A stretch of DNA of 64,000 nucleotides from Steinernema hermaphroditum. Lineage: Eukaryota; Nematoda; Chromadorea; Rhabditida; Steinernematidae. Where the stretch lies: the NCBI GenBank assembly GCA_030435675.1, contig CM059625.1, forward strand, positions 2,666,001 to 2,730,000, read 5' to 3'. Every line of letters starts with the position of its first letter. Positions within the stretch are counted from its first letter, which is position 1. This document shows positions 1 through 64,000 of this stretch, one piece after another. Made by a program: the position numbers and the translations under genes. The notes beneath the pieces are model-generated. The model had not been told where the DNA came from. It worked only from the letters and a program-made list of their open reading frames with translations, and did not search any database.

Positions 1-1030
1 GCGAATGGTGGCCAAGGGTGAATGCAAATACTGTTACGCTTGTTAGGCGGCCGCGAACTGGACTAGACTATATGAGAGATACGCCAGTTGATGAAAATCT
101 AATAGGACAAGCGACCACTTGGTGCGCAGGGAATCGCAGTAACAACATGCAGAGGTGTTGCCTAATTGTAGTTTATAATAAGTCACATGAGGCGCCTCTA
201 AGGACTTAATTAGCTGTTCCGTCAAATCCAATAACAGGACACCTGACATGCTGATCAACGACGGCTGGTTCAAAGCAAGGGGACGACACAAAGCGCAAAA
301 AGATACGGTCTAAATCCCGAAAGGGGGCGGCTGAAACAACTTTATACACAAAGCCCTTCTCTATTAGTTGCGCTAGTAACCGACGAAGGTGAGAGTGTCC
401 GTAAAAACCCGCTGCTGGCTTTTTTAGCTTCTCGTACTGTATCTCGATTTATGAGCCTTACAACGTTCCCATCCTATGTTTTACATGCGAAGATGCATAT
501 GTGTTGTTTGTTCACCGAAAGATAGGCTGCAATTTTATTGCGCTCCAAATGATAGCAATTTTCGTAATTACTGATTTCTACTATCGTGTGAAGCCGGTAT
601 CCCACGTTCGTGTTCACGTGGATGACGCTGGTATAAGTTTTATTTAGAACCATCGTCCCGACTCCCTAGAGGACCAGGAGATCACCTCATAATCGGCACC
701 GCAGTGGATGACCTTGGCTATTTGCCCAACGCGTCAACGACTGACATGATGTTCGACTACGGTAAACACACAGAAGAAATTAGTTCCGAAAGCCGCTCTT
801 GTATCACACAAAAAGACAAATGCACAGAGTAGACACCTTTTCAGATCCGGAATACAGTATGCAAGATGATGTGGATAAATGGTAATAATTTATAAAGGTT
901 TTGAATGAGCAATGGTTACGACACGCAGAAAACCATCAGGTTTGACCCCTCACAGTTGCAACTGTGTGATAGGAATGGATACGTGCAATAGTCTCCTAGG
1001 AGCAATTCCTGTCTGGGTTTAGAATCACGT
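1..1030. other. intergenic, no supported gene
   Basis: I see no gene I can support here. The stretch includes one half of a dispersed duplication (about 616-665, see the separate entry) and otherwise unremarkable AT/GC-mixed sequence with only short chance reading frames. Confidence 0.5.
616..665 (+). repeat. dispersed repeat, copy 1
   Basis: About 48 bp here are nearly identical to 3912-3963: both read GTGGATGACG followed by a TTTTATTTAGAACCATC core and CCCGACTCCC. The second copy is part of an open frame on the plus strand; this one is interrupted. Probably the remnant of a duplicated or mobile sequence. Confidence 0.6.
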
Positions 1031-1285
1031 ATGTTATCCGTATCCGATTGGGAACCAACACCACCGCATCACCACATCCACATCTACGAACTTCCGGGCC
1101 TTGGTCGTTGTCAGCTTGACCAATCTGTATGCAACAGTTCTTCTTTGTTCCAGTCTTTAAACATGAAGATGATTCTACCGTACGATTCAGATCATATGAC
1201 TGAAATCACCTGCGGAAAACGCGATGCTTTTAGGAAACAGTCCGACAGCAGACGATCCATTTTTATTACGCTTTTCTTCACGTAA
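1031..1285 (+). CDS. hypothetical 84-aa reading frame
   Basis: An ATG-to-stop frame of 84 codons with no recognised domain, signal peptide or membrane segment. The early part is rich in His and Pro. It has no obvious splice acceptor directly in front of the ATG and no paralogue in the window. Frames of this length arise by chance in 64 kb, so I list it only because it is the sole candidate in this stretch. Confidence 0.15.
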   Translation: MLSVSDWEPTPPHHHIHIYELPGLGRCQLDQSVCNSSSLFQSLNMKMILPYDSDHMTEITCGKRDAFRKQSDSRRSIFITLFFT

Positions 1286-1571
1286 TGGGTCCATAGTATT
1301 AACCATTTGTCATCCCACACAGGAGTACCGTACGCATGCGTAGCGAATAGGAGCTCTTCATGTGTCCCGATACAAAATTGTATCGATCTTCGACAATTAT
1401 TTCCGGTTTCAGTAACTCAATTTAACTGAAATAACTGAAAACATAAAATTCCTAGAATTTGCAGCGATGTTTTCTCTTTTGTAGATGACCCTGTAGATGT
1501 AGACAACCTGTGGACCGATGTCTTTTCGAGCAAATACGCCAGTATCGTAGATTGCTTAGCATAAAGTTTTT

Positions 1572-3300
1572 TTGATACATACTGGGTCTCAGGACGATGA
1601 TTCCGCAGCTGCCGTCATGCAGTACGATGATCCATTCCAGGTGTGTTTCGAAATTGATGACCATTTAAATAATTGTGTTTTTCAAAAGTTCGGGCAAGTG
1701 CTGAAGGGAGAACAGTGCGCGAGGGAAGCCGGGTGTGCAGCAGATGCTGACTCTTACAACGAATAGTTTTCGTCTCCTTTTGGAGGTTATTCAAAAATCA
1801 TGGAGCCATCTTCAAATTTCACATGTTCGGAGTCAGATGAGAATACCGGCCCGAAAATTTACGCAATTCCGGGCCCAATTGCACATACATTGCAATCCAC
1901 CTCGGTCTTCAAGGTTCTTGGAACGACGAAGATGGTACCCTATTACGACGGTATTTTTCAATCACCGGATAGTGTTCTTTTTGTGCATAGTCTGGGTCTC
2001 GTAGCGGCAAGCCGGCATCTGTCGCCATGAACTTTGGTAATCTATTCCAGGTGCACTTTGAAAATGATGACGATTTAAAAAGTTGGATTTGTCATCAATT
2101 CGGCCACGTTCAGAGGAGGCACGTGAGGGTTGTCTGCTCTGGAGCAGACTCCTAGAGCGAATTTACGCTGCGGCTTTCGTCTCCCTTTGGTAGGAATTCC
2201 AAAACGATCAAGCCAGCTATAAAGTACGCATAGGCGGTGTCAGATGAGAATGGTGTAACAGTTGCCGCAATTTTCAGGCCTTCTAGGATCAAAATTTCTT
2301 AAACACATAATAAAGATACATTGCACTCAACTTCGGTCTTCCCATTTCTTGGATCACTGAAGATCATCACATGATAGCATGTCATTTTTGAACCATCCGA
2401 CAGTGGTCTTTTGTGCTTGGTCTGGGTCCCGTGGCGACAAGCCAGCATCTGTCGCCATGAACAATGGCAATCCGTTCCAGGTGCACTTTGAAAATGATGA
2501 CAATTAAAGGAGTTGGATCTTTCACTAGTTCGGGCAAGTGCCGAGGGAACAGACGAGGGAAGCCTAGTCTGAAATGGTCGGCTCCTAACGCGATTTTCCG
2601 CTGCGGCTTTCGTCTCCCTTTGCCGCTAATTCAAAAGTGATCGAGGCACACCCATAGTTCGCATGTTCATAGTGAGTGGGAAATGTTGGCCCAAAGCGGC
2701 TACAATTTTACCAGATACCAGGTACAGGGCAGTAGGTGTGCTCTTCTCGAGCGTTCTCATAGAATGTGCAATGAGTGTAGGACAGAAAATGCGACTGAAC
2801 CTGACGTGAACTTCGTCAGCGTCTACGGTACATTTCATGTATTCAATGATCACCATTTCTTCTCCACATAAATGAAGATACATTGCAATCGATCTCGGTT
2901 TTCCCGGTTCTAGGAACATGCTCTCCCAATACCATGAAATTTCTGAACCACCGGAAAGTGCTCTTCTTTGTACATGATCTGGATCCTGTAGCGAAAAGCC
3001 AGCGTCTGCCGCCATGAACAACGGCCATCCATTCCAGGTGCATTTTGAAAATGATGACAATTGAATGAGCTGGATTTGTCAGCAGTTCGAACGAGTGTCA
3101 GGTAGAGAGAGAGGCGGAATCCAAAACGAGGGTTGGCTCTTGCCGCGGCCTGTTGTAATGGATGCGATTTAAAATTGGCGCCACATCGAAAGGCACAGAG
3201 TCAAAAGACTTCCCTCAAACACTTCGACGCAGAGCATGGTACCAGAGTAGCATCTCATCCGTCTCCCAATTGGAGATTTTTTCAAATAATTGATAGTCAA
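1572..3300 (+). repeat. four diverged tandem copies of a ~410-560 bp unit
   Basis: The anchor CCAGGTG..TTTGAAAATGATGA recurs at 1637, 2047, 2477 and 3034, giving periods of about 410, 430 and 557 bp. Around each anchor the same order of blocks is found: TCTGGGTC, then AGC.TCTG.CGCCATGAAC, the anchor, TTCGGGCAAGTG, then CTTTCGTCTCC.TTTG and TACATTGCA.TC. The third unit carries about 130 extra bases and the fourth is cut short near 3300. Inside units the plus strand carries short related frames, for example one starting at 2028 that contains HFENDDDLKSW. Stops and indels differ from copy to copy, so these look like decayed tandem exons or genes of an unknown family. Confidence 0.75.
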
Positions 3301-3309
3301 ATGGGCATT

Positions 3310-3831
3310 AGTAAAGGCTTAAGAAAGGAAAGACCAAATCTAACGAAACTACCAGAAAAAGGTTAGAAAAGGTCCGAACTGTGCATTCTGTTGTACCTGA
3401 ACAGTACAATGTACGAACGATATACTAACGAGCTACACCACTAGACAAAAGAAACTCAGTGGAGCCCGTACAGGTAAATGAAACCCATCTTAAAGACATC
3501 GACACTTCCCATTGAGATCTTTTTTCGTAGGTTCGTCATCTGGCCAGTTGAACTTATACAGAAGTTAGAAAGATAGTGCAACGAACCATCGCTGTCCCTG
3601 ACGAAAAGCGCCTAGCGCTACAGTACCCTTTCGCCGCGTTCTAATTGCCCACTGTCTTCACGAGCGCACTTGCTTATCGATTACGAGACGAGCCAATGAA
3701 CGTGCTGTCGCTGCCCACAGAAAAACAGCTGCCAGGCTTTTCTGTCTCTGTCTTTTATATTTTTCAAGGATTCTGTTGTTTATGCTACCTGTGAACGTGC
3801 TGATGTTGGCCGAACTCAAGGCCTGGTGATT
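3310..3831. other. intergenic, nothing recognised
   Basis: No supported gene, repeat or RNA. The sequence lies between the tandem array and a short plus-strand frame that contains the second copy of the dispersed repeat. Confidence 0.4.
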
Positions 3832-4032
3832 ATGTACGCCGAGGAAGATAGCAATCTGGGTAATTGGCGACCTCGAGAATCACGTGCAGCCGTGAGCCAG
3901 CCGTTATTACGGGTGTGGATGACGTTATCTCGGGTTTTATTTAGAACCATCATCCCGACTCCCGAGGGAGCGTCGCCTGACGATGTGCGTCATTGGCTGT
4001 TCGCCAGCGATGAGAACGAGAGGATACGGTAG
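3832..4032 (+). CDS. hypothetical frame containing dispersed repeat copy 2
   Basis: A 66-codon ATG-to-TAG frame. Positions 3912-3963 repeat the block at 616-665, so the frame may belong to an old transposon or a duplicated gene fragment. No domain recognised. An internal GGGTAATTGG could be a splice donor, in which case the frame is only part of a gene. Confidence 0.2.
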   Translation: MYAEEDSNLGNWRPRESRAAVSQPLLRVWMTLSRVLFRTIIPTPEGASPDDVRHWLFASDENERIR

Positions 4033-4241
4033 ATGATGAAATCCGATTTGTGTACAATTCACACATCTTCTTTGCGAGACAACCCATGTGCTGCCCTAAA
4101 CGGTGCAGGCATCAGCGTAGTAAATAAATCAACATCGCCTTTATGGCTTCAAACAAATTACAACACAAGGTACAACGATGCATAGGCCACCAAGTGTGAA
4201 TTGGGAAGACTGGTGTTCAGTCTCGATTTCCAAATGGCCCC

Positions 4242-4494
4242 TTAGTCCAGATTGAACCGGACACTACGAGGCTGCTGCGTTCGGGGAGCGTTATTGTTGT
4301 TGCGCACAGGAGCCGGAGCCGGGGCAGCTACAACAGCCGGTGCAACGGCAGGTATCGGACGCCGGCTACTAAAACGTATACGGTAAAAGAATTGACATCT
4401 ATCAACAAACTTACTCCCAATAAAAGCAGCACAAGACTATTATGAACATAGCCAAGACGGCACACACTCCAAGGAATTCAAAAAGGTAGTCCAT
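4242..4494 (-). CDS. small single-pass membrane protein, 68 aa
   Basis: Two exons, 4415-4494 and 4242-4368, separated by a 46-bp GTAAGT..TTTTAG intron in phase 2. The start ATG follows an isolated TTTTCAG, suggesting trans-splicing. Residues 4-26 (starting LFEFLGVC) form one hydrophobic helix. The codon for Asp27, directly after the helix, is split by the intron. The tail is Ala/Pro/Val-rich, then Asn-rich (NNNNAPR) and ends RSVRFNLD. I do not recognise a family. It is the first member of the series of tiny membrane proteins with a phase-2 intron just behind the helix that fills this window. Topology is unproven. Confidence 0.7.
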
Positions 4495-5261
4495 CTGAAA
4501 AGAGACTTTTAAGCACAGGGAGGGAAAAAGTAATAAACATGCCGAGATGGGCAGGATCGTCCTAGAGAATCGGATTGCGACCGCCCTTTTTAGGGACATT
4601 CCTCTAAGCCACACCTCTTATCAGTGAGTGGTGGCAAGCTATAGCGCAGGGAACTCGGGTAACAGTTACGATTGTGACATCGAGGTTGATCACCAGGTCA
4701 TAGACAGAAATGTTAAATCGTAGGAGGAAGCTAGACGAAACAGAGACAAAACATTGGAGAACAGGAACTGGGTTTCAGTTGATGACCTAGGAACATACCA
4801 GATCAAGGGTTTTTTCGTCGACAGCGAAATTTTTACACATTCATCAACGGAGTACTATGTGACTTGTGGCTCATATGGCATCCCAAAAGATGAGCATCAG
4901 ATCGTAGTGTCTTCGCCTCATCTGGGTTTGGCGGTGAAGGACACATCAAGGCAAATTCGGTCTTCTTGGCGAGACGGTGAACCTACAGTAACCTTGGTGC
5001 TACATGGTGTACGGCTCCAACAATGATGATCGCTCGGTCAACTCACTACGATAGCGTGAGCCTTGTCTTTACCAACCCAATGTCACATTATGCTTTTATT
5101 AGTGGCGACGAATTCAAAGGGTATGGATTTTTGTTAACATACATCACTTTTAATGAAAATTTCAACTAAAATGGTTGACAGCGTTTGAGATCTGACAATG
5201 TGCCGCCGAAGAGTGGAGTTCGCAACTGGGCTTGGGCTGGTTGCTGCTGATGATGACGGTT

Positions 5262-5457
5262 TTAGTAGCGCATCGGGAGAATGGCGTTTGGGCGTCCGAA
5301 GCATCGTCCGCAGACTCCACTAAAGTCATAGATATACAATCACTCTTAACGTCTGAACCAAGTCTTACTGAATTTTCATGAGACAAAGAATAAAACCGAT
5401 TACGAAGGCCGTCATGATCCCGAGAATTATCCAGATGACGGTACGATTCTGCTCCAT
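5262..5457 (-). CDS. small single-pass membrane protein, 48 aa
   Basis: Exons 5369-5457 and 5262-5319 with a 49-bp phase-2 intron (GTAAGA..CTTTAG). The ATG lies 20 bp behind GCTAATTTCAG, a likely trans-splice site. Residues 7-26 (VIWIILGIMTAFVIGFILCL) are a clear transmembrane helix; the intron splits the codon three residues later. The 19-residue tail contains CGRCFGRP and ends MRY. It is the smallest of the confident cluster members. The alternative, an unspliced 120-codon frame across the same region, reads through the helix in another register and has ordinary composition, so I prefer the spliced model. Confidence 0.65.
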
Positions 5458-5529
5458 TTCGGACTGTTCTCGAACTTTCTGAAATTAGCAAATTGACAAG
5501 ACTGCACAGACCGCTTATGATCAAGCGAT

Positions 5530-5820
5530 ATGCCCATACTAAGTGAGGGCAATGGAGAGCAGAACGAAAGAAGCGTCGCGCCGCCCATTTTCAGTGACCA
5601 CACCTTTCCAGCTAATGGCAGCGAGACAGCTTCAATTGAGTGGGAAATCCGCAGAGATAACAGTATTTTGTATTACGGGGCGCATAAAATGAGTAAACAC
5701 AGTGGGTCTTACAAAAAATCTGTTGACAACGGTTTGGGGTTTTTTGGGAAAAGGGCTTTCATTTGCGGTTTTCGGTTGATACGTTCGCTGTCATTGAAAC
5801 GGTGGTTCTATTCTCAATGA
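5530..5820 (+). CDS. hypothetical 96-aa frame
   Basis: An uninterrupted ATG-to-TGA frame divergent from the preceding minus-strand gene, starting 73 bp upstream of it. No signal peptide, helix or domain recognised. It could equally be promoter sequence open by chance. Confidence 0.2.
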   Translation: MPILSEGNGEQNERSVAPPIFSDHTFPANGSETASIEWEIRRDNSILYYGAHKMSKHSGSYKKSVDNGLGFFGKRAFICGFRLIRSLSLKRWFYSQ

Positions 5821-6017
5821 TCCCAGAAGGCGTGAAACACCGGGAGACCGTAGCCCCAGAAGGCCGTCATCAGCGCCCGACGCGGCGACGTGACGGGTCA
5901 AAGAATCGCTGAAACTCCGAAATCTGTGCCGCCATCCTGTCCTACGAAGTGCCTCCACGGGTACCAGTTCTTCGCCTGTGGCATGCCCACGCGAACTTGT
6001 GGGATCACCGTGTTCGG

Positions 6018-6946
6018 AGCCGCTACCGTACCTTGCGCCGCATCTAGAAGTAGACCGGCGACTAAAGTGGTTTTGAAGATGGTGGGGTCCTCAAGACTTT
6101 GGCGACCATCATGATGACTTCTTACGAAGCTTGATTCCTGGGTTCTTGTTTGCTTAAAGGACGCTACCGTACCTTGCGCCGAATCTAGAAGGAGACCGGC
6201 GGCTACAGTGTGACACTGTGTCTTTCGTTAACATTTGTTGGCAGGCCACAACTATGCACATATGTCGCCGTCATTAAATATGCTGTATTTCCTCGATGGA
6301 TCTTCCTGCTTCGATGGTGTTCAGATTGACAGGCTCAACAGCGTTGTTCTGGATTCCGAGCTTCTGATAGATTCTCGCTTTTTGACGTTTCAAGAAGGTG
6401 CGTGCTTCTCTAAATTAGCCAAACTCCTTAGGCCGTTATGGTTGAGTTGGAGCCTTACGTCATGTAGCATTCCGGGCACAAAATGAGGAACCACACTACC
6501 AAGATTGGCATATACAAGAGAGGAAGCCAAATTTCAAAAAAAGAGACCCAGCTCATGACGTGTTTGCGAGAGCAGGACATCACCGTCCAACCCAGGAGAT
6601 GGCACGTTCACAACAATCTTCTCATGTGACAATGTGCGCAAATGGGTTATCGTTAAGGGTCTCATTAGTGAATTCCCTCGTGAGCGGAGCATGAACCACC
6701 AATGTTCACCTGAACCCTAAGTTGGTTTATATGCGATGGGTTGTACAAAGCATAGAGTAGCAGAAGGTTGCGATTCGGGGCAAAATTGGCTATCAAACTC
6801 ATGCTTCTTGGAACCGGTTCCATTCTAGGTGTAGGATTGATCGAGAAGGATTTTTGGTCCCGAAATCGTGTTTTTGACGATGGTGGGGCCCCCAAGACGT
6901 CGACGACTATCATGATGACTTCTTTTGCAGCTTGATTCCTGGCTTG
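6018..6946. repeat. interleaved short direct repeats
   Basis: Two families of diverged direct repeats. GCTACCGTACCTTGCGCCG plus TCTAGAAG.AGACCGGCG occurs at 6020-6065 and again at 6167-6212. GATGGTGGGG.C..CAAGAC plus ATCATGATGACTTCTT and GCTTGATTCCTGG occurs at 6079-6145 and 6880-6940. On the minus strand the second family is open as a short frame whose two copies differ in phase. This suggests a duplicated and decayed locus; I cannot name it. Confidence 0.55.
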
Positions 6947-6984
6947 CTATCTGCGTTGGCACGGCTTCTGAGTATCGCAATTTC

Positions 6985-7062
6985 CACCGGAGGACCGAAC
7001 ACTCATAACTGCCACAAGATTTGCCATTAAATCAACCGCACACTCAAAGAGCGACCGAGCGA
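6985..7062 (+). repeat. dispersed repeat shared with 39330-39410
   Basis: A block ending TCAACCGCACACTCAAAGAG resembles, with about four in five bases the same by eye, the block at 39330-39410 that ends CCAACCGCACACTCAGAGAG. It lies upstream of no obvious shared gene, so it is probably a small mobile-element remnant. Confidence 0.45.
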
Positions 7063-7227
7063 CCGTGACACCATTTAACATGCCACTTTATTTAGCCTAC
7101 AAAGATAAATACGAGAATGACCATCATCAACACATCATTTTCATTGGCTTAAACATCGATAGTAGAGGCTTCAGTAGTGTTCAACGGGACAACGAGGTCA
7201 GACTAGACCGATTGCTCCGATGGCTGC

Positions 7228-7497
7228 TCATCCTTCGCGCCAAGATCCTTCCCTTCGATGTCGATGATCGTGCAGTGTCCGTGCTGCGCGCGCAGCGAGT
7301 CTACGGGGATGGGCTGGACGGCCTTGCGAAGCTTCTTCTTCATTGCAGCTGCTGCAAACTTTTTATAATACCTTAAATTGCTGAACTAATTAATATTATG
7401 AATGGTACGTGTCTTACTGGATGCACAGAGAGATGATTACGGATATGTAGCAAAGGAGAATGAGGAGAGCATACAGGTCGTACACGGAGATGCACAT
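7228..7497 (-). CDS. small single-pass membrane protein
   Basis: Exon 1 is 7418-7497, with the ATG three bases behind a CATTTCAG acceptor; it encodes 26 residues of which 4-26 (beginning SVYDLYALLILL) are one hydrophobic helix. A GTAAGA donor follows in phase 2. Exon 2 starts near 7352 after TTTGCAG. Read in phase it gives an Arg-rich tail ending at a TGA at 7228. The other register of exon 2, ending at 7203, has a more protein-like composition (contains KKKLRKAVQP and TIIDIEGKDL) but needs a phase-1 junction that I cannot find. The 5' exon could also be extended in frame to an ATG at 7569. Confidence 0.5.
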
Positions 7498-7599
7498 GGT
7501 CTGAAATGAGGCGAGCTTTAAGGGACTGCTGGAGTCGAGGCAGAAGTCGATGCGCCGCGCGTTTGTCATTCAAAGTGAACGGCTTTAAGTAAGATGGGA

Positions 7600-8636
7600 A
7601 GAGAGATGGGGAGGAGCCAAATCGCGCGTCCAAGCGTCAGCGTTTCAATACCGTAGTCGCCAACGTTATTCACATCACAAAGATGGGATTGGTACATAGG
7701 GAAGATACAATGGGCAGTGAAGAAAAAAAATAAACGGAAAAGCACAATAAAAAAGCTCTATAGGTCCGATGATTCTGGTCACTACAGTTCCTTGATCATC
7801 GCAAGTATTTCAAGGATTTCAAAAAAAAATTATAACGGTAAATCTAAGTCTGTAAGCCAGGTGAAGATATAAACATAAGATGGCTCACATCATCACTGAT
7901 GCAGTAACCTCTTGTTCCAAACATGAATTATCTCTACCAAGCTTATGGCGTCCGATGACGTCGGTCGATGTTTACTTACTACGTTAATTTGTGCTTTCGA
8001 CTAGTAATTTGCGCCACCTGAATATGTTCGATGATCAGTGACTCGGTTATCGAAGATTCCAGCCTTGCATAGGGGATCTTTGTTTTGGTGAATTGATCAA
8101 ATTTAATTTGGTACATCCCCTATATATAAACGGAGAACCGACGGGTCCGTTGGTCTGTGTGTGTGTGTTTTTCCGTGCGCACGGCGGAAACACCCACACA
8201 AAATAAGCACCCCGAGGGGAACCGAACCCAACACCGCCCGCTTACAAACAGAGAACGTTCGCAATGAGCCACACAGACAGTTGATGTGCTAGCGCTCTAC
8301 TTCTACTATCTCTCTGGCGATGCTACGCCCGCAAGGCTACAGTTTTTTGGCCCCAACTTCAGCCCTATCCATGAGCGCCAATCTTGCCGCCCGCAGGGCT
8401 ATGGTGTCTTGCCGCCCGCAGGGCTATAGGCTAATTGGCTTTTAGTACCTGGAGGGCGCGAATTCGCGCGGAGCCGGGTTTATTTTGAAATAATCTGCAG
8501 ACTTTCTGGGTAGGGGGTTAGAAGGTTAACAGAAAGATTCCTATGCGTTAAAGAACATGGATAAGCGTAGATTGGTCATTTACCACAGTCGCTGTTCACC
8601 GCTGCCCCAGCCCACCCGCAAACTTGGGAGATAGAT
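7600..8636. other. gene-poor, repeat-like stretch
   Basis: No supported gene. It contains a TG run (8156-8169), duplicated CTTGCCGCCCGCAGGGCTAT blocks (8382-8403 and 8408-8428) and a GC-rich short palindrome GGCGCGAATTCGCGCG near 8456. Together these look like a degraded mobile element, but I found no matching ends. Confidence 0.35.
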
Positions 8637-8668
8637 GAAAACTTAGTTTTCCGAATAACTAAGTTTTC
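8637..8668. repeat. 12-bp perfect hairpin
   Basis: GAAAACTTAGTT and AACTAAGTTTTC form a perfect 12-bp stem around an 8-base loop. It lies 30 bp before a plus-strand frame. It could be a transcription or element-end structure; nothing else identifies it. Confidence 0.6.
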
Positions 8669-8698
8669 GGACAGCGTTTTTGATTACTGTAAGGTAAT

Positions 8699-9016
8699 AT
8701 GTTCTTCTACCTTCTACCTGTTCTTCTACCCTCGTTCTCTATTCGAGTTCGCGCCATTGTCGGATCTATTAACTTAACGCGCAGGCAGTTCGTCTATCGC
8801 CGAGAGCGATTCCAAACCGACATGAAAGGGCGTTATGTACGAACATCTGATATATCTAGTTACTCGAATGATTGGGTCCCGCCGCGATCCTTGCAGACGA
8901 CCGTAGCGGGTGGGCTGCGCGCCGCTGCGATTGAGCCGTTTAGGCTATTGTTGCTACTTATCATCCTTGTTATTTGTTATCGTGTTGTTAACGTGTTTGT
9001 TTATATAAAGGTTTAA
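8699..9016 (+). CDS. hypothetical protein with C-terminal membrane helix, 105 aa
   Basis: An ATG-to-TAA frame of 105 codons. The first 12 residues (MFFYLLPVLLPS) and residues 81-100 (beginning FRLLLLLIILVICY) are hydrophobic; the middle is basic and Ser/Arg-rich. The frame ends inside a 21-bp tandem duplication. No family recognised. It may belong to the degraded repeat region upstream rather than to the small-membrane-protein cluster, since it has no intron behind the helix. Confidence 0.35.
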   Translation: MFFYLLPVLLPSFSIRVRAIVGSINLTRRQFVYRRERFQTDMKGRYVRTSDISSYSNDWVPPRSLQTTVAGGLRAAAIEPFRLLLLLIILVICYRVVNVFVYIKV

Positions 9017-9052
9017 TTACCCAAGTTTGAGGTTTAATTACCCAAGTTTGGG
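9011..9052 (+). repeat. two tandem 21-bp units
   Basis: GTTTAATTACCCAAGTTTG occurs twice in a row with a GAG/GGG spacer, at the stop codon of the preceding frame. Confidence 0.8.
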
Positions 9053-9059
9053 GTGAATT

Positions 9060-11320
9060 ATCCAAATCCCGCGTGGCCGTTTGGTAGTGACAGAACCAGA
9101 CGAGGCGAGCCCTCTACTATATCGTCTCAAGACCTCAGGACGCCTCAGGAGCTTTACTCTGAGAGGTTCGCCTGTCAGGGGATGAGTCAAGTAGCGTCGC
9201 TTTCAGTGGCGAACGTGAGGACTACGCGAGTGGGGTGAGTGCGGCAGCGAGTGTCGGTGGCAACGACCTGCGTAGCGAGGTGGCGGTGACCTGCGCAGGA
9301 CAGCCGAATTGATTTTTTAAAGTGTTGCTCTCTAACCGATATGTGCGACACCTATTCTGAGTGTCAGGGTTAATTCTTTGGGGGGAAATGTAGAACAACG
9401 TGTACGTCTGAGTGCAAAAGAAGCACATATAACCTTTTGAAGTACCTCTCTTGTTTGTGGTAAATCTTCATAGAAAGCGTTTGCCATGAAACCTTGGGTC
9501 CTAGAGAGCAAAGAAAATCCCTTCAATCTGAGCAATGACACCGTCGCAAAACAATGACACTAAACAATGGTTTCAACAACAAGATCTTCTGTTCTCAGCT
9601 CTTGAATTTGGGGCGGCGTGTCGTTCAACGAGTGCAGTTGCAATGTGCCGACTTCGTTGTGGCAGCAACAGCAACAACAAGAGCGAAGACAGTTGGAAGT
9701 CATCCGGACAATGCACGCAAGAAGATCGAGGAAAAGGCCTACGATGAAACTGATCATGGCACTGAAAATATGGATACTTTGAGATCGCAGATACCGGAAA
9801 TAAGACCACCGAAAGCGCGTTAGAATACGTACAATTTAGCTCAAGAAACTCCTTCCGCATTCACTTCGTAGCGTTTTTATGAGCAATCAACCGGTGTGGC
9901 GCTTGTTTCAAGCAGTTCTTTGAGGCCACAATTGCTGCGGATAAGCGATAATCCCCTCCGATCACGCTATCGAAAGTTGCTTAGCTACAAATTACTGCAT
10001 GCAAACGGAAGTACAATATTTCGTGGTAAAACTACTCTTATCCTTTGCTGGAAAGCTGGGTGGGCCAGCTGGAAACTACTAATACTATCTAGCGAGTATC
10101 CACATCTTATGAGGCATACCGAGAAAGCGTCTCTCATTTCAAATAACATCTAAACGAAAAAGTCAGACTAAGCGGTTTTACTATGTAGACGTTCTATCAA
10201 AACAATTACAGTGAAACGCCACAGTTGAATTCAGTGTGAATCGTATATACGATATCGTCAGCAAGTAGATATGAGTCTCCGTCTTCACCGTCGTTTGGAA
10301 ATTAAATGCAGCAAAGTAACCAGAAGCACCTCTTTATCGTCTGCCATATCGAGCTAAGTGACGGAACCGCGATTACTTGAATCTGTGTGTTTGGTGAGAT
10401 CTCCTTAAAATAAGATTATACACAAAATCACACGGACAGAGCTCACCTCCAGCAAGAGTTTTGAGGGTACTAAAGAGACATGCGTGCCCCTCAAAACCGG
10501 GTGTCACACACACTCATAAAAATCGAGGTAGACGAGCTCCGCTAGAAAAGGTAGATCCAAGCGGGTAAAGCCAGAGATTCATCGGAGTTTACGTGTATTT
10601 GGTAGGGATTACGGTAGCCCTCTGACGTCAGGAAGATGACTACTGTAACTTCAACGAACCTATGATGTTTTCGATTTCATGTTTAAATTCCCGCCTTATT
10701 TATGGTGTGCAGGCGGAAGAAAATCCTGCCGCTACACTTGTAAACACCTGGAAACCTCACACGCTCGCGCGCGTCCTCTACTCACTTGCCAATGAGCGCC
10801 ACCGGATGCTCAAGATGATCGAATTCCGCCGAACACATAAAACAAGGTCTTTCCACGTTTGCTGATGAACGGTAGAGGGCGCTCTGTGGGTTGATTTTGA
10901 AGTTCAAGAGGTATCAGAGAAACGAAGAGCTGAATTAGATGGTGCCGGTGGAGCCAACACAGCCAACGGAGAGGGGGTTCTGGTCCGAATGGCGTCCCAG
11001 TTTAAGCCGATGTACATCACCATAAGTCCTTCTTCCATACGTACTCCTGCGGAAAGAGCGACATCCCTCAGAGATTCTGAGCAGCCGGCCGAACTGAGAC
11101 TCAGATGTCATTCTCACCGAGAATCTTCGGCAGTTTTTCTGGGCTTGTCCACCAGCTGACTATGAGCCCAGTCCGGAAACAGTGCGGCGAAGCAGACCGG
11201 AAGAATACGGTTGCTGGGGTTCCAGGTGGACAGTGACATTAAGCAGTTTATTTATTCAAAGGTCGACTACAATGACAATTATTCCATTCCAGTGTGTATG
11301 GAACCACGAAACGCTAGAAA
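9060..11320. other. gene-poor stretch with only doubtful frames
   Basis: Overlapping short frames occur on both strands at 9535-9860, 9896-10153, 10662-10865 and 10935-11117, none with a convincing domain or exon structure. A plus-strand segment near 9859-9940 contains HF.A followed by CGACFKQFF, reminiscent of a nuclear-receptor DNA-binding domain, but an in-frame stop interrupts it. Confidence 0.35.
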
Positions 11321-11323
11321 TGC

Positions 11324-11740
11324 TTAGTCTGCTGTCTCAGCAACCTGCTCGGCGAACGCAGAGATGCGGTGGTTACCGGTGCGGGAGCCGCGCTCAGCAG
11401 CAATCTCTTCGAGGAACGATCCCGATGGAATGCCGGTCTGTCCGAAGAAATACGGATGAAAGAGGGGTCCGTGGTTCCGGTGGACGTACACCGGTTGATA
11501 CTCGACATCAGTGGAACTAGAAATAAAATGATGACCAATATAGAACCCTGTCTGCGGTGGTTCTTACTTTTTACGCGGCGATGAACAGGTCAACTTGTAC
11601 AGCACCAGGAAAAGCAGTGCGGCCAATGTGCCCGATGCACCGGCCACGATGACGGTTGCCAGCGGATGGAGGTGAAACAGACTGGTGTCGATTTTGATAT
11701 AGTCGTAGATAGTCTTTGGGAACATTACGTGATGCGGCAT
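11324..11740 (-). CDS. single-pass membrane protein, 121 aa
   Basis: Exons 11568-11740 and 11324-11516, 51-bp intron, phase 2. The ATG follows TGTTTCAGGGTAAA. The N-terminal 28 residues are aromatic and charged; residues 29-50 (TVIVAGASGTLAALLFLVLY) are the helix, followed by SSPRK, with the split codon giving Asn58. The tail runs STDVEYQPVYVH, contains many aromatic residues (LFHPYFFG) and ends AEQVAETAD. It has the cluster's architecture but a longer tail. No domain recognised. Plus-strand frames across exon 2 are shadows. Confidence 0.75.
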
Positions 11741-11799
11741 TTTACCCTGAAACAAAGTGTTGTTAGAAAAGCAGGTTGTATGCTGTAAGTCACACACTT

Positions 11800-13800
11800 C
11801 ACGAAAAGACGGCGCACACTGAAAAGAACCTCAATAAGGACCTCAGTAATAGATAAGCAGCTCGGAGCAGATATACACTTTTCACTTGGTTTAGACGGGA
11901 GACAATGTTGTAATATGATGTCTTGATTTTCGGCGCTTACCTTCTAATGTCAAATGTTTAGACCAATTCTTTCGTTACAACATATTTCTATATTATGTGC
12001 TCCTTGCTGCGCAATGTTCTACAAGTTGCAAGGTCACCTTAGTGTACTGTCCGATATATTTGAATTCAAATGAATTTGGTTGCCTCCGTCCCGCCTCGCT
12101 GCCACTCCAGGATAAGCCATAAAACTCATGCTCTCGGCACTCAGGGCGACTAGGCAGTTGCCCATGACAGCCAATTGGCAAAAAGCCAAATCGCTTAAGG
12201 ACACACAGGGAAAGTAAAGGGAAACTGTCATAGTCAACCAGAACAGTGGAGAGTAAGGGACCTGTAAGCTCCTCATAATGAGAAGAATATACGCATTTCT
12301 TAACGACCAATATGACTTGTCCGTTTCTTGTATTCTGGCGTACAGAAAAAAGAGTCTTTTATAATATGTTTGTTTTTTCAATCGGTAATTATGCCTCTTT
12401 ACAAAACAGCGCCCTCCTTTTGGAACCAATAATGTCGATGCCATATTTCCTGACTTTTGATGTGAAATTTAGAAATTTCTGATGTTCTCCGAAAATTATA
12501 CCTCTCCCTTGTTTCCAAAACAGCGGCTATAAAGCTCCTGTTGCGTGAGGCAGTTGGCACACGTCCAAATCGCCGTAGGATACCTAGGGAAAATCGAAAC
12601 ACCGCAAATAGAAGCCGCAAAGTGTCTGTGAGGCGTCTTCTAAGTGTTTTCTAAGTGATGAGCAGCGGCCACTTTACTAAGCAATAGATGTACCAAAACC
12701 GTGGGACAATTGCACAATATGTAGGAATATCCAGCTCTGCCTTAGGCTCCTGCGAAAAGCGCATGCGTGCAGAATTAGACTGGATTATATTAACAACGTA
12801 ATTGTTAATGACATCCGGATCCCCTTTGAAACGTTAGAAAAGATAAGGAAAACGTAACTTCGAGATCTGTTTAAAACCGTTTACTGTTGAGTAAAAGCGA
12901 ATTTCTGATCCAGAGCCTTCGTTGATGAAAAGCACTTGTCGTCGCTTTGGCTACTCCATTTTATGTTTAACGTTTACAAAAAAAAATAGACGAGAAAACA
13001 GACTGATCGAACGCACACAACGGACTGAACCGTAAACAATGACGGCAAACGTCGGGATCGAGATCTGATCAACAGCTTGAATCATTGTAATGGACTGTCT
13101 GTCTGCGTCACGGTTGTGTCACAGCCCGGATTAGTGCTCCAATGGCCAAGTGCATGAGTCATCATGGGAAAGGAGACAGGATCGCATAGCTGCAAACAGC
13201 CGTCTAGCATTTTGCACAAAAAAAACTTTTGGCATCTGTTCCCACGCTTTTGGGTGTGATGCCCGGATTACTTCTCACAAGATTCATGATAATATGATCA
13301 TCCTCCACATTTTCAGAAGTGTGTATTGTCTACTGGGCGCAGCGCTGCACGATCGAAACGCGGGAATGTCCTTATTGCAGCTGCCCTAAACGGTGCAAAG
13401 TGCGGACACTTTCGACTGTCACGGGTTCTCATCGATTTCCTTCCGCAGTGTATAAGTGAAAAGAGTCTCATCACTTCCATATACCGACCGCATTGAAAAC
13501 CAGCAACGCGCGCTGAAAAAGAACCTTCAGACTTAAAAATACATTTTTGTTAAAAATGTTTGTTTATTAGCCCATGAAAATAAGTACACATTCGTAAGGA
13601 ATGGGATGAGGAGAACTGGGAACTGAAGGCATATTCAGTGACCGGAGGTTTAAAGATATGAGTAAAAAGGGCGTGGTAACAGAGTTTTGGTCATTGTACA
13701 GAGAGACATTGTTGTCGCCACAGCAAAAATCTGGATACCAGGCAGAATCAGGCACAACAACCGATTGATACAATCGGCATGAAGACAAGTACGTAGAGCA
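11800..13800. other. intergenic with two diverged repeat segments
   Basis: On the minus strand two segments, about 12150-12260 and 12540-12640, encode related short peptides (cores VLKRFGFLP and ILRRFGRVP) in open but ATG-poor frames, so an old duplication lies here. Nothing else is supported. A minus-strand frame at 13567-13788 is probably 3' flanking sequence of the next gene. Confidence 0.4.
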
Positions 13801-13812
13801 AACAAATCTTCC

Positions 13813-14209
13813 TCAAACTACACAAGGTTTCGTCGTTCGCTTGGCTTCGTTGGCTTCTTCTCCCAGTCCCTTCTCATGATTGTGAGTGCGCGTTTGGGTG
13901 GCTTTCTGCGACGATCTACGGAGGCAGAGCACGGCGATGCGCTTGTTGATGAAGCTCGCGATCTTCAGAACTTTGCTCACGATCCACAAGACGGGAATTT
14001 CCGCCAAATCCAAAGCACTAAAGCGACAACATAAATAACGAAAGAGAGGAAAGCTGCTCTTACTCCAAGGCCCACATCAGCAGCACATAATGGTACTGTC
14101 GATGGATGAGAACAGCGAGAATCATAGCTGCCCAGGTCCCAATAATTATGACGAGGAACAGTCTATTGTGGAGGACTTCATCAAAGAGCGTCGAGTCGGC
14201 CATGGCCAT
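13813..14209 (-). CDS. small membrane protein, 116 aa
   Basis: Exons 14064-14209 and 13813-14017, 46-bp intron, phase 2 (GTAAGA..CTTTAG). The ATG lies two bases behind AAAATTCAG. Residues 17-36 (RLFLVIIIGTWAAMILAVLI) are a helix and 41-48 (YVLLMWAL) extend hydrophobicity to the split Asp codon. Exon 2 opens with a second amphipathic segment (LAEIPVLWIVSKVLKIASF), then KRIAVLCLRR and a Lys/Arg/Glu-rich tail. A decayed copy of exon 2 lies 2 kb away at 16072-16236, showing that this gene belongs to a duplicating family. No known domain. Confidence 0.75.
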
Positions 14210-14214
14210 ATCTG

Positions 14215-15120
14215 AATTTTAGAGCTGTTTAGAATCTTGCCCAAAAAATATCGAAAAATGCGAAGAACAGATACGGGGAAGGAAGCCATTCCGCCTTAAG
14301 CGAGCTACGTTTACGTCCAAGGGGCCGGCGGACGTTAAAAAAGGAGCGAGCGAGCCCGTTAAGACCGTACAGAAGCGCGACTGTTGTGGGAAAAGCGAGG
14401 ACGTGGGACGCTAAGGGGCGGATGCGCATTTTGCGAAATCACTGAGAGTGGGTGGAGCTTTGCGGTCGGCGTCGGTAGAACGTTTCCTGTGCGGAATATT
14501 CCTTTCGCAGGGTAATAAATTGCCAACAGGACGTTTTTATTTCCGCCCTGAATTGGAATTGTTGCGATGGTTTTCGGAATGAGGGTGTTTGCTTGGAAAT
14601 GGTCGAAACAAACGAAGGAGAAAGGGAAACATCTCACGCTACGGTAGTTGTGGCACGTATACATTATAAAGTAGGGAGCTACAAACATTGTCCAATATGT
14701 AACCTTTGCTCTGTTTATCGCCTAATGCGGAACGAGGGCAAAATACACAAGGGTCCTTTGCTTCCGATTGGATGTTTCGTTTGGAGGCGGTCCATGGTCA
14801 TCCGATTTTTGCCTGAATGTGTAAACACAGGAAGATGCAAAATGACTGTGTACAGAAATTTTCCGAAATTTTATGAACAACAAGCATGTTGACTGTAATG
14901 AATTAAGTTGGTCGGCGACAGCCTTCATGACCCAGCTTGATGTACGGTCTTATTCTATCACCGCGGTAAATTAGTGCCGCCGCTACGAATCCGTTGTGCT
15001 AGCCTCCACTCCGATGTTCGTTTTCTCTGGAAATCACACAATAAAACCGTACATGGCCTGAGGAGCAAGACGTGACAACAAACGAATTTTAAAAAGCACT
15101 AAGGTCAACCTATCTCCGTG
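14215..15120. other. intergenic, nothing recognised
   Basis: Several short frames on both strands, none with exon signals or domains. Contains a possible promoter motif CTACGGTAG at 14639. Confidence 0.4.
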
Positions 15121-15121
15121 A

Positions 15122-15673
15122 CACGACAATTTCGCTCCGTTTTTTTCGACCCGTATTTTCCGCCTCTTCTTTTCCGTCCCATTTCTTTTCCGCCCGTCTC
15201 TTCCGCTCCGTTTTTTTTTTCGATGGCACCGGGTGATCGCGGCGGGACCAATTCGTCACCAAGTCGCCGCGGCGGAAATGTATTGGAATTTAGCCAGCTA
15301 CAACTTAAAACAAATTTGCGGTGTCTTCGGCGAACCCCGGCTTGGCTTAGGCTCCGGCTTAGGACTATGCCTAGATATATAAGGTTGCGGGCAAGCGCAG
15401 CGAGCCCCGTGTTCATTTTTGCGCTTGGCCTAACATCCAGGCTTAGGCTCCGACTTAGGACTATGCCTATTGATTTTAAGCGAGCCTGAAGGGCGAGCCC
15501 TGTAGTTGTGGAGGCTTCGGCAAATCCCGCTCTAAGTTGTAGCCGGTCCAATTCCAATACATTAGCGCAGCGACAATTGTGCGGCGAATTGGTCCCGCCA
15601 CGATCACCCTGACCCATCGAAAAAACGGGGCGGAAAAGATGGGGCGGAAAACAAATGGGGCGGAATTGTCGTG
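15122..15673. mobile_element. 552-bp inverted-repeat element, unclassified
   Basis: The two ends are inverted copies: CACGACAATTTCG at the left and, reversed, CACGACAATTCCG at the right. Matching continues inward through pyrimidine-rich CCGCC blocks, a GATCG.GGCGGGACCAATTCG block and AATGTATTGGAATT. The centre contains a 28-bp direct repeat (CTTAGGCTCCG.CTTAGGAC at 15347 and 15441). Long open frames cross it on both strands but are by-products of the symmetry. I found no clear target duplication or transposase, so this is a non-autonomous foldback-like or MITE-like element of unknown class. Confidence 0.65.
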
Positions 15674-15679
15674 GAGCCC

Positions 15680-16070
15680 TGTAGCTCTAAGGCTAGGGTT
15701 GCTTCACGGTGTGTGAGATGTGTGGAAACGCCTTCCTACAAAAATCATTTGGGCAGACCAACTGATAACAGCATGATTGATGTTAGCGAAAAAACTACTT
15801 TGCGACCGCGATGCTATCGAAATCAGCCACAAAGGAATGCCACCAATATGTCCTTTGCGCCCCGCGATGCTTGTGGGCTGTACACGTTGTGTTGCGCCAG
15901 ATGTCGAATGGTTGGCAAAGAGTTGCGAAACGACGGAAGGGATGGAACTCACTTGTTATTTTGGTATAGTCATTAGAACGATAAAGATGCGCTTGATAAT
16001 AGATGCGCATAGCGCGTGAATATTTGAGCAAAGTCCAAAAGGGGTGGAATTGTTGTATTACCTTTTATTA
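15680..16070. other. intergenic, nothing recognised
   Basis: Only overlapping short frames on both strands; no exon signals or repeats that I can support. Confidence 0.4.
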
Positions 16071-16071
16071 C

Positions 16072-16236
16072 CTATAAAATAACTGAATGTTTGAGAGGGG
16101 AGGGATGCCGAAATAACACAACGTAACTACCGAGGCAATTTTTGGCGACACCCCTGCTGATAAAGATCATGGCCTTCAGAACTTTGTCAATCATCCACAA
16201 AAAGGGGATTTCAACCCAATCCGTGGGGCCCAGCGA
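16072..16236 (-). pseudogene. decayed exon-2 copy of the 13.8-kb membrane protein gene
   Basis: The minus strand encodes WVEIPFLWMIDKVLKAMIF, which aligns with LAEIPVLWIVSKVLKIASF of the gene at 13813-14209, followed by an unrelated frame to a TAG at 16072. Nucleotide similarity begins exactly where the parent's intron acceptor lies, but CTTTAG has become CTATCG, so the splice site is destroyed. I find no exon 1 with a helix upstream. It is therefore a partial, probably dead duplicate. Confidence 0.65.
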
Positions 16237-16763
16237 TAGCGTACATTACTGAATAGAAGAGCTACCTATACTCGATGATCCGTAGCTTTGAAGTTGAAGA
16301 TGGGAGCCTGCAGTGCATTCACAGCCACATGTCGATGGGATGCCGCCTCTCCACCCTCCGATGTCCAAAACTACTGGAATCGCCGACCGCTCTTCTCCAA
16401 CCGAAGATAGAAGAAAAAACTCCATCAACAAAAGTAGGACTCACTGCCGAAGTGTTGGGAAAACGACGAAGAGGAGTAGACGTGGACCGCCTGGAGATTA
16501 CACAATTCTGACAAACGGGAATTCAAATGAGCCTATTGCGATAAAATCACGTTGTTCGTGTGCGACTTCTCGAACTTTGTCACAGGACGCACAACTTCTA
16601 CGCATAATTTTATTACATGTTAGTCGGCACGAATTACAAGTTTGGTCTTAAAGGAGGCACCGTCGGTCTGACGAGTTGACGTCTATTGCGCGGGTTCCTC
16701 AATTCGCAAGAAGAAGCGATTCCTATAACACCATTTACATGCGCTGCTTGAGTTGGTGAGTTG

Positions 16764-17076
16764 TCATACCCGACTTTGAACAAAAAACAGGTGGATCACG
16801 AAAGTGAGTTCCATAAGAAGCACGACGAGTGCGAAAATTCGAAGGAGGCGCGCTCCTGCATCGTTCGAAATCTAAACGGTACATATGTACTGTACTTTGC
16901 CTGTTTGCTCAATGAATATTAAATGAAGGTTGCCATTCATTCGGTCAAAGAACCATATGCGCTCGACTTACCTTTTTTAACTCATCTAAGAATTCCTCAG
17001 TGGTATGCGAGGCCGCGAACGAATTATGAATTGTGACGATGCAGAAGAGGAAAAGTATAAGGTTCATCCGACGCAT
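16764..17076 (-). CDS. small secreted or membrane protein with signal peptide and helix, 70 aa
   Basis: Exons 16972-17076 and 16764-16871, phase-0 intron of 100 bp. The ATG follows ATTGCAGGAATC. Residues 1-21 (ending CIVTIHNSFA) look like a cleavable signal peptide, followed by a short acidic segment (TTEEFLDELKK). Exon 2 gives a helix (LRIFALVVLLMELTFVIHLF) and ends at a TGA after QSRV. Unlike its neighbours the intron precedes the helix and is phase 0. A third exon ending in PTVPPLRPNL, around 16648-16717, is possible if a weaker donor is used before the TGA. Confidence 0.6.
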
Positions 17077-17079
17077 GAT

Positions 17080-18185
17080 TCCCTGCAATTTCAACATTAC
17101 TGTCACTTTCACTTACGGGAACGCTCTGAAGCCTTCCACAATGGATAGTGCACTCTAACCACCATAATGAGATTTTGGTGGGACACCGGAGTAACGAAAG
17201 CGCAACGTTTCCGAGGTAAAAAGAGAGCGGGCACACAGACAGACTAGGGACGTTTCAAATTGTCCACAACCGTCATGCCGCGTTCTTCCGCAGGAGTCAA
17301 TCTGACGAGTCTGTGGCGATGATGAAGAGTGGCGCTGTCGCGTGATGACAAAGCAACAGTATCACGACTCCGACTGAAATACGCCACTAGGAGTGGAAAA
17401 GCTGGCCCAATAGTCCACGGCAAACTGGAAGTTTAAGGCGTGTAGACACATCTGTGAAATCCGAAAGTTGCCCTACAGATTCAATATACATTTTGTCTTT
17501 TCTTTGTGTGTCTGGCGACTTTTTATGAAGGACGTTGAATAAATTGAGTGAGCGTGAACGTCACTGATGCCGTAATAATTGCCGAGGCGTCACATGACAG
17601 AGAGCCTTCGCTTTACCATGGTCAAGGTTTGCCACCCACTTCTACGTTCTTCCCTCCGCCAACGTCTACACTGCTAGCCATTTTGAGGATGGGTGATCGA
17701 CACCGAAATCAGCCCCTTGAGAGCCCGCGCAAAGTTGTTGGGCCTAACTTCCCAGAAAATCACCGCATCCCTGAGACTACTTGCGCGCTTCATACACAAA
17801 CTGAAAATTCGCTGCGAGACCCTTTTAAACATTAGCATCGGAACTGGCAGATGAATCTTTCTGAAACGGCCGGTGTACTCCTTCTGTATCTCCTTCTGTA
17901 AGGGAGATGCCTTCTCTGACACTTGAGAAAACTAATGGGATCATCGCCTTTGACAGCAATGCAGCGCTCTACATCGACAACAAAACAAGACGCTGACTAC
18001 GTTGTGACACTCTACCTCCTTTTGCTTCCTTTAGACATTCTTGGTGATGTAGATTCAGGATGATAAGCCGCAAACAGTCCATTTTCGGAGATCTAGTCGA
18101 TCCGCCGACTTGTAACGTTTCCTTATCAGCTGTACATCATTGCTTCGACCGACTATGGACTAGGGAATTCAGCAGCGATACAAAA
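17080..18185. other. intergenic with doubtful frames
   Basis: Frames at 17548-17835 (+) and 17674-17922 (-) overlap and cannot both be real; neither shows a helix, signal or exon signals. Nothing else is supported. Confidence 0.35.
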
Positions 18186-18584
18186 ATGAATTCGAACAAA
18201 TACGGCTCTGTAAGGTTGCAAGGCTGGCCAATCACCACAAGACCTACACTTTGTACGTTTCTAACATCATCTTTGCTCTGCATTACATTTGCTCAACTTT
18301 CATCGTTGTGCCATAGGATTTACTCCCTCGTCCTGCTGCTCTCCCATCTATCTCCCTTTCTATCTCCGTTTGAGGAAACAATATCTCTTGATGTTTCGCA
18401 AAAAACGGCGAAGCGAAAACTTATTTATCATCGATATTAGGATAGGAGGCGTTTCAGAATAAAGCGGATTTTCGATCGGTTGCTTCACATTTGTGGAATC
18501 GTCAATAATAGTCGGTTTCTTCGTCCTTATCGACATCAGCTTGCCCTCGTTCGATGTCATCACCAGGAAGAATATCTCCTCTAA
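18186..18584 (+). CDS. probable small membrane protein, 102 aa
   Basis: Model: exon 1 18186-18367, exon 2 18458-18584, 90-bp intron (GTTTGA..GTTTCAG) in phase 2. Exon 1 contains two hydrophobic stretches (LCTFLTSSLLCITFAQLSSL and IYSLVLLLSHLSPFLSP); exon 2 opens basic (IKRIFDRLLH) and ends at TAA. The same phase-2 junction after a helix as in its neighbours favours the model, but the donor is weak and the reading frame continues upstream to an ATG at 18060. One of the few plus-strand members. Confidence 0.35.
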
Positions 18585-18589
18585 AATTT

Positions 18590-19900
18590 CAATATGCCAA
18601 GCTGGGGAACCAAGCCAGGTTATTCAAGACTCACTCATAGAAGAAGACGCGGAAAGCGGCCGTGATACTGCTCCATAGACGACCAACCAAGATCAAGCCG
18701 AAAAGGCCGAACAGAAAAAAGAAGCATAGTTTTCGGAGGAACTCATCAACAGGCATTGTTTTACCGAAGATGAGAAAGGAACTCAAACTGAAGACACCGA
18801 ATAATAAGCCGGAGCCGAGGCGTAAATAATCCGGCTATTCGAAGAGCATCAACCTCTGGGGAACACCTACCTGTTGTTCACTTGGTAAATATTCATCCCA
18901 GCAGAGAATGCAAGAAATGCCGCAGTTAATTATTTTCCAATCGTAAATATCAACTGCGCAATTAGGAGATATCAAACGATCGCGGACCCATATTCGCCTT
19001 AGACATATGTGAGTCATGTTTTCGGAATGTTTTATTTTGAGAAGTTTGTTTGTCTGGTTACATTTGCTAAATACTCGGAAGATAACCGAAATGTTTGTAG
19101 CAAAGGATAATATTAAATTTTCGCATCTTTTTCCATTATGATGCTACATAGCGAAATGACATAAAGACAAAGACAAAGACATCTTTAACACATGCGTTTT
19201 GCCATCGCAATGTCGTATTGGCTTTCCGCTACAGTAATGTGTTTGAATTACCTTAGCTCATTGGTGCAAACAGTGATGGGTTTCGAGACTCGAAATAACG
19301 AGATCGAGACCGAGATCGATACCGTGTCTCGAAAAGTTTCGAGACCGACACTCGGCGGAAAACCGAGCGAGACCCATCACTGAGTACAAACACCTAAGCA
19401 CCATCGTAGAGAGTTTCATGGGAAGACCGAGCGTTGCTGGACCGAGCCTAATGTTTCCCTCCATTTTTTTCCTACTTAACGCGCGGTAGAACAAACAATA
19501 ATTAGGCATATTGATGAACTCGACTATGTCTACTCGACGACGAACTCGATTATGCCAGCATTATTCACTACATCTATCTTTATTTCGCTTAAATTTTCCC
19601 TTCTCTCTGTATTCTGAACTCTATCTGATAGCATCCACCGATCTTCCGAAGTTTCCCGAAACAACCTAACGATTAGCCTACACTGTTTTCGATCTCGCCC
19701 TAATCTGAGGACTCAATGACTCTATACTAGATACATGGTTGATCTGCCCCAAAACACCTTCTTTAAGATATATTAACACACGACTAAAGCCAAGTAAGTA
19801 TACACGGCATGTGTTGACTACAATGATAATGGAATGACAGTCGATTACGCTTCAACGACGGTGATGCATCTTTCTTGCATCAAGCGCTTCTGCTTCAGCA
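18590..19900. other. intergenic, contains a hAT-like MITE
   Basis: No supported gene. An AAAGAC triplet run (19161-19180) and the small element at 19271-19382 are the only structures I recognise. Confidence 0.4.
19271..19382. mobile_element. 112-bp hAT-like MITE
   Basis: The ends CAGTGATGGGT and ACCCATCACTG are perfect 11-bp inverted repeats, and similarity continues inward through TTCGAGACTCG-like blocks. Flanks GGTGCAAA (19263-19270) and AGTACAAA (19383-19390) match at 6 of 8 positions, as expected of an ageing 8-bp target duplication. CA.TG ends with 8-bp duplications are typical of hAT elements. Confidence 0.65.
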
Positions 19901-19903
19901 GAA

Positions 19904-20595
19904 TTACCCGGACATGTTGTTCTCGTCGACGTTGTCCTCGGACTTCTTGGGAGCACCTTCGTAGTGCTCATTCTCGTTCTTGGTCTTGAAGATGAGCTTC
20001 TGGACAGTGGTGTTAAGAGCGGTCGAGTTCTCCTCGATTCCGGACTCGACGCAGATGATCACCTTGTTCTTCTCGTTCGATTCTTCCTCGGCGCACGGAG
20101 GAAGGGGAAGGGGCGTCTTAGGCGGTCCGCAGGGGGGCAGAGTGATCGGGTAGGGAGAGTTGGTGAGAGCGGGAGGAACCACCGGAGAGGCGCGATGATA
20201 GGAGCGAGTAGGCTTTTCCGGACCAGAGCTATAGCCACCGATTTCCACATTCGACAGGCGAGCGGCGCGACGACGACGTTCAGATCTGTAATCTCAATGC
20301 ATAGTGATGATTTTGGTTGTCCACTTACCGTTGAGTCCAGCCCATGTAGATACAGAAGCTCATCAAGACAAAGAACGCGATTCCACAAAGAATGGATCCG
20401 TCAACGAGAGCGTTGTAGACCAGTGCACTTTGACTGAAAAGGGCCCGTTTTAAAACGATAACCTTAAGACTGCTAAATTGCTTACGTCGGAGGGTCATGA
20501 ACAATGAATCCGCGACCTTTCAAGTCGATTTTGAGACGCTCGAGGTCCTTCTCGAACTGAAGGCGCTTCTCTTGAACGAAAGCGTTGTGTTCCAT
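19904..20595 (-). CDS. single-pass membrane protein, 198 aa
   Basis: Exons 20486-20595, 20329-20433 and 19904-20285; both introns are phase 2. Exon 1 gives a charged N-terminus (EKRLQFEKDLERLKIDLKGR), probably helical. Exon 2 carries the helix (DGSILCGIAFFVLMSFCIYM) ending MGWTQ, and the split codon gives Arg. Exon 3 starts SERRRRAARL, a stop-transfer-like basic patch, then a Pro-rich stretch (SPYPITLPPCGPPKTPLPLP) and an acidic, Asn-rich end with ENSTALNTT. Its codon usage is markedly C-ending, suggesting stronger expression than its neighbours. No family recognised; the order basic patch, Pro-rich, acidic tail suggests a cytosolic scaffold tail. Confidence 0.8.
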
Positions 20596-20599
20596 AGCG

Positions 20600-22040
20600 G
20601 CGATCGGTACCCTTAATGATGAGAACAGCGTATATATACCGAACGCACGGCGCATTCGTAAGCGAGATTACGGTAGCACGAGGGACGGTGAACTAGGCTC
20701 AGTCTCTCACCCTCTCACAGTCTCTCACCCTCTCACTCTCACTAACGCTCACCAAGAGCGTTGGAAAGTAGTGTTGGAAGAGCTCCTTGATCCGCTTGGT
20801 CAGAGGGCACCCGACCGTGGAGATCAGTCAGCTTCGAGTGACGAACTAAACTGTTTCGATCACGGTCGGGCGTTGAGAAATAGTGGGCGGAGCAGTTTTG
20901 GAAATGGTTTGGTGACCAGCCCCTTTTGTCAAAAAGAGAGGAAAGACAAACAAGTGTGCCTTCAGATTGAAAGTACTAGAATAGAAAAGCACAAAAGAAA
21001 AGAGCCGATCATCTCGAAGAGAAGCGCATTTCGCACGAACTGCTGTCGATCTTTCCAAAACAAATCTTCGACGCTACAGCACTGCCTTATCTCCAGCATC
21101 TTCAAACAAAGCGCCTCAGAAATCTGTTTCTTTCAAGGAACTAGAAGATTTCATAACGGTTATCTCAATGTTTGCCAATTTTAAAAAATGTCTACGACCT
21201 TTTCCTTAAGTCTGTGGTAAGCATCATGGATGGAATGAAGGATAGGATGGATACCCAAAACAAAGGATACCCGCAACCTAAGCCCGGATCTTTTGAAGTC
21301 TAAGGTTACCGACATTTTAGAATTTCATAATTTCATGATGCTTTTTCTTTTCGCGTGACCTCCTGCCCCAGACGGACGCGTCTGGCAGTCAGTCACTGTG
21401 AATCACAAGCCCTGTGAACGTCATGAATCATTGAAAATTCATGCCGATCAACTCTTCGCTGAGCGCTCTGACCGGACTTTGCATTCAAATGATAAACTAC
21501 GGTAGAAGCCATCATCGGACGGGCAGGAACATATAAGAGTCTTTGTAGCTATAGCTAAGGGTGTTCCCGTAAAGCCACCCAAAAAAGGTAGTTGGAATAG
21601 TATGCCTTCAGAAACCCCAGCAAATTTGTGTTGTGGTCCCCACAAAATGGTGCAAAAACTGTGCACTGCACAGACGCGGAGTTCGGCTACAGACAAAATG
21701 CAAATGATCATAAAAACGTCTGCATGAAGAGAAGCGCGAGACGACGGCGGCGGCCGTTGCAAGCTGCAAAGTGACGCGGTCTGTCTGCGAACGGCGTGCA
21801 GAAGAGTTTGGCGCCGTGTGACTGGCGCTTTACAAAAAACTGTCTCGTCAAGCTCGATCTCCTCCGCTAGAGTTGCGCCTCCTACGCGTCTCGCAATCTG
21901 TCTGCGGGAGAATCTGTCGGGCTGTGGGAAGAGAAGGGTGAAAACACGAAAACAAAAGTAATACAGAAGACGTCGATTACATGGCTGTTTTTCTGTTGCT
22001 ATATTTGCAGAGTAGTTCAAGGAAATCGCCGTCTGCAAGC
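20600..22040. other. upstream regions with long chance frames
   Basis: Contains an 18-bp tandem repeat (AGTCTCTCACCCTCTCAC at about 20699-20734) and motif ATTACGGTAG at 20664. Two long frames (20585-21184 plus, 21448-22038 minus) show no domain or exon structure and I treat them as non-coding. Confidence 0.4.
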
Positions 22041-22041
22041 A

Positions 22042-22311
22042 ATGAATTTCTGTATAATTGCAAAAAGATTGGAATCGCTATTGGTCTTAATTATGGCCTT
22101 GCTATTGGTCCAAACAAAATCAATTACCAAAGGTCCAGGTTCTTGGCGAAATCTCCTGAGTAGCGATCGTTCTTATCGTCAGACAGACACATTGTGGCAG
22201 GCAATAGAACAAAAAATATTTTCTGCAAATGACGATGTTTTCGTTCCGTGGCGACCCTCAAGAAATACTAATGTGTTTATGACAGTGCATTTGGTCTCTG
22301 TACTTCTGTAA
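22042..22311 (+). CDS. possible secreted or type I membrane protein
   Basis: An ATG frame of 89 codons. Residues 11-24 (SLLVLIMALLLVQT) with a preceding Lys-Arg form a likely signal peptide. The mature part is polar (TKGPGSWRNLLSSD, VPWRPSRN) and ends in a hydrophobic stretch (VFMTVHLVSVLL) at the stop. If the terminal codons hide a donor (TCT|GTACTT or CTTCT|GTAAAT), the gene continues after GGTTACGGCTAG at 22346; in the first case the tail would read on to GGHGGKRRG near 22470. I cannot decide, so only the open frame is given. Confidence 0.4.
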   Translation: MNFCIIAKRLESLLVLIMALLLVQTKSITKGPGSWRNLLSSDRSYRQTDTLWQAIEQKIFSANDDVFVPWRPSRNTNVFMTVHLVSVLL

Positions 22312-23239
22312 ATTGATTGAATCAACAACTTGCGGTTACGGCTAGATTGACATCTTCCTCGTATCTCCGCATAATACGCTTTTAGAAAAGTCAATGAGGA
22401 CACCAGTTAGCCAATCTGATAATGACAATCCTATTGTCCGCGATGCGAACGGAGGACATGGAGGCAAACGAAGAGGATGAATGAAAAAAAAACAAGAGGA
22501 CTTCGCAAGCTGTGTGTTTTTCGCTAAGTGAGGAAGGAGTTGTTGATGTTTCGTTCTTGAAACATTTATCGATGACCACCCGACGCTTTTCTTCGACATG
22601 CAGTTGGCCACTTCCCACTTAGTCAACCAAATTAGACCGATTGAGCATCTCTGTCTACGGATAATAAATCACTCGACAACATTGTTTATACCGTAACCAC
22701 CGAGTTGTTTTTGCAAGTGCGACGTCATGAACAACTTGTCGAAATGAAGGTATTTTTTGTCGGTCGTCCAATCGTAGCTGCACTGATTTAAATTTTGAAC
22801 CTACTGATTAAACTAGCAAAGCGAAAAATTCTGACCGGACATCCCCACGTTTAAATCTCTAGTTTGGAGAAGCTTTTACTGATTACGGTGTTTTCTTTCA
22901 GTCGCTTTCCACTAGCGTATGTGCGATCCACAGACCTTTGGTGCAGCGTCGGTCAGCGCTGCGCGACGTAAATACGTTTATATTTTTGACTTGAAAAAGG
23001 GGATCTCGACGCGCGCCTTTTTCTAAAGGCGGAAAACGGGCGGATTTAAACTGAAAAGACGGCGAATGTGTGTTTAAGTGCTGTGTCATGAGTCAAAAAC
23101 TGTGACTTCATTCCATTGTTGTAACAGATTCGTACGGTGAGCCACATAAACAACACTTTATTAGACTCTCAACATTAGATTCTGCACAAATTTCGCTCCT
23201 GCGCTCTTGTATGACTTCACAACGAGCGTTATTTAAAGA

Positions 23240-23547
23240 TCAACAACGTCCTTCTCGAATAGCTTGCATAGTTTCTTCAACACTGAATATATCCATCTTT
23301 CTCCGAGGACGGAATTTCGAACGACACCATGCGACGAGCTCAAAACTAAAAACGCGCGCCTTCAAAACGGTGAAATTGTCATGTACCACTCACACTTCAT
23401 AGGTACATTGGTAGAACAGAGCCCCCAGTAAGAACAATCCGAAAGGGAAGGCTGGAAGTAGGAAGAAGAAGATTAGCAGTTTTTCGTGTAGATCGCCTAA
23501 AGCAACGGCTCATAATCGAGATACACAGGAAACTCACCGGACAGCAT
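23240..23547 (-). CDS. small single-pass membrane protein, 72 aa
   Basis: Three exons: a 10-nt coding exon 23538-23547 (ATGCTGTCCG, phase 1), 23394-23496, and 23240-23345 after a phase-2 intron. Residues 1-9 are polar (MLSGDLHEK); residues 10-33 (starting LLIFFFLLPAFPFGLFLLGA) are the helix; QCTYE follows and the split codon gives Val. The tail is basic then mixed (SKFRPRRKMDIFSVEETMQ) and ends EGRC. The micro-exon with phase-1 then phase-2 introns matches the genes at 25.3, 26.6, 30.4 and 31.4 kb. Confidence 0.75.
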
Positions 23548-24070
23548 GTTCGACAATTGCAAAAGGTTAGACTCACAGCGGCAAACGGAAAAGACGGCGA
23601 AGGCCGCTAATGAGGAAACGATATTGAATTGATGAAGTTATTAAGTAAGTCGACGTGTGAGGTTGCACAAGCGAACAGCTAACAAGATAAGGTATTATCC
23701 CGTATGCAGAACGATATAGAACAACCCTTCCTGATTCCAAAATACACGTTTTGCTACGATCAGAAGTTGGTTCGCTCCATCTTTTCGTAATCCAATGAAT
23801 TTGTTTACTTTTTGCTTCGCCTTGCATTGGCGGCTACAACCTCTTGTTTGTGTCACCACAATTACGTTGCGCGAGCCCGTAAAGTGGTATTGGCCATCTC
23901 GCCTCCTCTCCAAGGAAACAAACTCAAAAGAAATGCATCGCGGCCCGTTCCGAACGAGCGACGTTTCACCACAGGTTTTCCAGCGCTACTCGCTGTTGGC
24001 GAGCAAATTACGAGGCGGGAAATAGACGGATTTAAATCAAGCCGTTAGTAACGTTGCTTTTTTTTCGGAA

Positions 24071-24382
24071 ATGAAGAAAAGAAAAGTGTTTTCTCATCGT
24101 TCATATTGTGGAGTGACGCGTTTTTCCATTCGTCTTCCTTACTCATTGTTCATATTTTCTTATATCTCCTCAATAGCGATGTGTTTTTCCATTTTTTTTC
24201 CTTACAGGAGATTTTTTGTGATGCGGAAGAGCTTTTCTAATTTCACATTCATTGCTAGCGTAGACGGCAGACGACAGTTTCTATCAATCGAATCTAATTC
24301 ATGTCGAACGCATAGAGGCAATCGCTACTTTGCCACGCGGTTTCGGCGCGGCTTTCTGGGCGCGCCGAAGAGCGGAATTTAA
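24071..24382 (+). CDS. hypothetical 103-aa frame
   Basis: An ATG frame with a moderately hydrophobic stretch (SLFIFSYISSIAMCFSIFF). The 3' part overlaps one of the GC-rich promoter-like blocks, and an internal TTTTTTTTCCTTACAG looks like a splice acceptor, so the continuous frame may be fortuitous. Confidence 0.2.
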   Translation: MKKRKVFSHRSYCGVTRFSIRLPYSLFIFSYISSIAMCFSIFFPYRRFFVMRKSFSNFTFIASVDGRRQFLSIESNSCRTHRGNRYFATRFRRGFLGAPKSGI

Positions 24383-24399
24383 ATTTCCCTCTGCGAAAA

Positions 24400-25320
24400 A
24401 AAAAGATAAATTATGGTAACCAAAGCTGAACCCACCAGTCCAAATACATATGCTTCGAAAATGGCGTAGCTCAACTCAGATGTGGATGCAGATTCCAAAG
24501 AGAATCAATTCATAGCAGGTGACGGAACGTTTATGCTTTGCTCTGCGAGAGTCAAAAAGAAAGATTTAAGTTCTGAGTTCGATGCTCTTGGAATGGATGC
24601 GCGTCTGTTTCGCTTGGAATGCACAGCAAATCCCTATTGAACACAACGTGTGTATCCAGAAGAAAACGTCTGTTAGGTAATGATAATCGATAAGAAATAA
24701 AAGATTGTCATTGCTTGGTGTAGTTGCATTTTTAGATTTATATGGAGGTAGATTCCTCTTCATCTCGGGCTCCTGTATGAGCTCGAAGAGGGGCAAACAT
24801 GTTTTCTGTGCCAGCGACATCTCGATAGACGGGCAAAGCAGCTGCGCACGTCCCACTGCGCTTCTTCGTAGCTCGTCTCGAGGCGCCTTTCTCAGCGCGG
24901 CAAAGCGTGGATTTTGAATTTTCCATTTTTTCGGTTCGCAAACGCTGTCAGTGAACTGGACAGTGAACAAAAATCACAACACAATTGAGAGATCCTGACT
25001 GTAAGATTTAAATTTAGACTGCCTATCGACATCGCTTGCCCAACCTGTGCATCCAGACTTATAACCTAGCGAATTCCAACTCCCAAACCTTCACCATCCG
25101 TAAAGCACTAAGTTCATCACCAGCTACATGTACCTGTAGTTGTTGTAGTGCCTACCAAATCATTAAGCTGTTTTTAAAGTTCGACTTTATTGCCCCTCAA
25201 AATATAAATGCGAACATGGCACAGCACAACATTACATAAAAAAACATTACACAACACAGCTCAAAACATTAATTAACGGAGGGGTCTTGGTTATTCGCCT
25301 TTTTCGTCGTCCTGTTCGAC
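24400..25320. other. intergenic with a doubtful minus-strand frame
   Basis: A minus frame at 24566-24970 ends with a hydrophobic stretch (VFFWIHTLCSIGICCAF) but has no exon signals that fit the neighbouring genes. Nothing else supported. Confidence 0.35.
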
Positions 25321-25327
25321 GTCCTCA

Positions 25328-25668
25328 TCAGTTGGTAGGCTCCTCGTGCATCTCAGCGTTCTCGATGGCGGCCCGGATGGCTTGCTGAATCATCTGGATT
25401 TCAGCCGCTCGCATGGCGGCGATTTCATCACCATGAATGAGACCGCAAAGCCTAAAAAATATCTCACAATAAATAAGTACGCAACAGAACATCCTTACAT
25501 CTTCCACACGTTGAAAACGAAGAACATCCCCAGACAGCCGAATGCGATGCACAGAATGGCAATGATTATCTCTACAAGCGACAGACAAAGTCTCACTGCA
25601 GAGGACGCGGAACACTTACCGACTAAGCCGTAGGAATCCCAAGAGATGATGTCGTTCATAAAGGCCAT
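25328..25668 (-). CDS. small single-pass membrane protein, 81 aa
   Basis: Exons 25620-25668, 25499-25571 and 25328-25451, intron phases 1 and 2. The N-terminus is short (MAFMNDIISWDSYGLV). Residues 17-38 (EIIIAILCIAFGCLGMFFVF) form the helix, ending NVWK with the split codon giving Met. The tail (DEIAAMRAAEIQMIQQAIRA) is a likely amphipathic helix and the end is acidic (HEEPTN). All three splice junctions are strong. No family recognised. Confidence 0.8.
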
Positions 25669-25699
25669 CTTGATTTGATCGCTAGATCTGAAAGCGGCT

Positions 25700-26580
25700 G
25701 AAGGTGAAGAGAGAAGGAGAGGGCAACCGGCGCCCGCAAGTGCCGGTGAACGAATGACGGAGGAGCTCCAGGCGCAGGAGCTCTGCGTTGCGCTACGCCG
25801 CGTAGGGGCGGGGCGATGACCTCTGCTCATGCGTTTAAGGTCTTGCGCGGAATCTTCAGTTGCTGATGCGACAAAATGGGCGGAGAATGATTGAGAGGAT
25901 CGAACACCAAGATCATTGAGGCATCTGTACAATGTAACTTAATTAGATTGTTTTCTTCAAGCGGGTTGCATGTCATCACACTGACCATAACCTCACAAAA
26001 CCAAAGAAGCGCTTTTGTACACTTGTTTTCATGAGCTCTGTAGAATGCGCAACGATAAGCTGTTGAACATGACACAAATTAACAAAAATTGGACGATGCC
26101 CTTCTCTTTGTCTTTACGCGCGTACGCGACTCCTGAAGCGACGCTACGGTCTGCTCTCTATCTTCCCTGCGTTCAGCCGCCCCGCGACTCTGTGCGTCGC
26201 GGCTATGCATACAGTTGCGGCCGCAGATGGGCTCCGCGGGCGCTGAGTAACGTAACGCATGAGCAGTAAAACGACGAAATTTTGAAGAGAACCTAAAAAT
26301 CGACGCACCTCGTTCATTCAAGATTGCTGAGCTACCGTGCATAACGAGAACTGTGTTTAGGAGCGGGCAAGACATAGGTACGGTAATCGCGAACTCGCAT
26401 TAGTGTCACTTAGAATCTCACATGACTTCCATACAGCATTGCCACTAGAACAACTTCGTTACCTCAGAATTTCATAATTTATTCGGTAATCATAAGTATA
26501 ATTCGTAAGAAGTTATGTAGTAGTGGATACACGATACAAGAGATTACAATTCCACATGTTTGATAGTGAAGAGCAGTCAC
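25700..26580. other. intergenic, nothing recognised
   Basis: No supported gene; mostly GC-rich promoter-like sequence upstream of the previous gene, with TACGGTAATC at 26381. Confidence 0.4.
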
Positions 26581-26583
26581 AAT

Positions 26584-26943
26584 TTAACTCTGCTGCTCGT
26601 TGATCTGAGACATGGCCACGACTTGGCAGTAGCACGGAGGAGCGCCCTGGATGCTGTTGTAGGCCGGCGGATTGCGCTGCGCCGCGTGCTCGTCGCGACA
26701 CATATCGGCAAATTCGGTATTAATCTGCTGCCGCTGCCTACGTCTAAAATTAACGTGTTAAAAAGGCAACTGTGCGCTACGCATACTCCCAGGAAGACAA
26801 GTACATGCGGCGGCACCTAGACACGACCCAAACCAGAATTAGGAAGCAGATGAAAACCACTCCAATCAAAAAAGCCCACTCTGAAAAATAACTTTTACAT
26901 TGAGTGGCATAGCAGTCGTACTCTTACCGCGAGCAGTTTCCAT
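26584..26943 (-). CDS. small membrane protein with PPxY tail, 79 aa
   Basis: Exon 1 is only 16 nt (26928-26943, METAR, phase 1); exon 2 is 26817-26880 and exon 3 26584-26743, phase 2. The helix is WAFLIGVVFICFLILVWVVS. A longer exon 2 ending at 26805 (CAT|GTACTT) keeps the same phase and adds CRR. The tail is basic (RRQRQQ) and carries NPPAY, a PPxY motif of the kind bound by WW domains of NEDD4-type ubiquitin ligases, then a second Pro-Pro-Cys-Tyr. With a membrane helix this suggests an adaptor or sorting substrate, as inference only. Confidence 0.75.
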
Positions 26944-26949
26944 GTTGGT

Positions 26950-28900
26950 CGTATGGGAAGAGAATGATTGAGTGCCGATTGTGGATGTCGACGCTCTGCA
27001 GGAGGAGCGACTGCCGTGGAACATCTGGTGACCAATCGAGGCGGTCGATGACTACCGTTTCGGTATGACTAATGTCAATGGGAAAATCTCGATTGATCAC
27101 TGATGTATCACAAAATCACACAAAGAAAATTCAATTTTGCACGAAGATTGAAATCCGGTTTATCTCCAAAATTGCCTAGGAGAAAAGCTCGTGCTTTTGC
27201 CGAGCTTTTTCGGACTGAGGCGCAGTCAGCGTACGAGTCGGATTCAGCTAGTCGAGAACATAGCCAGGAAAAGTTCTAGTTTATATCCTAAACAGTTTCG
27301 ACTTCTCATTTCGCACTTTATCTATCGCCCAGCTCTTACATTTATGTACAAACGAGTGCCATCTCTGTCGTGTCGCTGGATTTTGCCTCACGTTTCACAA
27401 CCATAGCGCATCCTTTATCTCGGTCGCCGCGCGCTGTACTCATTACCACTAGCGTTTCTGAGATAGGCATCATATCCAAGGCAACCTAATGGGAATGGGG
27501 AACTGTGATTTGAAGCATACAAATCGCGAAACGCTATCGGGAACAACGTCTTATCCCATCGGTGCTTGCAATTTTGACCTGCGAGGCGCACATTGCCAAT
27601 ATAGATCTGTCGTGAAATGCAGCGGATGTCAGCAACACCAATTACAACGAATCGGAGCTTCAAGTTAAAGAAAAAGGACAGACTTATGCGTTTTCTAGGG
27701 TAACCAATAGGCCTCTGATCCAGTAGAAAACAAGAGAAACAGAATCCAGTGATCTTGAACGCTACCTTGAAAACGAACGAGAGACTTCCTTCGCTACGAT
27801 AAGATGCGTTTTTTTTTATTTTACGCATATGTCCATAAAGTCCGCCGTGCTGTGAGCTGCAAAATTATATGCATATTGTCGGTGTTTCAAAGTAGACATG
27901 TAAATTAATGACTACATCTTAGACGCCCGCCTCTTTGTCTCTACGGAGAGTTGGCGTCTCCAGTCCTCTGACTTCTATGCACTGTGTGCGCATCGCGCCA
28001 CTCTGCGTCTCGCCCAGTCGTGTAGTCTTTTCCCTCGACGCCGCGAGCGCAATGAGGGCGGTCAGCGCTGACTGAAGACGCTGATAGCGGTCTTTGTTTC
28101 GGCGCAGCTTGTCAAAGACGACTACGGTAGGTGAGATACTTGGAGCGCCTGATCACGAGTTTTCTAGAAAATAAAATGAATATGACCTAAAGACTCAAAA
28201 GCAATGTAACAAATGACCATGTTAGAAGCTGCTTTTTGGGAACCTTCTAAGGAACTGAATGAGTATCGCAGTATCGCATTTCGTTCAGTCCCAAATGTGG
28301 TATATTAATCTGAAGGGAAAAGGTAATGAGGTTGGTAATTGTCTGTGGAGGACGTGGTGATGGGCGCCTCATCCCCGGCGCCTCTCTCTCCCTCTTCCTC
28401 TCGCAGAGCGCATTCGCGAAAACTGTAGAAAGCAGCGACAAAGAAGCGAGGGGGGGGGCCAAACGAATTAGCCGTGGGCGCGTAGTTAGAGGAGCGCAAA
28501 GAGAAAGGCGCAAAACCTCAGATACTGCCCTGCTTGTTTCGTCACAGTGCAAATTATGAACTTGCTAGCATAGCTGATAAGGGTATCATTCGAAAGCATC
28601 GAAACCGCGTAACCGGGAAAGACACGCCACTTAAAAGGCCGAAGAAGTATGTAAGTTCTGCGACTCCTTCCTCCATACAACAGTTAAAATGAACTACGCA
28701 TCCCTGAGCACTGCCCGTCTTTGCACTTTCGGAACACCTATGAAAGAAGGAAGACGACTAACAAAACGATAAAACCGAGAGGCATTTGTGTACCGATTTT
28801 TAATGACATAAAAGCTCATAAAAGTTATATCATTTATCGACATATAAGAAAAGCAGTACTAAACACTATGTATTATTACGCACAAAGGTTATGCAATCGC
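26950..28900. other. intergenic with promoter-like sequence
   Basis: Frames at 27415-27828 and 28247-28680 lack exon signals and domains. Around 27996-28006 the sequence ACTCTGCGTCTC matches a motif I recall as common in Caenorhabditis promoters, and GACTACGGTAGG lies at 28120. No gene supported. Confidence 0.4.
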
Positions 28901-28904
28901 GAAA

Positions 28905-29754
28905 TCAGGGGCGGCTGTCCTGGAAGCTCTCGTCGGTGTAGTCGGCGGCTTCGTCCTCCGTGACCACCTCGTCGTTATAGACGGCGGCGTTTCCTTCGGG
29001 CGTTTCAGGCAAGGCCTTGGTGATCGGCATGGAGGGATCGTCCTTTTCCTCGATGAGCTTGGACGACTTCAGCTCCATCGGCGAAGGAGGGGTCTTCTTC
29101 GCAGGAGTCGATTCGGTGACAGCTTTGTCGGTGCAGAGAAGGTCTTCTCCATTGGCGTCTCCAGGCAAGGCGCAATCGCAATCGGAACTTCCAGAACTCT
29201 CGCTGATGTCGCTGTCGAGCAGATGAGACTTCAATGACACTTGCGGAGACTTCATCGTCTTGAGGGACAGGAAAGAGCCACTCGGGCTCGAGAGAGCCAA
29301 GATCGAAGGCCGTCCAAAGTCGGCATCCATCACCTGCTTCGATGAGTCGCCTTCCTGAGCACACTCGTCAATAACTTCAACATTAAGAACGCCATCATTG
29401 CTGTAATTCGTCGATGCTTCCTCGTCTTCGTCCGTCAGGCGCTGTTGATCATCACTTTTAATCAGTCCAGCCATCGTGACCACCGGGACGAAAAGCATGC
29501 GCTTGCGAAGAAATCTAAGCATACAAGATATATTCCAAACACAAAACCCAAATCATACCGGTTCGCAAACTTCAGCGCGTAGTAGATGCCGGTGGCTCCT
29601 AGAGCCACAGTGACAGGCAGGAGCATCAAAAGATAGACGGCCAGCGGGAGATCCAATTCGAGTTTGATGCTGAAGAGTATTCAATAGAACTGAGGGCATC
29701 AAGAGAGGCCTACCTGCGAACATCGGTCGCCGGTGCACCAGGATAAAAAGTCAT
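28905..29754 (-). CDS. single-pass membrane protein with long acidic tail, 253 aa
   Basis: Exons 29714-29754, 29559-29669 and 28905-29514, both introns phase 2, the same layout as the 198-aa gene at 19.9 kb. The N-terminus is short (MTFYPGAPATDVR). The helix is LAVYLLMLLPVTVALGATGI followed by YYALKFAN, with Arg at the split codon, then a basic patch FLRKRM. The remaining about 200 residues are acidic and Ser-rich (DEDEEASTNYSNDG, SESSGSSDCDC) with TPAKKTPPSP and end TDESFQDSRP. It looks like a disordered cytosolic tail with many potential phosphorylation sites. No domain recognised. Confidence 0.8.
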
Positions 29755-29822
29755 CTTGACACAAGTTCTGAAATCGTAGTACGGTAATAAAACGACCGGT
29801 CAGCAAGGCCGCACGATCACGA

Positions 29823-30136
29823 CTACTCAGCGAAGTGCGACGAGAATCGAGTCACCGTCAGCCTCTCCTCGTCGGTCGGCCATATCAGCGATGATTTCAC
29901 TTGGGAGCGCGTGAGATTTGCAGGCACGGGCGTCGGGACAGACGGAACAGGCGCCATGATCCCAGACGCTAAAAAAACTGTTTGTTAGGCGCGTCGAACG
30001 CTTTGCGCGTGGCGCCCAACATTCCAGGCGGCGCAAGGGCATTTTGCGGCCCGAACAAAGAGTCTGCAAACGGCTCTAAAATGCACTTACCAATCGGAAG
30101 ATCACCTTTCGTACGCACAAAGTACGATTTGAGCAT
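29823..30136 (-). CDS. small soluble protein, 63 aa
   Basis: Exons 30091-30136 and 29823-29968 with a 122-bp phase-1 intron (GTAAGT..TTTTTTTAG). Exon 1 gives MLKSYFVRTKGDLPI; exon 2 is Pro/Val-rich (IMAPVPSVPTPVPANL) and ends with VKSSLIWPTDEERLTVTRF and HFAE. No helix or signal. The codon choice and the clean junction favour this frame over two overlapping ones. It lies 69 bp upstream of the 253-aa gene in the same direction. Function unknown. Confidence 0.55.
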
Positions 30137-30139
30137 GAG

Positions 30140-30430
30140 GCCGGGAGAACAACAGTTGACCCAGTTCGACACATCTTAGGGGATGCGCGCGGTTTCCAAG
30201 TGCGGAATCGACGGATTCGCTTGGACCAGAAGAGCCACGACCTTTTTGTTTTCATCACCGTGTCATTCACCCTCCAACACAAAACTCATTAACTTTTCCA
30301 CGGTACAAACTTTGGACTTTATCAACATTAAGACCAAGAGAGAATTATTCAACAGAAATCAGACATTTATGCAACAGCACAAAATGCGTAACGATCGGTA
30401 TTCATCGGAAGGGTTCGAAAAGTCCTGTCC
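30140..30430. other. intergenic, nothing recognised
   Basis: Short frames in both directions; no feature I can support. Confidence 0.4.
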
Positions 30431-30745
30431 TTAGCGCAATCCTGTAGCAGCAAGATTTCGCTCGATAATGGCGACGAGTCGCTGTGAGACAGCCCTATCC
30501 ACTCTGGGCTCCGGAATGACAAGTGACAGCTTAGCCAATGCGGCTGAAAGTTCCAGGACGGTGTGGCTAAAATGAATGAAAAATCCTGTTTATTGTATTT
30601 GTATCTAAGGTCTTACCGAGGCTTGCGGCGCATACCTTCTTTCTCTCTGCTGATGAGACTGATCTGGCTAATGGAACGCGCGATTTTGCCTATGTTTAAG
30701 ATGGAAAAATAGACGTTTTATGAGAGAGCCCTTACCGAATGACAT
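30431..30745 (-). CDS. small helical protein without membrane segment, 72 aa
   Basis: Exons 30736-30745 (10 nt), 30617-30689 and 30431-30566; intron phases 1 and 2. This micro-exon architecture is identical to the membrane genes at 23.2 and 25.3 kb, but exon 2 is Ser/Arg-rich (KIARSISQISLISREKEG) rather than hydrophobic. Exon 3 contains ELSAALAKLSLVIPEP and ends NLAATGLR. It resembles the product of the gene at 31428-31719 over the C-terminal half, so the two are paralogues. No known domain. Confidence 0.65.
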
Positions 30746-30759
30746 CCTGGTATCTTGCG

Positions 30760-31425
30760 ATTTTCAGAGAGTGGCACGGAATAGGAGATATGGAGGATTT
30801 TCCGTAAGTAATTGCGCCGCTCTAGCGAGCAACGACAAAAGGCTCGTCAGAAATGTCGTTGTTGTAAACGGATGAAATTGAAAGGAACGCGAAGTGACGA
30901 AAGCGAACTCTAAGGTAATTTCGCATCACTGATGACGACTTTTCTATAGGGGAGTTTGGGTATCTTTTGTGCGGCGACTGCATTGTTTTTGCGGGATACT
31001 TCTCAAGAATTCATGACGGACTTTATACTCTGTTTTTTTCGATCACGAAAATGGCCTTCAATCACTTTAATCAGACCGCCATAATTCGTCTATGAATAAC
31101 CGAACTTTGATGCACTCAATTGAAAGGAAGATATGGCGCATTCTAGATACGCTCGACTACCCATTGAATACGGATTATCGCTCGGAGCTTCGTGTGAAGC
31201 CCTGAAAGATGGTCATGAAAGAACCGCAGTATGCTCTATTTCTGGAACATAAGCGTACAGTGCTGACCGAAAAAGCGTGTTTATAAAGTCGATAGAACGT
31301 TTATTGATAAATCTATCATACGGCGATACATACTCATCGCTGGAGCGTTTTAAAATCAACAACTGGCACAAAGCTATGACTTCGAGGTCACAGCGAATAG
31401 AGGATCATGCGAGGCTGGTCGCTTT
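30760..31425. other. intergenic with a solitary MITE arm
   Basis: Contains one arm of the element found complete at 58261-58447 (31028-31073). Otherwise no supported feature. Confidence 0.45.
31028..31073 (+). repeat. solo arm of a Tc1/mariner-like MITE
   Basis: CTCTGTTTTTTTCGATCAC followed by AAAATGGCCTTCAATCA matches both arms of the inverted-repeat element at 58261-58447. It is preceded by TATA as at the other site. The second arm is missing. Confidence 0.65.
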
Positions 31426-31427
31426 TC

Positions 31428-31719
31428 TTATACGAGACCCGTTGCTTTGAGGTTAGCCAGGAGGAGTGCTTCTTTGTAGTGCTGCTCGACGTCCACGTAC
31501 GCGGGGATAGCAGCTAGCTTGAGAAAAGCGAGCCCCAACTCTTCGGAGGGGCATCTGAACAAGAAACATAGTCATCTGCACAATGTTATCCAGTTCCTAC
31601 CGGCGAAGGCCAAATATTTCTTTGACGAATCGAGCGGTACTCACTACTGCTTTCTTAGTTTTACCTTAACTACAGGTTTGATATGTAACATTCAACGGCG
31701 ATCACTTACGAAAAACCAT
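31428..31719 (-). CDS. small helical protein, 60 aa, paralogue of the 30.4-kb gene
   Basis: Exons 31710-31719 (10 nt, ATGGTTTTTC, phase 1), 31601-31646 and 31428-31554 (phase 2). The C-terminal half (EELGLAFLKLAAIPAYVD, then ALLLANLKATGLV) aligns with ELSAALAKLSLVIPEP and NLAATGLR of the neighbouring product, and the intron positions correspond. Exon 2 could begin three bases earlier (acceptor AAAG instead of GCAG), adding one residue. No signal or helix; function unknown. Confidence 0.55.
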
Positions 31720-31724
31720 CGCTG

Positions 31725-32425
31725 AAGACACCGTTCTAGAGAGAAACTACTCGTTTGCGCACCGAGAGGACGGGAAGTGAGCGCTACGTGAACGTTGCGA
31801 AATAGCGGAGACAGCTTAACCACATTTCGTTGATGACAAAAAGACCATGAGGTCATCAGGCGAGACCTCAGTTTGCTTGAATGGGCAACGGAGGATAATC
31901 CGGCATTCACGGGTGGAGCATACCTACTGTAAGATATATATTGTGTATAAGAACAAACCGGTTTGGGGAAGCCATCCGCACGGGGAATTACGGTACTAAA
32001 CAGGTTTTATGTCTGCGATCCATGGATGTGTTGTTATTTGGCGGTGTTGTTATCTCTGCTGCTCAAAGCACTGTCCCGATTACACGCACCTCAAAATTGG
32101 TCAATTACGGATGCAATTATTTGTGATGCACTAGTTCAGATTGAGGAGATAATCCGCTGTTTGCGAAGGAACGATTGCTCACCGAGTCTAAAAAGTTATT
32201 ACATCCTAATGATGGTCATGCCAACCTGTTGCCAAAAGCCGATGGTAGGTCTGCCTTGGTAAAATTTCAGATGGCTCGATGGATATCACTGAGCACCATT
32301 TCCAATCCATTCCCCGTCGATCTCTTCTAGGGTCAGACAAAATTAGACTCATCGTATCGGCACCGTATTCGTCGACATAAAATTAGGAAAAAAACTGGAA
32401 AAGGATCGACCTATTCCGAGAACGA
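31725..32425. other. intergenic, nothing recognised
   Basis: A plus frame at 31963-32262 has no exon signals. TACGGTACTAAAC occurs at 31990. No feature supported. Confidence 0.4.
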
Positions 32426-32427
32426 CA

Positions 32428-32638
32428 TCACTCCTTCTTTTCGGGGCCACTCTTGAAACGCTCTGCGATAATGGAAACCGCGACGATGAAGATGACCATG
32501 AACCTCAAAGATAAGAAATCGCAGCTCTCCTCTTTCGACAAGGTGGACCTACAGATGTCCCAGCTGTAAAAGTACAAATATTTGCGAAATTCTCAGGACC
32601 ACTTGTAGAAACAGGATGAGCACTGCTATGTAGGGCAT
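32428..32638 (-). CDS. two-helix small membrane protein, 53 aa
   Basis: Exons 32553-32638 and 32428-32503, 49-bp intron in phase 2. Exon 1 encodes MPYIAVLILFLQVVLRIS and a further hydrophobic run (IFVLLQL); exon 2 begins with a second helix (FMVIFIVAVSIIA) and ends ERFKSGPEKKE. Here the phase-2 intron lies between two hydrophobic segments instead of behind the only one. The acceptor CTTTGAG is weaker than usual, so the junction is less certain. Confidence 0.5.
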
Positions 32639-32639
32639 G

Positions 32640-33100
32640 ACAACAAAAGAGTGCGCGAGCGAGGACGACAACGATACCTTGAGTTAATAGCGTCCGCTTC
32701 GCCTTTTCGATAACAACCTTTACCGCTGTCACGAAGCGGATATGCCGTTATCCGTTCTAAATACGCTTTCGGCAGCTGAATTGAATAGAAACGTGATTCT
32801 TTCAATAGATATCGGGGTGGTAGGACGGAAGAGAAACGGCTGGGTGGATTCCAGTTTCAGCAAATTGTTGCTATCCCATCGTCTTTCAATATACGCCTAG
32901 CTCGAGGATGTGCAATGTGACGTCTATAACATACTTATTTAATCATAGAACATTATAAACTAGGCTGAAGTGGGCTAGTAGAACAGAAGTAAACCATTAG
33001 AAAAGCAGTAAATCCACTTTATCGAACACCGAGACGAGACGAGTCGATCAATGCCTGAAATTACTAATTATATAACGCCCTATAAAGGTCTGTCTTTTAC
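32640..33100. other. intergenic, nothing recognised
   Basis: No supported gene or repeat. Confidence 0.4.
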
Positions 33101-33107
33101 CTTAGTG

Positions 33108-33269
33108 CTACCAAGCGTTCGGAGGCACAGCATTCGCCTCCATCAAATGAACACGGTCTTTTCGGAAAAGTTGTAGGCGGGCGATGATCAATCCTCCTAT
33201 CACTACCAGTATCGTAAGTGTTACGATAGCGAGCAGTGTCCACAGTAAGACAATCTCAGCAGAAGTCAT
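33108..33269 (-). CDS. small single-pass membrane protein, 53 aa
   Basis: A single open exon. The ATG lies 12 bp behind AGCTTTCAG. Residues 6-29 (IVLLWTLLAIVTLTILVVIG) form the helix, then LIIARLQLFRKDR and a tail ending AVPPNAW. The last codon may be split: TG|GTAGCA with acceptor TAATTTCAG at about 33056 would be phase 2 and replace the stop by His-stop, so the cluster's usual intron may survive at the extreme 3' end. The first exon of this gene faces the calumenin-like pseudogene. Confidence 0.65.
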   Translation of the reverse strand: MTSAEIVLLWTLLAIVTLTILVVIGGLIIARLQLFRKDRVHLMEANAVPPNAW

Positions 33270-33300
33270 CGGTCTTCGTTCCTGAAAGCTAACACCTGAG

Positions 33301-33554
33301 TACAGCCGTGATGAGCGCCACTGGAAGGTGGCCGACTATAAGGCAACCACACGCAATATGGTTGATTCATGCACCCTGAGTATTGCGACCACATGCGCGA
33401 CATCGTCATCTCCGAGACCGTTCAGGACATCGAAAAGAGCAAGGGTGGCTTCGTCGACATGAACAAGTACATCGGAGAAATGTACCGCCCCAAAGACTAC
33501 CCCGAACTTAACGGCAAAGAGCCCGACTGGGTGGCCTCAGAGTGCAAGCTGTAA
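33301..33554 (+). pseudogene. calumenin/reticulocalbin-like EF-hand fragment
   Basis: Two frames on the plus strand together resemble the middle of calumenin, a Ca-binding ER protein with EF-hands. 33301-33342 reads YSRDERHWKVADYK. After a frameshift, 33366-33554 reads FMHPEYCDHMRDIV, then SETVQDIEKSKGGFVD, KYIGEMY and EPDWV before a stop. The first calcium loop is deleted and the second has lost acidic ligands (Ser and Asn at ligand positions). There is no start, no other exon and no intron inside. It is a decayed exon-sized copy of a gene elsewhere. Confidence 0.75.
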
Positions 33555-33559
33555 AAATA

Positions 33560-34970
33560 GAGAAGTAGGCAATACTAATTTTATTACCTAAAAACATAGT
33601 AAACACTACTGCGAAATAAAAATTTCCTTTGATAGTCAAAAATACTTGAATTGCGAACATTTCCATTTAAAAGCGCATTTCACAGACCTTTTAAAAAGTG
33701 AAACGGTCTGCGGGGATAGGCCTGTCTGCGACGCCGTCCATCGACGAAACTGTCGCAAGCGTAAAGGCGCCACCGTCCAGCGACGATCGGCGGCGTCGTT
33801 GTCCTTTCGGTTTGTTCGGCTTTTTCCCTTCATGTTGTAGCATGTTCAAAAGACACGACGATAGTATCAGCGATTTTAGCGCTCCGTCGTTACTCTAGCA
33901 CAGGGCCACGCTCACAATTTCCCATTTTAGGCGCATCAAAGAAATGAGTGGGAAAAACAGCTATACGTATCCTCAGCCCTTTGTTAACGCCGCATTGGCA
34001 GCCCACCCTCACTTGTCTACGCAGAGAGTTTTTGTGTTTACTTGCCTACCGTCTTACCTATAAAAGTTGTTTTTTCAATATATTGACAAAAAAAAGATGT
34101 AGGCAATTAGCATGCGCAAACACTGCTCACCAACTTTTTTTTCCAATCCATATTACAGTGTCTGTGAGACGCTACACATGGCTTTGTGTATATCGCGCTC
34201 GGCGCAAAGTGCAGAAGAGTACATCTGCCTAAAACAAAGTGCAAGTAGTATGCTCACCCTCCTGAACCGCACAGCTGCAAAAACGGAGCAGGCGACTGTT
34301 GTTTATTACCTTAGAAAGCGACGTCCTGCCGCCGTCCAAATCATACGAATCTAGGTCCCAGAAGATGCTCATAGAGCTGATCGATGACCGAAAATAAAAC
34401 CGTATAGTACTGCAAAAGAAATTTGTTTTTCAGTCCGATTTACAAAGACGCGCAATGCCAAAAACGTTAAAATAGAGCGATGTGTTGTGTGAACGAAAAC
34501 AACCTTCCTCACCGCAGCAACCATGAGCAAAAAGCTATGATCATATACCCAATGCGTTGTCAACAATCTTTTTATGGATCAAAACAGATGGCCTACGATA
34601 GTCATTGTACAAAAACGCCACATTGACTGATCTTTGATATGGGATGGGTGCATAAAAGTGATCTGAAGTAGCGTCTTGCTTGTGTGTGGCTAAATTATTT
34701 TCATTTCTGAAAATACCTACGCAAAAAGAAAGCAATTATCGAAGCACTGATAAAGCAGATTGGACAAGATACTGCAATTTCACAAGCAGCCATTAGTCGT
34801 CTTCATCTCTAGCTCTGTTTCGGATCCACGTGGAACATATGGAAATCTATAGTCACAGCAAGTACTGTAACCTATCCACTCTATGCGGTGGTGAAGGACG
34901 TGTCCAGTTATTTTGAATCATTAAAATGACTCAAATTTATTTTTCAAAACCACTAGAACAGTGACAGAAT
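33560..34970. other. intergenic with doubtful frames
   Basis: A minus frame at 34369-34566 has a hydrophobic middle but no clean start or junctions. Nothing else recognised. Confidence 0.35.
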
Positions 34971-34975
34971 GCACT

Positions 34976-35339
34976 TCACATATAAATATAAGGGACTGAG
35001 GAGGGTATGACGCGATCCTCGTCGTCTGAAGAGGTGCTGTCGTCATCGTCGTCGTCCATGTCCTCCACTTCGGATACATATTCCGCTTCCTCCTGCAGAA
35101 CGATAGCGTCCATCTCCTCGATGACTCTTCCCATGATGTAGCGGAACATCCTAAAAGATTTTAGTCAATTAAAGATTAACCGTAACAATTTACCTGGCAT
35201 CGGTGTTGTAATATAACGCTGAAACTGCAGTAACGAAATAGTGGACGATGTTCTGGGCTTCTTCAAATTGGCCGTCTTCCTCGAGCTCCCTGATTTGTAC
35301 AATAGCAGAGACTAGACTACGCACCAAACGTTCGGTCAT
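34976..35339 (-). CDS. small acidic protein, 106 aa
   Basis: Exons 35194-35339 and 34976-35150, 43-bp intron, phase 2 (AG|G, giving Arg49). The N-terminal half is predicted helical (RLVRSLVSAIVQIRELEEDG, then AQNIVHYFVTAVSALYY). Exon 2 continues MFRYIMGRVIEEMDAIV and then becomes strongly acidic (EDMDDDDDDSTSSDDEDR), ending VPYIYM. No helix long enough for a membrane. No family recognised; the Asp run may bind cations or basic partners. Confidence 0.7.
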
Positions 35340-35344
35340 TGTTT

Positions 35345-36530
35345 TGAATGAAGAGAAGATGGGTACGCCGGAAACAAGTAACGCGAGTGCAACTGAAACT
35401 GAAACAAGGCTGTCGCCTAGGTTACTGATGAGTCAGCAACGCAGCGGCATTGACTGTTGGGCGGAAACGAGAAGCGTGATAGGTTGGGAGCCCGTTAATT
35501 AATCTTCCCCCCGGCGATTAAATCTTAATAGGCTGTACATCCCAATCCTCCAGTCAGTAATGAAAACATGCAGCAGGTGTAAACACGCACAGAGAACAGC
35601 GAGCAATCACTAACAGTAAGTTCCGCGGGAAAGTGCATACGCACGCGCAAAGGGAAAAGTTGATCAAATCGACGGAAAAATTAAAATTCACTAACAGAGA
35701 TGCCGACTCGATGAAAGTTCGACTGGATCGGCTCAGCGTGCAGACGACGAACGAAAATCAGATGCCCTCTGCCCCGTTGCACCATGTCTTTTGTCTTTCG
35801 TCGTGTGCCCTCAGTTCGCACCAGTCCTGTCGAACAGTCTTTATTGTCTCCATTATACTATGTTATCGGGACCCGGCCCGGTTCGGCTCGGAACCAAGTG
35901 AGCCGAGCCGGGGCCGACTCAGATTTTGAACTACTGAGCTGAGCCGTTTCCGGCTCAGCTAGAGCTGTCTCCGGCTCAGCTAGACTCGGGTGGCTCCGGC
36001 TCAGTTGCCTCTGTTTACAAAGTGGAGGCGGTTCTCGACATCACACACATCGTCATTCTTTAAAACTGTTCAAGAAGCGCGAAGCTCGGATATGCAAAAA
36101 TAGGCAAAAAGTTTATCTGCTCTTGCAAATCATTTCGAAAAATATACGGAAAAAGAAAACATTAGATGGTGAAGTAAATGATGGGGACAAAAATTTGTAA
36201 GCGAAATAAACCCCTCTGCCCTAACAAGGCATAATGATGGGAACACTCTTTGCTAGCAAACGTTCTAGGCACGTTTGATTGACCGTACTTTGTCACTCAT
36301 CCAAAATAGTCCTAGCACTCTAAAAAACGTCCGTGTCGACTAATACGCATAAAAATTCATAATAACATGGCCAACAATGAGCGCTTAGGTCCTGCAATGT
36401 GCTCGGCGAAGAAAATTCAAAATAAAGGCCATAGGGACGCCTGATGTTGAGTTACAAAGCGCTTTATTCGTTATGGGCATCAATTTATAAGTCCATATCA
36501 CGTTTACAAACAAATGACAACATCGTGCTC
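35345..36530. other. intergenic with GC-rich repeats
   Basis: Around 35869-36012 the motif CCGGCTCAGC or its reverse GAGCCGAGCCGG recurs at least six times in both orientations, forming palindromes. It looks like a degraded palindromic mobile element. No gene supported. Confidence 0.4.
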
Positions 36531-36532
36531 AT

Positions 36533-36819
36533 TTACAATTCGTGGGCTTCTTCGGCGTCATTGGCAGGGTTCTTGCTAAACAAAACAATTTAAATGTTAT
36601 ACCGTACGATTCAGTGTACCGATAGACATAGACAAGAGTGCAGAACGCGATGGCAAAGATAAGCAGGAAGAAAGGGGGAATAAGCCTGTTGAATATATCA
36701 CAGTCATCGGCTGTCTATAGAGGCAAACTTAATAACATGAAGCACGTTCTGTATACCTTAAAAATCGAAGTACTCTTGCAGTCAATAACATTGAGTTCCG
36801 TATCCCAATAGAGCGTCAT
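36533..36819 (-). CDS. small single-pass membrane protein, 66 aa
   Basis: Exons 36757-36819, 36620-36714 and 36533-36575; intron phases 0 and 2. The N-terminus is acidic (MTLYWDTELNVIDC, then TADDCDIF) with two Cys. The helix is LIPPFFLLIFAIAFCTLVYV, with Tyr and the split Arg codon following. The tail is only 13 residues (KNPANDAEEAHEL). Strong splice sites. No family recognised. A C-terminal HEL recalls, but does not match, ER-retrieval signals, and the tail is expected to be cytosolic. Confidence 0.75.
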
Positions 36820-36824
36820 TGTTG

Positions 36825-38130
36825 CGATCGAAAATTCTGAAAAAAATGCGACAAGCGACAGTTTTTACGACTCAAAAGGTATCACGATTCGAAAAAATAT
36901 GACTGCAATAGCCTTCAGATTCATAGCAAGTAGATGGGGCACTATGATGTTACAACTCTCGAAGCACTCTTTGCTTAGACTGGTGGATACCGCAATAGAT
37001 ACGAGTTTCGCGCAGTTATCAGCACATCGTTTTCGTCGGTGTCCTGCGAGAATAAGGGGTCCTGGCGCATGTGTTTCGGCAAGTGTCGAGAAAATCTGAT
37101 ATTCATTTTAGATGACAGACACTGAGTAGCTGCTCATATTAACCCTACAGTGTGAGCCAAAAATATAAGTTGTTCCAACGGACCAAAACTTAACCCGTTG
37201 ATATTTCGAAAAGTTGATTTTTTGGAGGACGTTTTTTTGAAAATCATTTTTTTCTAAATTTTTTCTCGAAAGTCTGTTCAATAGAGTTTCTGCAGCTTTT
37301 CGCGCTCTACAATATCCACTAAAAACTTACCCCGCAAGATTTTTTCCTACAAAAAAAAATGAATTTTCTTATTGATTTTGTCTAAAACGGGCCATATCTG
37401 GGCCATAAATTGCAAAACACCAACATATGTAAGGGGGAAGGAACGTTCTCACAACATGATTCCGGCCGGCCACTACCAAAAGCTGCCGCTGGTCAAAGGC
37501 AAATACGTGAGAAAGACGACTGGCAGCGATCGTAAACAGCCGAACGGTTAAGGGAACGTTTTCAAACAGATGGTACAAGGAGGTTCGATCGGGCGGAGGG
37601 TTCCTCCTTTCACTATCACGAGGGGCTGCGGCAAATAAGGCAAAAACGTAAACAAAGCAGCCCAAAGTTTTATTGTTTACAACGCGCTGCTGAAACTCAT
37701 ACCCTCAAATATGGGCCTTCGATTTCGATCCTGTATCATAAGGGGGGTATATTATGGCCCAAAAAGGTGACTCTAACAGGTTCTGTGAAAGGACTTGGTT
37801 ATTATATTTCGGCTTTGTTTCATCCCATTTTGTACGCCAATTGTTGCCCACATTTAAATTCCGAGGACTTAGCGACATTGAACATAATTGGACACGACTT
37901 TTTGAGACATCTCATAGTCGAATCTTCAAAATTGTCGTTCACTCCTTTCGTCTGACCCCCTCAGTTAATTATTTCTAATTGGCCTTTGCCCTTTCTCCAC
38001 GGCTTTCCGTTCCGCAACAGTCGTGCAGAACAGAATATATTCTAGTAAAGGGTGTGGCCAACAAATAAGAAACAACGCGAAAAAGCAGAGCATACGGTTT
38101 TGCCTCGAGCATTCTACCTCGGTCCCACGG
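36825..38130. other. intergenic with doubtful frames
   Basis: A 98-codon minus frame (37369-37665) starts with TTG, lacks exon signals and may derive from a mobile element. T-rich low-complexity sequence lies at 37208-37270. No gene supported. Confidence 0.35.
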
Positions 38131-38136
38131 TCGACG

Positions 38137-38408
38137 ATGTACATCTCGAGAATCCATTACCTCTTTCAAGGCACATTCGATTTTGCAGCGGTTGTGCTTG
38201 CGGTCATTTCGGCTTGCTTGTTCGTCGGCGTTGTGTGTCTGTTCATCTTCGTTATGTTTCTGTGAGGGGTAACACATTCCATGACTACAGTAATCGAAGA
38301 TCTTGCAGTCCAACGCAGAAACGTCCTCCAACGATTGTTCTTCAGCCTACGATTGAAGAAGACTCCAACGCCGTAGTCATCTGGCATCCGGATCAATGCG
38401 TTGTTTAG
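38137..38408 (+). CDS. small single-pass membrane protein, 74 aa
   Basis: A plus-strand member: exons 38137-38261 and 38309-38408, 47-bp intron in phase 2 (CT|GTGAGG..TTGCAG). The N-terminus is MYISRIHYLFQG. The helix is AAVVLAVISACLFVGVVCLF, extended by IFVMF, with Leu at the split codon. The tail is Lys/Arg/Pro-rich (PTQKRPPTIVLQPTIEEDS) and ends WHPDQCVV. The same architecture on the opposite strand shows the family is not simply one transcription unit. Confidence 0.75.
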
Positions 38409-38411
38409 TTT

Positions 38412-39815
38412 GTGGAAGGTGATGTCATATGCGAAATCATGCAAATGTACTGTGGCAAAGTCATCTGTTAAGATTAAGGGATAAATTCTATATTGGTGTT
38501 CCGTTCCATGAACGCATTTGAATACATTTTACAGCTGTGCGCCAATCCAGTTGGTTGCTAAACTTTATCAAATTTCCTATCGTCAATTTGGCGCTAATAA
38601 ACGGCAGAAATAAATTTCCGGGAACACGTTGTTGCAGCTTTTTTAACCTCCGCTCTAGCACGCAAAACCGAACGATTCGACGTTTGATCAGCGCCCATAC
38701 AGAGAACCCAAATGAATGGATAGTTGTGGGTCTGAGCGAGGGTAACAAGGAAACCGAGATGGTTATCGAAAGGCATACAGGACAGGGATTGAAGGATTGC
38801 TGTTTAAAAACACATGTTGTACTACTGTCTTTTTCAAAAGATAATACCTCTCAAAACGTTGAAAACGAAAACCGCATTAATCGCGTCTTTTTGAGACAAT
38901 TTCCCGCTACTAAAATTTCATCTACTGCTCGTGACTGAATTTCGATTGAAGCTGTAAAATTTCTGATTTCTCAGACCTCTAACTGACATTTCCTGTCTGC
39001 TCTAGCAGAGCATGTGAGGAACGCTTCGAAGAACAGTTGAAGGTTCGTATCTTCGACACTTCGTAATCGGCATGGGACACGCGCAAAGTCCGCCCTCCTA
39101 GTTCTCTGCCCTCTCCTCTTTCGTGTTTGCGGCGCCCTCGCGTTGCATCGCCACGGCGCGACTTTGTAGCAAAAGTATACCCGATACACTCACATCACGA
39201 CGACGTACTTTTGAAAGAGGTACACCAAAAGGGGCATTTTTTAAAGCGACGGAGCAGGAAGTTGCTTCCTCGTTCCGATGTTGCATCGTCGATGGTAGTA
39301 GAATCCTCAGATGGGTGGTGGCTTCCGGGTGTCCCAAGTCACACTGTAAGCCGAAAGACTCACAATTCCGGCAGGGTTTGCAATTAGACCAACCGCACAC
39401 TCAGAGAGCGAGTGCATCGAGTCCACCTAGGTCCACAGTTCCTAAATCACGCGGAGAAAAAACCAATAGCAAATCCACTTAAAAGGAATTAACTTTCAAA
39501 AGTGTTGGAAATAAATTAGAGCATCAGATGAACGGAGGTATGAAAGAAAACGAGCCACGCCAATTGCTTTGTATTCATTGCTGTATCAAGCACGACCTAA
39601 TCGGTGTCGCGTGGCTCACGCAACATTTCCTGCCAGGTTGGGTTGTGCCAATCACTAGAAGTGCGCTTTCGTGTGTCACCACAGAACACCTTTGCTGAAA
39701 CAAGAGGCCGCAAAAAATGCTGAATGTCGAGGAAAACAACACAATCTTGATGCCGATTCCCATGTTTTGTATCAATAATTTTGTTAGAATCGATTCTAAT
39801 TTTCTATACGATAAA
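38412..39815. other. intergenic with a dispersed repeat
   Basis: A plus frame at 38537-38938 lacks an ATG start. 39330-39410 is the second copy of the repeat seen at 6985-7062. No gene supported. Confidence 0.4.
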
Positions 39816-40012
39816 CTCGACTAACAAGGGAACCTTCCGAAGTGTCCTGCTCGGATCGAGCTGGAAATTGACACACAGGTAGGCCTTCATTAGTGTATGT
39901 CATCCCCAAAAGGGCACCTGCTTATACGCATACCAGGTCATGTAAACACCCTTCGCAAGTTACGGTCAAACAACTATAGCCAACTTGGGCAACAATTGAG
40001 AGATGGTGTGTA

Positions 40013-40066
40013 TGGCCGAACCGGGTAGTATCTCGGCTGACGTTTTTGGGGTGCGGGTTCGACTCC
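40013..40066 (+). other. tRNA-like Pol III promoter boxes inside the transposon arm
   Basis: TGGCCGAACCGG (40013) matches the tRNA A box and GGTTCGACTCC (40056) the B box; their 43-bp spacing is that of an intronless tRNA gene, and GCCG/CGGC could form a D stem. The acceptor stem does not pair, so it is not an intact tRNA. The other arm carries the same boxes reversed at 40518-40571. Confidence 0.5.
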
Positions 40067-40182
40067 CCCCCCAGCCCATATTTTTCTTCTCGCTTCTTGA
40101 ACATATTTAAGTTTGTTTTTGTCTTACTAAAAGGTAGTAATGAAATTTTTTTAAACAAATTTTTTTATAACAACGGTGTTCC

Positions 40183-40422
40183 TTAACAATTATGTTCAAC
40201 ATCAACAAGATGCTGAACACACAAGAATCCTTCACAACGAGCACAGCGAAGAACGGGCATTTTGGAACACATGCATTGATGCCCTTCGTCGAAATTGAAG
40301 CAAAAATGTTCCGGCGTTTCGAAAGAAGGAGGGTGTTCGTCAATAAATCCAGCGTGATGCCATGCATACCGTATCATATTTTGGAATCGGTTAGCACTTA
40401 TCTGCATTGCCGTAATGTTCAA
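40183..40422 (-). pseudogene. C-terminal fragment of Tc5-type transposase
   Basis: A 79-codon frame in the element's centre. It contains FIDEHPPSFETPEHFCF and then CMC, CARC, LCVQH and HNC, a Cys/His pattern like the Tc5 transposase C-terminal zinc-binding domain (Pfam Transp_Tc5_C, from memory). The catalytic DDE core is absent, so the protein cannot mobilise the element. Confidence 0.6.
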
Positions 40423-40937
40423 ATTTGTTTTAAAAAAATTTCATTACTACCTTTTAGTAAGACAAAAACAAACTTAAATATGTTCAAGAAGCGAGAAGAA
40501 AAATATGGGCTGGGAGGGGAGTCGAACCCGCACCCCGAAAACGGCAGCTGAGATACTACCCGGTTCGGCCATACACACTATCTGTCAATTGTTGCCGAAG
40601 TTGGCTATAGTTGTTTGACCGTAACTTGCGAAGGGTGTTTACATGACCTGGTATGCGTATAAGCAGGTGCGCTTTTGGGGATGACATACACTAATGAAGG
40701 CCTACCTGTGTGTCAATTTCCAACTCGATCCGAGCAGGACACTTCGGAAGGTTCCCTTGTAAGTCGACACCCAATTTTTTTCGGCTTACACCTAACTATG
40801 CCGTGGGAAACAAAATACCACTCACTGAGTACATAGAACATAAGTACATAGTACACTTGTTTACTAGGAACAGAACGCAAAACAAGTACAAATTAAAGCT
40901 GTGGACAGCATTCACGGAAGATGAGTAAGCGGCTTTC

Positions 40938-41229
40938 TTAGAAGTCGATCATTTCATACAGGGCTCTGTAGCTTTCGGGATCCTCCTGCACAACGACTGT
41001 GGGTCGCGCCAGGGAGCCGTTCTCCATGACAATGGGTTGAGCGTTCTCACGCGGGAACACCCTCGGTCCAGATGTCCTGAGAGGAAGCAACATGAAAATG
41101 GGCCTTGTAAAAAAAAAAAAAAACCTACCTGTCGGAGCGCCAGGCCATAATGAAGATGATCACACATAACAAAAAGAGGGCAGCGATGGGAGTCCAGAGT
41201 AGGAGGTAGTCGATCAGTTCGTCCGACAT
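40938..41229 (-). CDS. small single-pass membrane protein, 79 aa
   Basis: Exons 41129-41229 and 40938-41076, 52-bp intron containing a 14-T run, phase 2. The N-terminus is acidic (MSDELIDY); the helix is LLLWTPIAALFLLCVIIFIM; AWRSD follows and the split codon gives Arg. The tail contains PRENAQPIV, PTVVVQEDPESYRALYEMI and ends DF. YEMI fits the tyrosine-based YxxPhi sorting motif. No family recognised. Splice signals are strong (AG|GTAGG and CCTCTCAG|G). Confidence 0.8.
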
Positions 41230-41361
41230 GGCTAAATTAATAAACACGCAATTAGAGCACTTGCTGACAAATTTCGCGCGCACGCAAGAAAACGGGAACA
41301 ACACCTTTTTGTCGGCAAAGGCGTGCACCCCTTTCACAGTTTCGCTAATTAGATTCGAAAG

Positions 41362-41634
41362 TCAGGTTTGGGAGGTTCTAGCGCGTTCTTTGGATCCATC
41401 CTGAGGTGCGTTGGGCGGGGAAGGTGTGAGCACGGGTGTTCCCTTGAGAGGAAAGCGCGTGAGGAGCATCTTCAAATGCAGCTGTCCACATCGAGTGGTT
41501 ACTTGGCGGGAGGAAAGTTTAGCCAGAGCTTCTACAGGCGTACACACTGGAAGAGGGAAAGAACAACTCGAAGAGATAAAAGGAGGATAAGAGAAGGAGC
41601 GCGGTCAACGGTCAAATCAGTGTGTACGAAACAT
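41362..41634 (-). CDS. small protein with 7-nt first exon, 63 aa
   Basis: Model: exon 1 41628-41634 (ATGTTTC, phase 1), exon 2 41362-41546 after CTCTTCCAG. The product begins MFLCTPVEALAKLSSRQVTT, continues LLTRFPLKGTPVLTPSPP and ends GSKERARTSQT. There is no membrane helix. The tiny phase-1 first exon mirrors the genes at 23.2, 30.4 and 31.4 kb. The donor is GTACAC, as used at 36620. If translation instead starts at the internal ATG the product is 35 aa. Confidence 0.45.
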
Positions 41635-41639
41635 AGGTG

Positions 41640-42020
41640 TCTCAAGGGTAATAATTTATAAGCGATCTACGTAGTATCATACATGACGGAATATGTAAAC
41701 AAGTTCGCCTATCGTCCTCAACGTCACGAACTCTTCCTACTCTTCTGATGAGCACCGCCAATACACTTTGTTGTGCGGAATGGCACCTCTGCTCTGGATC
41801 AAGATCTCTTCGTTGCCTTTGTGTCAAGATGTGGCCGTAGACGTTGCCTTTGGCCGTTCGCGCGATCAGATTATCTGATGCGATCAGCTATAAACACAAA
41901 TGGAACTATAGGCCCTCAGAGCAACAAACAATCAAGATTTTTATCATTGGTGAATTGGACATCTGTCAGCAATTAACGTACTAAACACAATGCAAACAAA
42001 CGTTCAACAAAAACTCGTTG
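41640..42020. other. intergenic, nothing recognised
   Basis: No supported gene or repeat. Confidence 0.4.
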
Positions 42021-42023
42021 CTA

Positions 42024-42380
42024 TTAGAAGTAGCCATGTTCAGGATCACGCTCTGCAGTGGCATTGCCATCCTCGGAAATCTCAGGGTTGTGCTCCACTT
42101 TTGTTTTCCTAAATGAGTGGAATAAACACAGAAGTTCTTCAAATATTTCCTACTTGGATGTTGTAGTAATACATGTGTAGCATGCGAACAAAATCAGAAC
42201 GACCAGTAATGTGACAAAAACTGCAGAAATAACTATTGCGATGATCGAACTGAACGAAAACTCGCGGGTTTCAGAGTCGAAAGTGGCGGTGAGGTTGTGG
42301 TTTTCCGGAGGTGTCAGAGTGCCGTTGATCCAAAAGGACCCTATGATGTCCAGTAGCCATGTGGGGTTTAGTTTTGACAT
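42024..42380 (-). CDS. single-pass membrane protein with N-glycosylation sites, 103 aa
   Basis: Exons 42154-42380 and 42024-42108, 45-bp intron, phase 2 (AA|G, Lys76). The ATG lies one base behind CTCTTTCAG. The N-terminal 44 residues contain NGT and NLT sequons (NGTLTPPENHNLTATF), consistent with an extracellular side. The helix is IIAIVISAVFVTLLVVLILF followed by ACYTC, then TTTSK. The tail is acidic (HNPEISEDGNATAERDPEHG) and ends YF. A type III topology, N-terminus outside, fits. No family recognised. Confidence 0.8.
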
Positions 42381-42389
42381 TCTGAAAGA

Positions 42390-43300
42390 GGTATTTGGAG
42401 AAGAATACTAATTAGAGTTGCTGAGGGAAAAATTTGAAAAATCTCGTTTATGTACCATCGACCTCTCTGCCAATAGACCTCTTTCTACAGCGGTCGCACA
42501 CCTATGACTGAAAGAGGTACGTGAAGAAGGTGAGCTCGGTGAGTCGAAGATAATCGCTTCAATTCAATGCGTACGCAGATGTCATAGATACACTCATTGT
42601 TGCGAATCAAAAGAGCATTCCTGGCAAAGGCTTTGACGTACTTTTCGACCTGGCTGCCCACGTAGAACTGTCACGTTGTGCCAAATTAAAACAATAAAAT
42701 TTATAATCCACAGGAACTCCTTTAATCATCCGATCGCGAGTTTCATCTTGCCATTGTTGCCAATTTGTGCCGACGTCAATGTCAGGAAAGGCTGTATCCG
42801 GGCGAGTGGTATCCCAAAGTCGAGCGGGGGCGCCAACTTCTATGTGATAGTGACACTTTGGTTTGCTACGACGGCACGATTGATCGGGCGGTGGTGATGG
42901 TCTTCTTGGCGGGATTATGGAACTACGGCTGCCTGGAGCCGGGCGGTTATGGTGTGCCGAAAGGAGCGCCTGTAGTTGTGGAGGTTTCTAGATTGTGGTA
43001 CCGGTTCCAATACCGGTGGCGAGACGGCTCTTTCAAAATAGCGCTCTTATAATTTGGCGCTGTTTTTTGGCGTTCTTTTTGTTTTGGCGGTCTTTTTTTA
43101 GCGCTCGTGAGAAGAAATCGGCAGTTAATGCGTGCAACATGCGACCAGTCAACTCGCTTTGCGATTTTCACAAGCAGTCTGGTTCCTACTGATCCTCTAG
43201 CGAGCTGGAGATAGTGTTTTGAGTTGGTGATCGAATATTTTTCCGTTTGGTATACAACATGGCTTCCTTTTATTTTGTAGCCCAAACACAATTAGCTCAG
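42390..43300. other. intergenic with a doubtful frame
   Basis: Overlapping plus frames at 42676-43052 and a minus frame at 42947-43291 lack exon signals. GCCTGTAGTTGTGGAGG at 42968 recurs at 15497 inside the inverted-repeat element, so part of this is probably element-derived. Confidence 0.4.
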
Positions 43301-43302
43301 TC

Positions 43303-43348
43303 CTGGTTCACTACAAGTCCTGGTTGGTCCTGGTTCACTACAAGTGAT
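43303..43348. repeat. tandem duplication over a stop codon
   Basis: CCTGGTTCACTACAAGT occurs at 43303-43319 and again at 43330-43346, separated by 10 bp. The second copy contains the stop codon of the minus-strand gene at 43338-43593, so the duplication copied the 3' end of that reading frame. Confidence 0.75.
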
Positions 43349-43593
43349 TTTCGTTTTGGTTATTGGCCGGGATAGTGATGTTGAAGACCTGTTCGATGAT
43401 GGATTTCTGATTCTCGTTGGCTGGTCTAAAACGATTAAAACAAGCAATGGAAAACACCTGAGGGGTTTTACTTGGGGGCCGGATACCAATAACGTTCCAG
43501 CACCATGTAGACAACAGCCGCAATGATGCCAAGTGTCGCCAACAGAACGATGTACCGCGTATCAATGTTGTAAGTATGCGACATCCCTGACAT
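43338..43593 (-). CDS. small single-pass membrane protein, 69 aa
   Basis: Exons 43472-43593 and 43338-43425, 46-bp intron, phase 2 (AA|A, Lys41). The N-terminus is MSGMSHTYNIDTR; the helix is YIVLLATLGIIAAVVYMVLE; RYWYPAP precedes the split codon. The tail (NENQKSIIEQVFNITIPANN) ends ENHL. A 5' untranslated exon may lie near 43739, where ATG..CAT|GTGAGT and a CCATTTCAG acceptor at 43633 are found. No family recognised. Confidence 0.75.
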
Positions 43594-43639
43594 GAAGACT
43601 GTTAACTAGAAGGCGCAATCACGGGTGATCGTCTGAAAT

Positions 43640-45160
43640 GGAATTTTACAAAGGACATAAAAATGGAAAGCTTAGACACGACGCAGGGCAAGCACGAAAA
43701 AGCGACGTAATGAGGAAAGGCAAAAAGAGCCACTCACATGCACCGGCATCACGGACACCTCTAGAGGTGAAAGTAAGGAAATTCACGTCCCCTTAGGGAA
43801 CTTATTATCATGTCACGCAACGAGATTAATCGATGTGGAAATGTGAGTCGTAATCCCAATGAGTCACCAAGGTCCACGAGATTAGATACACCGCTTAGCC
43901 TCTCTTGTTGCTGGTTCTAGGAAGGCTTTCATGCTCTTCGGAAAAGCTGCAGATGTGCGCATTTTTCGGAAGTAACATTAAACGTCAAAATCGGGATATC
44001 ATGTCTTTTCTTCCGGCTCGGTGCACTTAATCTTGCGCTACGTAACTAACAGATTGAACAACCTCATTCTTCTTAGTAACTACTTAAACAACTCATGCGT
44101 TTTCTTCAATGACGTCATTGTCAAAAATACACACCGGAACAATGCTAAGACCGTCCGGATCAAAGCCAATTCGTCAAGCACAAGGCATCACGAATGACGT
44201 ACAGAGCAGGAAGTTAGCTGAGCACGTTTAGTTCACTCAACAGCGTACTTTAATTAATAAGATTTGTGGTTAAATACCAATATTTAACTTAAGAGATTAA
44301 TCCGCTGTAAAGATTAATTGATTCATATTCTTAGATGATGTGGCGCTTTGATCTCTTCGCAACTCGAAACGAAGTTATCAGCGCAAATTGTTTACTAGAA
44401 TAATTGACGACATATGTCGTTCGCAACCTCACGTAGGGAATTGCCAAATTCTGTCTTCCATCGCATCCAAGGCCACCAGGTTTGTATGGCCGAAAATGAA
44501 CATCACCCTTTGGCAAATGTTATAACCACAGAAACGGATGGGGCGGCGCCGTTTACTGTGCTCAAGAGAGTCAAAAGTCGACGCATTCGACTTCCTAGTG
44601 GCTGTTTTTTATCCGAATGTAAAAAAAACAGCTGCGCGCAAACAACATCCTTCATTGGATATGGTAAGAACTCATGAGAAAAACGGAAAGATAATTAAAC
44701 GAAAACATTTTCCGGCAGATTTCCAAGTCCTGCCGTTGTACCTGATTTCGATTCTCAATGGCACGACCATATGGAGAAGCTGCATTTCATCAGATCCGTC
44801 TGGATACTTAGAAAGTAACATTGCAGTTGTTTGCATATAGGAATGATCCACATCATTCGTCTGCTTTCAACATCGACTACCGTACTCCGCTTAAGCGCCG
44901 CTCATGGAAAACTCCGATGTGAGCCGTGATTTTGGATGTTTGGATAAATGAACCGAGGAGTGGGGTTGAAACACTTCCTTGCTATCTTTATTCATTCAAG
45001 AAAACTTAGACTTTCACTCAGAAATAATCACGCTCGCTTTTGGGACAGATATAAAATAACGGTAATGAAACACTTAGTTTAAATACATTAAACACAACCG
45101 AAATTCTTACAAAACACACATTCACAGAGTATTATTATTCCGAGATCGACTGCGGTTTTC
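43640..45160. other. intergenic with doubtful frames
   Basis: Plus frames at 44414-44840 show no domain or exon signals. No repeat recognised. Confidence 0.35.
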
Positions 45161-45161
45161 A

Positions 45162-45497
45162 TCACCAGGCACCTCGCGTTTGAAGTTGAGGAGTCGATGG
45201 TGTAATGAGCTTCCTAAAGCAAGCGATATTTGCTCCATATGTATAAGCTTCTCTATATCACCTTCCGAACTTGTAAACAGCGGCTGTAACCCAGCCGAAA
45301 CGGTTGGCGAGGATAAACAACAACGCTAACAGCATCATCAACGTTAGAAATCCGAGGTACACGTGGATCGTGAATGTTGACATTGCATTGTCATCCTCGG
45401 TCGACGAAACGTCTGTGATTTTCAAGAGATCGCTCAGCGAAGCGTTGGTCGTCGGGTATTCTTCAGCGGTTGGATGAGTGGAGTTCTGCGAGCCCAT
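45162..45497 (-). CDS. single-pass membrane protein with glycosylatable N-terminus, 95 aa
   Basis: Exons 45262-45497 and 45162-45213, 48-bp intron, phase 2 (AG|G, Arg79). Without splicing the frame ends at once with a TGA, giving 79 aa. The N-terminal 40 residues are Ser/Thr-rich with NST and NAS sequons. The helix is VYLGFLTLMMLLALLFILAN, followed by RFGWVTAAVYKFG. The tail (KLITPSTPQLQTRGAW) is short. N-terminus outside is likely. No family recognised. It is the last minus-strand member of the dense run. Confidence 0.7.
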
Positions 45498-45499
45498 GG

Positions 45500-47023
45500 C
45501 AATGGTCAGAGAATGTGATCTTCAACGATATTACGATACTGACTGTCGTTATTTGTTTAATAAACGTGTCAATTAGCGGCCAATTATCGCAAGAAGTCAG
45601 TGTTAAGGGTACACAGTTTGCTGGTCACCGGTTAGCGTTCTGAGGGCACCGCAATCTTAGATTTTTCGCATGGAGAAAATACTGATAAATTGATAAACGA
45701 AACTCTGACTTTCATGAACGTTCAATCATAAGGCTTGCACCTAGAGATTCCTCCCAGAATCAGTCCATCTTAGTGCCTGGGACGGCACAAAATGGAATCG
45801 TTCATCCTTGAGGTTCAACGACTACTGTAACCTGAGAAACCTGACCGAATGTCTGAGCTCTCCAAAGGCACCCCGCAGAAAGCAACGGACACGAAATAGC
45901 TCCGCACATCGGGCAGGACCGAACTCTGGCGACGGCATTTCTGCACTCCGCGCGCCGCAAACGACGCCGTATCCATAGAAACACCCAGGCCTCTTGTCCA
46001 CTGCCCTTCCAAATGCATCAATAATCAACGAAATTCGAAGGCACGTGTTACCTCTATGATAGCCCTTGAGTGGGGACCAACCGCTAAACTGTGGTACAGT
46101 AGCTACAGTAACGGAAGTGGTACAGTTTGTGTTGAGTTAAAAGCGACGTATAATCTGCTAAAGGTGCTAAGGCAGCCCTTTCGTGGTGAGACCAGGTCCG
46201 CTAGTCAACCGCAGACCCTTTAGCAGCATAGTCTGATGATCGTGGGAGCCCATCGGCAAGTGATTCCTTCGCTTTCTTTCGAGGTTGTCTAAATAGTTGT
46301 GCGGTAATGATCAGATGTATTTTTTAATATTGCCCATTAAAGGTAGATTTGCGAAGAGTTTATCCCACGCATGTTGTGAACACCTCATCGCTGTAAAACA
46401 ACTTTTATACTTCAGACGTTCGGTGCCTTAAGTGGTGACGGTGTAAAAAGCCATGTGCACTCCAAAATTCTAAAAGGCCATATGAAAACACTCAAACCAG
46501 CTACTAAGAAACTTCCTACCCATGGATCATCTTTTTCTATCTGATGGCACCGCAGAAGATGTGAGCGCGCTTCTCAAAATCACTGCAGAAACATGCAGTT
46601 TATGTTCCGAACTCAATGGAGTGACTGATCGCTGAACGCCTCAACGCCTCAACTACACAAGAAAGCCAAGTATGTCACCATAATCGCTGGTATCATTCTT
46701 TTTCCGATGGACCAGGCGGCGTCAGAGTAAACACACACACACACACCAATCCCACCAGTCTGCGCGGGCGTCGAAGCGCAGAGGCTGAATCCGAAGGCGT
46801 CCAGATGGTGGAGCACAGCAAACAAGGTAGATTCACATCATCGGGGTGGCACATTCTTTGGCTCGAGTAGGCGACGCGGTGGAGTCGGCCGGCGGTGAAA
46901 AGTAAAGAAGCATAATCTGCAAAAAAACTGACAACAGATTAAATATCCTTTTCATCCTAATGAACATTCCAAGGTAATTGGACAACCGCTACCCGGCGTT
47001 GTTGATGGGGACATTGGCAGCTC
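45500..47023. other. intergenic, nothing recognised
   Basis: Overlapping minus frames at 45802-46028 in three registers are a chance cluster. A short CA run lies at 46731-46746. GCTACAGTAACGG occurs at 46101. Confidence 0.4.
46731..46746 (+). repeat. CA dinucleotide run
   Basis: AC repeated eight times. Confidence 0.9.
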
Positions 47024-47105
47024 CGTAGCTGGGATGCAGTCCTGCTTGGTATTGTATTTCGAAGTGTATCAACTCAATAACCAACAGGACTGTATCCCAA
47101 CTACG
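47024..47105. ncRNA. 82-nt hairpin, possible miRNA precursor
   Basis: CGTAGCTGGGATGCAGTCCTG pairs with CAGGACTGTATCCCAACTACG with one mismatch and one G-U pair, and pairing continues for a few bases towards a loop of about 27 nt. Arm length and loop size fit a metazoan pre-miRNA. It could equally be a tiny inverted-repeat element; no seed family is recognised. Confidence 0.3.
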
Positions 47106-47250
47106 ATTGCACCTTGAGCAGTAGATCGTGGATCAGGGTCAGCCTCTTCTATGCGCGATACCTTCTTCTGCACATACAACAAATACCATCGTGAATGTGC
47201 TGTTGAATTTCTGTCTGAAACAACTGTCTACAAGTATTCAGGAGCTTACG

Positions 47251-47602
47251 TTAGTCAGAGACTCTCACTGGAGATGCTTTGAGGCACGATGTGAACATTA
47301 GAAATTCATTGCCGTTCGGTATTCCTAAGTAGTTGCGGTTGATTGATAAACTCGGATGAATAGTCTGAAGATAAGAGCAGTACAATCTGGGAATGAATCT
47401 CTTACTCAGTGTCAGGAAGAGCAAGAACGCGCTGTTCTTGTACATTCGAAAACTAAACTGTGATATCACTGAAGAAGTTCCGTAATGGCATCACTTCTAA
47501 CCTACCTGTTCGTGATTCCCACGAGCTGCTTCCGAGCTTGGTGATTACGATCGCTTGAGCCACGTTATGCGCTTTCTTCTCTTCAAGGTTCTTCCCATTC
47601 AT
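47251..47602 (-). CDS. possible small protein, 100 aa
   Basis: Model: exons 47502-47602 and 47251-47452, phase 2, donor AG|GTTAGA and acceptor GTTTAG. The N-terminus is polar (MNGKNLEEKKAHNVAQAIV); exon 2 opens with a short hydrophobic stretch (NSAFLLFLTL) and continues to CLKASPVRVSD and a stop. A stronger donor four bases away (CAG|GTAGG) gives an in-frame stop, which is why confidence is low. Confidence 0.3.
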
Positions 47603-47915
47603 TGTATTGGAAGAATCATGAAATTGCAGCGCCGGATTACTGTTCGGCAAGCTCGATGTGTACTCGACGTATAGATATAATATACCACTGTACCAACTAT
47701 ATCGATGAAGCCGATTTCCTATGTAATTTCACTGTTAAACGTGTCTTTTCGATCATACCCTTAATGCATAAGCGTTCAATGAATCCATTGCTTGCATATG
47801 CTTGCAGATGGCTATGAAGCTCGATGGCGAGATATCGGTGCTTGCTGTTCCAGTTGAATCTATTCCTGGGCGTCAAGATTGATTCTTTAACATTGAATAG
47901 AAAACGTGTTGCGAG

Positions 47916-48128
47916 ATGCCAGTGGAAGATGAGCTGAAAGTTGAAAAGTTAAACTCAAGTTTTGACATCGTTTTTATATTTAATTGCCAGTATAATCAGA
48001 AACCCCAACGCTGTTCCAAATGGATTCGCTATGGCTTAAAATTTGATCAACACAAAGGTGAAATGGACGATTGTTCTAATGACAAACTAGCCTGTCGCGT
48101 AGCTCGCAAGCCAATGCTCGATGGGTAA
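47916..48128 (+). CDS. hypothetical 70-aa frame
   Basis: ATG-to-stop frame, polar, with five Cys; no domain, no exon signals. Confidence 0.15.
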   Translation: MPVEDELKVEKLNSSFDIVFIFNCQYNQKPQRCSKWIRYGLKFDQHKGEMDDCSNDKLACRVARKPMLDG

Positions 48129-48502
48129 AGACGGTGGCTATCTGCTGGTGAGGGGTGAGATGACGCGATGTGGTCTGAAATCTCTGATTTTTACATACAA
48201 GCACTATCACGATAAAGATCACATTGCATTTCAAGCTTAAGAGCAAAAAACAGAACCGCTAGCGTTGTTCCACCTAGCCTTCACATGCGGCCGCACCTGC
48301 ACCGTACGAGAAAGTGCGAACGGAAACTCGACAATAAAACTGTCGTCAGAAAGGCGCCAATTCATGGTCGTTCTATCGATTTACTACACACTTCCGCGGC
48401 AGTCGTTCGTACTTTAGAGATTCGCCATCACTATCTCCTCAAAAAATGAGCCAGCATTCTATGTCATACGATAGAATCGCTTGACTCACAAAGCCACTCA
48501 GA

Positions 48503-48706
48503 CTAAACAGTCTCTTTGCTGACGAATACGAAGCAGATGTGCGCTGTGTGCTTCAGCAGATCATTATCGCACAGTGCTTTCGGGAGATAATCCGCCAGGG
48601 AAGGATCGTTTATCCTTGCGCACGACTGGCCGCCGGCCCGAGGCAGGTGTGATGGTCCCGAACAGCCCACAAATGTCTGGCCTGCGTGCTTCCTTGACTC
48701 TGTCAT
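48503..48706 (-). CDS. hypothetical 67-aa frame
   Basis: ATG-to-TAG frame beginning MTESRKHAGQTFVGC and containing NDPSLADYLPKALCD. Composition is protein-like but there is no recognised domain or neighbouring paralogue. Confidence 0.25.
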   Translation of the reverse strand: MTESRKHAGQTFVGCSGPSHLPRAGGQSCARINDPSLADYLPKALCDNDLLKHTAHICFVFVSKETV

Positions 48707-48709
48707 ATT

Positions 48710-50100
48710 TGTACTTTTATAGCGGGAGCCAACCTACTGAATTCAGCGCTGTAAGTACACTTTATAGTTAAGTAAAACTTATCATTGTGAGATTCGGATG
48801 AAAAAGTGTCTCAGATGTGTACATCACTTTCAGAAACATCATGTGATGCCTATATTTTATCACGAACGTCCTAAAATGTTTCGTTTAGAAGAGCGGCCGT
48901 TTTCGGACAACCCCAATGCGCAAACAGGAGCAGCATTGCAGGAAAACACAGCCACGATATTCTTCTTATTATGTTGATGCTTTTCGATGGACGGACTGAA
49001 GATGCGTAAAAGCAGTGGAAGAGCATAAAACGTTAATTTGCTCCCTGTCCGAAGGTTTCTGTCATCCCTTTTTGAACGGCTATGTGCATTAACAGTAAGT
49101 GTGCGAAGAGAAGACAGCAATACTTCGTTTACAATCGGCAAGCTTTTTCGTGTTCACCAATTCGATTTCAGAAATAAGTTACTGTTCGCTTCAATGTTGG
49201 AATGACAACCGAATAATTATGCACGGAAAATCAGTTCGTCCAAAAAATACACAAAAGGCTGCGCTCACACGAATGCATCATCTCCAACTGAAGAAAGCCA
49301 TGAAGGTATTTAGTTAAACAGGGATGTGTTTTTTGATTGGACCCACTGCAGAGAAACAGAGGCACATTCAGATGCAAACCGTCTGAAACCGTCGCGCTAT
49401 TCCACTGTTATATGTACACACGCCTCTGCCGAAATGTCCGTTCAAATATCAACTCTGTTGTACCTGGAGGAATACGGAGTTAAGCACCGTCTAATTCGAT
49501 CTACGGTATTGACATAGACGTACTATTCGAGTTTGCCGAGAGAGTTTGGCCATATTGAAATTGCTACATTACAGACGTTACCGATGCCCGCCTTCCTTGC
49601 TTGACTTGTCCATTTTGGCACGTTCTGCTATCTAGAAGTTGACTAGGCTTTTCTCATCGATATTAGATAGATGTAGAAAATGTTTTGGCCAATCTCCAGA
49701 ACACCGATAATCGGAAAAGGGATGTGCAGTCAGAGGATGCGATATGTTCTGGGAATTTACGCAAATTCCACCAGTATGCCAACCAGTGTCCCCTCTATAG
49801 TTAATCGGCACTTATACATTTAGATAATCAGTACAGTCCCAGAGAATGTTGCGTCAGTTGTCAGGTCAAGTGTCGCGAGTAAACACGACAACACTGTCGT
49901 TCTTCGCAGTTTTTTTTCGCGCGCGGAAGCCTTTGAACGTCGTGCGGTGGGCAGCGAAGAGTTCGGACAAGTGCTTGAGGGATGACCGGCGCCGGCCTTC
50001 AAGAGCTCTTCATTTGAGCGCGACGCGCGTTGTTCACACTTAATTAGTTGAGCGTTTGTACGTCGACGGAGACTTCTCCTCTAGCACCGCCGCTCACGAC
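48710..50100. other. intergenic upstream of the GGT-like gene
   Basis: A minus frame at 48860-49141 and plus frames at 49099-49517 lack exon signals. CTACGGTATT occurs at 49501. No gene supported. Confidence 0.35.
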
Positions 50101-50101
50101 G

Positions 50102-53100
50102 ATGAGCGCTTCGGACGAACCGTTTTACGACTACTTCGAAGGCAAGCGGCAATCGTCGCGATTCGCCGACGAGAAGGACCGATCGGTAAGTGATTCGGGT
50201 GTCATTGTTCGCGAAGTTCGATTAAGTCCGCTTTGTCAGGAGAGCCCTCCAGTCATGGTGCACGTCATTCAGATGCCCAATTCGAAGAAACAGCGCTCGA
50301 CGTCAATGTTCCGTATGCCAGATCTGAAATCCAGGTGAAATCCTGAGACCCTTTAAATCAATATCCTTTCCAACCTTCAGCAAAAAAAAATCGTTTCAGT
50401 GGTGATCTTCCGTGGATTGTCGTTATTGTACAGTCAGTTCTCATCATCTGCTTGCTTCTCTTCTTCTTTGGCGTTGTAGTGACAAGGGATAATACCAGAA
50501 ATGTAAGTGTAAACATAGACTAAATAGCATTATGTTCTGCAAAGTATTCTGTTCTGACCGACCACTAAACTTCAAAATTTCGCGCAGTCATTACGTAGAA
50601 ATAAAAAGGGAACAGTTACTATGTAGAAAAAGGGTGCGGTCTTCCATTGTTTTGGAGCACATGAAGGCGATTTCTACCACACAATAGCACTTTACTGCGG
50701 CTTTCCAGTAAAAGATGCAGTTTCGAAAGTTCACTTAGTGTTATATTTCAATGCAATATTGGTGTGTTGCAACAGAAACCTGTTCACACTTGAAGACTGC
50801 TTCTAATACTGGACAAGACCTACCGTAACCGGCAATTTATTATTCAAGAGATTCGTACTGAGTGAGCTTTAGCACGAACGGAGATATCCAACGTCGACTG
50901 AATGGCAACACGTTGCCATGGTGTTCTGGGTGGTCGCCCACGGCTGCAGGAGTATGAGTGTAGGCTACAAGGCATAAGCCGTCGTATATAGACCCTCAAG
51001 AGGCAGGGAATTACTGTGGAAACACTGCAATCCTCAAGCAGATATGCGAGTGTGGCTACTCAAAATCCAAGTGCGAATACCCGCTGATATGTACAGAAAG
51101 CCCACTTTGAAAAGCCTATCTACATATTTGAATCGGTCGGTCTTCCATTGTTTTGCATGGTTTGACAGTGATTCCTGCTACATAATTACACTTTAGCGCG
51201 AAGGACTTTCCAACAAAAGACGTCCACTAAGGCCTATATTTGAATCCAATATTGGTTTAGCTTGATTTTCGCACTACTGAAACCTGTTCACCCTGACGAC
51301 TGCTTCTAAGATTAGACAAGCCCTACCGTAAACGGCCATTTGTTATTCAGGAAATTAGTAGTGAATGAGCTTTAGCACATCCAACGCTGATGTCCGCCGT
51401 AGATTGAGTGGCAGCGCGTTGCCATGGTGTTCTGGGTTGTCACCCATGGCTGCAAGAGTGTGGGTGCAAGCCACAAGCCATATCGTATACAGACGCTCAG
51501 GACTAAGGCAATTACTATGGAGACACTGCAACCCTCAAAGAGATCTGTGGGTGTTGCTACTTTGAATCCGAACACCCACCGATATGTACAAAGGGCTCAC
51601 TTCAAAAAACACATTTGAACCATTTTAGCAACATCGATCGCAGGACATCTCCTTGCCAGAGCCAGCATTATCACCAAAGCCACCAATAACAACATCATCC
51701 AGCGAGCCGCGAACATCAGCCACTTCAACAACAGCAAATAGAACCACTAGCGAATCAACGACTACATCAACAACCGAAGCGGCATCGTATGCAGCTGACG
51801 ATCATATTCCAGTTGGACGATTCCATCGGGCCGCTGTTGTTTCGAAGGATGAGACTTGTAGCGAGATTGGGAGGTAGTATTGCACACTTACCTTAAGTTA
51901 AGTTCTCGGACATTGCACTACAGATCCATTCTCATTCGAGGAGGCAATGCAGTAGATGGCATGATCGCTACTATCGTCTGTGTTCACGCAGCGAGTTTCG
52001 GCGACGCCTTTGGGGGTGGCTTCGTCACAACGCTTTTCAATTCGTAATGCGGCGTTTATATTACACTTCAAATGGTCACATCTTTAGAACGACCAACAAG
52101 TGCACAGCAGTCGATGCCCTTCCCACGGCCCCTACAAGCGTATCGGAAGCACTTCTCAAACATCAAGACGCCCCAGACGTTCGATTCATTGCCACACCGG
52201 GCACGTTAAACGGTCTCTACCGTATGTACGACCGATACGGTAGCCGCAAGGTCTTCTGGTCGGAGCTGATCATGCCTACGGTGGACCTGTGTAGAAGAGG
52301 ATTTCCGGTGTCGCGGGAAGTGGCTCGACTGATTCAGAAAAATCACCACAAGTTGTCGAAAAACAAGAAGCTGGAAGAGATGTTCATCGATGCTGAAACG
52401 ATGAAGTTCTACACGGAAGGCGACATCATCCGCCGGTATACATATGCCGATACGTTAGAAGCGTTGGCCGAGGCGGAGGACCCTGTCGACCTGTTCTATC
52501 GTGGCGAAATGGGGGATATAGTTGCAAACGAGCTGAAGAATGGTGAGTTTAAATTAAGATGGGCATGAGCTAAACAATGAATTCAAGATTCGTTTTTGTC
52601 GTTGAGCGATCTGGAGGATTACGAAACGGTATTTTACGACGATGACGAAGTGATGTCAAATAGTTTCTCCTTTCACAACATCCGTCTGTGTGGGCCGCCG
52701 CCACCGTCGACTTACCTTCTTTCTCAGGCTGTAACAGCCACAGTTAGAGGTAAGGTCGCTTAAGTCAATGCAACAACGTTGCTGAGAATATTACATTACA
52801 GAACTACAGCAGTACTCTACCAACCAAGATGTGCGCGTTTACCACAATCTCATCGAAGCCGCTCGAAAGATCGAACTGCAGCGGACATCACTTGGCGATA
52901 TGGACTATTCGACTCTCATTAAAGAACTAGCCCAGAACATTTCCAGTCCTGTGTTCGCCAATCACGTTGCGAATGCCGTCAGAAGTTGGCCACGTGCCGT
53001 TGACGAAGATCATTTTGAAAAAGTCCAAACGCAGGTAAATTTCCTGCTTCAGATGTGTACGCTAGTTAGTATGTTTAGAGAAGCGCCGATGGTTCGCTGA

Positions 53101-53870
53101 GTGTAACTATTGTCGACTCAAAGGGAAACGCTGTGGCCGCTTCGTCAACTGCAACTGATCTGTAGGTGGTTTTCTGTGAGCAAGAAACATCTGCTTAGAA
53201 AGCGTATCTGCTTCGAGTCGTAGTCAGCTTGATCTGCTTTTCGAGAATCAGATTTTCAAAGAAGCAGATTGAGAATGATAAAAGCTTTTCTGACCACCCT
53301 GCGGCATCTTTCTAGTTCGTCCTGAATACACCCATCTTAGATTTACCTCCGACACGATGTCGACCTCACTTGGATTCATATGGAACACTCAACTACGATC
53401 ATTCGATTACAAGACCACTAGTGACCCCACCGGCACCGGTATCAACAACAACAACAAAATCCGAGCTGGAAAACGACCGGTCTCAGCGCTTGCACCTCTT
53501 TTAGCTATTGACACAACTTCTCAAAAGGTAGCCCAGTCAAATTGAGCCAGAGACCGAGCCCCAGTTTCAGATCAAGCTAGCACTGTCTGGCCTCGACGAC
53601 TCAGCAATGATAGCCTCGCTCCTTCTTCGCGTTCTTTTTTTCAAAGAATCGACTGTTGATGCTATCAATGCTCCTCAAACATCGCTCGGATTCGCCAATG
53701 CCGACATCATACACGACGGCCGATTAACCGGAAATACCGTTGAATACCTCACGTCCATTGGACATCGGATTGGAATTGCGAGGCGAAGAGATTTCTATGC
53801 AGTTGTCAGAGAAAATGACAATTCTGTCACGGCGACAGCTGGATCGGCTTCCTATCCGGTTGGATATTAG
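50102..53870 (+). CDS. gamma-glutamyltransferase-like type II membrane protein, 688 aa, probably inactive
   Basis: Eleven exons: 50102-50185, 50240-50334, 50400-50502, 51629-51873, 51924-52043, 52088-52542, 52588-52749, 52802-53034, 53079-53161, 53341-53527, 53571-53870; total 2067 nt, phases consistent throughout. Residues 1-60 are a cytosolic tail; exon 3 carries a signal-anchor helix (WIVVIVQSVLIICLLLFFFG); exon 4 gives a Ser/Thr/Pro-rich stalk, then the GGT fold: CSEIG, RGGNAVDGMIATIVCV, GLYRMYDRYG, KIRAGKRPVSALAP. GGTs cleave gamma-glutamyl bonds of glutathione outside the cell. By eye the substrate-binding Arg (usual AR.TAP) is Leu in VDALPTAP, the nucleophile Thr (usual GT.H.S) is Ser in GSLSVTIVD, and PPPSSG reads PPPSTY. 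About 100 residues longer than usual, owing to tail and stalk. Confidence 0.8.
50637..51615 (+). repeat. two diverged ~480-bp direct repeats in GGT-like intron 3
   Basis: Blocks GTCTTCCATTGTTTTG, CCTGTTCAC.CTG..GACTGCTTC, CGTTGCCATGGTGTTCTGGG and CACCGATATGTACA-like occur in the same order in 50637-51110 and 51140-51610. They explain why this intron is 1126 bp while all others in the gene are under 200 bp. Confidence 0.7.
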
Positions 53871-53950
53871 TTGTTTGTGCTTGATAATAGTATTGTACGA
53901 GTATTATTTGGAGAATAACTATTAAAATAAATCTATTAAATAAATTCGGT

Positions 53951-54037
53951 GGTGAGGTGCGAAAACGCGATTTGATACTCGATAGGCAAGCGTATCCCCT
54001 ACCTTATCGGCTATCAAAATCAAATTCGCACCTCACC
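53951..54037. mobile_element. 87-bp MITE-like inverted repeat
   Basis: GGTGAGGTGCGAA and TTCGCACCTCACC are perfect 13-bp inverted ends, with further partial symmetry inside (GATTTGATA, CGATA.G). It lies 80 bp behind the GGT-like gene. Class unknown; no clear target duplication. Confidence 0.55.
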
Positions 54038-54044
54038 GTAAACA

Positions 54045-55165
54045 GACTCCCTGGAATAGAAATATGTTTGCTTGCGATAGTCAGTTTTTGTTGTGCTGGC
54101 CGGATGTTTTCAAAAACTGGAATTTCGGCCACTCTGGGTGTTTTAAAACCGGAATCTATCCTCCGAGTCTACTCCGCCTTTGCGCAGCCCATTGTCAGGC
54201 CTCCAAACCCATTATTGATTACGCCAGCAGTCGACTGTTGTTATTTTCCAAGCGCAACGCTTGCCTTTCCTCTTTCAGTATGGATGAGGCCCTGGAACGA
54301 CGCAAGGCTGTCCAACTCGGTCGACTTGTGGTCGTCTAAGCCGTTGGCGCTAAGCACGTTCTAGCATTTGGCGGTAAAGCCCGCCAATACCCGAAAAATG
54401 TCCAGTTGCAAAAGCGAACTTAAGACCTGTTGATATTCCACGGAGTAAGCCGCCATCATTCTTTCTCATTCGCCGTAGGGAAACAAAGTCTCTCTCTTGA
54501 CTCTTGTATGAAAACTGTAAAGAACGGACAGTTAGAGGTCGGTGATCTCCAACCTAAGGTCAATTTGTTCCCTAAACCCATTAATCCGCGCAAAGTAAAG
54601 AAAACACGAGAACTGTTGTGTAAACCAAGTCTCTTTACTTTCCATTGTCTAACCGGAACACGGAGAATCGAGGCCTAGCGCAGCGAAGCCAGCCGACGTC
54701 AATGGAAAACAGGGACGACCTCATAAAGAAAACTTATGACGAACATATAATATCATGTTGTGACAGTTTCCCAGAAGAAAAGGGCAGTGTGTCTTTGGCG
54801 ACTCCTGTGTCTCGGCACGTCAAATGTGTCGCAGTTCAGAACGACATGACAACTGTCTCCGACAACTTCATTGGTTTATTGGTTATTCATTGTTAGTAAT
54901 ATATATTTACCACACAGTGAATACGGTATAAGGTGAAGTAATGAAGGCTCGTTATATAAGTGAAGTAATGAAGGCTCAAATCGTTACGGGAAAGAAGGAT
55001 AAACAACATGGAAACATTATTTAAGTGACAATTCACCACACGGTTCTTGTTACAAAGAACAAAGTTTGTCTTGAGCAGAAAAGTAGACCAAAAGAATGAA
55101 ATTTGCAGTAGAAAGTGTGGAAACTCATAATGTAATGGATACCAATGGAGACGAAAGGAAGTGAG
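54045..55165. other. intergenic with doubtful frames
   Basis: Plus frames at 54430-54896 have protein-like composition (VNLFPKPINPRKVKKTREL) but no start or exon signals I trust. A 24-bp tandem duplication (AGTGAAGTAATGAAGGCTC type) lies at 54932-54978. Confidence 0.35.
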
Positions 55166-55169
55166 TGGA

Positions 55170-57146
55170 TCAGCCTAGGCAAGGCCGCTTCGGAGAGGGG
55201 GCATCTTCGTCTGAGGTGTCGCTCAAAGGCTCTTCCTCGTAGCGGATTCCCGAGTTGGCCGCGATGAATGTAGCGAAAGCGGGAACTTGGACTTCTCTTG
55301 TTTCTCCTTGGAATTTTTCCTCGTCCTCTTCTTCCTCCTCTTCCTCTTCCTCTTCTTCTTCCTCTTCTTCTTCCTCTTCGTCGTCTTCGCTGCCCTCGGT
55401 GTCCTTGGTGCCCTTGCTGTCGTCGCTGTCCTCACTTTTGCCATCGCTCCTATCGTCTTCCTTACTATCAACATTCTCTTCGTCTTCATTCTCATCGACT
55501 TGCCCATTTTCTTGGGCCAGTTCATCATCTTCCACTTCGATAATCTCTTCAACTTCGGCGGCCTGAACTCCATCAGTGTCACGAGAGTTCTGGTGATAGC
55601 AATACCGCGCGCAGAAGCCGCACAGATCATCGGGAGGGCAACAACCTGAAACATATACATCAGCGATTTCATTTCACACCAGCTTACGGTTGTGATTGGT
55701 TGGGCAATCCTCACCTTCTTCTCCCTCTTCAGAACCTCTTTCTTCCGCCGGATCCCCCGAGTCGGCATGCGGTAGTGGCCGAGTCGCCGTGCTGGGACAT
55801 TCTGAAACAGGCTGTCGAGCTCTTCTAGCCGCGTTAAGGATACCGTGCTGGCTAACGAAATTCTCCGCCATGTCCCTTAGCAGAGTTCGCCCATATTCTG
55901 TATTGCGCTGATCAACTAGCAGAGGGCCTCCAGCAGCACGAAAGGCGTCATACGAGGGGCAATGGTATCGACGATAACAATCGCCGATCCGGGCCAGGGC
56001 ATCTAACTGAGCAGGACTGTCTTGCTGCATGAAATGCCGCAGGCCAAACGGATCGCCGGGGACTGGTTGCCACTCCTCAAGACATCTGACGGGAGGTACA
56101 GCAGCAGACGTCGGTGGCGTAGTTCCTTCGGCTGGTGACTCTTGTGCCGGAGTTTGCCCAGGAGACGTAGGAGACTGTCCGCCAGCCGCGCCAAAGGGGC
56201 CGGCAGTCCAAGGAGCATCGTCTTCTACGGATGGGGTGGATCCCGGTCTTGTAGGTGTAGAGATTGAAAGAAGTCCCGTTGTGACCGTCTTCGGAGAATC
56301 ATCTGGCTCGGACTCAGGCAAGCTGTCGCTTGCGCTACGACTCGAGTAGCTTGACATGGCATCGTCTTCCGTGGACTCCGAAGGTGGCCCACGTGATGCA
56401 GGTGAGGAAAGCGTAGAAAGTGCCCCATGTGATGCAGGCGGTGACAGCGTAGAAGGTGGCCGATCGGATACAGGCGAGGACAATGTAGAAGGTACCCGAT
56501 GAGATGCAGGCGATGACATCGTAGAAGGCGCCCCATGTGATGCAGGCGAGGTGTCGATTCGCAGTGGACCTTGAGCGCTAGGTTCATTGGAGGGGACTGG
56601 CGCTGGAATCGGGTTCGTTGGGAACGCCAGGTCTGCATTTGGCCTTATTTGAACTGCGGCGCGGGAAACAAGATCCGTAGGCGGCCACATTGGAAGTTGC
56701 GGCTGTGCTCCAGGCATCATCATACGTCGCGGGGTAAGAACCTCATAGACGGGTCCGGGCTGCGGATGACGGGGACGTGCCAGAGGGTGTTGATGCATGG
56801 CTCCGCGAAAGTTCGGCGGACCAGCGAACCGCATGCCTCCGAAATTCGCTGGCACCGCGAACCTCATTCCTTGCGTAGGGCGCAATCCGACCCTTAAGTC
56901 TCCTGGGAGCGGATATTCATCTGGAACCCAAATGCGATGTTGAGTTCGCAGAAAGTGTAGTGGAATTAGGTCATTCAGAGTTATTGCGTGTTGGCAGACT
57001 GTGCAGAATCCACCTTGCGGATCGAGGCCTAAGCATCTGCCGTGGAAGACATGTCCGCACGGCAAAGCTACTGGATTTCCTTCGCTGAGTGAGCACCGAC
57101 AGTAGGGGCAAACTACGTCTTGAAAGGTCGCCTGCATTAGAACCAT
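55170..57146 (-). CDS. RING-H2 finger protein with Ser/Pro repeats and Glu run, 644 aa
   Basis: Exons 55688-57146 and 55170-55645, 42-bp phase-1 intron. The ATG lies one base behind TTTCCTGTTTCAG; the upstream in-frame ORF has no ATG and is excluded. Residues 13-51 are a RING-H2 domain (C13, C16, C30, H32, H35, C38, C48, C51), typical of E3 ubiquitin ligases that recruit E2 enzymes. Then follow a Met/Pro/Arg-rich region, five 12-residue repeats (SPASHGALSTLS type), a long Ser/Pro/Asp linker, and a segment with EEWQPVPGDPFGLRHFMQQD. Exon 2 begins with a Cys-rich patch (CCPPDDLCGFCARYCYH), then an acidic region with an 18-Glu run, and ends SPKRPCLG. No membrane helix. Family member unknown. Confidence 0.8.
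55317..55395. repeat. TTC/CTC microsatellite coding for the Glu run
   Basis: Nearly pure pyrimidine tract (CTT and CCT triplets) on the plus strand; on the minus strand it codes for the uninterrupted Glu run of the RING-H2 protein. Confidence 0.9.
56378..56556. repeat. five 36-bp coding minisatellite units
   Basis: Units of the type GATGCAGGCGAGGACAATGT plus AGAAGGT.CCC repeat every 36 bp and encode SPASHGALSTLS-like 12-mers in the RING-H2 gene. Confidence 0.85.
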
Positions 57147-57149
57147 CCT

Positions 57150-57855
57150 GAAACAGGAAATAGGTAGTAATAAACACAGAGAACACCAATGGCATCCCAG
57201 AGTGAAGAAAATCAACGCAAAAATAATGCCTTTTTCAGCTCTCAATCATAAAAAAACAGTGGTCGCAGTGATTTGTGCTGCATTTTGGATATATGGACAT
57301 TACTGATTTAACTGAAAACAGGAAGTAGAGCTGGTAAAGATTGGAAAACGAGAATTTAACAACAAGAATGGCTGTAAATGAAAATATTCTCCATCAGGTG
57401 TGATGGAAGCTTGCTATTGCGTACTGGTCTGGTTCTCAATTGGTCACCCTGTCTGTCTGGGAGAGAATTGTCCAAGTTTGAGGTCTCCTACCAAGTACAG
57501 CTGTATGCTCCCTCAAACATTTGTTACGAAAAGATGGAACACTTATATGTGCTGAATAGGAGTACACCCACTCAGCTATAGGATCACTCGTGTTCATATT
57601 TTGGTAAATTTTAAGCCTGTAACTAGCCAGAGACTTCACGAGGTTTCTCTTGTCGGCTGAATTCAACTACCTTACTACAACGTTCTGTTAAATTTTGGTA
57701 AAAGTTAGGCTCACATAGTTTGATACATATCGTTAAGATCTTTACTTGTTAGGTGTTATACCGATACCAAGTACTTACTATTAGCTTTCAATGAAAAAGG
57801 AAGTAGAGATAATAATTAAAAAATAGCACTTACTTCAGTGACGTTTCTTAAATCA
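57150..57855. other. intergenic, nothing supported
   Basis: Short frames on both strands (57378-57666) overlap; none has exon signals apart from a possible donor AG|GTGTGA at 57396. Confidence 0.35.
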
Positions 57856-57858
57856 ACG

Positions 57859-58089
57859 ATGGAAATCTTTCCGATGTATGGGACGATTGAGGATTCTGCG
57901 GAAACGGCACGAGCTGCAGAAGATGCGTCAATGTTGAGGGCAACCTTGCAACTTTTCCTGAATAATCTCTTTAGAAATCACTACAATGTTGTACTGCTTG
58001 TTCGTATTTCGCTGGAAATTAATAAATTGCATGATGTGCTTGTGGAGTTAAGAACGAGTTTTTCGCTCGTTCCCACTACATATTCCTAA
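57859..58089 (+). CDS. small helical protein, 76 aa
   Basis: A single open exon behind a CACTTACTTCAG acceptor (57829-57840), so either trans-spliced or a terminal exon. It begins MEIFPMYGTIEDSAETARAA; the middle is amphipathic helical (SMLRATLQLFLNNLFRNHYN, VVLLVRISLEINKLHDVLVE) and it ends SLVPTTYS. The hydrophobic residues are spaced as in a helical bundle rather than a membrane span. No family recognised. Confidence 0.5.
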   Translation: MEIFPMYGTIEDSAETARAAEDASMLRATLQLFLNNLFRNHYNVVLLVRISLEINKLHDVLVELRTSFSLVPTTYS

Positions 58090-58260
58090 TTATGTCTCGT
58101 TCGGCGCAAGGCAGGTGCAAATTGCGACTGTTGGGTGAGTCTATAGGTTAGAGGGTGAAGTTCCGTTTGTTTGATATGCCGCGTAACGAAGATGTGTATG
58201 ATTTCAACGGGGCTAGTAATTTTGTTTGGAGTGTGCATCTGTGATCGCTGATACACTATT

Positions 58261-58447
58261 CTCTGTTTTTTTTCGATCACAAAAATTGCCTTCAATCATC
58301 TCGTTGTGAGACTCAAAAATCTGATGCAAATGCATTGAAAACGACGAAACGAGGGCACGAAGCGCACGTTTTCAATGCGTTGGATCAGTTTTTTCGGTCC
58401 CACAACGAAATGATTGAAGGCCATTGTTGTGATCGAAAAAAACAGAG
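58261..58447. mobile_element. 187-bp Tc1/mariner-like MITE
   Basis: CTCTGTTTTTTTTCGATCAC and its inverse (..GATCGAAAAAAACAGAG) begin arms of about 80 bp that match through GCCTTCAATCAT.TCGTTGTG and GCATTGAAAACG, leaving a core of about 20 bp. TA lies at or near both ends, compatible with a TA target. A single arm of the same family sits at 31028-31073. Confidence 0.7.
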
Positions 58448-58449
58448 TA

Positions 58450-58985
58450 TATGTTAATGTCATCTACGTTGTTGTCATTGCATCTATTGCTGGACTTCGT
58501 CTCGTCATCTAGAGTTCTTTCTGCGTCCCAAATCGAAAGTTTATGTGGAAATTTTCAGAATGGACTTCCGGACAATTAATGGACAGTGGACAGGGCCACA
58601 CGCCAATGGGATTGTAAAAACGACCCAGTATTGGCTATAAATTATGCATTCGTTTAACGCGTGTCAGGTGGAAATGCCACACTTTGCCGTTAAAAACGAT
58701 TCGCGGACGGCTAATATGCCGCTTGTCTTCATTAAGAAGCCATAGTGTCGCTTACCTCCTTCTGTAGATCGGTAGAATCACGAGCTTTTCCACTTGAGAC
58801 CTGGACAGAAGGTAGTCAGTCCCTTGAAAGAGAAGCTGTGGGCAACTGTTGCGCGGAGCAAATCGCTGAATGAGTAACGTATCACATCAAAAATCAGACT
58901 AATTGCGCGTCTCTCGAAGTAGACAACGCACCACAGAGGCGCCCAAAGCGCTCTTACCGATACCTCTACAGAGAAAGCAACGAAT
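58450..58985. other. intergenic, nothing supported
   Basis: No gene or repeat recognised. The frame of the next entry is open from 58903 but has no ATG before 58987. Confidence 0.4.
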
Positions 58986-58986
58986 C

Positions 58987-59151
58987 ATGCACATCCCTAT
59001 GCACGTCCGTCAAAAATACGCATCACTCGTCGCCGCTGGTCAGTCAAATCTTTGCCCTAACGCCGTGCGTTGCCAGGGGAATCGCGTCACGTCTGGTCGC
59101 CCGCCGCCGATCGCACCTCTTAATAAACGAAAATGGGCTCCTCGTGCATAA
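58987..59151 (+). CDS. possible small basic protein or 3' exon, 54 aa or more
   Basis: Open from 58903, first ATG at 58987. The sequence HIPMHVRQKYASLVAAGQSN continues through a Cys pair (CPNAVRC) to APLNKRKWAPRA and TAA. Codon use is protein-like. It may be the last exon of a longer plus-strand gene (TTGAAAG..CATCAAAAATCAG could be an acceptor at 58893). No domain recognised. Confidence 0.3.
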   Translation: MHIPMHVRQKYASLVAAGQSNLCPNAVRCQGNRVTSGRPPPIAPLNKRKWAPRA

Positions 59152-59154
59152 TTA

Positions 59155-60595
59155 GCCAGAGACGTGTGCGGCGCCATAATAAATGCACAAGCGTCGATCA
59201 CTCAAACTTATGCTTTTGGTCCTAATTGAAGACTAGACTTCCAGAGGCTCGGGCTCGTTGAGCGCCAGAGGAGCGCACTTTCGCAATCCCACAATGATGA
59301 GCGCGTGTGTCCCGAGACTCGGGAGACCGGTGATTCACTGGAAGTGGCGACGACGTCCGAAAGCCAGTGTGGGAAAGTCATCTGCCAACGATCGGGCAAA
59401 ACGAATTTTTCTCCGTTTTTTGTATCTTTCAAACTTTTCAAAGCTGCACAGGCGGTCGACCACAATTCCAAATCCTACCTTCTAGATCGCGCCCCTTTGG
59501 AAGGTTGTCTGCGAGGGCCACTGCTTCGCGCGCCGAAAGGGTCGTAAGTCAAGCGGAACTAATTCTAACTCTACGCGCTTAGCGCTTTCGTGGATCGCAA
59601 TTAGGAAGTGCAAGGTAAGCATGGCTCCTTTGGGACTGCGCTTTGTTTTGAAAAGTGAAAACGATCCAAAGCGGTGGCAGGCGCGGTCAATCGAATAAAA
59701 AACAGTTTTCGAACAAAGTGCAACATAAAAAACGGGCGGGACCGAGACAGGAGAATCAATTTGCATGCGGAGCTGGCCGTAACGACCGGCGCTCAATGTA
59801 GAGTCACCGAGAATAGTCATCTCTTGAACGTTGATCATCCACTAACTTATCGCCGCTAACTCCAAATCCGCATACGGATGACTACAAAATAGCACCTGTA
59901 TTCGGAAAAACGCTTTTCGAAGGTGTGGATATCTCTACATCCTCACCAAATCGCCTTCTATTTTCTGAAGTTTCGACGTCATAAGTGACTCTTCTGAAGC
60001 TGAATTCCATTTAGTGATAATCTGTGATGATACTGAGCTGAATATTGTGTCTCTTTGCTTCAAAACTGCCAAGAACACACAATCAATATGTCATTGATTT
60101 TGATGCCTTCCATTGAACAAGGTATTTTAGCTATAATACCCACTCACATTTCGAGATATTACAAAACAATAACCTAAAAATTATACCAAAAAGTGCGTGA
60201 AACCTGTGAGCCCTTATCGATACTATGATGCGCTCAAATTTCGGAAATCTACTGTTGTATGATATTCGTCGAGGGTTTTTTTGGTAGTCTAAGGATACGC
60301 TTCCATCTAGAGTTCCAAAAATATCACTCATTTGACAGGTCACATTAGCTAACTCTCAGAGCGCGCAAATGTATTCTGCGGAGGCTGTCGGCCACCGTAG
60401 TCCGGTGAAACTGAATTAGGATAATGACAATTTGCCACACGTCAGCATTGCCCAGTTCTTCTTGATCAAATTGAAAACCCACCCACTGACTTTTACTATT
60501 TTTGGAAGGGCCGTCTGTATGGAGGCGTGACTTTCGTTTAATCATGGCTTCTGCTACAGACCCTTTCCTGTGGGATTTCGTGTCACTTTTCGCCT
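59155..60595. other. intergenic with unresolved minus-strand coding signs
   Basis: On the minus strand 59233-59325 reads GLPSLGTHALIIVGLRKCAP and a tail ending NEPEPLEV before a TAG, which looks like a helix plus tail, but the only good acceptor puts it out of frame. Other frames (59258-59859) are unsupported. Confidence 0.3.
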
Positions 60596-60599
60596 GTAT

Positions 60600-60776
60600 A
60601 TGTCGTCACTATTTGCAAAAATTGCCGAAAACGACAATGACGGCTCATCAGAGACTCATAGCTCATTACGTAAATTTTCTGCCGTGACTTCGATGTTTAC
60701 GTCACCGTCCTCATATCCAGTCCGTTGGTTTCTGAAGGCTAGGGAGAGTTGCTGTGGAAACGAGCATATTATCTAG
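60600..60776 (+). CDS. possible tiny protein, 41 aa
   Basis: Model: exons 60600-60669 and 60721-60776 with a 51-bp phase-1 intron (GTAAAT..ATCCAG). Product starts MSSLFAKIAENDNDGSS and ends ESCCGNEHII. Intron size fits the window's norm but there is no other support. Confidence 0.25.
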   Translation: MSSLFAKIAENDNDGSSETHSSLRKFSAVTSMFTSPSSYPVRWFLKARESCCGNEHII

Positions 60777-60886
60777 TGCCATGCGCATCTGCTGGCCATT
60801 TGTATGCTGTTGATGCTTTGAGACCGTCTGCGATGTATTCACTTTGATTACGTGAACAACAAATCGCCTATTGCCCGATCTCAAAA

Positions 60887-61177
60887 ATGGGACCTTATTC
60901 CCCGCATTTTGTCCCTGAAAGTTGGCCATATTATGGATCAGCGGACGTAAGGTTTCATGAGAAAAAAGCATGTCAATTATTCAGTAAACATCGACACTTT
61001 TTACCTTCTCCCATATTACACCAGAATTCAGAACACTTATCACTATTCGAACTGACAGATAGAGCAATCATGTGTCCTGAAAATTTAGTGCTTCGCCCTT
61101 TGGACTCGGCTTTTATTAATAAACGGACGACAAAATGTGTCAGAAGTCGATGGACATCAGACACTGACGATAATTAG
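60887..61177 (+). CDS. hypothetical 96-aa frame
   Basis: ATG-to-TAG frame beginning MGPYSPHFVPESWPYYGS with five Cys. No domain or exon signals. It overlaps the next minus-strand frame by four bases. Confidence 0.2.
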   Translation: MGPYSPHFVPESWPYYGSADVRFHEKKACQLFSKHRHFLPSPILHQNSEHLSLFELTDRAIMCPENLVLRPLDSAFINKRTTKCVRSRWTSDTDDN

Positions 61178-61350
61178 CTTTTTGTGTACATAGTAAATCT
61201 CCAAGTTATCAACGGCCCTCTGCTACATTGAAGTCCATACGGAGCGATGGGTCCTTGTAATTTGTTGCCTTGGAACTCCAGAAGCCGCTCCTTAGAAAGT
61301 TTAAGCTCGTAGCGAAGAGCTAGCAGCCAGAAGCTCAAAATCTCTTGCAT
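61174..61350 (-). CDS. possible small protein, 58 aa
   Basis: An ATG-to-TAA frame, MQEILSFWLLALRYELKLSK onwards, with a short hydrophobic N-terminus, then EFQGNKLQGPIAPYG and an end TMYTKS. Composition is protein-like. The ATG is embedded in GGTAAGATG, so it might instead be intronic. Confidence 0.3.
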   Translation of the reverse strand: MQEILSFWLLALRYELKLSKERLLEFQGNKLQGPIAPYGLQCSRGPLITWRFTMYTKS

Positions 61351-61471
61351 CTTACCGTCCCAATCCGGGAATATACGCCCGTTTTCATTGCGCGTTTGGA
61401 CATTAAATTTTTATGCCATCAACTAATTAAGGCTCATGAGAAAGAAAATATTTTCAGTTGTCACCAGCAAT

Positions 61472-61926
61472 ATGCAGCAGGTCGGTTCTACGAGGTCCAA
61501 AGCGTCTACTCGCCGAGTGTCCTTCTCCTTCGATGGCGCAGTTGTCGTACGGTAACTAAGCTAAAGTAACAATGAGTAATGATGTTCCTGTTCAGCGCCT
61601 TCGCCGGGCATACTCCAGCGGAAGAACGGCGCATCGCAAGATCGGCCAGGAAAATCAAGAGAGATGCGGCGGCCCGTCGAAGGGCCGCCCGAAAGACCAT
61701 CCGCCTTCCACGTCTACCACGAGATCGAGTTGGAAAGAATCAGCGACGCGTCCGCCGAACCACTACGGTCACTCAGAAGGTCACCGTAAAGACTTCAAAG
61801 TTTCCAGTGAAGGCCACCTCCAGTGCCCTCAATGCCGCGAAGCCGAAGATCCCGCAGCTTCAGGACGGCAAGCCGAAGGGCCACTTGATGGCCAAATGTC
61901 TGAAGCAGATGAAGAAGAGGCGATAA
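61472..61926 (+). CDS. small Lys/Arg-rich protein, 136 aa
   Basis: Exons 61472-61551 and 61596-61926, 44-bp intron, phase 2. The ATG lies 15 bp behind ATATTTTCAG. The first exon gives MQQVGSTRSKASTRRVSFSF; exon 2 continues GHTPAEERRIARSARKIKRD, then a run of Arg/Ala (AAARRRAARKTIRLPRL), VGKNQRRVRRTTTVTQKVTV and a Lys-rich end (MAKCLKQMKKRR). About a third of residues are Lys or Arg. Codons end mostly in C or G only in this frame, which decides between three overlapping open registers. It resembles nucleic-acid-binding or chromatin proteins such as histone H1 tails in composition only; no domain recognised. Confidence 0.65.
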
Positions 61927-61929
61927 ATG

Positions 61930-62735
61930 TTTTGTTTGTGTGGATTTATCGCGTATGTAGCATCTTAATAAATCACAAAACCAACAAGTATCAATTCTTA
62001 CCGACAAAAGCGTCATCTGTTGTTGTAGGTGCTGTTGGATTGGTTGTTGATCGACTGATAGTTCCAAAATGATAAGTGGAAACCTCGGAAGTAAAAGTAA
62101 AAACTTGTGCACGTGAAAAAAACAAGAGGTGTTGTTCTCATGCGTCTACGGTAGGTCCTGGACTCATCATTTACACCAGTGAAGTCGTATCTTCTCGACT
62201 GAACGGTATGTATTACATCGTGCATGACGTAAAGGCGCACTATCACATCGTAGTCGCTGATTTTCTTCTGGCGTCGGTGCAAGCCACTGTATGATAGTCG
62301 AGAGCGGCGATCCTGTCAGTTTGCGCGGGCATTGAAACAGCAAAGTGCATACGCGACGTTTCAAACGATCGGCCTTTTGCCTTTGATCTGATCAAGCGTC
62401 CGTCGCGGTACCGGCAGGTGCTCTGCCCTTTGCGGCGATCAGCCTCGGCACGCCCCAGCTTTGTTATGGAACTAAAGAATCTGCACTTTGTTCGTCGCCC
62501 TTCATTCAAACTCCCTTTCATTCAAACCGATTAGCTGTCGTTGTGGTGTCTTCACTGTATCAGTTACTTTGGCCACTAAGGTTAGACGTGAGGCGCGCCT
62601 TACTCGTTTGTAGCTTGGAAGAAGTGCAAACGCAAAAGGTCGAGTTACATTCGTGCTTCGGCTGACAGTCTGTTGATCTGATTTGTCAAGGCAACTACCG
62701 CGTAACGTTTACGTTTCTATGCAGATGAATTTTAG
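61930..62735. other. intergenic, nothing supported
   Basis: Several short frames on both strands. CTACGGTAGG occurs at 62148. No gene supported. Confidence 0.4.
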
Positions 62736-62737
62736 GG

Positions 62738-63067
62738 ATGCATTCCATCGATGATGCCCAAAACTTCGTAGTGTCTTCAGTCAACAAAATCGCGGCTGTC
62801 GCAATCGTAGTGATCGCCTGTGTAACCTTTGTTGTTTTGATCTACCGTACGAGATGCTGTACGAGGTATACATTTCATTTAGTTGCTGTGACATATGAAA
62901 ACCCTTAATTTAGAAAGCGCATTGCTCCCATGCCTGATCCTCGGCACCCTGAAGAAGCCGCAGACTACGACGACGATTCTTGGTACGGCGACGACCTATC
63001 TTATGGCGACGACCCACCACACAGTGACGATCCATCGTACGGCGACGATATATCGGTTATCGCTTAA
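62738..63067 (+). CDS. small single-pass membrane protein with repetitive acidic tail, 93 aa
   Basis: Exons 62738-62865 and 62914-63067, 48-bp intron, phase 2 (AG|A, Arg43). The ATG lies two bases behind GAATTTTAG. The N-terminus is MHSIDDAQNFVVSSVNK; the helix is IAAVAIVVIACVTFVVLIY; RTRCCT precedes the split codon, so Cys residues next to the membrane could be lipidated. The tail starts KRIAPMPDPRHPEEA and then repeats YGDD three times (WYGDDLSYGDDPPHSDDPSY) before ending ISVIA. It shares the cluster's architecture although it lies 17 kb beyond the dense run and on the plus strand. Confidence 0.8.
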
Positions 63068-63069
63068 CT

Positions 63070-64000
63070 GAACCTACCATAACGTTCATTATTTTTAATT
63101 GTTTCGAGCTAGAAATTCCTTTAATAAATTTAAATTCGATTGCGGAGTAGAAAAGATTTTGAGGAGACCTCTCAATGGTTGTGAACCATTAGCTCTGTCG
63201 TTTTTGTGTATTTGTTGCGATCAAGCAACCATAGCCAGCTGCGCGTCTCCGCCACCGCGTCCCAGTTTTGATAAACAACCAATAAAACTGACCATTTCTT
63301 CAAGGAGCGCAGCCCATAAATTCGTGTTTTGTTTGTCTATTTCAATCCTCGATTTGGATTCTGAAGTCGTAGTATATTCCTTTTCCAAGAAGCGACGTCT
63401 TCTGCCCAGAAGTATTACATACAACATTGCATACGGTCATTAAGATTTCCGATTGATGATCCTATTGAGTAGTGTTGTGTTCTCGACCTAGCGCAGGAGG
63501 GAGCACGAGGAGAGGAATCTCCAACTTGGGTAGGACAAATGCAGCTCTTCTTAAGTATTTCGGAATTGATTGATCTACTGATTGGTATCACGGTTGGGCG
63601 GTCCGTTTCAACTTGCCTCTGAACTTGAGCGGCTCTTCAAAGCCTGCACGACGTGAAGGATCATATATATTGTCGACGAACCGCAGTGTTTTTGTTTGTG
63701 AATACATATACGATAACACAAAAACATGTTTACGTGCTGCTTTGCCGAGGCAACCTTCCCTCTTTTGACAGCTACCACCTCCGTCGCCGTTTTTATTATG
63801 GTATGCGTATAGCAAGAGATCAAAACAGAGATGATGTAGGCGTTTGAAGCTTTCGTACTGCGGCTGATCGGTCAACTAGGATTACGGTACAGGAGAAAAA
63901 TGGTAAAATAAAGTCATCGGTAAGAAGCCATCATCCGATGGCCATTGTTGTCTATTTTCGGAATGTGTAAGATCACCGCGTTCGCTCCATTGCTGTCCAA
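63070..64000. other. window end, doubtful frames
   Basis: A 95-codon minus frame (63588-63875) and a plus frame (63099-63443) both start with TTG, not ATG, and lack exon signals; they may be internal exons of a gene beyond the window. TTACGGTACAGG occurs at 63883. Confidence 0.35.

What the first reader, a model, noticed from the sequence alone, without database searches (positions are those of the whole stretch)
4242..45497. A cluster of about 20 miniature single-pass membrane proteins sharing a phase-2 intron directly behind the helix
Seen: genes at 4242, 5262, 7228, 11324, 13813, 19904, 23240, 25328, 26584, 28905, 36533, 38137, 40938, 42024, 43338, 45162 and 62738 each encode a short N-terminus, one helix of about 20-24 hydrophobic residues and a polar tail, and each has a 42-60 bp intron of phase 2 within a few residues after the helix, often splitting an Arg or Lys codon. 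Their helices and tails show almost no sequence similarity. Inference: either one ancient, very fast-evolving family that keeps only its gene structure, or recurrent birth under the same constraint. A sober partial explanation is that donor consensus AG|GT favours splitting AGR codons, and basic residues follow helices anyway.
Basis: partly seen in the sequence, partly recalled or inferred. Interest (0 to 1): 0.9.

Follow-up and report, generated by a model that had tools for sequence, protein, structure and literature searches.

The report
Phase-locked tiny membrane protein gene cluster
In the insect-parasitic nematode Steinernema hermaphroditum a run of at least 27 predicted genes for tiny one-helix membrane proteins shares almost no sequence but carries the same kind of intron right behind the helix, so it is likely a single family, copied locally and changed so fast that only its gene structure still shows the kinship.

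Summary
All 17 listed genes can be modelled as described. A phase-blind scan of the cluster gives 22 phase-2, 1 phase-1 and 0 phase-0 introns behind helices; controls give 4 phase-2 of 15 hits of the same kind, 7 of 20 without the Met filter. I hand-built 27 models over 79 kb, 8 of them upstream of the window; 24 are on the minus strand, and in all 27 the last coding intron is of phase 2, 0-16 residues after the helix. Published S. hermaphroditum proteins contain five models exactly. The 'AG|GT favours AGR codons' idea fails: 5 of 27 donors. Common descent is supported by one clearly similar pair (38137/42024) and by a decayed duplicate of the 13813 intron plus tail; it rests on structure for the rest. 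No relative outside the cluster was found, with searches of limited reach. Most likely: one fast-evolving, locally duplicated family of N-outside/C-inside anchors with free cytosolic tails. Function and expression are untested. A self-stopping donor (21 of 27) makes an intron-retention switch testable.

The parts
4242..4494 (-). mini membrane protein gene, 68 aa; exons 4494-4415, 4368-4242; phase-2 intron behind helix
   Evidence: model; identical to published QR680_000513
5262..5457 (-). mini membrane protein gene, 48 aa; exons 5457-5369, 5319-5262; phase 2
7203..7497 (-). mini membrane protein gene; first exon 7497-7418; two possible acceptors (tail ends at 7228 or 7203); phase 2 either way
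11324..11740 (-). mini membrane protein gene, 121 aa; exons 11740-11568, 11516-11324; phase 2
13813..14209 (-). mini membrane protein gene, 116 aa; exons 14209-14064, 14017-13813; phase 2
16127..16273 (-). decayed duplicate of the 13813 intron plus start of its tail exon; no helix exon recognised (relic)
   Evidence: blastn 98 of 150 identical, starting at the donor; tblastn E 1.3e-5 in 104 kb; E 0.04 in the whole genome
   Evidence: contained in published QR680_000516
19904..20595 (-). single-helix protein gene, 198 aa; 3 exons, both introns phase 2
   Evidence: contained in QR680_000516, which joins it to 18673
23240..23547 (-). mini membrane protein gene, 57 aa; introns phase 1 then phase 2; weakest helix (KD 1.59 in the model)
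   Evidence: not called by the gene finder; scan hit without Met only
25328..25668 (-). mini membrane protein gene, 81 aa; introns phase 1 then phase 2
   Evidence: contained in published QR680_000517
26584..26943 (-). mini membrane protein gene, 89 aa; introns phase 1 then phase 2; tail has PPAY and PPCY
   Evidence: scan hit without Met; contained in published QR680_000518
28905..29754 (-). single-helix protein gene, 253 aa; 3 exons, both introns phase 2; long acidic tail
   Evidence: gene finder; scan hits without Met; no published protein matched it
36533..36819 (-). mini membrane protein gene, 66 aa; introns phase 0 then phase 2
   Evidence: inside a longer fused gene-finder model; scan hits without Met
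38137..38408 (+). mini membrane protein gene, 74 aa; phase 2; paralogue of 42024
   Evidence: scan hit of score 7.8; similarity
40938..41229 (-). mini membrane protein gene, 79 aa; phase 2
42024..42380 (-). mini membrane protein gene, 103 aa; phase 2; paralogue of 38137
   Evidence: scan hit of score 7.9
43338..43584 (-). mini membrane protein gene, 66 aa; phase 2
45162..45497 (-). mini membrane protein gene, 95 aa; phase 2
   Evidence: the gene finder made it one exon and the scan did not hit it
62738..63067 (+). mini membrane protein gene, 93 aa, apart from the main run; phase 2 (donor GTATAC)
   Evidence: the scan preferred a phase-1 alternative

Best explanation
These at least 27 predicted genes for one-helix membrane proteins, all modelled with a phase-2 intron just behind the helix, likely descend from one ancestral two-exon gene (helix exon plus tail exon) that was copied locally and diverged until only the gene structure remained. 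Shown by the sequence: the gene structure, the strand bias, the hydrophobic stretch, the charge pattern (K+R 26 before and 80 after the helix), and a decayed local duplicate that includes the intron. Predicted: N-terminus outside and tail in the cytosol, often with cysteines at the cytosolic end of the helix, where palmitate is commonly attached. Inferred and untested: the helix exon would be held by membrane insertion alone, the tail would turn over under weak or diversifying selection, and the proteins would act as small membrane-tethered adaptors or modulators whose tails recruit changing partners. The intron likely keeps its phase because intron position evolves more slowly than sequence.
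For: Phase-blind scan: 22 phase-2, 1 phase-1, 0 phase-0 hits in the cluster against 7 of 20 phase 2 in controls (4 of 15 with Met). 27 of 27 hand-built models are phase 2, while the other coding introns of the same genes are mixed (2:3, 1:3, 0:2; Fisher p 1.7e-4). Strand 24 of 27 minus. Pair 38137/42024: SW score 69, reached by 0 of 5000 structure-preserving shuffles; it is the top pair both on the helix side and on the tail side. Duplicate relic of the 13813 intron plus tail at 16127-16273. Three neighbours (23240, 25328, 26584) share an extra phase-1 intron near the N-terminus. C side more positive than N side in 21 of 27. Cysteine near the cytosolic helix end in 16 of 27 against 8 of 32 control helices (p 0.009; one of several features looked at). 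Five models are contained in published proteins exactly, with the same junctions.
Confidence: 0.72

Rival explanations
1. Recurrent birth by stop capture. Each gene began as a helix-only micro-ORF; its stop codon, when preceded by G, already spells most of a donor (G|TAAG, G|TGAG, G|TAGG), so gaining an intron there would add a tail and must give a phase-2 intron right behind the helix, without common descent.
For: In 21 of 27 models the retained intron would stop translation at its second to fourth base; control introns: 14 of 28 in phase 2, 1 of 54 in phase 0, 2 of 40 in phase 1 (21/27 against 14/28 p 0.05). It explains position, phase and lack of similarity at once. De novo membrane proteins are on record in yeast (PMC7005711; listing and start of abstract seen).
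Against: It does not predict one cluster with 24 of 27 on one strand, the 38137/42024 similarity or the duplicated intron-plus-tail relic. The excess of self-stopping donors over control phase-2 introns is borderline.
Confidence: 0.12
2. A handful of unrelated small families plus exon exchange: phase-compatible tail exons (or helix exons) were swapped between neighbours, which homogenised the intron but not the sequences.
Confidence: 0.1
3. Artefact: most models are chance hydrophobic ORFs with chance splice sites.
For: Short ORFs, no homologues, no transcript data here; some models were built by hand, and the unsupervised gene finder missed or fused several.
Against: The scan finds 22 phase-2 hits here against 2 hits of any phase in the reversed sequence; five models are contained in published predictions; the phase bias itself would not arise by chance.
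Confidence: 0.06

Closest known systems
Bicycle genes of aphids (Stern and Han 2022, PMC9168663; passages and the Discussion read)
   Same: A very divergent gene family recognised by gene structure rather than sequence, with an overwhelming phase-2 bias; automatic gene models often needed re-annotation.
   Different: Bicycle genes have many small exons (average about 17) and are putatively secreted salivary effectors; here there are 2-3 coding exons and one membrane helix. No signal-peptide program was run; the acidic N-terminal flank argues against a cleaved signal.
De novo membrane proteins from thymine-rich sequence in yeast (PMC7005711; listing and start of abstract seen)
   Same: Short young proteins dominated by a membrane helix (from the title and my own knowledge).
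   Different: Those arise independently; here a shared phase-locked intron, strand bias and local duplicates point to one family.
Small single-span regulators such as KCNE and FXYD (recalled; no call)
   Same: Tiny N-out/C-in proteins with a basic stretch behind the helix that modulate larger membrane proteins (recalled).
   Different: No Pfam family reached its curated cut-off for any of the 27 proteins.

Membership tests
One gene family (common descent of the 27) | same intron position and phase relative to the helix | tested here: met
   27 of 27 hand-built models phase 2, 0-16 residues after the helix; phase-blind scan 22 of 23 hits in the cluster, with 62738 read as phase 1 by the scan
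One gene family (common descent of the 27) | residual sequence similarity among members | tested here: inconclusive
   1 of 351 pairs clearly similar; one decayed duplicate; the rest near background
One gene family (common descent of the 27) | orthologues with the same structure in related species | not testable with these tools
   no other Steinernema genome was available; the protein database gave only S. hermaphroditum proteins or none
Bicycle gene family | many small exons, nearly all internal ones of phase 2 | tested here: not met
   2-3 coding exons per gene
KCNE / FXYD or any other Pfam family | match to the curated profile | tested here: not met
   27 of 27 proteins scanned (10, 9, 8); no match reached a curated cut-off; the highest (DUF3333, 23.2 bits, cut-off 26.5) covers the helix of 42024
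De novo born micro-ORFs | non-coding orthologous sequence in sister species | not testable with these tools
   no sister genome was available

The most novel reading that the evidence does not exclude
The phase is the mechanism: the intron was born when the stop codon of a helix-only microprotein became a splice donor, and each gene still makes two proteins, a tail-less anchor from unspliced mRNA (stop at the donor in 21 of 27) and a tailed one after splicing, so that the array is a bank of splice-switched membrane anchors.
Probability: 0.1. Interest if true: 0.88.

Novelty: new variant of a known kind. Interest (0 to 1): 0.62.

Why it matters
It would be a clear case in which gene structure outlives all sequence similarity, found in a worm that can be grown and mutated in the laboratory. 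Such families are hard to see for homology searches and automatic annotation, so many 'orphan genes' may be hidden families; a simple helix-plus-phase rule would find them. It also makes a concrete question testable: can a stop codon turn into a splice donor and so fix both the place and the phase of a new intron?

Tried and rejected
Donor-consensus explanation (AG|GT splitting AGR codons): AG precedes 5 of 27 donors. Conserved hydrophobic C-terminus: looked strong against shuffled tails (15 against 6.8) but control genes show 18 of 38. C-terminal [VI]QH[VI] shared by -13057, -11596 and 6476: seen by eye; the pairwise scores of these proteins are not significant after 351 pairs. Sorting motifs in tails: YxxPhi, dileucine and PxxP at shuffled level; PPxY twice in one tail, that of 26584 (p 0.014). 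Small-xxx-small in helices: 25 against 18.1, p 0.036, not pursued. Common upstream motif: best word about 0.05 after correction. Trans-splice-like acceptor within 70 nt of the ATG: score 4 or more in 15 of 27 against 31% of random ATGs, suggestive only. A weak match of 11324 on contig C4 (E 0.022 genome-wide, with a stop inside) was fetched and judged unconvincing. The first gene-finder run had no intron cost and was useless. No structure prediction was run: orphan proteins without an alignment would give little. Rfam: no match in the window at gathering score.

Selection to declare: the 27 models were built after seeing the pattern. Not included: -9384 (first exon with a phase-2 donor, tail not settled), 32567 (phase 2, unsettled), 64084 across the window's end (phase 2, weak donor), 33198 (no coding intron behind the helix), 34722 (phase 1), and three hydrophobic ORFs with no intron that I could see (16782, 24397, -3492). 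One search lists many further hydrophobic stretches without a scan hit; I looked at six of them. Duplicate hits were removed by hand for the deduplicated tests.
Full report
WHERE IT IS. The window is C5:2666001-2730000 of a 90.65 Mb assembly in 60 contigs. A protein predicted at 19904 is identical over its whole length to part of QR680_000516 of Steinernema hermaphroditum, held on a contig of 18,392,284 bases, the length of C5. The window is therefore from that insect-parasitic nematode.

CHECK OF THE OBSERVATION. I trained a small gene finder on the window plus 200 kb upstream, from hand-typed seed splice sites and four receptor loci (51 genes, 173 introns, phases 0/1/2 = 67/51/55). It called genes with a helix and a phase-2 intron behind it at 4242, 7203, 11324, 13813, 28905, 40938 and 43338, fused 19904 with 18673 and 25328 with 26584, put 36533 inside a longer model, made 45162 a one-exon gene, and missed 5262, 6476, 23240, 38137, 42024 and 62738. 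I then scanned both strands with no regard to phase: a 19-residue stretch of mean Kyte-Doolittle 2.0 or more, a donor within 45 nt, an intron of 38-74 nt and an open tail, scored on intronic bases only. In the cluster region (window -20,000 to 46,000) it found 22 phase-2, 1 phase-1 and 0 phase-0 hits with an upstream Met. In the other 180 kb upstream it found 2 phase-2, 1 phase-1 and 1 phase-0; in the whole reversed sequence 2 hits. One cluster gene is counted twice, so 22 hits are 21 loci. Without the Met filter the cluster has 30 phase-2, 1 phase-1 and 1 phase-0 hits; this adds 23240, 26584, 28905 and 36533, whose Met lies in an earlier exon. Beyond 46,000 the scan gave two phase-1 hits with Met, both at 62738, and one without, at 51486. 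With further control sequence (20 kb downstream, 40 kb of other chromosomes, 30 kb of 7TM receptor loci) controls total 20 hits, 7 of phase 2; with Met 4 of 15, Fisher p 1.2e-5. After removing duplicates by hand it is 21 of 22 loci against 7 of 17, p 2.6e-4, or 21 of 23, p 0.0012, if 62738 is counted as phase 1. One control phase-2 hit, at 64084, may itself belong to the cluster.

THE MODELS. I built 24 models by hand and 3 more. All 27 have a phase-2 last coding intron, 41-66 bp long, 0-16 residues (mean 6.7) after the helix core. Eight lie upstream of the window (labels -15440, -14298, -13057, -11596, -5395, -4782, -3946, -2635; window-style coordinates). The run spans -15664 to 45497, with 62738 apart; 24 are on the minus strand. 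Proteins are 48-253 aa, median 79. Other coding introns in the same genes are of mixed phase (2:3, 1:3, 0:2). The models were chosen after the pattern was known, so '27 of 27' is descriptive; the scan is the test. Exceptions are listed under Tried and rejected. Published proteins QR680_000513, 516, 517 and 518 contain five models exactly, so an independent annotation places the same phase-2 introns there; 516 joins two members (19904 and 18673) by another phase-2 intron whose donor overlaps the stop codon of 19904. No published protein matched 28905, and I did not look for counterparts of the other members one by one.

WHAT IT IS NOT. All 27 proteins were scanned against Pfam; no match reached a curated cut-off. 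Three database searches (5.77 billion proteins) returned one, three and no proteins at E up to 10, all of S. hermaphroditum. The search needs shared exact words, so distant relatives could be missed. Whole-genome searches with 7 of the 27 proteins gave no convincing match elsewhere; the search with 42024 did not even list 38137, its relative 4 kb away, so absence elsewhere is weakly tested. The donor-consensus explanation fails: the two bases before the donor are AG in 5 of 27, with CG 5, CA 4, GA 4, AA 3 and others 6.

HOW IT LIKELY WORKS. K+R and D+E counts in the 15 residues before the helix are 26 and 54, after it 80 and 30; the C side is the more positive one in 21 of 27. This predicts N outside, C in the cytosol, with the helix as anchor and not as a cleaved signal; no topology or signal-peptide program was run. 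Cysteine is enriched at the cytosolic end of the helix (22 of 378 residues against 9 of 448 around 32 control helices; p 0.005), a usual place for palmitoylation (general knowledge). The tails are rich in E, A, R, P and S, and none of the motifs tried is shared. I therefore commit to membrane-tethered adaptors or modulators with fast-changing tails; this step is inference, and which cells make them is unknown.

THE STOP AT THE DONOR. A phase-2 intron that begins GTAAG, GTGAG or GTAGG puts a stop codon in frame at once if it is not removed. An immediate stop is found in 21 of 27 (control phase-2 introns 14 of 28, phase 0 1 of 54, phase 1 2 of 40). Unspliced mRNA would thus make a clean tail-less anchor (median 49 residues over all 27). 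It also suggests a way in which such introns could be born from stop codons. The excess over control phase-2 introns is borderline (p 0.05), so this is offered as the novel case and not as the verdict.

NOVELTY. Six of my nine paper searches bore on whether such a family is in print. None of the titles listed describes it, but the lists were capped (15 of 31 papers, 12 of 138, 10 of 329). No paper in the library mentions QR680. PMC12629237 was opened for passages on S. hermaphroditum only. Most subscription papers are not held.

Noticed in passing
window-style coordinates -99264 to -36223 (L019-L025): A plus-strand array of small, mostly secreted-looking cysteine-rich proteins, most with a phase-1 intron, looks like divergent insulin-related peptides (two scanned with Pfam: Ins_beta E 0.007 and 0.09, below cut-off).
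   Followed up: partly
window-style coordinates -82579 to about -72030 (L021-L022): Inside that array lie several CCC..CN proteins resembling the activin-receptor/CD59 fold (one scanned: Pfam Activin_recp 18.2 bits, cut-off 20.9).
   Followed up: partly
published protein QR680_000516 over window 18502-20595: The published model joins two cluster members through a phase-2 intron whose donor overlaps the stop codon of 19904; it is either a fusion error or real read-through splicing.
   Followed up: yes
window 33369-33554 (+): A 61-aa ORF inside the cluster resembles the C-terminal EF-hand part of calumenin/reticulocalbin (recalled; no Pfam hit), perhaps a gene fragment.
   Followed up: no
window 51961-54339 (+); window-style -18069 to -15847 (+): A gamma-glutamyltranspeptidase gene (Pfam 253.7 bits) and an amidase gene (257.1 bits) bracket the main run and could serve as synteny anchors.
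   Followed up: yes
window 39817-40162 and 40421-40767: Inverted repeat of 347 bp, 96.8% identical, probably a young mobile element.
   Followed up: no
window 1582-3097: A diverged repeat array, copies 66-76% identical.
   Followed up: no
window-style coordinates 67536-70746 (L029): Histone genes (H2B-like and H3-like by eye) just downstream of the window.
   Followed up: no
window 33100-33260 (-): A small-helix ORF with an acceptor-like site before its ATG and no coding intron behind the helix, but an intron-like stretch just after its stop codon: an exception to the rule or an earlier state of it.
   Followed up: partly
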